A stretch of DNA of 37,500 nt, taken from NCBI RefSeq assembly GCF_031822435.1, contig NZ_JAVQLW010000005.1:1-37500 (forward strand). The letters are read 5' to 3'. The translations under genes were made by a program, and so were the position numbers. This DNA is from Paracoccus sp. MBLB3053 (GTDB lineage: Bacteria; Pseudomonadota; Alphaproteobacteria; Rhodobacterales; Rhodobacteraceae). The notes under the pieces are model-generated. The model made no database searches. It worked only from the letters and a program-made list of their open reading frames with translations, and was not told the DNA's origin. This document shows positions 1 through 37,500 of this stretch, piece after piece (positions within the stretch are counted from its first letter, which is position 1; each line of letters opens with the position of its first letter).

Positions 1-762
1 ATGAGCCCCACCTCTCTCTCTGTCGTCATTCCCTGCCATAACGAAGAAGGTGCGATCGCCGAGCTGATCGCCGAATGCTTCGCGGCCCTGCCCGAGCGCG
101 AGATCGAGGTCATCATCGTCGATGACGGTTCTCAGGACGCCACTGCCGCGCGGGTGCTGGAACTGGCCGCGCATGAGCCGCGCCTGCGCCTGATCCGCCA
201 TGCGCGGTGCTGCGGGCAATCGACGGCGATCCGCAGCGGCGTCGCGGCGGCGCGCCATGACTGGGTCGCGACGCTGGACGGCGATGGACAGAACCCGCCC
301 GACCAGATTCCGGTGCTGATCGCAGCCTTGGACATCGCGCCCGTGGCCAGGATCGGGCTGGTGCAGGGTCAACGTCTGGGTCGCCGCGACACCGCCAGCA
401 AACGCGTCGCCTCGCGGATGGCCAATGGGTTGCGCAATGCCGTGCTGCGGGATGGGGTAACGGATTCCGGCTGTGGGTTGAAGCTTTTCCGACGCGAGGC
501 TTGGCTCGCCATGCCCTTCTTTGACCATATCCACCGCTTCACGCCGGCAATGATGCGCCGCGACGGGTGGGAGGTGCTGATCAGCCCCGTCAACCACCGC
601 CCGCGCTTGTCAGGTCGATCGAACTACTCGAACCTGCAGCGCGCGCTGGTCGGCGTGGTCGACCTGCTCGGCGCTGCATGGCTGATCCGGCGCAGCGGGC
701 GACCCCGCCCGGTGCATTCGGAAAGCCACGCCGGTGAAGCCTTGCTGCGGGGTCGCGATTAG
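1..762 (+). CDS. GT2 glycosyltransferase, DPM1/ArnC-like
   Basis: Family 2 glycosyltransferase of 253 residues that probably moves a sugar from a nucleotide donor to a polyprenyl phosphate at the inner face of the cytoplasmic membrane. The N-terminus shows the GT-A signature VVIPCHNEE (residues 8-16), the acidic pair in IIVDDGSQD (DD at 41-42) and the metal-binding LDGDGQNPPD (DGD at 93-95). This pattern is typical of dolichyl-phosphate mannosyltransferase and ArnC homologues. No C-terminal membrane helices are evident, so it is a DPM1-like soluble form rather than a full ArnC. The ATG is the first base of the window, so the upstream context is unseen. A sensor kinase gene follows 63 bp later on the same strand; a link to envelope or lipid A modification is plausible but inferred. 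Confidence 0.85.
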   Translation: MSPTSLSVVIPCHNEEGAIAELIAECFAALPEREIEVIIVDDGSQDATAARVLELAAHEPRLRLIRHARCCGQSTAIRSGVAAARHDWVATLDGDGQNPPDQIPVLIAALDIAPVARIGLVQGQRLGRRDTASKRVASRMANGLRNAVLRDGVTDSGCGLKLFRREAWLAMPFFDHIHRFTPAMMRRDGWEVLISPVNHRPRLSGRSNYSNLQRALVGVVDLLGAAWLIRRSGRPRPVHSESHAGEALLRGRD

Positions 763-825
763 ATATTGCGGCTGGACGCGGCGGCGAATCCGGCCTCAAT
801 GAACTGGCCCAGCGATGGAGTTCCC

Positions 826-2091
826 ATGCCCCGCCCCCGCAGCCTGCGCCGCGATCTTGCCCTTGGCTTCAGCGCGGGAATCGTCCTGACCTGGCTGATC
901 GCGCTGCTGGTCGGCTGGACGATCCTGCGCAGCGAGATCGACGAGGTTTATGATGCCGCACTTGGCCGCACTGCCGACCGGATCCTGGCGATCGAGGAAA
1001 TTCAGCGCGGCACGCCTGGACGCAGCGACCTTTTGGCCAGGATGATCGGCCCGGAGGGCCAGGTGCTGTTCCGCTCTCGTCATGCAGATGGCGCACTGTT
1101 TGACGTAAACCGGAATGAAGGCTTCTCGGATGCGGGCAACATGCGGCTTCTGACGCTGAAAACCGAAGGCGGCGGGCTGTTGCAGGTCGCGGCCCCGCTT
1201 GAGGAACGCAGCGCTGCCGCGCGCGAGACCCTGGCCGGCATGCTGCTGCCCTCCGTCCTCTTGCTGCCGCTGGCCTTTCTGGGCGTCAGCTGGTTCACCC
1301 GCCGCCGCCTCGCCCCCGTCGATGATCTGTCACGCGAGGTGGCTGGACGCGATGCGCGCGATCTGCGCCCGTTGGGACTGAGCGACCTGCCCGCCGAGTT
1401 GAAGCCGATCCAGAGGGCAGTCGATCAGTTGATGGCGCAGCTGGACATTGCGCTGACTGCCGAGCGCGATTTTTCCTCGAATGCAGCGCATGAATTGCGC
1501 ACCCCGATCGCAGCGGCCTTGGCCCAGACCCAGCGTCTGGTCGCCGAAACCAGGGACCCCGCGGCCCGCGCCCGCGCCGAAGGCATCGCGACCTCGCTGC
1601 GCCGCCTCTCGCCCCTGTCGGAAAAACTGCTCGATCTGGCCCGTGCCGAAGGCATGACGGGCCGCGATCACGGGCTGCATGACATGGTTCCGGTGATGCG
1701 TCTGCTGGTCTCGGATTTCGACGGGCGGGTGCGGCTCGAACTAGCCGAAGATCCCGCGCCGATTGCCATGGATATCGATGCATTCGCCGTCCTCGCCCGC
1801 AACCTGATCGAAAACGCGCTGGTCCATGGTCTGCCGCCCGTGGTCGTGCGCCTGAGTAAGGAAGCACTGGTCGTGGAGAATTCCGGCCCGCCCATCAGCC
1901 CCGAAGCGCTGGCCAAGCTGACCCACCGCTTTGAGCGCGCCGGGAGCCAGAAACGGGGCTCGGGTCTTGGCCTAGCCATTGTCGAGACCATCGCTCACAA
2001 CACCGACGCGTCCCTGCACCTGACGTCGCCGGCGCCAGGAAAAACAGATGGGTTGCGAGCCGAGGTCCGCTTCAAATCATCCAATGAATGA
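826..2091 (+). CDS. Two-component sensor histidine kinase
   Basis: Membrane sensor kinase (421 residues from this start). It has a first transmembrane helix at about 13-34, a periplasmic loop of about 100 residues, a second helix at about 138-158, a HAMP-like linker, the H-box FSSNAAHELRTP (phospho-acceptor His222), the N-box LARNLIENALVHG (about 323-335) and the G-box GSGLGLAIVE (about 378-387). The size and short sensor match the QseC/PmrB/TctE type. The ATG at 826 has GGAG five bases upstream; an in-frame TTG at 766 would add 20 residues ahead of the first helix and is less likely. The partner response regulator is not in the window and probably lies upstream of the glycosyltransferase. 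Confidence 0.88.
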   Translation: MPRPRSLRRDLALGFSAGIVLTWLIALLVGWTILRSEIDEVYDAALGRTADRILAIEEIQRGTPGRSDLLARMIGPEGQVLFRSRHADGALFDVNRNEGFSDAGNMRLLTLKTEGGGLLQVAAPLEERSAAARETLAGMLLPSVLLLPLAFLGVSWFTRRRLAPVDDLSREVAGRDARDLRPLGLSDLPAELKPIQRAVDQLMAQLDIALTAERDFSSNAAHELRTPIAAALAQTQRLVAETRDPAARARAEGIATSLRRLSPLSEKLLDLARAEGMTGRDHGLHDMVPVMRLLVSDFDGRVRLELAEDPAPIAMDIDAFAVLARNLIENALVHGLPPVVVRLSKEALVVENSGPPISPEALAKLTHRFERAGSQKRGSGLGLAIVETIAHNTDASLHLTSPAPGKTDGLRAEVRFKSSNE

Positions 2092-2235
2092 ACGGCCTCG
2101 CGCAAGGACGTAAGGCAGGAGACGGAAGACGAAAGACAATTTGGGACTGTCCCACAGTTGCGCGCCTTCGTGATCCCGCTCTTGGCGGACCCAATGATTG
2201 GAGTTGGCTGGCATTGCTGCCCCTTCGCCGCCCCC

Positions 2236-2334
2236 TGGAAGATGCGGTCCCGTTGATCCGAAAAATGTGCATAAGTGGATTGCGGCACGAACGCAGCATG
2301 ATGCTGCGAGCAAGGAGAAGCCCGTGGCAAAGCG
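2236..2334 (-). repeat. Dispersed repeat, copy 1
   Basis: About 100 bp that aligns, in inverted orientation, with 34862-34961. The best-conserved block is 20 identical bases (2288-2307), which contain the palindrome GCAGCATGATGCTGC. Identity continues more loosely to both sides, for example an ATCCACTTA block. The surrounding 2092-2640 has no intact gene. Both copies sit beside fragments of an IS3 OrfB, so this is probably part of a decayed mobile element, but I cannot name the element. Confidence 0.6.
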
Positions 2335-2408
2335 ACTGCGCCCCAACCACAGCCTGGTGTGCAAGGGGGCACGCTCGGCAAGGCGGGTCTGATGCCGAGC
2401 GCAAGAAG

Positions 2409-2564
2409 ATGCCCGATCCTACCGCAAAGCTGAGCGTCTACCGCCAGTCCATCGTGCCGGGGATCCGCCGGGGCAGCGTGTGGGACAAACCCCGCCCGGT
2501 ATCGGACGCCGATTTGACGCTCATGCACCGGATCGACAGGCTGCACACGGATTGTGAAATTTAG
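2409..2564 (+). pseudogene. IS3-family OrfB transposase, N-terminal stub
   Basis: The first 51 residues of an IS3-family OrfB. The stretch from about RGSVWDKPRPVSDADLTLMH to RIDRLHTD matches the usual N-terminus of these transposases (RGSVYYKPRPVSDADLALMRRIDELH). Where the family continues with the YPFAGSRMLRD block, this frame stops at 2562-2564, so the DDE catalytic core is missing. No OrfA and no clear terminal inverted repeat are visible. A C-terminal stub of the same kind of transposase lies at 35002-35217. Confidence 0.7.
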
Positions 2565-2613
2565 CGAATTTCTCGGGGGCAGAGTTTTTTTCCACGCCCT
2601 CTATTGACTTAAA

Positions 2614-2629
2614 TGACCAATTTAGTCAG
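2614..2629 (+). promoter_or_regulatory. Iron-box-like operator upstream of entC
   Basis: TGACCAATTTAGTCAG. It contains TGA-N9-TCA, the form of the RirA iron-responsive operator, and also resembles the Iron-Rhodo-box attributed to IscR in Rhodobacterales (from memory). A TTGACT hexamer at 2604-2609 sits immediately upstream, and the wider block GACT(n14)AGTC is imperfectly palindromic. The site lies about 135 bp before the isochorismate synthase start. A near copy is at 5620-5635. Confidence 0.55.
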
Positions 2630-2763
2630 CCATACGCAACCTCAGGATGATCTAGCCTGGCAGCAATGCCAGTCGTGATATCTTCGAATCGCGCCAGCTT
2701 CTGCCAGCCTTTTCCGTCAAAATCCGCGCGCGACAGCGCGTCTGGCCTGGCCGAGAACTGGAC

Positions 2764-3978
2764 ATGGATCAACCCCTTTGCAACATGCACGAATTTCCTG
2801 CGGCCGAGCAGGTCGCTGCCGGACCCTTTTCCTTCAGCGGACCGGGCGGGCGCCTTGCGGCGGGCCATGAACTGCGCCCTGTCGATCGGGGCCGGGCAGA
2901 CAGCCTTGACGTCCGTGTGGCCGAGGCTTTCCGATGCAGCCGCCCGGGCGCAGTGATCGGAGGAGCCCTGCCCTTCCGGCGCATGGACGACGACTTCCTG
3001 TGGTGTTCCCAAAGGCCCGAATACGGGCCTGCAACGGCAGGGCCGGATGATTGCGCCTCGGGCGAGGCGGTATTGCAGACCGAAACTTCCTCTCGGCTTT
3101 ATGGCGAAGCCGTGTCTGAGGCCCTTCGGGTGATGGATCGGGAAAGGACCGGCAGGGACCCCCTGCGCAAGATCGTCTTGGCACGCACCTTGGCCGTGAT
3201 CGCGCCCGACCGCATCGCGCCCGATCCGTTGATGGCCCGGCTGGGCGAGGACCCGTCCGTCACCGCGTTCAAGGTCGCGCTGCCGGCAAGATCTGACAGC
3301 GCCGCGGCGCGATGGCTGGTTGGTGCCACGCCCGAATTGCTGCTGGAAAAGCGGGCCGGGCGAATTCAGTCCTATCCGCTGGCAGGTTCCGCCCGCCGCA
3401 GCCATGATCCGGTCAGTGACGCCGAGGCCTGTTCCAATCTCGCTCGCTCCGAGAAAGACCGGCGCGAACATGCGATGGTGGTCGAATATATCCTAGACAC
3501 GCTGTCCCCGTGGTGCCGAAACCTTGGCTGCCCCGAGGGGACCGGCCTCACCTGCACCCGCAGCATGTGGCATCTGGGCACGCGGATCGTCGGTGATCTG
3601 AAGAACGACACCGTTCCCTCGGTCATTCTCGCGTCAGCCTTGCATCCGACGCCGGCGGTCTGCGGCCTGCCCCGAGATCGCGCAGCCGCGCTGATAGATA
3701 GGCTCGAACCGGTGTCGCGCGATTTCTATGCCGGGGTGGTCGGATGGTGCAACCAGCGCGGGGACGGGGCCTGGCAGGTGGCAATCCGCTGCGCCGAATT
3801 GTCCGGCAATCGCGCCCGGCTCTTTGCCGGCGCGGGCATCGTCCCGGGATCCGATCCTGACTCCGAGACCGCCGAAACCGGCAGCAAGTTCGCGGCGCTC
3901 TTACGCGCCTTCGGACTTCCCGGCGATGCCGCGCTGGAACTGGATGCGTCGGCCCGTCTCGAGGAAATCGGCGCATGA
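2764..3978 (+). CDS. entC: Isochorismate synthase (EntC/DhbC type)
   Basis: Chorismate-binding enzyme of 404 residues that isomerises chorismate to isochorismate, the entry step to 2,3-dihydroxybenzoate or salicylate siderophores. Visible family blocks are KIVLAR (136-141, with the catalytic-base lysine), LVGATPELLLEK (185-196), YPLAGSARR (204-212), SEKDRREHAMVVEY (229-242) and the C-terminal GAGIVPGSDP...ETGSKF. The length is normal for EntC (about 390). Upstream, the frame is closed by a stop at 2653 and offers no other ATG, so this start is chosen although its ribosome-binding site is weak. It overlaps the next gene by ATGA. The rest of the dihydroxybenzoate pathway (EntA, EntB, EntE) is not in the window. 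Confidence 0.87.
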   Translation: MDQPLCNMHEFPAAEQVAAGPFSFSGPGGRLAAGHELRPVDRGRADSLDVRVAEAFRCSRPGAVIGGALPFRRMDDDFLWCSQRPEYGPATAGPDDCASGEAVLQTETSSRLYGEAVSEALRVMDRERTGRDPLRKIVLARTLAVIAPDRIAPDPLMARLGEDPSVTAFKVALPARSDSAAARWLVGATPELLLEKRAGRIQSYPLAGSARRSHDPVSDAEACSNLARSEKDRREHAMVVEYILDTLSPWCRNLGCPEGTGLTCTRSMWHLGTRIVGDLKNDTVPSVILASALHPTPAVCGLPRDRAAALIDRLEPVSRDFYAGVVGWCNQRGDGAWQVAIRCAELSGNRARLFAGAGIVPGSDPDSETAETGSKFAALLRAFGLPGDAALELDASARLEEIGA

Positions 3979-5300
3979 GCGAGCCCCGATCAGAACTGGA
4001 CTGGTATCCACTGACCCTCGCCCAGCTTGATTTCTGGGAGGAGTTCCGGGCACATCCCGGGGTTGCCGTCTCGACCGTGGCCCATGCCATCTGCTTCCGG
4101 GGCGCATTGAACCCTGATGCGCTTGCACGTGCGATCCAGACGACAATTGCCGAAACCGATGTCTTTGCGCTGCGGTTTCGTGAGGGGCCCGAGGGGCCGC
4201 GACAGGCGGTCAGCGCGAATTGGGCGCCAGAGCTTCGCCCAATTGACCTTCGCCTTCAACCCGCCCCTGAAAGGCAGGCGAAGGCGATGATGCAGGCGGA
4301 TCTCGACAGCCCGCTAGACCTGACTGGCGCAGGGCTCTCCGCGCAATGGTTGATGCAGACCGGCACGGAGGAGTGGATTTGGTATTGTCGGGGCCACCAT
4401 ATCTTTTTGGACGGATTTGCCATGGCGCTGATCGAGCGCCGCGTCGCGCAGCTTTATGCCCACCTCACGCAGGGAAGCGAGCCGGGCGAAGCCTTTGCTG
4501 CATTCCCGCAATTTCTGGCCGAGGAGGAGGCCTATCGCCAGGGCCCGCGTCATACGGCAGCTGCGAAATATTGGCGCGAGCAGATTGGTCGCACTCCGGG
4601 CTTGCCCGCCTTGCGCAAAGGGTCCGAAGACTATCCCGCAGTTCCCCTATTGTCTGAGATGGATCTTTCGGATCTTTCCGAGCCGCTGCGGGCCCTGGCC
4701 GCGCGGCTTGAACTGGGGATAGTCGATCTCTTGACGCTGCTCTCCGCGATCTGGCTTTGGCGTCATCCTTGCTGCCAGGACGATGTGGCGCAATGCCCGC
4801 GAACTGTCTGGCTCCCTTTCATGAGCCGCTTCGGCAGCATCAGCGCACGGGTTCCGGCGATGGTGGTGAACATCCTGCCATTTTGCGTCGCGCCCGATCC
4901 CGCCCTTGGATTTACCGAAAACTTGCAGGCCCTTGCTCATGAGCTTCGCCAGATGCGCCGCCATGGCCGTTACCGAATCGAGCAGATCACCCGCGACCAA
5001 GGGCTTGATAGCCAGCATCGCTTTTTTTTCTCACCGCTTATCAACGTCATGCCCTTTGACCGCCCGCGCTTCCAGGACTGCACGGTTGAACACGAGGTTC
5101 TGGCGGCGGGGCCTGGCGACGGCTTCAACATGAGCTTTTCCTGCGATAGCGCAGGCGATGGGCTGGCGCTTTGTCTCGAGGCCGATCCCGCCTTGACGCC
5201 CGCCGCCATGTTCGATTTCCACCGTCGCGCCTTTCCCGAGTTTTTGCACCAATGTGCTGCGCAACCGGCCAACATTACCCTGGAAGAAACTTTCGGCTGA
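3975..5300 (+). CDS. Free-standing NRPS condensation domain, VibH-like
   Basis: A 441-residue protein that consists only of a nonribosomal peptide synthetase condensation domain: N-terminal YPLTLAQLDFW (11-21), the catalytic HHIFLDG (141-147, HHxxxDG motif with the second His as presumed base), and later the latch/floor regions. There is no adenylation, carrier or thioesterase domain. Size and architecture match VibH, which joins a carrier-bound 2,3-dihydroxybenzoyl group to a free polyamine in vibriobactin synthesis. Coupling to entC by a 4-bp ATGA overlap supports a catecholate role. By inference, a spermidine-based siderophore such as parabactin of Paracoccus denitrificans is the likeliest product. 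Its stop codon abuts the stop of the convergent DUF2218 gene. Confidence 0.8.
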   Translation: MSEPRSELDWYPLTLAQLDFWEEFRAHPGVAVSTVAHAICFRGALNPDALARAIQTTIAETDVFALRFREGPEGPRQAVSANWAPELRPIDLRLQPAPERQAKAMMQADLDSPLDLTGAGLSAQWLMQTGTEEWIWYCRGHHIFLDGFAMALIERRVAQLYAHLTQGSEPGEAFAAFPQFLAEEEAYRQGPRHTAAAKYWREQIGRTPGLPALRKGSEDYPAVPLLSEMDLSDLSEPLRALAARLELGIVDLLTLLSAIWLWRHPCCQDDVAQCPRTVWLPFMSRFGSISARVPAMVVNILPFCVAPDPALGFTENLQALAHELRQMRRHGRYRIEQITRDQGLDSQHRFFFSPLINVMPFDRPRFQDCTVEHEVLAAGPGDGFNMSFSCDSAGDGLALCLEADPALTPAAMFDFHRRAFPEFLHQCAAQPANITLEETFG

Positions 5301-5609
5301 TCAGGCCGTGGGGACCGTCTCGGACCACGTCATCATTGTAAAGTTTTCGCGGAAGGCAAAGCGCGCAAGGTGGTCGTCAATGACCGCGCGCAGCATGGCC
5401 ACGGCCTCGGCCTCCGAGGTCGTGATGGTCACCTCCAGATCGTCGGCCCCCGCCCGCATTTGCGCGCTGCCCTTCTGAAATTTGACATGCGCCTGGTCGC
5501 CCTCGACCGTGGCAGGAACCTTATGGGCGAAATGCTTGCAAAGCTGGGTCATGTAGCGCTGCGCATTGGGCGTGGCGAAGTGTCCGGTCGTTTTTAGCAT
5601 GGTAGACAT
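5301..5609 (-). CDS. DUF2218 family protein
   Basis: A 102-residue protein of the DUF2218 family (H-F-A-H-K at about 27-31; a V-x-F-x-x-G-S/A-x-M-x-A-x-x-D-x-L pattern in the middle). The family has no proven biochemical function but is repeatedly found beside or fused to siderophore-interacting reductases, so a part in iron uptake is plausible. No signal peptide or membrane helix is seen. It faces the condensation-domain gene with no gap between stop codons. An iron-box-like site lies 11-26 bp upstream of its ATG, supporting iron-dependent control. Confidence 0.8.
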   Translation of the reverse strand: MSTMLKTTGHFATPNAQRYMTQLCKHFAHKVPATVEGDQAHVKFQKGSAQMRAGADDLEVTITTSEAEAVAMLRAVIDDHLARFAFRENFTMMTWSETVPTA

Positions 5610-5619
5610 AATACTAACC

Positions 5620-5635
5620 TGAGTTATTTAGTCGG
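5620..5635 (+). promoter_or_regulatory. Iron-box-like operator upstream of DUF2218
   Basis: TGAGTTATTTAGTCGG matches the site at 2614-2629 at 12 of 16 positions, including a shared ATTTAGTC core and the TGA-N9-TC frame. It lies immediately upstream of the minus-strand DUF2218 start, where a repressor would block transcription or initiation. Confidence 0.5.
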
Positions 5636-6011
5636 TAACTGACGGCAGGAAGCCGTTCTGACCGGAACTTGTCAAGCGGAAGCTCCTTTTCCGCCCTTCA
5701 ATTCCGAGCCAACGCTCTGACAATTATCCGAAAACTTGGGCGCCGAGATCGATCCGGCGCCGCAACCGCTAAACAGGCCTTGCTTGCCGTTCTCGGCACC
5801 GGCGTAGCAGCGGACGCATTCACCTTTACGGAAAATTCAGTGGTAACAATGCGCAGGTCGAGGCGCCTCGGGCGCCTGATCAGTTCGGGCTGAAGCGCTC
5901 ATTGAGGGACCTGAAACGCTGCCGGTAAGCTATGCTCTGTCGAGAGCAGAAATGCATTTAGCTGTCACATCCAAGTCGCCTTGTCGGAACCACTCCCCGA
6001 ACTTTCCGAGA
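5636..6011. other. Intergenic stretch with no gene seen
   Basis: About 375 bp between the DUF2218 upstream site and the end of the tetR-type gene. Short open frames are present but show no recognisable protein pattern and no ribosome-binding site. No clear terminator or repeat was found. Confidence 0.5.
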
Positions 6012-6671
6012 TCAATCCTGACCTGCGGCAATTCCGGCGAAGAGAATGGACAGCCTGGTCAGGATCTCCTCGGCCTGAAATGCCGTGTCGACGGGGCCTT
6101 TGCGATGCCGTTTGGGAAGCTGGACCCCATCGACCACGTCCAGCATCATTCCTGCCAGGCGTCCTGAATCAACCCGTGGAACCCTACCGCCAGATATTTC
6201 CCGCTCGATCCATTCCACCAACAGCTCGCGGGATCGGATGGCGCCGCTGTCGTAGATCAGGGCATTTAACTCTGGCGCGAGCAGGCTTTCGCGATTCACC
6301 AGTGTCACAAGCGCCCGGCGTTCCGCCGCCAGCCTTTCGTCAAGGTCGAGGCGAAAGATCCTGCGCAGTACCTCTGTCAGCGGGACATTTTCATCGTCCG
6401 GGCGCGGGAGGTCGAGGATCAGATGGCTACGGGACACGATCGTGTCGAGGAAGAGTTGCCGCTTGTCCTCGAACTGCTGGTAGAGATCCCGTTTCGACAT
6501 GCCTGCGGTCCGCGCGATGTCTGACATCGTGGCCTTGGCAAACCCCTTTTCGATGAAGGTTGTCATTGCTGCATCAAGGATCGACGCCCGGCGAACGTCA
6601 TCGGCCATCGCCTTTGGCCGGCCGCGCGGCTTTGCACCGGCCCCGGCGTCGCGTTCGCTCTCCATTGACAT
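6012..6671 (-). CDS. TetR/AcrR family transcriptional regulator
   Basis: A 219-residue TetR-type repressor. The N-terminal DNA-binding part reads ILDAAMTTFIEKGFAKATMS then DIARTAGMSKRDLYQQFEDK (about 30-70), the canonical helix-turn-helix of the family. The C-terminal half is the variable ligand-binding domain. A short basic tail (KPRGRPKAM) precedes the HTH. It is transcribed divergently from the Tat-exported esterase gene across 93 bp that contain an inverted repeat, so local control of that gene is the simplest inference. The effector is unknown. Confidence 0.9.
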   Translation of the reverse strand: MSMESERDAGAGAKPRGRPKAMADDVRRASILDAAMTTFIEKGFAKATMSDIARTAGMSKRDLYQQFEDKRQLFLDTIVSRSHLILDLPRPDDENVPLTEVLRRIFRLDLDERLAAERRALVTLVNRESLLAPELNALIYDSGAIRSRELLVEWIEREISGGRVPRVDSGRLAGMMLDVVDGVQLPKRHRKGPVDTAFQAEEILTRLSILFAGIAAGQD

Positions 6672-6684
6672 GACTTCAGCTTCC

Positions 6685-6706
6685 CCTATTTTTGGAACTC
6701 AATAGG
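6685..6706. promoter_or_regulatory. Candidate TetR operator
   Basis: Inverted repeat CCTATT-N10-AATAGG in the divergent region between the TetR gene (start 6671) and the esterase gene (start 6765). Location and size suit a TetR-family dimer. The arms are short (6 bp), so the call is tentative. Confidence 0.35.
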
Positions 6707-6764
6707 TACCATATAAAAATGCTACGGACGAGCGGGTCGGTGGCAGATTTCGAAAGGCTTCACA

Positions 6765-8051
6765 ATGACGACGCGTCGCACTTTTATGATCGGCCTCGGC
6801 GCTGCCGGCACAGTCGCCTCCCTGTCGCTACCCGCCATGGCATCCGCGCCTGCCCCGCAGGCGGCGACCGCAATCACCAAGGTCTTTGGTGACGGGCTGC
6901 GCTTTGTCGCGATCGCTGTTCACTACGACAGCTCGGTGCAGGCCGATGCGCTTGACGCCGAGGATTTCATTGTAGAGGGGCGCACGGTCACCGATGTCTA
7001 TCCGGCCAACGCACCCGAACCTGGCACACGCGCTGATGAAGGCAGCTACGTGATCGTTGTCCTTTCATCGAACGATGAAGCGGCGCGCCTAAAGCAGGAG
7101 CAGGACCGTTCCGCGCAACCGAAAATGGCCGGAGGCAAACCAAGCTGGAAAGCTGGTGATCCCAACGTGTCTGACGTGACATGGCACAGTCCCGCAGCCG
7201 TTCTGGCCACTCCTGATGGCGATGTCGCGACCTCTTCTGTACGAAACCTCGTCGTGGATCAGTTCGAACAGCGCGTCTGGCAAGACCCGGATACGGGTGA
7301 CACCTTGCCCTACAACCTGTTCATCCCGAACGGATACGATCGGGCAAAATCCTACCCGCTGGTCAATTTCATGCATGACGCAGGCGCGACCAGCGAAGAT
7401 CCCCTGATGACGCTCAAGCAAGGGCTGGGCGCGATCTCATGGGCTTCGCCGCAGGATCAGGCGGCACGCCCTGCCTTTGTCCTTGCGCCGCAATATGCAG
7501 AGATCATCGCGGACGACGAGAACAATACCTCGTCGATGCTGGATACCACGATCAATCTGATCAAGTCGCTGACGCGGGAATTCTCGATTGACCCCGCCCG
7601 GCTTTATACAACGGGCCAGTCGGGTGGCGGCATGATGTCGATCGCCATGAACGTGAAGTACCCCGATTTCTTTGCCGCGAGCTTCCTTGTGGCATGTCAG
7701 TGGGGGCCTGAACTGGTGGAACCCATGGCGGGGAACCGGATGTTCATCATCACCTCGCAAGACGATGGCCGCGCCTTCCCCGGTCAGAATGCCCTGACCG
7801 AGGCCCTGGAAGCCGCCGGGGCCACGGTGGCGCGGGCGGTCTGGGACGGGACCTGGACCGACGACCAGTATCAGTTCGCCTTCGACGATCTGAACGCCGA
7901 AGGGGCGCGGATCAATTATGTCAGCTTCGCCAAGGGCACGGTGATCCCCGAAGGGGAAAGCACCGAGGGCGCTGCGGGTCATCAGAATACCTGGCGCCTG
8001 GCCTATTCCATCGAGCCGGTTCGCGCCTGGCTGCTGCGGACCGATCCGTAG
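6765..8051 (+). CDS. Tat-exported alpha/beta hydrolase (COG4099-like esterase/peptidase)
   Basis: A 428-residue secreted hydrolase. The N-terminus TTRRTFMIGLGAAG is a twin-arginine signal ending near residue 27 (AMASA). Residues about 40-140 form an N-terminal beta domain. The alpha/beta-hydrolase domain follows, with the nucleophile elbow GQSGGG (284-289, Ser286), a likely acid in the TSQDDGRAF segment and a likely His in GHQNTW near the C-terminus. It resembles the predicted peptidase/PHB-depolymerase-like COG4099 group; the substrate cannot be read from sequence. Esterases in siderophore regions sometimes hydrolyse ester siderophores, but that is only an inference from the neighbourhood. 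Start supported by AAGG 11 bases upstream. Confidence 0.8.
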   Translation: MTTRRTFMIGLGAAGTVASLSLPAMASAPAPQAATAITKVFGDGLRFVAIAVHYDSSVQADALDAEDFIVEGRTVTDVYPANAPEPGTRADEGSYVIVVLSSNDEAARLKQEQDRSAQPKMAGGKPSWKAGDPNVSDVTWHSPAAVLATPDGDVATSSVRNLVVDQFEQRVWQDPDTGDTLPYNLFIPNGYDRAKSYPLVNFMHDAGATSEDPLMTLKQGLGAISWASPQDQAARPAFVLAPQYAEIIADDENNTSSMLDTTINLIKSLTREFSIDPARLYTTGQSGGGMMSIAMNVKYPDFFAASFLVACQWGPELVEPMAGNRMFIITSQDDGRAFPGQNALTEALEAAGATVARAVWDGTWTDDQYQFAFDDLNAEGARINYVSFAKGTVIPEGESTEGAAGHQNTWRLAYSIEPVRAWLLRTDP

Positions 8052-8060
8052 GTTACAAGC

Positions 8061-8828
8061 ATGTGCAAATCCCTGATCCTCGCCCTGCCCATCACCCTCT
8101 CGATTGCCTTGTCAGGTGCCGCGCAGGCCGAGTCCCCGACCGACTCGACGCTGGTCGCGGCCAAAGAGGCCACCGATGCCGGAAAACTTGCACAGGCCAT
8201 CCCGCTTTACGAACAGGCCGCCGCGCAGGGGCAAGCGAGCGCGGAAAGTGATCTTGCACGGATCTATCTGGAGGGCGGCGACGGGGTCGTAGCCAACCAT
8301 GATGCCGCCATGCATTAGGCGCAAAAAGCCGCCGAGGATGGGGACAGCAGGGGATATCTCTATCTTGGTCAGATCTGGATGAAAGGCCTTGGCGTTCCCG
8401 TCGATCTGGATCAGGCCACGCATTATTTCACGAAAGGCGTAGAGGCTGGCGACAGAAAGGCCCCTCGATATCTGGGGCTGATCGCCGAGGCCCGGGGGGA
8501 TGACGTCGCTGCCGCCGAATGGTTCGCTGAAGGTGCCACAGCTGGAGACATAACCAGCCAGATCTATCTCGGCCAATCCTATGAGAACGGTGCAGGCGTC
8601 ACGCAGGACTATGCGCAGGCGATGCACTGGTACCAGGTCGCTGCCGAACGTGGGGACCACGTGGCATCCGACGGCTTGGTCGGCGAAGCAGGCCTTTATG
8701 CTCGTGGGCTCGGGGTTTCTCAGGACCTTGCAAGGGCCAAGGCCCTTTATGAACAGGCTGCGGCTCTCGGCAACGTCACGGCGCAGGCGGCGCTTGCCGA
8801 TCTGGCTGACCAAGTTTCCCAAGACTGA
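8061..8828 (+). pseudogene. Sel1-repeat secreted protein interrupted by an amber codon
   Basis: A single frame runs from ATG 8061 to TGA 8826-8828 but carries one in-frame TAG at 8316-8318. The N-terminus has a Sec signal (MCKSLILALPITLSIALSGA, cleavage near AQA). The rest is Sel1/TPR-like repeats of about 36 residues, such as ATHYFTKGVEAGD, AAEWFAEGATAGD, AMHWYQVAAERGD and AKALYEQAAALGN. The broken codon falls in AAMH-stop-AQKAAEDGD. The parallel repeat reads AMHWYQVAAERGD, so the ancestral codon was probably TGG and a single G-to-A change explains the stop. It could be a recent nonsense mutation, a sequencing error or, less likely, a read-through site. Confidence 0.75.
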
Positions 8829-8842
8829 AAATGGAAAATTCC

Positions 8843-9286
8843 ATGTTGAACAGAGCTTTCCTTCCGCTGCTGATTGCCGTGTCCTTTGCCACGACAGCCA
8901 AAGCCAACACGCATTTGCCCAGTGCGGACGATATCAGGCAGATGGCGCAAGAACTGTCGCTCACCGATCTGGACGTGCATCCCGATGAAAAGGGCTCGGA
9001 TGCGACTGGTACGCTGCCCAGTGGCACGCGTGTCGAGCTTGACCTGCATCGCAACGGCAAGCTGGACAAAATCGAAGCCCGTGGACATCAGACCATGCCG
9101 CTGGCCGATCTGATGCCGCTCATGCCGACGCAATTTTCAGCACCGTCCCTCACCCCGCAAAGTCCCATCACCAAGCTCGAATTCGATGATGACCACTTGG
9201 AAATCGAAGGCAGGACTGGCGACGGTCAGGAGTTCAAGGCCGAGTTCTCTGCTTCCGGGCGCTTGTTGGAATGGAAGCAGGATTGA
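8843..9286 (+). CDS. Small secreted protein, PepSY-like
   Basis: A periplasmic protein of about 147 residues with a Sec signal (MLNRAFLPLLIAVSF, cleavage near AKA). The mature part has a charged beta-rich pattern (VELDLHRNGKLDKIEARG, FKAEFSASGRLLEWKQD) that recalls PepSY-type domains; no catalytic motif is visible and the role is unknown. An in-frame ATG at 8831 would add four residues; 8843 is preferred because GGAAA sits six bases before it. It follows the broken Sel1 gene by only 14 bp and may have shared its transcript. Confidence 0.65.
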   Translation: MLNRAFLPLLIAVSFATTAKANTHLPSADDIRQMAQELSLTDLDVHPDEKGSDATGTLPSGTRVELDLHRNGKLDKIEARGHQTMPLADLMPLMPTQFSAPSLTPQSPITKLEFDDDHLEIEGRTGDGQEFKAEFSASGRLLEWKQD

Positions 9287-9343
9287 AATGGCCCGACGCA
9301 CTGCGCAATGAACACCCTGAAGCTCGGGCCAATGCGACAATGA

Positions 9344-9871
9344 ATGACTTCGCCTTTTCGCGGGCCACTCTTGTCGATGGTTCCTGCCGCGCTTGACCAA
9401 AGCATCATCAACACGGCGCTGCTCCGCATGGCCAGCGACCTTGGGGGGGACTTCCCATCTCGGCTGGGTTGTAACCGCCTTCATGCTGGCGTCCACAAGC
9501 GCGACGCCGATCGTCGGCACTCTTTCCGACAATTTCGGCCGACGGTCGTTCTTGCGTGACGTCCATGTTATGTGGCCTGGCGCAGTCCATGCCGCAGCTC
9601 CTTATGCCGGTTGCTGCACGGTATCGGCGCCGGCGGGGAACGCGTGCGCTGTCAGGGGCTCCTCTCCGGCGCCTTTGCATTTCCAGCCCCGCCGGGCCGC
9701 TGCCGGGAAGCGTATTGACTACGACACTGTCTGGAGATGGGTGTCCTCATCAACGTGCCCATCGGTTTGCTCGCGCTTATCTGTGCCCTGCCACCACCCC
9801 CGCCGCGCAAATTTCGCCGCATTTATTTCGCCGGGGCGGCGCTGCTTGTCACCGGTACCCCGGCGCTATAC
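9344..9871 (+). pseudogene. Decayed DHA2/EmrB-type MFS drug exporter
   Basis: Three forward frames together spell the first half of a 14-TM DHA2 exporter: ALDQSIINTALLRMASDLGG (frame of 9344), then LGWVVTAFMLASTSATPIVG and TLSDNFGRRSFL (frame of 9393, motif A region), then SMLCGLAQSMPQLL (frame of 9556), and finally VLINVPIGLLALICALP through FAGAALLVTGTPALY, ending at 9871. Frameshifts occur near a G-run at about 9443 and near 9555, there is a deletion in the TM4 region, and an internal stop is present. The second half of the transporter is missing; an IS91-like remnant starts within 10 bp of the break. Confidence 0.75.
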
Positions 9872-9880
9872 TGAAACAAG

Positions 9881-10123
9881 GAGGCGGTCTATCATCTGCT
9901 TTTCCGAGCTTCGGCCGAAACGGTCCTGGCCCTTGCAGCCAATCCCAAACGCCTCGGCGCACGCGTCGGCATGACGGTTGAGCTGCATAGCCGGGGCTTG
10001 GCGCCGACCCACCATATCCCTGTCCATTTGATCGTCCCGGGCGCAGGGCTTACTTCCGACGGCACCCGCGTCGCGGCCGAACGTTCGAGTTCGCATGCCT
10101 TGCAGGAATGGAAGCGCGACTGA
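9881..10123 (+). pseudogene. IS91-family transposase remnant
   Basis: A frame without an initiation codon reads EAVYHLLFRASAETVLALAA, then ANPKRLGARVGMTVELHSRG and LAPTHHIPVHLIVPGAGLTSDG. This matches the IS91 (Y2/HUH) transposase segment usually seen as FRAAAETLLTIAADPKHLGAR...THHPHVHxIVPGGGLSPDG. The HUH-like histidines are partly kept, but the tyrosine nucleophile region and both ends are absent. The frame ends at 10123. It borders the truncated MFS gene, so it is probably what broke it. Confidence 0.7.
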
Positions 10124-10171
10124 GCGAAGCGGCCATTCGTCCGCCTCGCCCCGCCCCCTGCGCATGGCCGA

Positions 10172-11464
10172 TCAGTCCAGCGACTTCACGCTGGCATCGG
10201 CCTCGCCCTTGAGCCAATAGCCTGCGGCCTTCAGCCCTTCACGCGGATGGCCGCGATGCTCGAAATGGTCGCGCAAGGCACGGGCGACCCCCGCCTCGGC
10301 GGCGATCCAGATGAAGCCGCGGCCTTCGGGCAAGGCGAACTCACCCACGCCCGCCAGAACCGGCGCGGGATCGGCGGGATCGGCGCGATGCAGCCATTTC
10401 GCCTGATGGCTGGCGCGGCTTTGCCAGACCTGCTCCTCGGCCGGGTCGGTGACGAGGCCAAAAGTCACGACCTGCATGCCTTCGGGCATTTCCTCGACCC
10501 AGCGGCCCATCGCGGGCAAGGCGGTCTCGTCTCCGATCAGCAGCCACCAATCGAAGACCGGCGCGATCACCGTCGAACCGCGCGGGCCACCGATACTAAG
10601 CTTGGCGCCGATCTCGGCATCGACCGCCCATTGCGTCGCGGGACCGGCCTCGTGAATGGCGAAATCAAGGGTCAGCGTGCGGGACTCGCGGTCGAACGCG
10701 CGGGGAGTGTAGTCGCGCATCTCGGGCTTCTCGGCGCCGGTCTCGAAGAACAGCTTGATATGGTCATCCGGCCCGAGGCTCTGGAAATCTGCCAACTCCT
10801 CGCTGTGCAGGACGAAGCGGATCATGTTGGGTGTGACCCAGGTCTTTTCCTGCACGCTCAGCACGCGGCGGCGGGTGTCGAAACGGTGGCGGGTGATGAT
10901 CTGGTCCATTCCGGTCGTCCTGCCGCCGCGGCGGCTGTCTTGTCTGCTGGCTGGGTCCGGAATGGACTGGCTGCGAATGGTCTGCGCCGTGCTTTGCAAA
11001 AGCGCGGCAATGCTGGAAATGCGTTCTTCGCCGGGATCATGGCGCAGCACCTCGGTCAGGGCCGACTTGATCTCGTGCATGCCGGCGCGGATCGGGTCGC
11101 GACCCTCTTCGGCCTTGGCCCAGTCGCGGGTCAGCATCGCCTGTACCGAGGCGCGGTTCGCGGCAAGGAAGGCCTGCCCCTCGGTGGTGATGGCAAAGGA
11201 CTTCCGCCCGGCGGAAGGCTCGGTTTGGATATGTCCCATATCCTCGAGCGCGGCGAGGTTCGGATAAACCACGCCGGGGCTGGGGATGTAGCGGCCCGCG
11301 CTGCGGGCCTCGATGGCGCGGATCAGCTCATAGCCGTGGCTTGGCGCCTCGGCGATCAGCGCCAGCAGGAAAAGCCGCAATTCGCCGTAATCGAAAGGCC
11401 CGCGCCCGCGGCGATGTCCGCCGCGGGCTTTGTGTTTCATGTCATGGTGATGATGATGTTTCAT
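10172..11464 (-). CDS. PadR repressor fused to siderophore-interacting ferric reductase (YqjI-YqjH fusion)
   Basis: One 430-residue frame joins two proteins that are separate neighbours in E. coli. Residues 1-165 resemble YqjI: a His-rich metal-binding tail (MKHHHHHDMKHK), then FDYGELRLFLLALI and SHGYELIRAIEARSAGRYIP with SPGVVYPNLAALEDMG, the winged helix of PadR repressors. Residues 166-185 are a linker. Residues 186-430 are a SIP/ViuB-type flavin reductase: DDHIKLFF (234-241), the FAD-binding RDYTPRAFD (250-258), GGPRGS (292-297) and a C-terminal AAGYWLKGE. By family it would reduce ferric siderophores in the cytosol and sense Ni or Fe. An internal ATG at 10909 (Met186) has an AGGA nine bases upstream, so a free reductase might also be made. 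It sits downstream of the TRAP genes but has its own operator. Confidence 0.85.
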   Translation of the reverse strand: MKHHHHHDMKHKARGGHRRGRGPFDYGELRLFLLALIAEAPSHGYELIRAIEARSAGRYIPSPGVVYPNLAALEDMGHIQTEPSAGRKSFAITTEGQAFLAANRASVQAMLTRDWAKAEEGRDPIRAGMHEIKSALTEVLRHDPGEERISSIAALLQSTAQTIRSQSIPDPASRQDSRRGGRTTGMDQIITRHRFDTRRRVLSVQEKTWVTPNMIRFVLHSEELADFQSLGPDDHIKLFFETGAEKPEMRDYTPRAFDRESRTLTLDFAIHEAGPATQWAVDAEIGAKLSIGGPRGSTVIAPVFDWWLLIGDETALPAMGRWVEEMPEGMQVVTFGLVTDPAEEQVWQSRASHQAKWLHRADPADPAPVLAGVGEFALPEGRGFIWIAAEAGVARALRDHFEHRGHPREGLKAAGYWLKGEADASVKSLD

Positions 11465-11475
11465 GCCGACAAGAT

Positions 11476-11512
11476 AATTCAGATATATCGTAAATCAAGA
11501 TATATCTGAATT
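11476..11512. promoter_or_regulatory. Perfect palindromic operator of the PadR fusion gene
   Basis: AATTCAGATATATC-N9-GATATATCTGAATT, two perfect 14-bp arms in an AT-rich island, 12 bp upstream of the PadR-SIP start. PadR/YqjI repressors bind AT-rich inverted repeats of this kind, so autoregulation is likely. It also lies just after the dctM stop, insulating the two transcription units. Confidence 0.75.
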
Positions 11513-11515
11513 TTG

Positions 11516-12811
11516 TCACATCATTCCCGGCAACCACAGCGCCAGCGCGGGGAAAACCAGGATCAGTCCCAGGCGCAGGAAATCCGCCGCGACATAGGGC
11601 ATGATGCCGCGAAAGATCCGCATCACCGGCAGCTTGGGCAGCATGGCCTTGAGGATGAAGACATTCAGCCCGACCGGCGGCGTGATCAGGCTGATCTCGA
11701 CCACGATCACGGTGACAATGCCCCACCAGACAAGGTCAAAGCCCAGCCCCTCGATGATCGGGGCGACGATCGGCACGGTCAGGAAAATCATCGCGAACCC
11801 GTCCATCAGGCAACCCAAAACAAGGTAGAAGCCCAGCAGGCACAACACGATCATGATCGGGCTGAGTTCCAGCGACTGGATGAAGCGGATGGCCTCGCCC
11901 GAGATACCCGAGAGGTTGATGAACTGGTTCAGGACCAACGCGCCCGCCGCCACGATGAAGATCATGGTCGAGATCCGCGCGGCCTCGAGCAGGCTTTCGG
12001 CCAGCACAGGCCAGCTTAGCTTGCGGCGCAGGATCAAGAGCAGGAAGGCCCCGCCCGCGCCGATGCCTCCGGCCTCGGTGGCGGTGAACCATCCCTGCAC
12101 GAGCCCGGCCATGATCAGCGCAAAAAGCGCGATCACGCCCCAGATCTTGCCAAGCGCCGAGAATTTCTCACGCATGGTGAATTGCCGGTCGCGCGGCGCC
12201 CAACCCGGCCGCAGGGCGGCAATGACCGCCATCACGCCGACATAGATCACCACCTGCGCCAGCCCCGGCAGGATGCCCGCGACGAAAAGTTCGCTCACAT
12301 TCTGCTGGGTCAGCAACGCATAGATGATCAACGCGCCCGAGGGCGGGATCAGCACGCCCATCGTGCCCCCTGCCGCGATCGAACCCGCCGAGAAGCCCGG
12401 CTCATAGCCCGCGCGGTCCATTTCGGGGATGGCGATCTTGGCCATGGTCGCCGCCGCCGCCGAGGACGAGGCGCACATAGCCGAGAACCCGCCGCAGGCC
12501 ACGATGGTCGCCATACCGAGACCGCCGCGGAAGCGGCCGAACCAGCGCCGCGCCGCCTCGAAGAGCTCCTCGGCCATGCTCGCCTTGACGATGAAGACGC
12601 CCATCAGGATGAACAGCGGAAGCGCCGAGAACTGGTAATTCGTCGCGTTCTTGATCACCTGCTGCTCGGCGATGGCCAGCGCCGCGCCGAGGCCCTTGGG
12701 ATGGATCGCGGCAATGCCGCCGGTGCCGACCAGCATCATGGCAAATCCCAGCGGAATGCGGGTGAAGGCGATCAATCCCAGAAGTGCCGCGAAGACGAAA
12801 ATGGTGAGCAT
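11516..12811 (-). CDS. dctM: TRAP transporter large permease DctM
   Basis: A 431-residue, very hydrophobic inner-membrane protein with about 12-13 helices, of normal DctM size. It forms the channel that imports a carboxylate or similar ligand with sodium, using a periplasmic binding protein. Typical blocks are FILMGVFIVKASMAEELFEA, GFSAMCASSSAAAATMAKIA and GGTMGVLIPPSGALIIYALL near the first half, and the matching LITPPVGLNVFILKA in the second half. The ATG overlaps the dctQ stop by one base (TGATG). Its placement after FAA hydrolase and amidohydrolase genes suggests it imports the pathway substrate. Confidence 0.93.
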   Translation of the reverse strand: MLTIFVFAALLGLIAFTRIPLGFAMMLVGTGGIAAIHPKGLGAALAIAEQQVIKNATNYQFSALPLFILMGVFIVKASMAEELFEAARRWFGRFRGGLGMATIVACGGFSAMCASSSAAAATMAKIAIPEMDRAGYEPGFSAGSIAAGGTMGVLIPPSGALIIYALLTQQNVSELFVAGILPGLAQVVIYVGVMAVIAALRPGWAPRDRQFTMREKFSALGKIWGVIALFALIMAGLVQGWFTATEAGGIGAGGAFLLLILRRKLSWPVLAESLLEAARISTMIFIVAAGALVLNQFINLSGISGEAIRFIQSLELSPIMIVLCLLGFYLVLGCLMDGFAMIFLTVPIVAPIIEGLGFDLVWWGIVTVIVVEISLITPPVGLNVFILKAMLPKLPVMRIFRGIMPYVAADFLRLGLILVFPALALWLPGMM

Positions 12812-13326
12812 CAGTGATTTTCCTCGTCAGGCAGGGCATGGGGATGGGGCAGAGGTCCGCGATCGGTCAGGACATGGCGCAGGCCGAGAATGGCGAACCA
12901 GGTGGCGACGACGCAGAAGCCGGCGGCGGCATAGATCCAGGGTGCCATCGGTACCTCGAAATAGACCGAGAGCGTGCCGAAGCGGTCGAGCCGGTTCGCC
13001 TGGTCGAACATCATCCAGCCGAATGCCGCCATGGCGACAATCTCGAAGAACCCGGTGAAGCGGCGCTCGATCCGGGTCAGGCGCGGCTTGTAGAGATCCG
13101 AAAACAGGCCCACCCGGATATGGGCATCGTCGCGAATGACCAGGGGCATCGCGGCGAAGAAGAAGATCATCAGGGCGAAGGTGACATATTCCCCTGCCCC
13201 CGGCAGTGGTTTGCCTATCTGCCGACCGATGCTGTCGATGAAGGCCACGAGCGCCATCAGGATCAGCGCGAGGCCCGAAATCGCGGCGCAAATCCCGCCA
13301 AGCCAGCGGTTGAAATTGTGAAACAT
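12811..13326 (-). CDS. dctQ: TRAP transporter small permease DctQ
   Basis: A 171-residue membrane subunit with four predicted helices (about 10-30, 45-65, 88-108 and 130-152), the DctQ pattern, including a charged cytoplasmic loop and the block VTFALMIFFFAAMPLVIRDD followed by AHIRVGLFSD, which is typical of the family. The ATG at 13326 follows AAGGA eight bases upstream and begins MFHNFNRW; a GTG at 13359 would add 11 residues but lacks a good ribosome-binding site. Translationally coupled to dctM. Confidence 0.9.
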   Translation of the reverse strand: MFHNFNRWLGGICAAISGLALILMALVAFIDSIGRQIGKPLPGAGEYVTFALMIFFFAAMPLVIRDDAHIRVGLFSDLYKPRLTRIERRFTGFFEIVAMAAFGWMMFDQANRLDRFGTLSVYFEVPMAPWIYAAAGFCVVATWFAILGLRHVLTDRGPLPHPHALPDEENH

Positions 13327-13352
13327 GAGGGGGTTCCTTGCGAAGGCGCGAA

Positions 13353-13379
13353 CCCGCACGCCATCGCGTGACGTGCGGG
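13353..13379. terminator. Intercistronic hairpin between dctP and dctQ
   Basis: CCCGCACG-N11-CGTGCGGG, a perfect 8-bp stem in the gap after dctP. It has no following T-run on the minus strand. Such hairpins commonly stabilise the upstream mRNA or partly terminate, giving more binding protein than permease; that role is inferred. Confidence 0.5.
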
Positions 13380-13404
13380 CCCGAGAGAGACGCGTCTGTC
13401 TGGA

Positions 13405-14439
13405 TCAGCTGCCGCCAGCCTTGTTCTCGCGCGCGAGAATTTCGCGGTAGAAGGCCAGCACCTCGTCGGGGTTGTCGAGCCCTTTCTTGGCGGCGCGTTC
13501 CTTCCACTCCTCGATCCGGGCTTCGAGCAGGCTGCGGAATTCGTCGAGGGGGGCACCCTCCAGCGTCACGGTCGGGACCTTTTCCATCTCGGGGGCGAGC
13601 TTGGCCAGAACCGCATCGGCCGCGGCCCCGGACCGGGCCGGCAGGTCCTTTGCCGCGCGCTCGATCGCCTGCTGCTCGTCAGAGGTCAGCTGGTCCCAGC
13701 GCTCCTGCGAGATGAAGACTGCGAAGGACAGCGAGCCGAGGCCCCCGGGCACCTCGGTCATGCCGGTGACATATTCCAGCACCCTTGCACCCTTGGCGGA
13801 GTTCGGCGCCATCACCATGGCATCGACCGTGCCCTTGGTCACGTATTCCTGCAGGTCGGTGAATTCCGAGTTGACCGGCACGGCGCCCAGCTTCTTGACC
13901 GTCTCGGACAGCGCGCCGGGCGGGGACCAAAGCTTCGCGCCCTTGAGATCCGCAACCGATTCCGCCTGCAGCTTGCCGACCGACAGGATCTGCCGGCCGG
14001 GCAGCACGCTGGTCGACAGCACCTTGACGCCCTTGAACTCGTCGAAGGGCAGGAAATACTTATTGTAGGTCTCCCACAGCGCGATGGACGCCGCCCGCGC
14101 CGAGGGCGAGTTGAAGGGCAGGTCGCCGATCTTGTTCATGGTGACCAGCTGAGGCACGCCCCCGGTCGAGACAATGGCCATGTCGGCGATGCCGTCGCGC
14201 ACCATCTCATATTGCCGGTCCGAGGGGGCCAGGGTGGTGTCGGGGATGGTGATCTTGATCTCTCCGCCGGATTCCTCCTCGATCGCGGCGGCGAAGTCGC
14301 GGATCGCGATCTGGTAAAGCTCGTCATGCGGCGGCAGGTAGCTGTTGAAGATCAGCTGGGTCTGAGCCAGCGCGGGCGCGGCAAAGGCCGGCGCAAGCAT
14401 GACGGCAGAGGCAGCCAGGGCCGCTTTCAATCGGTTCAT
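13405..14439 (-). CDS. dctP: TRAP transporter periplasmic binding protein DctP
   Basis: A 344-residue solute-binding protein with a Sec signal (MNRLKAALAASAVMLAPAFA, cleavage near ALA-QT). Family blocks include DRQYEMVRDGIADMAIVSTG, GVKVLSTSVLPGRQILSVGK (with the conserved ligand-carboxylate arginine in PGRQ), LKGAKLWSPPGALSETVKKL and the C-terminal helix region. It captures the substrate in the periplasm and hands it to DctQM. The ATG at 14439 is five bases after GGAGG; the adjacent ATG at 14442 is too close to it. The ligand cannot be read from sequence; an aromatic acid fits the neighbours. Confidence 0.92.
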   Translation of the reverse strand: MNRLKAALAASAVMLAPAFAAPALAQTQLIFNSYLPPHDELYQIAIRDFAAAIEEESGGEIKITIPDTTLAPSDRQYEMVRDGIADMAIVSTGGVPQLVTMNKIGDLPFNSPSARAASIALWETYNKYFLPFDEFKGVKVLSTSVLPGRQILSVGKLQAESVADLKGAKLWSPPGALSETVKKLGAVPVNSEFTDLQEYVTKGTVDAMVMAPNSAKGARVLEYVTGMTEVPGGLGSLSFAVFISQERWDQLTSDEQQAIERAAKDLPARSGAAADAVLAKLAPEMEKVPTVTLEGAPLDEFRSLLEARIEEWKERAAKKGLDNPDEVLAFYREILARENKAGGS

Positions 14440-14532
14440 CATTTCCTCCCATGGAATCCGGCGCTCGCTCCCGCCGGTTTGGACGATCATCCCGCACCCC
14501 CCGGCAGGCACAAAGCGCGCCGGGGCGGGAAT

Positions 14533-14546
14533 TTCACATTGCGGAC
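14533..14546. promoter_or_regulatory. Possible fourth TTCACATTGCG site, upstream of dctP
   Basis: TTCACATTGCGGAC shares an identical 11-base core with the site at 21247. It overlaps the last codons of the FAA hydrolase gene, about 95 bp before the dctP start. Because it is inside coding sequence it may be coincidence, but its position could give dctPQM its own promoter control. Confidence 0.3.
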
Positions 14547-15415
14547 AGCACGGGTTCGTGCGCATGCGCGGTCTCGGCGACGATCTCGGATTCGATGGCG
14601 CCAAGCGCCTCGATCTCCAGGCGCATGCGGTCGCCGGGCTTCAGGAAGCACCCGGTCGGCGCACCGATCCCCGAGGGCGTGCCGGTGGCGAGGATATCGC
14701 CCGGCTCCAGCGTCATCACCGTGGTCAGGTATGCGATCTGGTCGTAGATGTCGTAAATCATGTCATTGGTGCGCCCGTCCTGGCGCAGCTCGCCATTGAC
14801 CCAGAGCTTCATGCCCAGGTCCAGCGGGTCCGCGATCTCGTCATCCGTGGTGATCCAGGGCCCGACCGGACCATGCGTGTCGAAGGACTTCCCCAGCGTA
14901 AAGGTCGGCGAGCGCGGCAGCCAGTCCCGCGCCGAAACGTCGTTGACGATGACATAGCCCGCGATGACCGAACGGGCCTCGCCGCGCGAGACATGGCGGC
15001 AGCGCTTGCCGATGACCACGCCCAGCTCGATTTCGTAATCGACCTTGTCCGAGGCTTCGGGCTTGACCACCGGATCGAAGGGCGCGTTCAGGCACGAGAC
15101 CTGCTTGTTGAACCACATCTGGCTCGTCGGAATCGTGATCCCGGCGGCGCGGGCTTCCTCGGCATGCTTCTGGTAGTTCATGCCGATGGCGAGGAATTTC
15201 TGCGGATCGGCGACCGGCACTTCCAGCCGGACCGAGGCCAGCGCGAATTCCGGGCCTGTCGCTGCGAGCAATGCCGGGCGCAGGCGGGGCAGATCGGCCA
15301 GCACCTGCCGCATGGATACCCCTTCGCCAAGCGCGGGCGTCAGGTCGATGATCCGGTCCCCGACGACCTTGCCGATGCGGGTACGGCCAGCTTCGGTAAA
15401 GCGGGCGAGTTTCAT
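14534..15415 (-). CDS. Fumarylacetoacetate hydrolase family protein
   Basis: A 293-residue FAH-fold enzyme of the HpaG/YcgM group. The Mg/Mn site is visible as DYEIELGVVIGK (Glu128, Glu130) and the following VNDVSARDW (Asp164), and FTLGKSFDTHGPVGPW matches the substrate-binding loop. Such enzymes hydrolyse or decarboxylate acylpyruvates and related open-chain dioxo acids; in homoprotocatechuate degradation HpaG decarboxylates 5-oxopent-3-ene-1,2,5-tricarboxylate. A second FAA gene occurs at 27322, so one may be HpaG-like and the other may serve a different step. It is in a run with the amidohydrolase upstream and dctP downstream. Confidence 0.88.
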   Translation of the reverse strand: MKLARFTEAGRTRIGKVVGDRIIDLTPALGEGVSMRQVLADLPRLRPALLAATGPEFALASVRLEVPVADPQKFLAIGMNYQKHAEEARAAGITIPTSQMWFNKQVSCLNAPFDPVVKPEASDKVDYEIELGVVIGKRCRHVSRGEARSVIAGYVIVNDVSARDWLPRSPTFTLGKSFDTHGPVGPWITTDDEIADPLDLGMKLWVNGELRQDGRTNDMIYDIYDQIAYLTTVMTLEPGDILATGTPSGIGAPTGCFLKPGDRMRLEIEALGAIESEIVAETAHAHEPVLSAM

Positions 15416-15439
15416 GGGGTTTTCCTTGCGTGAGAGAAT

Positions 15440-15462
15440 GGGCCGGGCTTTCGACCCGGCCC
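15440..15462. terminator. Intercistronic hairpin
   Basis: GGGCCGGG-N7-CCCGGCCC in the 54-bp gap between the amidohydrolase and FAA hydrolase genes. No T-run follows on the minus strand, so mRNA stabilisation or pausing is as likely as termination. Confidence 0.4.
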
Positions 15463-15469
15463 GGAAGGA

Positions 15470-16573
15470 TCACAGGCCGAAGAATTTCTCGGCATTCGAC
15501 GAGAAGATCTTGGTCTTGGCCTCGTCCGAGATATCCAGCGCCTCGACCGTCGGCACGCCGTCGAAGAACCAGTCCTTGCGGATCGGGTACGAGGCTCCGT
15601 AAAGGATATTGTCCTCGCCCAGCACTTCGACTGCGCATTCCAGCTGCTTCTTGCCCCATTGCGGCGGGCCGGAGATGTCGAAGAACAGGTTATTCGTCAG
15701 CTTCTCGCGCAGGTTGGAATTGCCGGTGTCGAAACGGTCGACCGCGTCGCCGTAGGAGTGGCGCGGCTTCGGCACCAGCATGTCGGCAAAGGCGAAGAAG
15801 CCACCGCCCAGCATCGAGTGGCTCAGGCGCAGGTTCGGGAAGCGGTCGAACAGGCCCGAGAAGAGCTCCCGCCCGACGGCGGTGCCCTGCGCGATGCAAC
15901 GGCCATATTGGCGGCGCTGGTTGTTGAAGTCGAGGATCGAGCCGTAATCCACCGGCAGCGGCGTGTGGTGGACGACGACCGGGATCCTGCGATCGTTGAT
16001 GAACTCGAAATAGGGGTGGAAGGCCTCGTCATCCAGATAGATGTCGCCGTATTTGCAGGCCATCTGGACGCCTTTGAAGCCCAGATCGTCGATGCAGCGC
16101 TCAACCTCGGCGATCATGTCCTTCTTGCCCCAGGGCGGGCAGACGGCGAGCGCGGTGAAACGCCCATTCGAGCGCGAGACATAATCCGCCAGCCCGTCAT
16201 TCAGCCGCTTCGAGCAGTCCAGATCCAGCCATTCCTGCCAGACCGGGATACGGAACACGGCCTGGTCGATGCCCGCCTTGTCCATGTCGGCCAACTGGCT
16301 CTCGATATTGTACTGGCCCTCGGCGTAGTTGATGTTCACCACGCCTTTCGGTTCCTCGATGATGATTTGGCGGATGTCCTTGTTCGCCACCGGCTCCATG
16401 CGGACATGGACGCCGTGCTGGCGCGGGATGCAGTTCATCATCGCCTCGCGCAGCTTCTCGTCAGTGAAAAGCGTGTCCGGCAGCCAGTGCATGTTGGCGT
16501 CGATGACGCGCTGCTTGGTGGCGGCGGGGTTCGCGCCTTCGGTGCGCGTCTGGGTGATCTGGTCCATCGTCAT
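15470..16573 (-). CDS. Amidohydrolase-2 (ACMSD-like) family protein with altered metal ligands
   Basis: A 367-residue TIM-barrel protein of the ACMSD / gamma-resorcylate decarboxylase superfamily, whose members use a divalent metal for non-oxidative decarboxylation or hydrolysis of cyclic acids. The barrel His is present (VVVHHTPLP, His202/203), as is the SHSMLGGG region (His252). However, the strand-1 HxH motif reads DANMHW (Asn27, His29), and the strand-8 GTDYP motif reads GASYP (Ser328 in place of the catalytic/metal Asp). The protein is otherwise full length with no frameshift, so function has probably shifted rather than been lost. It is encoded between the PhzS-like monooxygenase and the FAA hydrolase, suggesting an early step on a ring or its cleavage product. 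Confidence 0.82.
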   Translation of the reverse strand: MTMDQITQTRTEGANPAATKQRVIDANMHWLPDTLFTDEKLREAMMNCIPRQHGVHVRMEPVANKDIRQIIIEEPKGVVNINYAEGQYNIESQLADMDKAGIDQAVFRIPVWQEWLDLDCSKRLNDGLADYVSRSNGRFTALAVCPPWGKKDMIAEVERCIDDLGFKGVQMACKYGDIYLDDEAFHPYFEFINDRRIPVVVHHTPLPVDYGSILDFNNQRRQYGRCIAQGTAVGRELFSGLFDRFPNLRLSHSMLGGGFFAFADMLVPKPRHSYGDAVDRFDTGNSNLREKLTNNLFFDISGPPQWGKKQLECAVEVLGEDNILYGASYPIRKDWFFDGVPTVEALDISDEAKTKIFSSNAEKFFGL

Positions 16574-16597
16574 TCTTTCTCTGGATGGGTTATGGGG

Positions 16598-17902
16598 TCA
16601 GCGGATGTCGGCCGCAGCGGCCGTCTTGCGCATGGTTTCCTCGGTGAAGACTGGTTTGAAGGCACCGTCCTTCGCCGCGTCATCGGGACGCTTCATCCCC
16701 GCCATGCGGTGATATTCCATGAAGAGCGCCTTGACCTCGGCGCGGGGGATGACATCGTCGATATGGTCGAAGGGCTGGCCGCCGGATTTTTCCTCGACGA
16801 GGCGGCGGATGACCTCGGGGCCCTCGCCGCGGTTGGCGATGACAAGGCGGTTCACGCCTTCGCGGCGCGCGGCCTCGTAGGCCTTCAGCGCCTCGACGGG
16901 GTCGGCGATCTCGGCCAGCTTCTCGGCGATGACGCGGGCATCGACCAGCGCCTGGCAGACGCCGTTGCCGCCGCGCGGATACATGGCATGGGCGGCATCA
17001 CCCAGCAGCGTGACCCGGCCGAAGGACCATTGCTCCAGCGGGTCATTGTCGATCAGCGGATAGATATAGACCTCGCGCGCATTGCGGATCATCTCGCCGA
17101 CATCGAGGAAGTCCAGCTTCACCTCGTCGAAGACATGGGCGATATCATCGGGTTGAACGCGCACGTTCCAATCCTCGAGACCCTTGGGCTTGCCCTGCTG
17201 CTCGCAGACCCAGTTGATGAGCTGGTTGCCCTGCCCGTCCTCGTTATTGGCGATCGGATAGATGATCAGGCTGCCCTGACGGATCGGGTCGCCGATATGC
17301 AGGATGCGGCCACCACCGGCAAAGGGCGGCATCACGGTCACGCCGCGCCACATGGCGACGCCCGAGTAATGCGTGCGGGTGCTGGTCGGAACCAGCTGTT
17401 TGCGCACCGCCGAATGAATGCCATCAACGCCGATCATCACCTCCGAGCGGACGGTCTGCGGCCCCTCGGCAGTCTCGAACTGCATGGTGACGCCGGTCTC
17501 GTCCTGCTCGAAGCCCTTGAGCCGCGCGCCCAGTTGGATCGCGTCGGGGCCGAGGCGTTCGACCACCGCATCGCGCAGCATCATCTGGAAAGTGCCGCGA
17601 TGGACGAAGCGCTGCTCATGCTCGTAGCCGATATGCTTGCCGCAATTCTCGGCGAAGATTTCCTGCCCGTGGCCGGTATAGAAGACCGAGTCCTTGGCCT
17701 CGACCGAGATCTTCTGGAACTCTTCCAGAAGGCCCATCTCGGTCACTTCCTTGGTGCCGTAGACCTTGATGTCGATGCCGACTCCCAGCGGTTTCAGCTC
17801 GGGGGCGGCCTCGTAGATTTTCGGGCGGTAGCCCTGCTGGTGCAGGCGCAGCGCGGTCGCAAGGCCGCCCGGGCCGGCACCGATGATGGCGATGTCGAGC
17901 AT
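16598..17902 (-). CDS. FAD-dependent aromatic monooxygenase, PhzS-like
   Basis: A 434-residue group A flavoprotein monooxygenase (NAD(P)H plus FAD, single component). Visible motifs are the Rossmann GAGPGG (8-13), the DG motif in VMIGVDGIHSAVRKQL (DG 160-161) and the GD motif RVTLLGDAAHAMYPRGGNG (GD 301-302). Side-by-side blocks such as IYEAAPELKPLGVGIDI, HRGTFQMML, GVAMWRGVT and NWVCE resemble PhzS, the phenazine monooxygenase that hydroxylates with decarboxylation, more than salicylate hydroxylase. It may therefore convert an aromatic acid to a phenol; the real substrate is unknown. ATG 17902 has AAGGAG seven bases upstream. It lies 29 bp after the MFS gene. Confidence 0.85.
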   Translation of the reverse strand: MLDIAIIGAGPGGLATALRLHQQGYRPKIYEAAPELKPLGVGIDIKVYGTKEVTEMGLLEEFQKISVEAKDSVFYTGHGQEIFAENCGKHIGYEHEQRFVHRGTFQMMLRDAVVERLGPDAIQLGARLKGFEQDETGVTMQFETAEGPQTVRSEVMIGVDGIHSAVRKQLVPTSTRTHYSGVAMWRGVTVMPPFAGGGRILHIGDPIRQGSLIIYPIANNEDGQGNQLINWVCEQQGKPKGLEDWNVRVQPDDIAHVFDEVKLDFLDVGEMIRNAREVYIYPLIDNDPLEQWSFGRVTLLGDAAHAMYPRGGNGVCQALVDARVIAEKLAEIADPVEALKAYEAARREGVNRLVIANRGEGPEVIRRLVEEKSGGQPFDHIDDVIPRAEVKALFMEYHRMAGMKRPDDAAKDGAFKPVFTEETMRKTAAAADIR

Positions 17903-17931
17903 GGATTTCTCCTTCAATTTCAGGGGTCGGG

Positions 17932-19158
17932 TCAGTGGCTGCTTTCAGCCAGCGCGCCGAATTTTTCTTGCATCTGTCGGGACGGAGGGTCATCGGCCAG
18001 ACGGCAGACCGGATAGCGCAGGGCGCAAAGCGCGAGCGCGGCAAGGAAGATCAGAAGCTGCGGCATCGGCCCCATAGCCGCCTGCGCGGCGAAGAAGGCG
18101 GGCGGACCCAGCAGCACGCCTAGCAGGGTGATCTGCGTCACCAACCCCGAGGTCGCGCCGGTCGCTTGTGCATTGGGCGCAGTATAGGGCACCAGCGTCC
18201 ACATCCCGACCAAAAGGCCGCTTCCGAACATCAGCACCCAGACCGTGACGATCGAGGCCATGAAGCCAGGCGCGGTCCCATAAAGCGCCAGCCCTGCCAG
18301 CCCGGTGATTGACATCCCCAGAGTGGTGATCGCGCGGCTGGAGACGCCCCGGCGCAGCATCAGCCCGACCGAAAGGCAAGCCAGCGCGTTCGAGACCATC
18401 GAAACCGCGCTCCAATGGGCGACGGCCGTTTCGGCGACACCGTATTTCGCGCCAAGATAATGGCCCAGCGTCGCCAGCACCCCGGTCTGCAGGAAGGAAT
18501 CCCCGGCAAAGGAAATGCCCAGCAGATAGATCATCGGTGAGCGCAGCACCTTGCCCGCCCCGCGGCTGCGCCCGGAGGCATCACCCGCATCGCGCGGTGG
18601 GATCGCCAGCAGCGCCAGAACGGCCAGAGCCAGCGTAAGCAGAACGTGGAAGCCGAAGGCCGCGCGCCAGGTGCCAAAGGCGTCCGACAAGCCCGCCGAC
18701 AGGAAAGGCAGCAGGAAGCTCATCGGCACGAAAGTGGACCACAACGCCAGCGCCATCACCCTCTGCCTGCCGGTCGTCAGGCGGATCAGCGTGGTGATCG
18801 CGGCAACCGCGGAAAGGACGTAACCCACCCCGGTAACGGCCCGCGCGGCCAGCAACAGACCCAACGAGGGTGCAGAAACCGTTAGAAGATCGCCCGCGAT
18901 CATCGCTGCGATGCCGCAGAACAACACCTTGCGATCGCCGATTCGGTCCACCAGATAGCCCGAGGCCAAAGCCCCCAGCGCCACGACCAGCGAGGGCATG
19001 GACATGACCAGCCCCAGCACCGAACGCGAGGGCGGATGAAACTCGGCGGCGATCTTGCCCAGCTCGGTGACGGCCTCGCTGACGCACATGGCGGCGGCGA
19101 CGCCGAGGCCATAGACGATCAGGATGCGCGCGAGCGGGGCCTTGATGATGGTGGACAT
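17932..19158 (-). CDS. MFS transporter
   Basis: A 408-residue, 12-helix major facilitator. Motif A between helices 2 and 3 reads GYLVDRIGDRKVLF, and RAVTGVGYVL lies in helix 4. It resembles small-organic-acid or cyanate-type MFS carriers, but the sequence does not give direction or ligand. As the first gene of a run with the monooxygenase, amidohydrolase, FAA hydrolase and TRAP genes, uptake of an aromatic acid is the reasonable inference; having both an MFS and a TRAP system for one pathway is notable. The GGAGG ribosome-binding site is six bases before ATG. An IclR-type site lies about 66 bp upstream. Confidence 0.87.
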   Translation of the reverse strand: MSTIIKAPLARILIVYGLGVAAAMCVSEAVTELGKIAAEFHPPSRSVLGLVMSMPSLVVALGALASGYLVDRIGDRKVLFCGIAAMIAGDLLTVSAPSLGLLLAARAVTGVGYVLSAVAAITTLIRLTTGRQRVMALALWSTFVPMSFLLPFLSAGLSDAFGTWRAAFGFHVLLTLALAVLALLAIPPRDAGDASGRSRGAGKVLRSPMIYLLGISFAGDSFLQTGVLATLGHYLGAKYGVAETAVAHWSAVSMVSNALACLSVGLMLRRGVSSRAITTLGMSITGLAGLALYGTAPGFMASIVTVWVLMFGSGLLVGMWTLVPYTAPNAQATGATSGLVTQITLLGVLLGPPAFFAAQAAMGPMPQLLIFLAALALCALRYPVCRLADDPPSRQMQEKFGALAESSH

Positions 19159-19223
19159 GTTCTTCCTCCCTTGCCGTCAGCCTCGCCCATCCTGATGTGT
19201 CGGGCCAACGGAACCTCCGCGAA

Positions 19224-19240
19224 TGTTCATATTGCGGAAG
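19224..19240. promoter_or_regulatory. IclR-type operator candidate upstream of the MFS gene
   Basis: TGTTCATATTGCGGAAG, one of three intergenic copies of a TGTTCAYATnSCGrAA motif in this cluster. It also forms the right half of a larger inverted repeat, TCCGC (19216-19220) with GCGGA (19234-19238). Confidence 0.5.
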
Positions 19241-19247
19241 CGTGTTT

Positions 19248-19273
19248 GCGAGGGACGGGCGCGCCCCCCTCGC
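19248..19273. terminator. Terminator-like hairpin after the NTF2-like gene
   Basis: GCGAGGG-N12-CCCTCGC between the NTF2-like stop (19277) and the operator of the MFS gene. There is no T-run, so it would need Rho or act on mRNA stability. Confidence 0.35.
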
Positions 19274-19276
19274 GCG

Positions 19277-19672
19277 TCATTTCTTTAGCAAGGTCACCTG
19301 CGACAGCAGGACCTGCCAGCCCCTCCCGGCCGGCACGGCGAGGACCGCGCCAAAGCCGTCAAGCTCTGCCAGCTCCCCGCTGCCGATCCGGCGCACGCGG
19401 TTCAGCGTCGGGCCGGTGATCAGCACGCCCCCCATCGCCTCGCGCAGTTCCAGCGCGCCGCGCGTGATTGAAACGAAGCCGCCCATCTTGCCGACATGGG
19501 CGATGAACGCGGCCTTGCCATGCACCTGGCCCGAGCTGTGCACATGGACCAGGTCCTCATGCAGGATGCGATCCAGGGCCTCGGGATCGCCCGATACCAG
19601 AGCCCCCTGCCGCGCGGCCTCGAAGCCCAGGATCTCGCGTCCCAAGGCACTGTCATGGTCGATCAGCGCCAT
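19277..19672 (-). CDS. NTF2-like / DUF4440 family protein
   Basis: A 131-residue single-domain protein with the cone-shaped NTF2-like fold pattern: an N-terminal helix (EILGFEAARQGALVSGDPEA), then LDRILHEDLVHVHSSGQVHG and KAAFIAHV, ending in beta strands (GRGWQVLLSQVTLLKK). Relatives include SnoaL-like cyclases, isomerases and small dehydratases, and many have no known activity. Its ATG overlaps the SDR stop by TGATG, so the two are coupled and the protein probably acts in the same pathway. The substrate is unknown. Confidence 0.8.
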   Translation of the reverse strand: MALIDHDSALGREILGFEAARQGALVSGDPEALDRILHEDLVHVHSSGQVHGKAAFIAHVGKMGGFVSITRGALELREAMGGVLITGPTLNRVRRIGSGELAELDGFGAVLAVPAGRGWQVLLSQVTLLKK

Positions 19673-20454
19673 CAGACAAGCCCCTCATAGCTGCCGCCAT
19701 CTAGCTGCAGGTTCTGCCCCGAGATGAAGCCGGCCTGCGCCGAACACAGGAAGGCGCAGGCGTCCCCGAATTCACCCGGAAGACCGAAGCGTTTCGCGGC
19801 GATGGTGCTTGAGGCGCGGGCGCGCGCTTCGTCGCGGGTGATCCCCTCACGCGCCATCAGGCGCTGCGCCATGAATTCCTGGCGCGGGGTGTCGATGCGC
19901 TCGGGCAGGATATTGTTGATGGTGACATTGTCGGCCACGACATCGCGCGAGATCGCCTTGCAGATCGCGGTCAGCCCGGCCCGGGCCGAGGTGGACAGGC
20001 CCATCATGTAATGCGGCGCCTTGACCATGGCCGAGGTGATGTTGACGATCCGGCCAAAGCGGCGCGCCTGCATGCCGGGAACCCAGGCCCGGATCAGCTG
20101 CACGGCGGGGATCATGTTCGCCCCCATCGCGGAAAGCAGCGCGGCCTCGTCCCAGTCCGCCAGCGCGCCCGGCGGCGGGCCGGCATTGTTGGTGACAAGG
20201 ATGTCGACCTCGGGGAAGCGCGCAAGGATCGCGGCGCGTTCCTCGGGCTTCGTGAGGTCGGCGGCGATGAAATCGACTTTGGCGTCGGGCAATTCGGCGC
20301 GCAGGTCCCCAGTTACGCGGGCCAGCTTTTCGCCGTCGCGGCCGTTCAGGACGACATGCGCCCCCTCGCGTGCGAGCGCCGTGGCACAGGCAAGGCCAAG
20401 CCCCTGCGACGAGGCGCAGACAAAGGCCAGCCGGCCGGAAATTCCCAGATCCAT
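19672..20454 (-). CDS. Short-chain dehydrogenase/reductase lacking the YxxxK pair
   Basis: A 260-residue SDR with a Rossmann start (AFVCASSQGLGLACATAL, 10-27), NNAGPPPG (89-96) and Ser141 in VNITSAMV. Thirteen residues after that Ser, where classical SDRs have Tyr, this protein has Ser154, and where they have Lys it has Arg158 (LSTSARAGL). A group of FabG-like SDRs carries this LSxxARAG sequence, so this is probably a family trait rather than decay. Whether it is a redox enzyme at all is uncertain; other chemistry such as isomerisation or dehydration is possible. It is 8 bp downstream of the dienelactone hydrolase gene and coupled to the NTF2-like gene. Confidence 0.85.
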   Translation of the reverse strand: MDLGISGRLAFVCASSQGLGLACATALAREGAHVVLNGRDGEKLARVTGDLRAELPDAKVDFIAADLTKPEERAAILARFPEVDILVTNNAGPPPGALADWDEAALLSAMGANMIPAVQLIRAWVPGMQARRFGRIVNITSAMVKAPHYMMGLSTSARAGLTAICKAISRDVVADNVTINNILPERIDTPRQEFMAQRLMAREGITRDEARARASSTIAAKRFGLPGEFGDACAFLCSAQAGFISGQNLQLDGGSYEGLV

Positions 20455-20462
20455 GATCGTCC

Positions 20463-21173
20463 TCAGGAAAAGATGTCGTTGAAGAATTCGCTCATCGCGG
20501 CCCATGACCGGCGATCGGCGCGGGCATCGTAGCGGGCAAAGGGCGGGCGGCCGGGGGCGTCGGGCTCGGTGAAGGCGTGCCTTGCCCCGCCGTAAAGGTC
20601 CAGCTCCCATGCGACGCCTGCCGCGCTCATCGCCCCGGTCAGGCGGGTCAGGTCCTCGGGCGTGGCCATCGGATCATCGCTGCCCGAGCAGATCAGGACG
20701 GGGCCGCGCGACTGCGTGCCCCATTCGTCCGAGACGAGGTCCAGCCCGCCATGGAAGCTGACCACCCCCGCGACATCGCCGCCGCTGCGGGCATATTCCA
20801 GCACCGTCGCCCCGCCGAAACAATAACCAAGCGCGCCGATCCGGTCGGGATCGACCTCGGGCCGAGCGGCAAGCTGTGCGCGAGCCACCTCGACGCGGGA
20901 CATCCAGCCGGCACGGTTGCGTACGCAGGCGCCCAGCTTCTCGCCGATCCGAGCCGGGTCCGAGAGCTGCTCACGCCTGCCCCAGAGGTCCAGCGCCAGC
21001 ACGGCATGGCCCTGCCCCGCAAGCCGGTTTGCGATGCCAAGGATGAAGCCGTTCAGGCCGTGGGCGCCATGGACCAGCAGGATGCCCGGCAGATCGCCTG
21101 CGCCCTCGGGCGCGACAAGGCAGCCGCGCATGAGAAGCCCGTCCTGGCTGTAACTGATATCCTCGGCGATCAT
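20463..21173 (-). CDS. Dienelactone hydrolase family protein
   Basis: A 236-residue alpha/beta hydrolase of the DLH type, with the thiol nucleophile in GYCFGG (Cys118), the acid in SGSDDP (Asp166/167) and the histidine in GARHAF (His199). The family hydrolyses lactones such as dienelactone in aromatic degradation. ATG 21173 is preceded by AGAGGAG. It is the first gene of a three-gene minus-strand unit (DLH, SDR, NTF2-like) and is divergent from the CHMI isomerase gene. The upstream region has an IclR-type site. Its presence suggests that a lactone arises somewhere in the upper pathway. Confidence 0.87.
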   Translation of the reverse strand: MIAEDISYSQDGLLMRGCLVAPEGAGDLPGILLVHGAHGLNGFILGIANRLAGQGHAVLALDLWGRREQLSDPARIGEKLGACVRNRAGWMSRVEVARAQLAARPEVDPDRIGALGYCFGGATVLEYARSGGDVAGVVSFHGGLDLVSDEWGTQSRGPVLICSGSDDPMATPEDLTRLTGAMSAAGVAWELDLYGGARHAFTEPDAPGRPPFARYDARADRRSWAAMSEFFNDIFS

Positions 21174-21244
21174 GGCGGCTCCTCTTTTGCCTGACCTTGT
21201 TGTCAGGCGGCATGCAGGTGCGGGCAATCGCGGGCAGCCGGTTC

Positions 21245-21261
21245 TGTTCACATTGCGAAAT
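21245..21261. promoter_or_regulatory. IclR-type operator candidate in the divergent DLH/CHMI region
   Basis: TGTTCACATTGCGAAAT, centred between the dienelactone hydrolase (start 21173) and CHMI isomerase (start 21369) genes. The TTC-N7-GAA core is imperfectly palindromic. It matches sites at 19224 and 22897. Confidence 0.5.
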
Positions 21262-21368
21262 GCGACAAGCGCTACTCCACATGGTGAAAAACCGGCGTGG
21301 TTTTCGTTGCGCCCTTACACGCGCCAAGGTCCGATCAACGCCATTTCAGCATCGAGAAAGAGGCGCTC

Positions 21369-21758
21369 ATGCCGCATTGCATCGTCGAATATTCCTCCAA
21401 CCTCGAACCGACGGGCCGGATCGGCGCGCTTCTGGAAAAGATCGCCGCGCATTTCCGAACCGCCCCCGAAGTGTTTCCGACCGGCGGCGTGCGGGTCCGG
21501 GCGATCCCGGTCAGCCATTACGTCATCGCCGACGGCAATCCCGAACATGCCTATGTCAACGTGACCTGCCGGATCGGCGCAGGCCGCCCGGCCGATTTCC
21601 GCAAGGCCTTTTTCACACAGGCCTTCGAGATCGTGACCGAGCATTTTGCCGAGGAAACCGCGCGCCGCGGGCTGGGGATCACCTTCTATGTCGATCAGGC
21701 CGACCCCGAAGGATCATGGAAGACCAATTCGATCCACGCCCATATGGCCAAGGCTTGA
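21369..21758 (+). CDS. hpaF: 5-carboxymethyl-2-hydroxymuconate delta-isomerase
   Basis: A 129-residue protein of the CHMI branch of the tautomerase superfamily, the HpaF step of homoprotocatechuate degradation. It begins MPHCIVEYSSNL, giving the catalytic N-terminal Pro after removal of Met, as in E. coli C CHMI (MPHFIVECSDN). AYVNVTCRIGAGRP matches the family's FVHMTLKIGAGR block, and the C-terminus NSIHAHM matches NNVHALF. The length is almost identical to the family's usual 125-130 residues. It stands alone on the plus strand, divergent from dienelactone hydrolase and ending in a bidirectional terminator. Confidence 0.9.
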   Translation: MPHCIVEYSSNLEPTGRIGALLEKIAAHFRTAPEVFPTGGVRVRAIPVSHYVIADGNPEHAYVNVTCRIGAGRPADFRKAFFTQAFEIVTEHFAEETARRGLGITFYVDQADPEGSWKTNSIHAHMAKA

Positions 21759-21761
21759 CGG

Positions 21762-21790
21762 AAAAAGGGGCCGGAGAATGCTCCGGCCCC
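21762..21790. terminator. Bidirectional terminator
   Basis: GGGGCCGGAG-AATG-CTCCGGCCCC, a perfect 10-bp stem between the convergent isomerase and dioxygenase genes. Five A residues (21762-21766) before it give a U-run for the minus strand, and a TTTT occurs shortly after it on the plus strand. Confidence 0.85.
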
Positions 21791-21798
21791 TGCCCTTT

Positions 21799-22803
21799 TC
21801 AGGCATTCTCGAGGAAGCGTTCAAGCGTCGGCGGCTCGATCGACAGGCCGGGCTGCACCGGCTCGGTCCCGGCAAAGACTGTCGCCTCATTGAACCATTT
21901 CGCCTGAGCGGGCAGGCCCCACTGATCGGCGCGCTTGGGGTCGGACAGGCTCCAGGCCACCGGCGGCTCAAGGTCGATATGCTGGTAATGGGTGTTGAAA
22001 AGCTCGATCCGGTGGCCGTCGGGATCGCGGAAATAGGCGAACATCGCCCCCGAGATGCCATGCCTTCCCGGTCCGCGTTCCAGCCGGCGGCCAAGGCCGA
22101 GGCTGCCTGCCACGTCGCAGGCATGGACAAGATCATGCGCGTCGCGCAAGAGATAAGCGAAATGGTGCAGCCTCGGACCGGGGCCGTTGGTGAAAACGAG
22201 GTCATGCGGATTGCCCTTGCGCTGCATCCAGACGCCCCACAGGTTCACCTGATCCTCGGCGCCGTCGGAATAGGTATATTCCGAGGTCCGGAAGCCGAGC
22301 GGATGCCAGAAACGGAAGGCCTGCCAGACGTCCTGCGCCTGGATCTGCCAGTGATCCAGCCGCTGCGCTGCAGCGCCATGGTACTTGTCATAGGACATGA
22401 ACATGCGCTCGCGGAGCGGCATGGATGAGGTGAATTCGACCGGCATGCCGATGGAATCGCTGACATGCAGCGTCAGGCCCTGATGCGCCACATCAACCAG
22501 CTTCGCGGCGACGCCGATGCTGTCGAAATGGTCCTTGGCCTTCATGATGTCATCGTCGGTCAGGACGCGGAAGCCGATGCGCGGGCAGTTCGGGGATTCT
22601 CCTTTGACCAGAACGAGGCTGTGATGGCAGTTTTCCTCGCGGCCGCGCAGCCAAAGCGTCTGGCTATCCTCGTCGCTGACCACCAGCCCGACGAGATCGG
22701 TATAGAAGGCCTTGCTGGCGGCAAGGTCGCGCACGGTCAGCACGGTATGGCTCGCGCGCGTGATATTGAAGGGCGGGCTCAGGACGGGATCGGGCAGGTG
22801 CAT
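21799..22803 (-). CDS. Type I extradiol dioxygenase, homoprotocatechuate 2,3-dioxygenase-like
   Basis: A 334-residue vicinal-oxygen-chelate dioxygenase that opens a catecholic ring next to the hydroxyls. It aligns closely with the Brevibacterium/Arthrobacter 3,4-dihydroxyphenylacetate 2,3-dioxygenases: metal ligands His151 (QRLDHWQI), His213/214 (GPRLHHFAY) and Glu267 (PDGHRIELFN), plus RGPGRHGIS (243-251) and the C-terminal lid WSLSDPKRADQWGLPAQAKW. E. coli uses the unrelated LigB-type HpaD for this step, so the enzyme class is swapped here. An IclR-type site lies about 95 bp upstream, and the regulator gene itself lies immediately beyond. Confidence 0.9.
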   Translation of the reverse strand: MHLPDPVLSPPFNITRASHTVLTVRDLAASKAFYTDLVGLVVSDEDSQTLWLRGREENCHHSLVLVKGESPNCPRIGFRVLTDDDIMKAKDHFDSIGVAAKLVDVAHQGLTLHVSDSIGMPVEFTSSMPLRERMFMSYDKYHGAAAQRLDHWQIQAQDVWQAFRFWHPLGFRTSEYTYSDGAEDQVNLWGVWMQRKGNPHDLVFTNGPGPRLHHFAYLLRDAHDLVHACDVAGSLGLGRRLERGPGRHGISGAMFAYFRDPDGHRIELFNTHYQHIDLEPPVAWSLSDPKRADQWGLPAQAKWFNEATVFAGTEPVQPGLSIEPPTLERFLENA

Positions 22804-22896
22804 GTTGTTCTCCTCATCGTCGGGGGCCGGCGGGACCGGCCCGGATGAAGGAATTTTCCCGCAGCCCTGCCGCGTCTCAAGCGCGACAAGGGCTTC

Positions 22897-22913
22897 TGTT
22901 CACATCCCGGAAA
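22897..22913. promoter_or_regulatory. IclR-type operator candidate upstream of the dioxygenase gene
   Basis: TGTTCACATCCCGGAAA, in the 114-bp gap between the iclR-type gene and the dioxygenase gene, both on the minus strand. It shares TGTTCACAT with 21245 and CGGAA with 19224. Confidence 0.45.
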
Positions 22914-22917
22914 AGGA

Positions 22918-23724
22918 TCAGGCGCTCACGCGCTGGCGGCCAAGCGCCTGTCCGACCTCGCGCGCCCCGGCACGCAAGAGCGGCAGCAAGCGCGTCGCGC
23001 GCTCGCCCCTGAGGCGCGAGATGGGGGCAATGATGCTGATCGCGCCGACCGCGCGGCCGACAACATCGCGCACCGGTACGGCCAGCACATGGCGGGTCGG
23101 ATCGACAAGGCTGTCCTGGCTCAGGTAGCCTTGGCTGCGGGCGGCCTCGACCCCGTCGACGACTGCCGCCTCGGGGCAACGCCAATCGGCGAAGCGCTCG
23201 GCATTGTCGCGCAGGGTGTTGGCCAGGCGCTCGTCGCCCAGGAAGGCCAGCATGACGCGCCCGCCGATGCTGACGCCCAGAGGGCGACGCGCACCCACCT
23301 TGATGCGCTGCGCCTGCAGGGGAAAATTGCCAAAGCGGCGGTCGGCATAGACCGAGTCATTATGCGAAGGCACGGAAAGGAAGATCGAATCCCCGGTCCT
23401 CGAGGCCAGATCCTCGAGGGTCGGCACCGCCAGCCGGGTGATCGGGCAACGGTTGAAGGGCGCAACGCCCAGCCATGCCGTCTCGGCAGCGAGGCGATAG
23501 CGCTGTGTCCCCGAGGCGCGCTCGACGATGCCCTCCTGCTCCAGCGCCTTCAGGATGCGATGTGCTGTCGGATGCGAAAGCTTCAGCGAGCCGGCAATAT
23601 CTACCAGTTTCTCGCCGTCGCAATCACCCCCGGCCAGCAGCCGGACGATGGCGAAAGAGCGTTGAATGCATTGCGTCCCGGTTGCCTCCCGCCGCCCGGA
23701 TTCGATCGTCGTTTCCATGCCCAT
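22918..23724 (-). CDS. IclR family transcriptional regulator
   Basis: A 268-residue IclR-type regulator. The winged helix-turn-helix spans about residues 18-80 (QRSFAIVRLLAGG, KLVDIAGSLKLSHPTAHRIL, KALEQEGIVER), and the C-terminal effector-binding domain shows DSIFLSVPSHNDSVYADRR, the glycine-rich GVSIGGRVMLAFL and AVPVRDVVGRAVGAISI. Such regulators usually sense aromatic acids or their catabolites. Gene position beside the dioxygenase and the repeated TTCAYATnSCG sites make it the best candidate for the cluster regulator. ATG 23724 has GGAGG upstream; it follows the GntR gene by 21 bp. Confidence 0.9.
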   Translation of the reverse strand: MGMETTIESGRREATGTQCIQRSFAIVRLLAGGDCDGEKLVDIAGSLKLSHPTAHRILKALEQEGIVERASGTQRYRLAAETAWLGVAPFNRCPITRLAVPTLEDLASRTGDSIFLSVPSHNDSVYADRRFGNFPLQAQRIKVGARRPLGVSIGGRVMLAFLGDERLANTLRDNAERFADWRCPEAAVVDGVEAARSQGYLSQDSLVDPTRHVLAVPVRDVVGRAVGAISIIAPISRLRGERATRLLPLLRAGAREVGQALGRQRVSA

Positions 23725-23745
23725 GTCTTCTTCCTCCCAGAAAAA

Positions 23746-24405
23746 TCAATCGTGACCCTTGACCAGCCCGGCCTCGAGAAGCCGTCGGGTGGTCTGTTGA
23801 AGATGTCGTGTCAGCGCCTCGACAGCCGGTTCGGTCCGGCGTTCCAGCACGAGATCGAGGATCTCGCGATGCTCGGCCTCGATGTCGCGGGTGCCCTCGA
23901 CCTGGGGCAGCAGCATGCGGCGGTAGCGCTCGGCCTGTACGTAAAGCTCGCCACGCAGGTAAAGCCACCACTTGCTGTCGCAGGCGGCGACGAGGTCGTC
24001 GTGGAAGCGTGCATGAATATGCGCCCAGTCGGGATGGGCGCGCCCCTCGGGCGAGGCCCCGGCCCGCGACAGGCGGTGCCATGTCGCCAGCAGCTGCGCC
24101 TCCCACTCGACATCCCCAAGCGCGATGGAACGGCGCAGGCAGCGCGCCTCGATCTCGATGCGGACCTCGGTCAGGTCCAGCAGATCCTCGCGCGAGATGG
24201 CGGCAACATGGAAGCCGCGCTGCGGCATGGCGACCACCAGCCGGTCCGATGTCAGCCGCGCCAAGGCCTCGCGGATCGCGCTGGCCGACACGGTGTAGCG
24301 CGACGCGAGCCCGTCGATCGCAAGCTTCGCCCCCGGACGGAAAGCGCCGTTCAGCAGCGCCTCCTTGAGATCGTCATAGACTTCGGCAGTCTTGCTGATT
24401 GCCAT
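23746..24405 (-). CDS. GntR/FadR family transcriptional regulator
   Basis: A 219-residue GntR regulator of the FadR subfamily. Its N-terminal winged helix reads VYDDLKEALLNGAFRPGAKL and IDGLASRYTVSASAIREALA. The all-helical FCD domain follows, with likely metal-binding residues in the FCD pattern (IHARFHDDLVAAC and DIEAEHREI). It would be a ligand-released repressor. ATG 24405 has GGAGGAG eight bases upstream; a longer frame to 24474 would run through the hairpin at 24421-24455 and is less likely. It is divergent from the DUF3500 operon, with a perfect palindrome between. Confidence 0.9.
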   Translation of the reverse strand: MAISKTAEVYDDLKEALLNGAFRPGAKLAIDGLASRYTVSASAIREALARLTSDRLVVAMPQRGFHVAAISREDLLDLTEVRIEIEARCLRRSIALGDVEWEAQLLATWHRLSRAGASPEGRAHPDWAHIHARFHDDLVAACDSKWWLYLRGELYVQAERYRRMLLPQVEGTRDIEAEHREILDLVLERRTEPAVEALTRHLQQTTRRLLEAGLVKGHD

Positions 24406-24420
24406 GTTCCCCACTCCTCC

Positions 24421-24455
24421 CTTGCGATGGGCCGTCCTCGTCGGCCCGTCGCAAG
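24421..24455. promoter_or_regulatory. Long inverted repeat in the GntR gene leader
   Basis: CTTGCGATGGGCC-N9-GGCCCGTCGCAAG, 13-bp arms with a single T-G mismatch. It lies 16-50 bases upstream of the GntR gene ATG and ends right next to its ribosome-binding site, so the transcript would fold into a strong stem. It could be an operator or an RNA element. Confidence 0.5.
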
Positions 24456-24514
24456 ACGGATTCCCCGGCGCCATGAAAGGCTAAATAGATATTCCTGTCA
24501 AAATAGTTTTTTCT

Positions 24515-24530
24515 GAAAATCGCGATTTTC
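24515..24530. promoter_or_regulatory. 16-bp perfect palindrome between the GntR and DUF3500 genes
   Basis: GAAAATCGCGATTTTC, an uninterrupted palindrome in an AT-rich segment about 95 bp before the DUF3500 start and about 110 bp before the GntR gene start. The most likely use is as the operator of the divergent pair. Confidence 0.55.
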
Positions 24531-24624
24531 CGCGATGTGGAAGATTTTTTTCGCGCGGCTTGTCCGGTGGCACGGGCTTGGGGCTGATGACCCAAAGCCC
24601 GGCCGAACCGGGCAGGAGGATTCT

Positions 24625-25860
24625 ATGACACATGCGGATTTTCGCGCCTTCGTGCTGCCCGAAAGCAATGACCGGGTCGGCAAGTCGCGTGGGCTGGACC
24701 CGGTGACCTATTCGCAGCCGATCCTTGACACCCCACGCGCCATCGCGCTGAAGGCGGAATGGGCCCGGCTGCAGGACGCGCCCTATATCGGCGTCACCCA
24801 TGACGGCACGCCCGAAACCGGGCTGTTCGCGCTGGAGGACCAGGGTTTCGACGTCGAACTGGCCGTGGATGCCGCGGACACGCTGCTGGCCACGATGGCG
24901 CCCGCCGAGCGCGCCGCCGCCTGCAAGCCCCTCGAGGCAAAGCAATGGCGCGGCTGGTACAATCCCGAGCTGGTTTTCAATACCGAAGGCGTACGGCTGG
25001 AAAACCTGTCCGCTGCCTCGCGCGATTGTTTCCTTGACCTGCTGGCCGCCTGCACTTCCGCCCGCGGCTTCCAGATGATCCGGCGGCTCATGAAGGCCAA
25101 TCTGTTCCTGGGCGAGCTATATGACCTGCGCCAGATCATGAACGAATGGTCCTATCACTTCCATCTTTTCGGCACGCCCTCGGTGACCGACCCATGGGGC
25201 TGGCATATCTACGGCCATCACGTCGGCTTCAACGTCCTGATCCTTGGCCGCCAGATGGTCATCGCCCCCCTGTTCATGGGCACCGAGCCCAACGAGATCA
25301 CGCTGGAAAGCGGCGAACACTACGCGATGTTCAAAGAGGAAGAGGCGCAGGGCCTTGCCCTGATGCAGTCGCTATCGCCTGAACTGCGTGCCCGCGCCAC
25401 GATCTATGAGCAGATGGAAGACCCCGCCATGCCGGCATGGCGCTTCAACTTTGCCGATCAGCGCCATCTGGGCGGCGCCTTCCAGGACAATCGGGTCATC
25501 CCCGTCGAGGGCGTGCCGGTCAGCGAATTCTCGAATTCGCAGCGACAGGCGCTCTTGGGTCTTTGCGAGACCTTCCACGCGCATTGGCCCGATGGCCCCC
25601 GCGCTGCTCGCATGCGCCAGATCGAGGCGCATCTGGACCGGACCACGTTCAGTTGGATCGGCGGGCATGGCGATGAGGACCCCTTCTACTACCACATCCA
25701 TTCGCCAGTCCTGATGCTGGAATTCGACCACCATTCCGGCATGTGGCTCAGCAATGAAGACCCGGCAAAGTTCCACATCCATGTCATCAGCCGCATCCCG
25801 AACGGCAATGATTACGGCAAGGCGCTGATCGCCCTGCACCAGGACGCGACCCATGCTTGA
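24625..25860 (+). CDS. DUF3500 domain protein
   Basis: A 411-residue soluble protein of the DUF3500 family, for which I know no established reaction. Conserved-looking segments are rich in histidine: WSYHFHLFGTPS, WGWHIYGHHVGFN, YYHIHSPVLMLEFDHHSG and KFHIHVISRIPNGNDYGKAL; the last two are the family's C-terminal signature. There is no signal peptide. It leads the plus-strand operon that ends in HpaI and overlaps the aldehyde dehydrogenase gene by 8 bp, so a catabolic or metal-dependent enzymatic role is plausible. The AGGAGGA ribosome-binding site ends four bases before ATG 24625. Confidence 0.82.
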   Translation: MTHADFRAFVLPESNDRVGKSRGLDPVTYSQPILDTPRAIALKAEWARLQDAPYIGVTHDGTPETGLFALEDQGFDVELAVDAADTLLATMAPAERAAACKPLEAKQWRGWYNPELVFNTEGVRLENLSAASRDCFLDLLAACTSARGFQMIRRLMKANLFLGELYDLRQIMNEWSYHFHLFGTPSVTDPWGWHIYGHHVGFNVLILGRQMVIAPLFMGTEPNEITLESGEHYAMFKEEEAQGLALMQSLSPELRARATIYEQMEDPAMPAWRFNFADQRHLGGAFQDNRVIPVEGVPVSEFSNSQRQALLGLCETFHAHWPDGPRAARMRQIEAHLDRTTFSWIGGHGDEDPFYYHIHSPVLMLEFDHHSGMWLSNEDPAKFHIHVISRIPNGNDYGKALIALHQDATHA

Positions 25861-27325
25861 CACGACCCTTTCCGCCCTGCTCGACGACCCGTCGTTGCTG
25901 CGCGAGGCCGCGCTGGTCGGCCCGCGCTGGATCGAGGCCCAGGGCGCCGGCATCGCGGTCACGAACCCTTCGACCGGGGCGGTGCTTGGCCATGTCCCCG
26001 ATCTTGGCGCCGCCGAGACCGACGAGGCGATCCGTGCCGCCCAAACCGCGCAAAAGGTATGGGCCGCCCGCACCGCCAAGGAACGCGGCCAGATCCTGCG
26101 CCAATGGTTCGAATTGATGATAACGCATCAGGACGATCTGGCCCGCATCCTGACCGCCGAACAGGGCAAGCCCTTCCCCGAGGCCAGGGGAGAGATCGCC
26201 TATGGCGCGAGTTTCATCGAATGGTTCGCCGAGGAAGCCCGCCGCGCCTATGGCGAAATCGTGCCGGGCCATGCCCCCGACAAGCGCATCCTTGTGACCA
26301 AGCAGCCGATCGGCGTCGTCGCCGCAATCACGCCGTGGAATTTTCCGAATGCGATGATCACCCGCAAGGCCGGTCCCGCCTTCGCCGCAGGCTGCGCCAT
26401 GGTGCTGAAACCGGCGAGCGAGACGCCCTTTTCGGCCATCGCGCTGGCCGTTCTGGCCGAGCGTGCGGGTCTTCCGGCGGGCCTCTTTTCAGTGCTGACG
26501 GGACGTTCGACGGTGATCGGCGGCGTGCTGACGGCAAGCCCGGTGGTGCGCAAGCTGACTTTCACCGGCTCGACCGGGGTCGGCGCGCAGCTTTACGCGC
26601 AATGCGCGCCGACGATCAAGAAACTGGGGCTGGAACTCGGTGGCAACGCGCCCTTCATCGTCTTTGACGATGCCGATCTGGACGCGGCGGTCGAGGGCGC
26701 GCTGGTCGCAAAGTTCCGCAACAATGGCCAGACCTGCGTCTGCGCGAACCGCATCTATGTCCAGTCGGGCATCCATGACGCCTTCGCCCGCCGCCTCGCC
26801 GCCCGCGTGGCGCGGCTGAAGACCGGCGACGGTTTCGAGACCGGCGTGACCTTCGGCCCGCTGATCGACGCCAAGGCCGTGGTCAAGGTCCGCGCCCATA
26901 TCGAGGACGCCAAGGCCAACGGCGCGCAGGTCCTGACCGGCGGTGAGCCGCATGATCTGGGTGGGCATTTCTGGCAGCCGACCGTGCTGACCGGCCTGAC
27001 CGCGGAGATGGCGATCACGCGTGAGGAAACCTTCGGCCCGGTCGCGCCGATCTCTCGTTTCGAGAGCGAATCCGAGGTCATCTCGGCCGCCAATGACACG
27101 GAATTCGGGCTGGCCTCCTATGTCTTCACCCGCGACCTTGCGCGCGCCTTGCGTGCCTCCGAGGCGCTGGAAGCCGGAATGGTCGGGGTCAATACCGGCC
27201 TGATCAGCACCGCCGAGGCACCCTTTGGTGGCGTCAAGGCCTCGGGTCTTGGGCGCGAGGGCAGCCGCCACGGGCTCGATGACTTCATGGAGCTGAAATA
27301 TATCTGTCTTGGAGGGGTCCAATGA
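25853..27325 (+). CDS. gabD: NAD(P)-dependent aldehyde dehydrogenase (succinate-semialdehyde type)
   Basis: A 490-residue aldehyde dehydrogenase with PWNFPNAMITRKAGPAFAAG (161-180), FTGSTGVGAQL (237-247), catalytic Glu261 (LELGGNAPF) and nucleophilic Cys295 (NNGQTCVCANR). It aligns best with GabD-like succinate-semialdehyde dehydrogenases. In this operon it could oxidise succinic semialdehyde released by HpaI, or serve as the 5-carboxymethyl-2-hydroxymuconic semialdehyde dehydrogenase (HpaE), since no other aldehyde dehydrogenase is in the cluster. Translationally coupled on both sides (8-bp overlap upstream, ATGA downstream). Confidence 0.9.
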   Translation: MLDTTLSALLDDPSLLREAALVGPRWIEAQGAGIAVTNPSTGAVLGHVPDLGAAETDEAIRAAQTAQKVWAARTAKERGQILRQWFELMITHQDDLARILTAEQGKPFPEARGEIAYGASFIEWFAEEARRAYGEIVPGHAPDKRILVTKQPIGVVAAITPWNFPNAMITRKAGPAFAAGCAMVLKPASETPFSAIALAVLAERAGLPAGLFSVLTGRSTVIGGVLTASPVVRKLTFTGSTGVGAQLYAQCAPTIKKLGLELGGNAPFIVFDDADLDAAVEGALVAKFRNNGQTCVCANRIYVQSGIHDAFARRLAARVARLKTGDGFETGVTFGPLIDAKAVVKVRAHIEDAKANGAQVLTGGEPHDLGGHFWQPTVLTGLTAEMAITREETFGPVAPISRFESESEVISAANDTEFGLASYVFTRDLARALRASEALEAGMVGVNTGLISTAEAPFGGVKASGLGREGSRHGLDDFMELKYICLGGVQ

Positions 27326-28176
27326 ACCTCGTTTCCTTCACCGCAGGCGATCAGGCGCATTGGGGCGTGACGGCGGGCGAGGGCGTCCTGGCCCTTTCGC
27401 AGGAATTTCCCGAATTCCCGACCCTGCGCGACGTGATCTCGGCGCAGGCGATCCCGCAGGTCCTGAGTGCCGCCGAGGGCCGCGCGCCGAGCCATGCCCC
27501 CGGCAGTTACGCGCTGCAGATCCCCATCCCGAACCCGGAAAAGATCATCTGCGTCGGCGTGAACTTTCCCGACCGCAATGCCGAATACAAGGACGGCAAG
27601 GACGCCCCCGCGAACATGTCGCTGTTCCCGCGCTTTGCGCGCGGCTTCTCGGGCCATGGCGCGGCCCTGATCCGTCCGCCGGAAAGCGAGCAGCTGGACT
27701 ATGAGGGCGAGATCGCCGTGGTCATCGGCAAGGGGGGCCGCCGCATCCCAGAGGCCGAGGCGCTCTCGCATGTCGCGGGCCTCACGCTCTGCAACGAAGG
27801 GACGATCCGCGACTGGGTGCGCCACGCCAAGTTCAACGTGACCCAGGGCAAGAACTGGGATCGGTCCGGGGCGATGGGGCCCTGGCTCGTGCCGTTCACC
27901 GACCCGGCGCAGATCCTTGATGTCGCGATCGAGACGCGGGTGAATGGCGAACTACGCCAATCCGACCGCACGAGCCGGATGATTTTCCCGGTGGCGCGGC
28001 AGATCGCCTATATCTCGACCTTCACCACGCTGGTTCCTGGCGACATCATCGTCACCGGCACGCCGACCGGGGCCGGGGCGCGCTTCGAGCCGCCGGTCTG
28101 GCTGAAGCCGGGCGATGTGGTCGAGGTCTCGGCCGAGGGGATCGGCACGCTTCGCAACGAGGTGGCCGACGAATGA
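27322..28176 (+). CDS. Fumarylacetoacetate hydrolase family protein (HpaG-like)
   Basis: A 284-residue FAH-fold enzyme with an N-terminal extension of about 70 residues and the metal site LDYEGEIAVVIGKGG (Glu128, Glu130), then CNEGTIRDWV. The segment GKNWDRSGAMGPWLVP and the C-terminal VPGDIIVTGTPTGAGARFEP are typical of the family. In an operon with HpaH and HpaI, its expected job is the HpaG step, decarboxylation of the tricarboxylate formed from the ring-cleavage acid. It differs clearly from the first FAA protein at 14534, so they are not a recent duplicate. Overlaps both neighbours by ATGA. Confidence 0.88.
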   Translation: MNLVSFTAGDQAHWGVTAGEGVLALSQEFPEFPTLRDVISAQAIPQVLSAAEGRAPSHAPGSYALQIPIPNPEKIICVGVNFPDRNAEYKDGKDAPANMSLFPRFARGFSGHGAALIRPPESEQLDYEGEIAVVIGKGGRRIPEAEALSHVAGLTLCNEGTIRDWVRHAKFNVTQGKNWDRSGAMGPWLVPFTDPAQILDVAIETRVNGELRQSDRTSRMIFPVARQIAYISTFTTLVPGDIIVTGTPTGAGARFEPPVWLKPGDVVEVSAEGIGTLRNEVADE

Positions 28177-28982
28177 CTTTGTCTGAGTTTGAAATCCGCG
28201 CGGCCGCCGAGGACCTGTTCGAGGCCGAGACAGCGCGCCACCAGATCGGCCTTTTGTCGCTCAAACACCCCGACATGACGTTGGACGATGCCTATGCCGT
28301 GCAGGCCGAACTGGTGCGCCGCAAGCGCGCGGCGGGCCTTGGCGTGATCGGCTGGAAGATCGGCCTGACCAGCCGCGCGATGCAGCAGGCGCTGGACATC
28401 ATCACGCCAGATTCCGGCATCCTGCTCTCGGATATGCTGTTTCCGGACGGCGCGATGATCCCGCTGGGCCGCTTCATCCAGCCCCGGATCGAGGCCGAAA
28501 TCGCCTTCGTGATGAAGGCCCCACTTTCCGGTTTGGTGACGCGCGAACAGGTGCTGGCGGCGACCGAATATGTCGCCCCTTCGCTCGAGATCCTCGACAC
28601 ACGCATCCTGCGCGCCGACCCCGCCACCCGCGCGACCCGCAAGATCTACGACACGGTCGCCGACAATGCCGCCAATGCCGGGATCGTGCTGGGGGCGCAA
28701 CGCCACGCCCCGGATGCCTTCGACCTGCGCCGCGTCGGCGTGATCCTCAAGCGCGACGGCGTGGTCGAGGAGACCGGGCTGGGCGCCGGGGTCCTGGACG
28801 ATCCGGTCACCGGCATCCTGTGGCTGGTGCATCGCCTTGCCGAATACGCCCAGGGCATCGAGGCGGGCGAGGTGCTGCTCTCCGGCTCGTTCATCCGCCC
28901 GGTCGAGGCCCCGCCCGGCAGCCGTTTCGACGCCGATTTCGGTGATTTCGGCCGCGTCACCCTGAACTTCGCTGGTGAATGA
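28173..28982 (+). CDS. hpaH: 2-oxo-hept-4-ene-1,7-dioate hydratase
   Basis: A 269-residue hydratase of the HpaH/MhpD family, which is FAH-related and adds water to the dienoate before aldol cleavage. The blocks DDAYAVQAELVRRKRA, GWKIGLTSRAMQQALDI, PDSGILLSDML, PRIEAEIAFVM (metal Glu pair) and GLGAGVLDDPVTGILWLVHR are characteristic. Size matches E. coli HpaH (267). It overlaps the FAA gene by ATGA and precedes HpaI by one base, the order seen in other homoprotocatechuate operons. Confidence 0.92.
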   Translation: MTLSEFEIRAAAEDLFEAETARHQIGLLSLKHPDMTLDDAYAVQAELVRRKRAAGLGVIGWKIGLTSRAMQQALDIITPDSGILLSDMLFPDGAMIPLGRFIQPRIEAEIAFVMKAPLSGLVTREQVLAATEYVAPSLEILDTRILRADPATRATRKIYDTVADNAANAGIVLGAQRHAPDAFDLRRVGVILKRDGVVEETGLGAGVLDDPVTGILWLVHRLAEYAQGIEAGEVLLSGSFIRPVEAPPGSRFDADFGDFGRVTLNFAGE

Positions 28983-28983
28983 G

Positions 28984-29754
28984 ATGCCCGCCCCGATCAA
29001 TCCCCTGAAACACCGCCTCGCCGCGGGCGAGGTCACCCATGGCATCTGGCTGGGCCTTGCCGACCCCTACCCCGCCGAGATTGCCGCCACCGCCGGTTTC
29101 GACTGGCTGCTGATCGATGGCGAGCATGCACCCAACGACATCCGCTCGCTCTCGGCACAGGTCGCGGTCCTTGCGGGATCGGACAGCGCGCCGGTGATCC
29201 GCCTGCCCGATGACGACCCCGCCAAGATCAAGCAGGCGCTGGATATCGGCGCGCAGACGCTGTTGATCCCGATGATCGAAAGCGCCGAACAGGCTACCCG
29301 CGCCGCCCGCGCCTGCCGCTACCCGCCCGAGGGGGTCCGCGGCGTCGGCTCGGCTTTGGCCCGCGCCTCGCGCTTCGCCGCGATCCCCGACTACCTTGCG
29401 ACCGCAAATGCCCAGATCTGCTTGATCCTGCAGGTCGAGACCCGCGCAGGCCTCGCCGCGCTGGATGAGATCGCGGCGACCGAGGGGGTGGACGGGGTGT
29501 TCATCGGTCCCTCGGATCTTGCTGCCGATATGGGCCATCTGGGCAATCCCGGCCACCCCGAGGTGCAGGCTGCGGTGCTTGGCGCGCTGGCCCGCATCCG
29601 AGCCGCGGGCAAGGCGGCGGGCGTCCTGACCACCGATCCGGCCTTCATCGAGGCCTGCAAGGCGGCGGGCGCGAATTTTGTCGGCGTCGGCATCGACGTG
29701 ACGATCTTGGCGGGCGCGCTGCGGGCGCTCGCCGGAAAATTCCGCAAGGCCTGA
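28984..29754 (+). CDS. hpaI: 4-hydroxy-2-oxoheptane-1,7-dioate aldolase
   Basis: A 256-residue class II HpcH/HpaI aldolase that splits 4-hydroxy-2-oxoheptanedioate to pyruvate and succinic semialdehyde. It shows GFDWLLIDGEHAPND (38-52, catalytic His48), the pyruvate-binding arginine in PVIRLPDDD, the metal-binding Glu in LQVETRAGL and Asp in FIGPSDLAADMG. Near-identical motifs occur in E. coli HpaI. ATG 28984 is preferred; a GTG at 28975 overlapping hpaH is also possible and would add three residues. Last enzyme gene of the plus-strand operon. Confidence 0.92.
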   Translation: MPAPINPLKHRLAAGEVTHGIWLGLADPYPAEIAATAGFDWLLIDGEHAPNDIRSLSAQVAVLAGSDSAPVIRLPDDDPAKIKQALDIGAQTLLIPMIESAEQATRAARACRYPPEGVRGVGSALARASRFAAIPDYLATANAQICLILQVETRAGLAALDEIAATEGVDGVFIGPSDLAADMGHLGNPGHPEVQAAVLGALARIRAAGKAAGVLTTDPAFIEACKAAGANFVGVGIDVTILAGALRALAGKFRKA

Positions 29755-29774
29755 GCCTGCGATCCAAGAGAATT

Positions 29775-29812
29775 CCCGACCGCCTCGGGGCCTTTCCCGG
29801 CGGGTGGTCGGG
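29775..29812. terminator. Possible hairpin after hpaI
   Basis: CCCGACCGCC pairs with GGCGGG-T-GGTCGGG across a short loop, with one bulge. No T-run follows, so at most it attenuates transcription into the outer-membrane protein gene. Confidence 0.35.
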
Positions 29813-29871
29813 TATTGCCCGGCGCCGACTGCCCGAACAGGGCGCCAAGAACCAAACGGGAGGAGAGAGAC

Positions 29872-30951
29872 ATGAACATCAAGGCATTTGCCTGCGGCGC
29901 GCTGCTGCTGGCGACCGCGACCTCGCAGGCCTTCGCGCAGGACCATCGCGGCGGTCCGCCCAAGGGCGTGGGCGCGTTCCAGAAGAATTTCGGCGCGGCC
30001 GGCCTGTTGACCGTCTGGGGCCAGGACGACACCTATGGCGGCGTGCAAAGCCGGATCAACAATGGCTTCTCGCATGAAGCCAAGGCCGAGGCGACCGGCG
30101 TCATGTCGGGCTACGAGGACGACATCTCGACCCTGCTGTTGCCGATCTCGCTGCTGCAAGGCCTGCCGGACGGGCAGTCGCTGATCTACAGCAAGCTCAC
30201 CCTCAACGCCAATCGCGGGGCCGAGAACCCGACCTATTCCGAGGGCACCCTGCCCAGCATCCTTGTGTCCTATCTGAACATGCCCAGCGACAACCTGGCC
30301 TGGGGTATCGGTGTAGTGGCCCAGCAGGCCGATACCGAAATGAAGCATAATGGCGGAAATATCGACTCGACCTCGGCCGGGCTGCGCGGCGATCTGCTCT
30401 ACGTCATGAATGACAATTGGGCGATGGCACATCGAGTCATCGCGAGTTGGGGCGATGCCACGACCGAAATCCCGACGCCTGTGGGCACGATCAGCGAGGA
30501 TCGCAGCTCGTCGCTGTTCTATTATCAAGGTGATCTCGTCGGGACCTATACGGACCGCGACATGTCCGCGCTTGGCGATGGCTGGGTCTTCCATCCGCGC
30601 CTTGGCGTCGTTGCCCAGCACATCACCCGCGACGAGGCCACCAACAGCAGGGGCGCGACTGTTTCCGAGGCCCAGATCGATTACGGCATGGTGCAGGCCA
30701 TCGCGCGGATCGAGAAGCCGACCTTCAAGCCCGGCGACTGGTCGCCGCAATTCGAACTGGGAATGAAGCACGAGTTCGAAAACTCGGTCGGCGAATACAT
30801 GGACGAGGAAAATTACCTCTACAGCCAGATTGCCCTCGGCACAAAGCTCGAGAATGGGGCGTATTTCAACGCGGCCTATACCCGCGACGACGGCTTCAAT
30901 GGCAACCGCCGTACCCAGACCTTCAAGCTGATCTACTCGATGAGCTTCTGA
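29872..30951 (+). CDS. Outer-membrane beta-barrel transport protein of aromatic pathways
   Basis: A 359-residue secreted protein with a Sec signal (MNIKAFACGALLLATATSQA, cleavage near AFA-QD). The mature protein is full of alternating amphipathic strands and ends in LIYSMSF, a C-terminal phenylalanine typical of outer-membrane barrels. It resembles the SphA/meta-pathway phenol-degradation transporter group found at the end of aromatic operons, so it probably passes the substrate across the outer membrane. A strong ribosome-binding site (GGGAGGAGAGA) precedes ATG 29872. The gene follows hpaI by 117 bp and ends in a strong terminator. Confidence 0.78.
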   Translation: MNIKAFACGALLLATATSQAFAQDHRGGPPKGVGAFQKNFGAAGLLTVWGQDDTYGGVQSRINNGFSHEAKAEATGVMSGYEDDISTLLLPISLLQGLPDGQSLIYSKLTLNANRGAENPTYSEGTLPSILVSYLNMPSDNLAWGIGVVAQQADTEMKHNGGNIDSTSAGLRGDLLYVMNDNWAMAHRVIASWGDATTEIPTPVGTISEDRSSSLFYYQGDLVGTYTDRDMSALGDGWVFHPRLGVVAQHITRDEATNSRGATVSEAQIDYGMVQAIARIEKPTFKPGDWSPQFELGMKHEFENSVGEYMDEENYLYSQIALGTKLENGAYFNAAYTRDDGFNGNRRTQTFKLIYSMSF

Positions 30952-30960
30952 CAGCAGCTG

Positions 30961-30990
30961 TGCCCGGCGCCGATCCGCGCCGGGCATTTG
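30961..30990 (+). terminator. Intrinsic terminator
   Basis: TGCCCGGCGC-CGATCC-GCGCCGGGCA followed by TTT, a perfect 10-bp stem starting 10 bases after the outer-membrane protein stop codon. It closes the catabolic island on this strand. Confidence 0.85.
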
Positions 30991-31109
30991 ACCGCAGGGC
31001 CCGCAACGCAAAGGTCATGCGGCAGGCGTCGTTACCGGTGACCAATGGCCGAGTTTCCGATTGCCAGTGCCCGCACAGCTTGGTGCGAGACCGCATGGAA
31101 CTGGGGAAA

Positions 31110-31703
31110 TTATGGCGCAGGCTGGGGATAGATGAAACCATCCACCGGATAAGCTGCTCCCAAATGACCGGGCACGCTCTCGAGCCTCACCGAAGACCAA
31201 TCGTTCTTCGCGGAAACGTCTACGGCGGCCATGTCAATCGAGACCGTGTTCCGGCGCCAGTTCGCATGACTCACCAGCACCTTGCGTTCTGAAATCACTT
31301 TCGAGACGACAGCGACATGGCCATTTGGGTTCTTCCGTGTCGCCTTGAAGGACATTACCGCAGCAGGAGTTGGGGTCGTCCCGCGGGCGTAGTGTCCCTT
31401 GGCGTTGCCCCACCATTCCTTGGCATTGCCCATGAGTTGGACACCGCTCAAAGTCCGCGCGAACGGGACGCACCAGACCCTCGTTCCGTGGGTTTGCTTT
31501 GTTTTCACTTCGAGTAGGGCCAGCGACATCCGCTCCGGTGAGATCCGCCCCAGCGATACATCGCTGTGCTTGCTGATCTTCGCGCCCATTTCGACGCCAG
31601 ATGAAGATTGAGCGCGCTGCGCGGCTTGCTCGGAGCAGCCTGCAAGCATCATGCACACTGCGATGCCTGCAATGCAGGCGCGCCTGCTTGCCCAATCCAT
31701 CAT
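31110..31703 (-). CDS. CHAP-domain lipoprotein, putative peptidoglycan hydrolase
   Basis: A 197-residue lipoprotein: signal with lipobox MLAGC (Cys23 lipidated), a linker of about 45 residues, then a CHAP (NlpC/P60-like) amidase/peptidase domain. The nucleophile is in RVWCVPFARTLSG (Cys78), the catalytic His in NPNGHVAVV (His129), and a polar residue follows in VSHANW. CHAP enzymes cut peptide bonds or amides in peptidoglycan, here at the periplasmic face of a membrane. It stands alone, 120 bp past the terminator of the catabolic operon, on the opposite strand; DNA upstream of it is decayed. Confidence 0.82.
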   Translation of the reverse strand: MMDWASRRACIAGIAVCMMLAGCSEQAAQRAQSSSGVEMGAKISKHSDVSLGRISPERMSLALLEVKTKQTHGTRVWCVPFARTLSGVQLMGNAKEWWGNAKGHYARGTTPTPAAVMSFKATRKNPNGHVAVVSKVISERKVLVSHANWRRNTVSIDMAAVDVSAKNDWSSVRLESVPGHLGAAYPVDGFIYPQPAP

Positions 31704-31967
31704 CTGTCCCTGCCTCTCGTTCGTTTTTTATGGGTCGCACTTTGTCGGCCTGTGCTTTCTTAGCCCTGACGAAGTTGAGGCGGCAATCGCGCAGTTCCGA
31801 GGACGCGGTCTCATCGGCGCTAACTTGCCAACAGCCATGTCAAACCGGCATAAACCTTCTTGGGCAAATCGCCCTGGGCCGGGCCGCACCAGAGAACCTT
31901 GCGCGCCATCGTCGCAGGATCTCCGGACCAAGCCTACACGAGCGGTTCGTCGATGCCGACAAGGCGT

Positions 31968-32228
31968 CTACAGGGCTTCCGCAACGGTGCCTTTGAAAAT
32001 ATTGCAGTCGCCCCTGGTGATCATCGGCCGGAGACCTGCGGGTATACGTGGGTTGGGACATGCCCCGCGCAGGCACCGGATCATCGCACCCTTGAAGCCG
32101 GTCGGACCGCAAATGAAGTAATCCGCGATCTTCGGGTCGCCGATCTTGACCAGCCCTTCCGGCGGGATCCGACTGCCATGTGCGCTCGGCCTCGGTTTCC
32201 AGGACGTCGCAGTAGGCATGGCTCTCAT
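31968..32228 (-). pseudogene. Remnant of a ferredoxin-reductase/flavohaemoprotein-type oxidoreductase
   Basis: The frame contains IADYFICGPTGFKGAMIRCL, the NAD-binding tail motif (CGPxxFM) of the FNR superfamily, followed by a decayed C-terminus. An overlapping frame just upstream (HAYCDVLETEAERTW) fits the strand before this motif, so a frameshift has occurred. The FAD-binding half is not recognisable. The gene is broken; its original partner is unclear. Confidence 0.5.
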
Positions 32229-32329
32229 CGGCCAAGGTCATTTGTCGATCATGCATGGCGTAATGGCGCTTCCAGGAAAGACAAGTCGGCCACGCTGCCC
32301 GATGCCCCCATCCCCAACGAATTCCGCGC

Positions 32330-32479
32330 ATGCGCGAGGCAGCAACGCTGATTCTTGGCGCGGCATGGCTTGCCATGCCCGAAGCACTCCGCGATCTGGA
32401 AAGCGGCAGCCTGGTCCGGCTGCCGGCGGCTGATCTCGCCATTGTGCCAAAGCTCGGCGCAACCATGGCGCGACTGTGA
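32330..32479 (+). pseudogene. Possible LysR-type regulator C-terminal remnant
   Basis: A 49-residue frame reads LGAAWLAMPEALRDLESGSL followed by VRLPAA, which resembles the LysR effector-domain block GLGIALLPxxLVxxDLxSGxLVRL. No helix-turn-helix and no rest of the domain are found upstream. The stretch 31704-32584 otherwise holds nothing I can identify apart from the reductase remnant on the other strand. Confidence 0.3.
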
Positions 32480-32584
32480 TCGAAACACGGACAGCCCGCG
32501 GAACCGTTCACCGCCACGGACCTTTCCATTATTCTCGCCCGCCGATTGTGAGACAATGGCGGCGTAGGCTCACGTCGGGACGCG

Positions 32585-34213
32585 ATGACTTCTCTAGAGA
32601 TCTTTCTCCAATTGGCCGGTGCGGTCGCTCTCCTGCTGTTTGGGCTCGGGCTTGTGCGCGACGGCATGCTCGAGGCCTTTGGTCTGCGCATGAAGATCAT
32701 ACTTGGCATCGGCACAAAGACAGGCCTGCGCGCCTTCGGTGCCGGGCTGGTCGCAACGCTTGGCCTGCAGTCGTCCACGGCATCGGCGCTGCTCACCGCC
32801 TCTTTCGTCGATCGCGAGATGATCGGCAACCGGTCCGCCCAGATCGTGCTGCTCGGCGCGAATGTCGGAACCGCTCTGACGGCCGTGATCGTCTCGAGCC
32901 AGACCGGCCACCTGGCCCCAATGCTGATCCTGCCCGGCTATCTGTTACGGCGGCGCGGTGGGGCCATATGCAGCGGGATTGGCGCCGCGCTGATCGGGCT
33001 AGGGTTGATGCTGATCTCTCTGACCCTCTTGGAACATGCCACGCTTCCCATCCGCGAATCCGCTGAATTGGCAGCATTTCTGCCGCTCCTGGACAAATCA
33101 TGGCCGATGGCGCTGGCCTTCTCGGCCATTATCGCGCTGCTTTGCTCGTCTTCTCTGGCAGCCGTGCTGCTGATCGCGTCGCTGGGCCTTCCGGCGGCGC
33201 TGACCGTGGTGATGGTTCTCGGGGCAAACCTGGGCGGTGCGATCTCGGCCATGCTGGCGAGTTCCGGCCTTGGCGTTGCGGCCAGACGCGTGACGGCTGG
33301 CAACTTCGTCGTACGGGCTGTCGGGGCATTGATTTCAATGCCGCTTGCGGGCCAGCTGGCATCACTTCTCGGCGGATTGCCTCTGCATTTCACGAGTATC
33401 GCGGTCGAGGCGCATCTTTCCTTCAACCTGTTTCTTGCTGCCCTCATATGGCCTTTCATCGGCCCGATATGCGCGCTGTTGGCAAAGCTGGTTCCTGCGG
33501 AAGAGGTTGCTCAGGTCGCTGCTCAACAATGGCTGGACGAGACGGCTTTGGAAACTCCGCTGCTTGCCCTGACCGGTGCGCGTCGAGAGGTGCTGGCAAT
33601 TGGCGACAGCATCGAGCGGATGCTGGCTCAGACGAGAACTGCCTTTCGCAAGAACGAAAGCAGCCCACTCGCCGAGGTCGCAGCACTGGAGCAGCAGGTC
33701 GATCGAAGACAGCATCTGGTCAAGGATTATCTGTCTCGCCTCGGCGGTACGGCGACCGAGGCCGAGAGGCGCAGCACCATCGAAATCCTCGATTACGTCA
33801 TCAACCTCGAACATATCGGGGATATCATCGACAAGGGCCTTGGCCCCGAAGTCCGCAAAAAGATCCATCTGAGCCTGCGCTTTTCCGAGGCCGGGTACCG
33901 CGAGCTCGACGCCCTGTTTCTGATGACGCAGGAAAATCTGCGCTTGGCCCAGACTGTTTTCATGACGCGCGACCGAGAGATGGCACGGCGATTGATCGAG
34001 TTGAAGGTCGATATCCGTCATCATGAACGCCAATCCGCACAGCGCCATCTGATCCGCTTGCGCGAGGGACAAAGCGAGAGCCGCGAGACCTCCTCGCTGC
34101 ATCTCGATCTGCTGCGCGACCTGAAACGGATCAACTCCCATGCTATCTCGGTGGCACATCCAATCCTCGACGAGGAGGGGTTGCTGTTCGAAAGCAGGCT
34201 GCGCGTGCCCTGA
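32585..34213 (+). CDS. Na/Pi cotransporter family protein with PhoU-like tail
   Basis: A 542-residue inner-membrane protein. Residues about 1-300 form two inverted membrane repeats, each with the family's serine-rich motif: LGLQSSTASALL in the first and LLCSSSLAAVLL in the second, where the usual Gln is Cys. Residues about 330-530 are a helical PhoU-like domain (LDYVINLEHIGDIIDKGL). Relatives (YjbB, NptA) move phosphate with sodium, often outward when phosphate is in excess. The first motif and length are normal. ATG 32585 is used; no obvious operon partner is present. Confidence 0.88.
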   Translation: MTSLEIFLQLAGAVALLLFGLGLVRDGMLEAFGLRMKIILGIGTKTGLRAFGAGLVATLGLQSSTASALLTASFVDREMIGNRSAQIVLLGANVGTALTAVIVSSQTGHLAPMLILPGYLLRRRGGAICSGIGAALIGLGLMLISLTLLEHATLPIRESAELAAFLPLLDKSWPMALAFSAIIALLCSSSLAAVLLIASLGLPAALTVVMVLGANLGGAISAMLASSGLGVAARRVTAGNFVVRAVGALISMPLAGQLASLLGGLPLHFTSIAVEAHLSFNLFLAALIWPFIGPICALLAKLVPAEEVAQVAAQQWLDETALETPLLALTGARREVLAIGDSIERMLAQTRTAFRKNESSPLAEVAALEQQVDRRQHLVKDYLSRLGGTATEAERRSTIEILDYVINLEHIGDIIDKGLGPEVRKKIHLSLRFSEAGYRELDALFLMTQENLRLAQTVFMTRDREMARRLIELKVDIRHHERQSAQRHLIRLREGQSESRETSSLHLDLLRDLKRINSHAISVAHPILDEEGLLFESRLRVP

Positions 34214-34682
34214 ACGCAGCCTGCCGCTGCAGCAGCGAGCATTGGCCCCACGGGTCAGCTGGTTTTCCTGATCAACGCGCCTTCGAGCAGCTTCGTCAGC
34301 ACTCTCACTCGCGAAGGTTTCGAGGATTTTGTCGCGGATCTCGATCCGGATACCATCGTTATCTTCCTGATGATGGTCGAGGATGCCGTCAGCCACCATT
34401 ACATGGCGGGAACGGCGGCCGGTCGCGTCGCGTCGCGGCGGCCCCCGTCGAAGGCATCTACGACACACGTTCATCGGCCTTGGCCCGTTCGATGGGCAGG
34501 TCGAAGCGTTTCGGGACATGGGTTTCGGGACATAGGCGTTGCGATGGCGGAGCGGATGATCGAGTTGCTCGTCGGTTCGATCGTCCAACCGATCATCTCG
34601 CCCATCACGTCGCATCCACTGATCGGCTGGCAGCAGCTTCGTCGTTTCGGAATCGACGACGCGCTGCTGCCAGCCTAAACCG
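34214..34682. other. Decayed intergenic DNA, no gene assigned
   Basis: About 470 bp with only short frames. Peptides such as LVFLINAPSSSFVSTLTREG and MIELLVGSIVQPIISPITSH look protein-like but match nothing I recognise, and they are in different frames. Probably the front part of the degraded gene that follows. Confidence 0.35.
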
Positions 34683-34867
34683 TGCTGATCAATTACAATC
34701 CGCCGCCCTGGGAACGCTACTGGCACTGGATGCTGCTGGCCTTGCCACGTTGCTGCTGCAAACCAACCTGATCGGCCTTCTGATTGTGCAGAATCGCCGC
34801 CACGCGCGGGCCGATCGGCTGGCCCGCGATCATCGGCTGGACCTGGCGCTTGCGGCCTGGTCGTCTT
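34683..34867 (+). pseudogene. DUF1003-like membrane protein remnant
   Basis: Two frames joined by one shift read NPPPWERYWHWMLLA and then ATLLLQTNLIGLLIVQNRRH, continuing ARADRLARDHRLDLALAA. This follows the DUF1003 pattern (P-x-PF...LLxxxA...QNRQAERDRLRAEHDYEVNLKAE). The frameshift lies in the CTGCTGGCC region near 34735. The remaining gene is absent. Confidence 0.35.
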
Positions 34868-34961
34868 GTCATGGTCTATCCCTCGTTGGCAGCATCATGC
34901 TGCGTTCGCGCGGAAAATCCACTTACGCCCGTTGTTCAGTTTTCTGGGGCCGCGTCTCATC
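34862..34961 (+). repeat. Dispersed repeat, copy 2
   Basis: Inverted relative to copy 1 at 2236-2334. The 20-base identical core GCAGCATCATGCTGCGTTCG is at 34889-34908, followed by a shared ATCCACTTA block. It is wedged between the DUF1003-like remnant and the C-terminal stub of an IS3 transposase. Confidence 0.6.
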
Positions 34962-35001
34962 GCGGAGCCATTTGAAGATCAGATTGGTATTCACCGCTTA
35001 G

Positions 35002-35217
35002 GGGCGCACCGCCCGGGCCACGCTCGCGGCCTGGCGCAAGGACTACAACACCGAACGCCCGCACGCCCGCCTCGGCTGGCAGACACCTGCCGAGTTCGCC
35101 CAGACCTTCACCCCGCAACGGGATCGGACACTGCGCAACCCGCAAAGCTCCGTGCCGGCCCCCGTTGCCGAGCCAGCCCAAACTCAAACCCGGAGCCTGG
35201 CTCACGCTTGGATAAAA
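35002..35217 (+). pseudogene. IS3-family OrfB transposase, C-terminal stub
   Basis: The frame reads LAAWRKDYNTERPHARLGWQ, then TPAEFAQTFTPQRDRTLRN and a proline-rich tail ending TRSLAHAW. This is the integrase-core C-terminus of IS3-family OrfB (WRxDYNxxRPHSxLGxxTPAEFA). The upstream catalytic part is missing and a stop (TAG at 34999-35001) closes the frame in front. It complements in kind the N-terminal stub at 2409-2564. Confidence 0.75.
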
Positions 35218-35280
35218 TTCGGAGGCAACGTCAGGAGCACTTTTCCTGGTGTTGGGCCGAATTCCCTCGAACGCGGAGAT

Positions 35281-35299
35281 CGCCCCTTGGGGCGTTTTT
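35281..35299 (+). terminator. Intrinsic terminator facing the rRNA operon
   Basis: CGCCC-CTTG-GGGCG-TTTTT. The T-run lies on the plus strand, so it stops transcripts coming from the IS3 remnant side before they run antisense into the tRNA and rRNA genes. It does not serve the minus-strand operon. Confidence 0.65.
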
Positions 35300-35322
35300 G
35301 GTGTATTGATGTATTTTGATTT

Positions 35323-35400
<78 letters not shown>

Positions 35401-35458
35401 CCGTTTTGCCTGGTTTTCGGCGTTTTTTCATCGTTTTGAGAGAACCGTTTCTTTCCAG

Positions 35459-35574
35459 GTCTGGCGGTGACCTACTCTCCCACGTCTTGAGACGCAGTAC
35501 CATTGGCGCGACGGCACTTAACGGCCGAGTTCGGGATGGGATCGGGTGTTTTGCTCGTGCTTTGGCCACCAGAC
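35459..35574 (-). rRNA. rrf: 5S ribosomal RNA
   Basis: 116 nt. The minus strand starts GTCTGGTGGCCAAAGCACGA and ends GTAGGTCACCGCCAGAC, with the first and last bases pairing as helix I. It contains the conserved CCCGATCCCATCCCGAACTC block. Confidence 0.96.
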
Positions 35575-35674
35575 CGGGAAAGAAACGGATCGGCGTTACC
35601 CTTTGCAGGGTTTCGGTTGTCCAAGGATGCTTTTGGAAGCGTGACAGATTGATCTGTCTTCTTCCGGATCAAAT

Positions 35675-37500
<1,826 letters not shown>

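Follow-up and report, generated by a model that had tools for sequence, protein, structure and literature searches.

A recurrent gene island of Paracoccus sp. MBLB3053 with two putative arms for aromatic ring degradation

Closest described systems and gene content of the island

The closest described systems are the hpaBC-DEFGHI homoprotocatechuate pathway, a fungal 1,2,3,5-tetrahydroxybenzene pathway, the ifc/fde isoflavone and flavanone clusters and, for one protein, ApmL (Amc20), from an amipurimycin biosynthesis context. The fungal pathway, in Aspergillus, reportedly relies on a monooxygenase/FAA/DUF3500 gene set. In the excerpted text of a review (PMC12388069), the fungal DUF3500 protein is a putative dioxygenase converting 1,2,3,5-tetrahydroxybenzene to 5-hydroxydienelactone.

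The window analysed here, a 37,500-nt stretch of contig NZ_JAVQLW010000005.1 of Paracoccus sp. MBLB3053, contains a gene island at 11516-30951 whose families were confirmed by Pfam/NCBIfam scans and whose gene set looks like a breakdown pathway for a plant-type aromatic compound. The island divides into arm A, consisting of an FAD monooxygenase (FMO), DUF3500, FAA1, SDR, NTF2-like and DLH proteins, and arm B, consisting of an amidohydrolase (AmiH), HpaD, FAA2 or RraA, HpaH and HpaI. Its genes are as follows:

11516..12811, minus strand: TRAP transporter large permease DctM (PF06808, 281 bits)
12811..13359, minus: TRAP transporter small permease DctQ (PF04290)
13405..14490, minus: TRAP solute-binding protein DctP (PF03480)
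14534..15415, minus: FAA1, acylpyruvase-type FAA hydrolase, arm A (PF01557)
15470..16573, minus: AmiH, Amidohydro_2 protein with altered metal site, arm B (PF04909)
16598..17902, minus: FMO, PhzS-like FAD monooxygenase, arm A (PF01494, FAD_binding_3; NCBIfam PRK07538, 469 bits, cut-off 400)
17932..19158, minus: MFS transporter (PF07690)
19277..19672, minus: NTF2-like protein, DUF4440/SnoaL (PF14534)
19672..20454, minus: SDR without the usual catalytic Tyr/Lys (PF13561)
20463..21173, minus: DLH, dienelactone hydrolase (PF01738, 140 bits)
21369..21758, plus strand: HpaF, 5-carboxymethyl-2-hydroxymuconate isomerase, CHMI (PF02962, 130 bits)
21799..22803, minus: island-type HpaD, type I extradiol dioxygenase, arm B (TIGR02295, 318.5 bits, cut-off 321.4)
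22918..23724, minus: IclR-family regulator (PF01614)
23746..24405, minus: GntR/FCD-family regulator (PF07729, PF00392)
24625..25860, plus: DUF3500 protein, candidate ring-cleavage enzyme, arm A (PF12006, 327 bits)
25853..27325, plus: succinate-semialdehyde dehydrogenase (SSADH), GabD-like (TIGR01780, 692 bits, cut-off 646)
27322..28176, plus: FAA2, HpaG-like decarboxylase/isomerase, arm B (PF01557; TIGR02303, 155 bits, cut-off 276)
28173..28982, plus: HpaH, 2-oxo-hept-4-ene-1,7-dioate hydratase (TIGR02312, 368 bits, over the cut-off of 351.5)
28975..29754, plus: HpaI, 4-hydroxy-2-oxoheptanedioate aldolase (TIGR02311, 361.8 bits, cut-off 368.8)
29872..30951, plus: outer-membrane beta-barrel protein (PF03797, 37 bits)

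A minus-strand ORF at 21315-21644 was rejected as a gene, having no family match and lying opposite HpaF.

The HpaD-type dioxygenase, HpaF, HpaG-like FAA2 (a single-domain protein), HpaH and HpaI-like aldolase recall the hpaBC-DEFGHI pathway, but the island has neither HpaB nor an HpaE over its cut-off, its HpaD falls in a separate clade, and AmiH, FMO, DUF3500, FAA1, SDR, NTF2-like and DLH are conserved in addition. As reportedly in the fungal pathway, an FAD monooxygenase, an FAA hydrolase-like protein and DUF3500 occur together in the window; the island is nevertheless bacterial, carries extra SDR and NTF2-like genes and is usually joined to arm B, and the two are likened at the level of gene families. 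A dienelactone intermediate is described in PMC12388069, and the island has a DLH gene. With the ifc/fde clusters, the island shares an FAD monooxygenase and a glyoxalase-type dioxygenase, which act there on polyphenols, but in the excerpted text of PMC11069340 ifc uses cupin and alpha/beta-hydrolase proteins and no homoprotocatechuate lower pathway is seen, and that article is not among the papers found to contain the word DUF3500; ifc was rejected as the same system.

Most of the gene content had been given in a preliminary description of this DNA, and the family scans upheld its PhzS-like monooxygenase, DLH, NTF2-like protein and DUF3500. Its extradiol dioxygenase, HpaF, two FAA proteins, HpaH and HpaI-like aldolase likewise stand, whereas its aldehyde dehydrogenase is an SSADH rather than HpaE, and the dioxygenase, although type I and HpaD-like, belongs to a subfamily separate from canonical HpaD. 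The TRAP, MFS and outer-membrane transport genes and two regulators that it named are present; however, the TRAP permeases at 11516-13359, which probably belong to the island, precede the start it gave (13405), and the sole match of the outer-membrane gene is to an autotransporter beta-domain model. The nearest solved chains to DctP are 4p56, 4n6d, 4nap and 4pgn.

The amidohydrolase had been called ACMSD-like. Membership of Amidohydro_2 was borne out and the nearest solved structures are LigW-type 5-carboxyvanillate decarboxylases, but the metal site is altered: metal-dependent ACMSD/LigW decarboxylases carry an HxH or ExH motif and a metal-binding Asp, whereas AmiH has DxNxH in 30/30 aligned rows and a conserved Ser328 where the Asp is expected. 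The SDR, rightly described as atypical, also departs from its family. Classical SDR dehydrogenases use a catalytic Ser-Tyr-Lys; here Ser141 is kept, and Ser154 and Arg158, positions read from motif spacing, are fixed in 23 rows in place of Tyr and Lys. Among solved structures, FMO is closest to 2rgj/3c96, which we take to be PhzS, and FAA1 is nearest to L-2,4-diketo-3-deoxyrhamnonate hydrolase (8gsr) and maleylpyruvate hydrolase (6jvv) and conserves H84/E87 and E128/E130/D159 (28 rows), while the DLH triad Cys119/Asp168/His200 is conserved in 18 rows. Functions suggested for FMO, AmiH, SDR and NTF2 are guesses.

Conservation of the gene set in relatives

The comparative search that the preliminary description had proposed was run, scoring 8000 candidates, among which were 2876 relatives of the window's DUF3500 protein; DUF3500, FMO and island HpaD recur together across phyla. 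The island is real and not a chance assembly, as other phyla carry these genes together in a changed arrangement. Since the rearranged set is found in Alpha- and Gammaproteobacteria and in Actinomycetota, it is probably one conserved system across these groups. The idea of an upper gene set beside a homoprotocatechuate-type lower pathway is thereby upheld, the two being conserved together across relatives.

Locus counts rest on tblastn rather than ORFs because gene calling is rough in high-GC relatives. Among 31 loci with FMO at ≥50% identity, AmiH occurs in 27, NTF2 in 26, HpaH, HpaI and FAA1 in 25 each, HpaD in 20, SDR in 18 and DLH in 16; DUF3500 is present in 31/31 by construction, the identity cut-off varies from gene to gene, partner genes farther out are missed as fetched loci end 10 kb from DUF3500, and two short copies from the genus search (L009, L010) are left out. 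With AmiH as the starting point, DUF3500, FMO, FAA1 and NTF2 lay in the fetched stretch of all 11 genomes not previously fetched, and HpaD in 10/11, although the DUF3500 of two of them (G511, G516) is probably already in the DUF3500 alignment. Both FMO and FAA hydrolase partners accompany DUF3500 in 60/80 loci, the FMO being one of two different types. In the 27 HpaH loci, FAA2 occurs in 14 and RraA in 13, never both, and in actinomycete relatives RraA replaces FAA2; SSADH is found in 10/27. A class-wide FMO search gave, besides the window's own copy, only 38–45% relatives (38/385 genomes at E <= 1e-80). A DctM orthologue adjoins the island in L017, L019, G511 and G516, and a homologue of the outer-membrane barrel occurs in L014 and L093.

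Island-type HpaD and the absence of HpaB and HpaE

The nearest solved structure to the island HpaD is homoprotocatechuate 2,3-dioxygenase 1f1x, whose core metal ligands and residues H200, H248, Y257 and R243 it keeps, with N157 changed to Gln and R293 to Ala. Across 30 genomes, island HpaD scores 313-346 bits and canonical HpaD 398-438, with nothing between. It forms its own clade (support 100/99) with 27 columns fixed differently, and by its sequence is a separate, second HpaD subfamily. The canonical enzyme occurs in 14/30 genomes (13 actinomycetes and one alphaproteobacterium), all of which also keep the island type.

HpaB (PF03241) has no match in the 4.6 Mb genome, a search that was positive in 4/14 control genomes; for HpaB, the reported lack extends to the whole genome. 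Among 34 genomes carrying an island relative, 13 have an HpaB match, one a 52-position fragment. The island aldehyde dehydrogenase (25853-27325) was rejected as HpaE, scoring 393 bits to that model against 692 (over 646) for SSADH TIGR01780, and it lies below the cut-off of the GabD equivalog (760 bits, cut-off 828). No protein in the genome exceeds the curated HpaE cut-off of 638; the best candidate, at 513 bits, is nearer the phenylacetaldehyde/betaine-aldehyde type and was also set aside, its gene adjoining allantoate-hydrolase and urea/amide-transport genes. Island genomes hold many aldehyde dehydrogenases, of which an unspecific one may fill the HpaE role; SSADH or a generic enzyme might also stand in its place.

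A true HpaE is encoded elsewhere in 9/9 genomes with no HpaH in the fetched island stretch, versus 7/34 with HpaH in the island or in an island-type cassette (Fisher 2e-5, relatedness of the genomes not accounted for). This contrast omits L024, which its contig end cuts off ahead of the partner genes (HpaE is present in its genome, G072), L028 and L035, which have no arm B, and the Thioclava plasmid L093. G087 (L078) and G955 were placed in the group with HpaH after wider regions revealed an HpaD-RraA-HpaH-HpaI cassette; before that, with L078 set apart and G955 in the group without HpaH, the contrast was 10/10 versus 6/32. In G092, a different contig carries a second HpaH. Because HpaE is absent from 27/34 genomes with a self-contained island, and island HpaD is kept beside standard HpaD/HpaE, arm B probably joins the homoprotocatechuate pathway downstream of HpaE. 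The convergence on this pathway proposed earlier would then lie at this later point instead of at homoprotocatechuate itself.

Possible pathway and alternatives

The DUF3500 structure model (pLDDT 88) has a single clear fold match, 9x86 (ApmL), with no second relative in the fold search. The two proteins share GHH, Glu, Trp, Tyr and HxH positions, although ApmL is shorter; as 9x86, the only solved relative, is titled a dehydratase, ring cleavage is no more than a candidate role for DUF3500.

From gene content, co-conservation, the absence of HpaB and HpaE, the separate HpaD clade and the altered AmiH site, all read from sequence, we infer reactions, step order and substrate. Our tentative reading is of a single conserved catabolic system in which each of two arms degrades a ring, arm A resembling the fungal tetrahydroxybenzene pathway and arm B being HpaE-less; the comparison thus suggests two arms in place of the single upper route into homoprotocatechuate envisaged before. 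FMO would hydroxylate a gallate- or 2,4,6-trihydroxybenzoate-like ring, perhaps with CO2 loss, DUF3500 would open the tetrahydroxylated ring and DLH the lactone, and FAA1 would cleave the resulting acylpyruvate-like product. In arm B, the special HpaD and AmiH would, with no need of HpaE, convert a hydroxylated arylacetate ring to 5-carboxymethyl-2-hydroxymuconate or to an intermediate beyond it, from which HpaF, FAA2 (RraA in actinomycetes), HpaH, HpaI and SSADH would then yield pyruvate and succinate. TRAP and MFS transporters would import the acids. Since two ring-opening arms are kept together, our best guess for the substrate is a two-ring polyphenol, for example of flavonoid type, or a mixture released together.

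One linear route that degrades a single ring, in which DUF3500 is a dehydratase or lyase like ApmL and, with SDR, NTF2, DLH, FAA1 and AmiH, prepares an aromatic acid for opening by HpaD, would suit the title of 9x86 and its shared positions, TRAP import of a small carboxylate and the joint travel of AmiH and HpaD. We consider it rather unlikely, as L035 has arm A genes but lacks AmiH, island HpaD and HpaH, as does L028, which lacks FMO too, and Arthrobacter-type loci carry FMO, FAA and DUF3500 without island HpaD; arm A, found without arm B, appears to work alone. L028 and L035, and the HpaD-RraA-HpaH-HpaI cassette lying apart from the AmiH-FMO genes in G955 (~70 kb) and G087 (25 kb), would agree with two independent pathways placed by chance on one island, but this is improbable given that arm A genes stand beside AmiH in every one of the 11 AmiH-found genomes and that the arms are interleaved in alphaproteobacterial loci.

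An ordinary homoprotocatechuate pathway, with FMO replacing HpaBC, an unspecific aldehyde dehydrogenase replacing HpaE and the other genes as passengers, draws on the retained HpaD ligands and active residues, on HpaF, HpaH and the HpaI-like aldolase in a genome lacking HpaB, and on the abundance of aldehyde dehydrogenases. It is nonetheless unlikely, for the supposed passengers are conserved across phyla and the island HpaD, differing at N157 and R293, persists beside the canonical enzyme in 14/30 genomes.

A stronger form of the two-arm reading is possible but doubtful: DUF3500 would cleave rings as an oxygenase of a new class, with a fold other than VOC, LigB, cupin or intradiol, and the island would combine a bacterial tetrahydroxybenzene pathway with an HpaE-less branch in which HpaD and a metal-less AmiH give 5-carboxymethyl-2-hydroxymuconate directly, both polyphenol rings being mineralised. 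If true, this would provide a bacterial route for rings that fall outside the usual pathways through catechol, protocatechuate, gentisate and homoprotocatechuate. DUF3500, a metal-degenerate amidohydrolase subfamily and the second HpaD subfamily would then each gain a function, and the patchy recurrence of the gene set across bacterial phyla would be explained.

The island of ~20 genes is indeed patchily distributed, the same combination appearing in distantly related bacteria. In the four of 46 matching annotated plasmid records that were examined, the gene set was confirmed in Thioclava; in Paraburkholderia, Streptomyces and Rhodococcus the copies have other surroundings, which include Rieske or cupin genes.

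Content and setting of the island

The aromatic-catabolic genes at 11516-30951, in a window that forms the start of contig C5 (NZ_JAVQLW010000005.1) of a 4.6 Mb genome in eight contigs, constitute a real, conserved catabolic island. The gene list of the preliminary description holds across this interval with two corrections. The aldehyde dehydrogenase, previously placed in the homoprotocatechuate pathway, is an SSADH (succinate-semialdehyde dehydrogenase, GabD-like; 692 bits against the SSADH subfamily, cut-off 646), and its identification as HpaE was rejected at only 393 bits (cut-off 638); HpaF (21369-21758) lies on the + strand. The absence of the hydroxylase HpaB was borne out, with no PF03241 match in the Paracoccus sp. 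MBLB3053 genome. The closest named relative found is that of Paracoccus litorisediminis (L013), with 88% identity in DUF3500. Literature searches of limited coverage returned no description of the island, and novelty in print is hence not established.

Siderophore-type locus pieces occupy 2764-5300, 5301-5609 and 10172-11464 (isochorismate synthase, NRPS condensation-domain protein, DUF2218 and a PadR-plus-siderophore-interacting-protein fusion ORF). The window has separate PadR and DUF2218 genes left of the island, and the Raoultella island copy contains a PadR-DUF2218 fusion (L036:13268-14143). A phosphate-transporter-like gene followed by tRNA-Met, 5S and 23S rRNA genes (- strand) also adjoins the island (32585-34213, 35324-37500), the 23S rRNA gene being cut by the window end.

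Conservation of the gene set and its two proposed arms

A profile from 33 DUF3500 proteins, scanned against the named genome collection, gave at least 590 matching stretches, 565 of which encode a relative; co-conservation was assessed in the best 80 of these 565, together with four stretches from plasmids and some further loci, excluding L009 and L010. The PhzS-like FAD monooxygenase (FMO) was found at ≥50% identity in 31 loci (30 of the best 80 and one Thioclava plasmid), distributed among Rhodobacterales, Rhizobium, Devosia, several enterobacteria and actinomycetes. With identity cut-offs that vary by gene, its partners in these loci were AmiH, an Amidohydro_2 protein with an altered metal site (27), the NTF2-like protein (26), HpaH, HpaI and the acylpyruvase-type FAA1 (25 each), HpaD (20), SDR (18), DLH (16), the HpaG-like FAA2 (14), SSADH (10) and HpaF (6), in an order that varies from group to group.

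Because this locus set had been found via DUF3500, the search was repeated from AmiH: within the window's family 3 of 394 genomes encode it, and within the family of the Agromyces relative 12 of 299 do. Eleven genomes thus found contained loci new to the analysis, and all 11 fetched stretches encode DUF3500, FMO, FAA1 and the NTF2-like protein, although the DUF3500 proteins of G511 and G516 were probably already in the DUF3500 alignment, since the contigs of these two genomes match in length those of P0016 and P0031. HpaD accompanies them in 10; the eleventh genome, G955, carries an HpaD-RraA-HpaH-HpaI cassette ~70 kb away. The patchy distribution of the island suggests horizontal transfer. 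A more distant DUF3500 (29% over 69% of the query) occurs on plasmids of walnut Agrobacterium isolates (NZ_CP042276.1 and 18 other records); most of these records (17 of 19) are about 386 kb long.

The genes previously read as an upper pathway are present but, AmiH aside, appear to form a separate arm together with FAA1 (arm A: FMO, DUF3500, FAA1, SDR, NTF2-like, DLH), as judged from loci that carry most of them without AmiH, island HpaD and HpaH. Such loci occur in Pararobbsia (L035: FMO, DUF3500, SDR, NTF2-like and FAA1, adjoined by a VanA-type O-demethylase) and in Pseudomonas helleri (L028: DUF3500, SDR, NTF2-like, FAA1 and DLH), the latter also lacking the window-type FMO and neighboured by a thiamine-diphosphate enzyme and a glyoxalase-family protein of a different kind. 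AmiH co-occurs in island loci with HpaD, HpaH and HpaI (arm B). Among the best 80 named DUF3500 loci, 30 encode the window-type FMO, 33 a second, longer type and none both; 71 encode an FAA hydrolase and 60 FMO and FAA jointly, several of the 17 loci without FMO being short or ending close to DUF3500.

An Arthrobacter-type locus (L038:4308-11242) encodes three alpha/beta-hydrolases, an FAA hydrolase, a long FAD monooxygenase and DUF3500 consecutively; the FAA-monooxygenase-DUF3500 order is found again in 22 loci, the alpha/beta-hydrolases having been checked for in L038 alone. Island neighbours in Mangrovicoccus (L015:2303-8201) include PIG-L, RraA, PrpF and a VOC dioxygenase, a set that resembles a gallate lower pathway, and a 72% relative of this VOC gene adjoins the Devosia copy (L019).

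Arm B is further supported by an enzyme swap. The 27 loci with HpaH encode either FAA2 (14; ≥50% identity; Alpha- and Gammaproteobacteria) or an RraA-like aldolase (13; ≥55%; actinomycetes), with no overlap, a pattern which suggests that both catalyse the same step, ahead of HpaH. The RraA pattern recurs in G967, G1008, G1077, G955 and G087, and the FAA2 pattern in G511 and G516; G511 has an additional, weaker RraA-like match (30%), with a further HpaH and HpaI ~2 kb away, and the weaker FAA matches seen among actinomycetes may represent FAA1 or different paralogues.

That the two proposed ring-opening arms stay together argues for a two-ring compound as substrate: a trihydroxybenzoate with 7 carbons plus an arylacetate with 8 would account for the 15 carbons of a flavonoid skeleton. 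The importers, a TRAP-binding protein in the window and ABC importer genes in actinomycete loci, do not settle the substrate; 4p56, a solved relative of the TRAP-binding protein, was reportedly determined with mandelate, a ligand that would be in keeping with an aryl acid.

The island HpaD and its relation to the classical pathway

Island HpaD (21799-22803) conserves the ligands of the Brevibacterium enzyme (H155, H214, E267), together with H200, H248, Y257, R243, R292 and W192; N157 is replaced by Gln and R293 by Ala in all 38 island rows. Across 30 genomes, island proteins score 312.7-346.1 bits and canonical ones 398-438, with no intermediate scores. In a 53-row tree (42 of the rows different), a branch supported at 100/99 sets the island HpaD rows apart from the others, although rows were labelled by bit score and place, so that the labels are not independent of sequence, and the program warned of long branches, the placement of the G511 canonical row being unsure. 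All 14 of the 30 genomes with canonical HpaD also retain the island form. The classical enteric HpaD belongs to another family, and in G074 and G081, the two enteric genomes that carry a classical hpa operon, the island protein is the sole member of this one.

On the simplest reading, homoprotocatechuate is not the substrate of island HpaD, whose product would enter at 5-carboxymethyl-2-hydroxymuconate, the HpaF substrate, perhaps via AmiH. The proposed convergence on the homoprotocatechuate pathway holds in outline, with a probably later entry point. A ring with an extra hydroxyl on the cleaved carbon, for example 2,3,4-trihydroxyphenylacetate, would permit such entry and is offered as a suggestion. 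AmiH resembles LigW-type decarboxylases but has DxNxH in 30 of 30 rows, and the metal Asp position is a conserved Ser328 by column count over all 30 (a text search for the short motif surrounding it hit 15 of the 30). Amidohydrolase-fold proteins such as ACMSD and LigY decarboxylate or hydrolyse ring-cleavage products, so that AmiH may, by analogy, act downstream of HpaD, without the usual metal. A PF03241 match in 13 of 34 genomes with an island relative, one a 52-position fragment, counts against a simple reading of the absence of HpaB.

The HpaE cut-off separates well, since true HpaE scores 644-772 bits in the compared genomes and the next aldehyde dehydrogenases at most 528; the top HpaE-like protein of MBLB3053 reaches 513 bits and lies among allantoate-hydrolase and urea/amide-transport genes. 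Nine genomes lack HpaH and HpaI in the fetched island stretch (G074, G081, G092, G094, G1135, G919, G1007, G923 and G1119); each of them encodes a true HpaE at another site, and an HpaH lies within about 10 kb of that gene. Where HpaH belongs to the island, or to an island-type cassette as in G955 and G087, HpaE occurs in 7 of 34 genomes, a difference with Fisher p 2e-5 when genomes are treated as unrelated. This distribution suggests that island and classical pathway have downstream steps in common, while the island HpaD is retained rather than exchanged for a canonical one, and that most self-contained islands function without HpaE. In G074 and G081, some 8 kb separates HpaE from HpaB, a spacing like that of a classical hpa operon.
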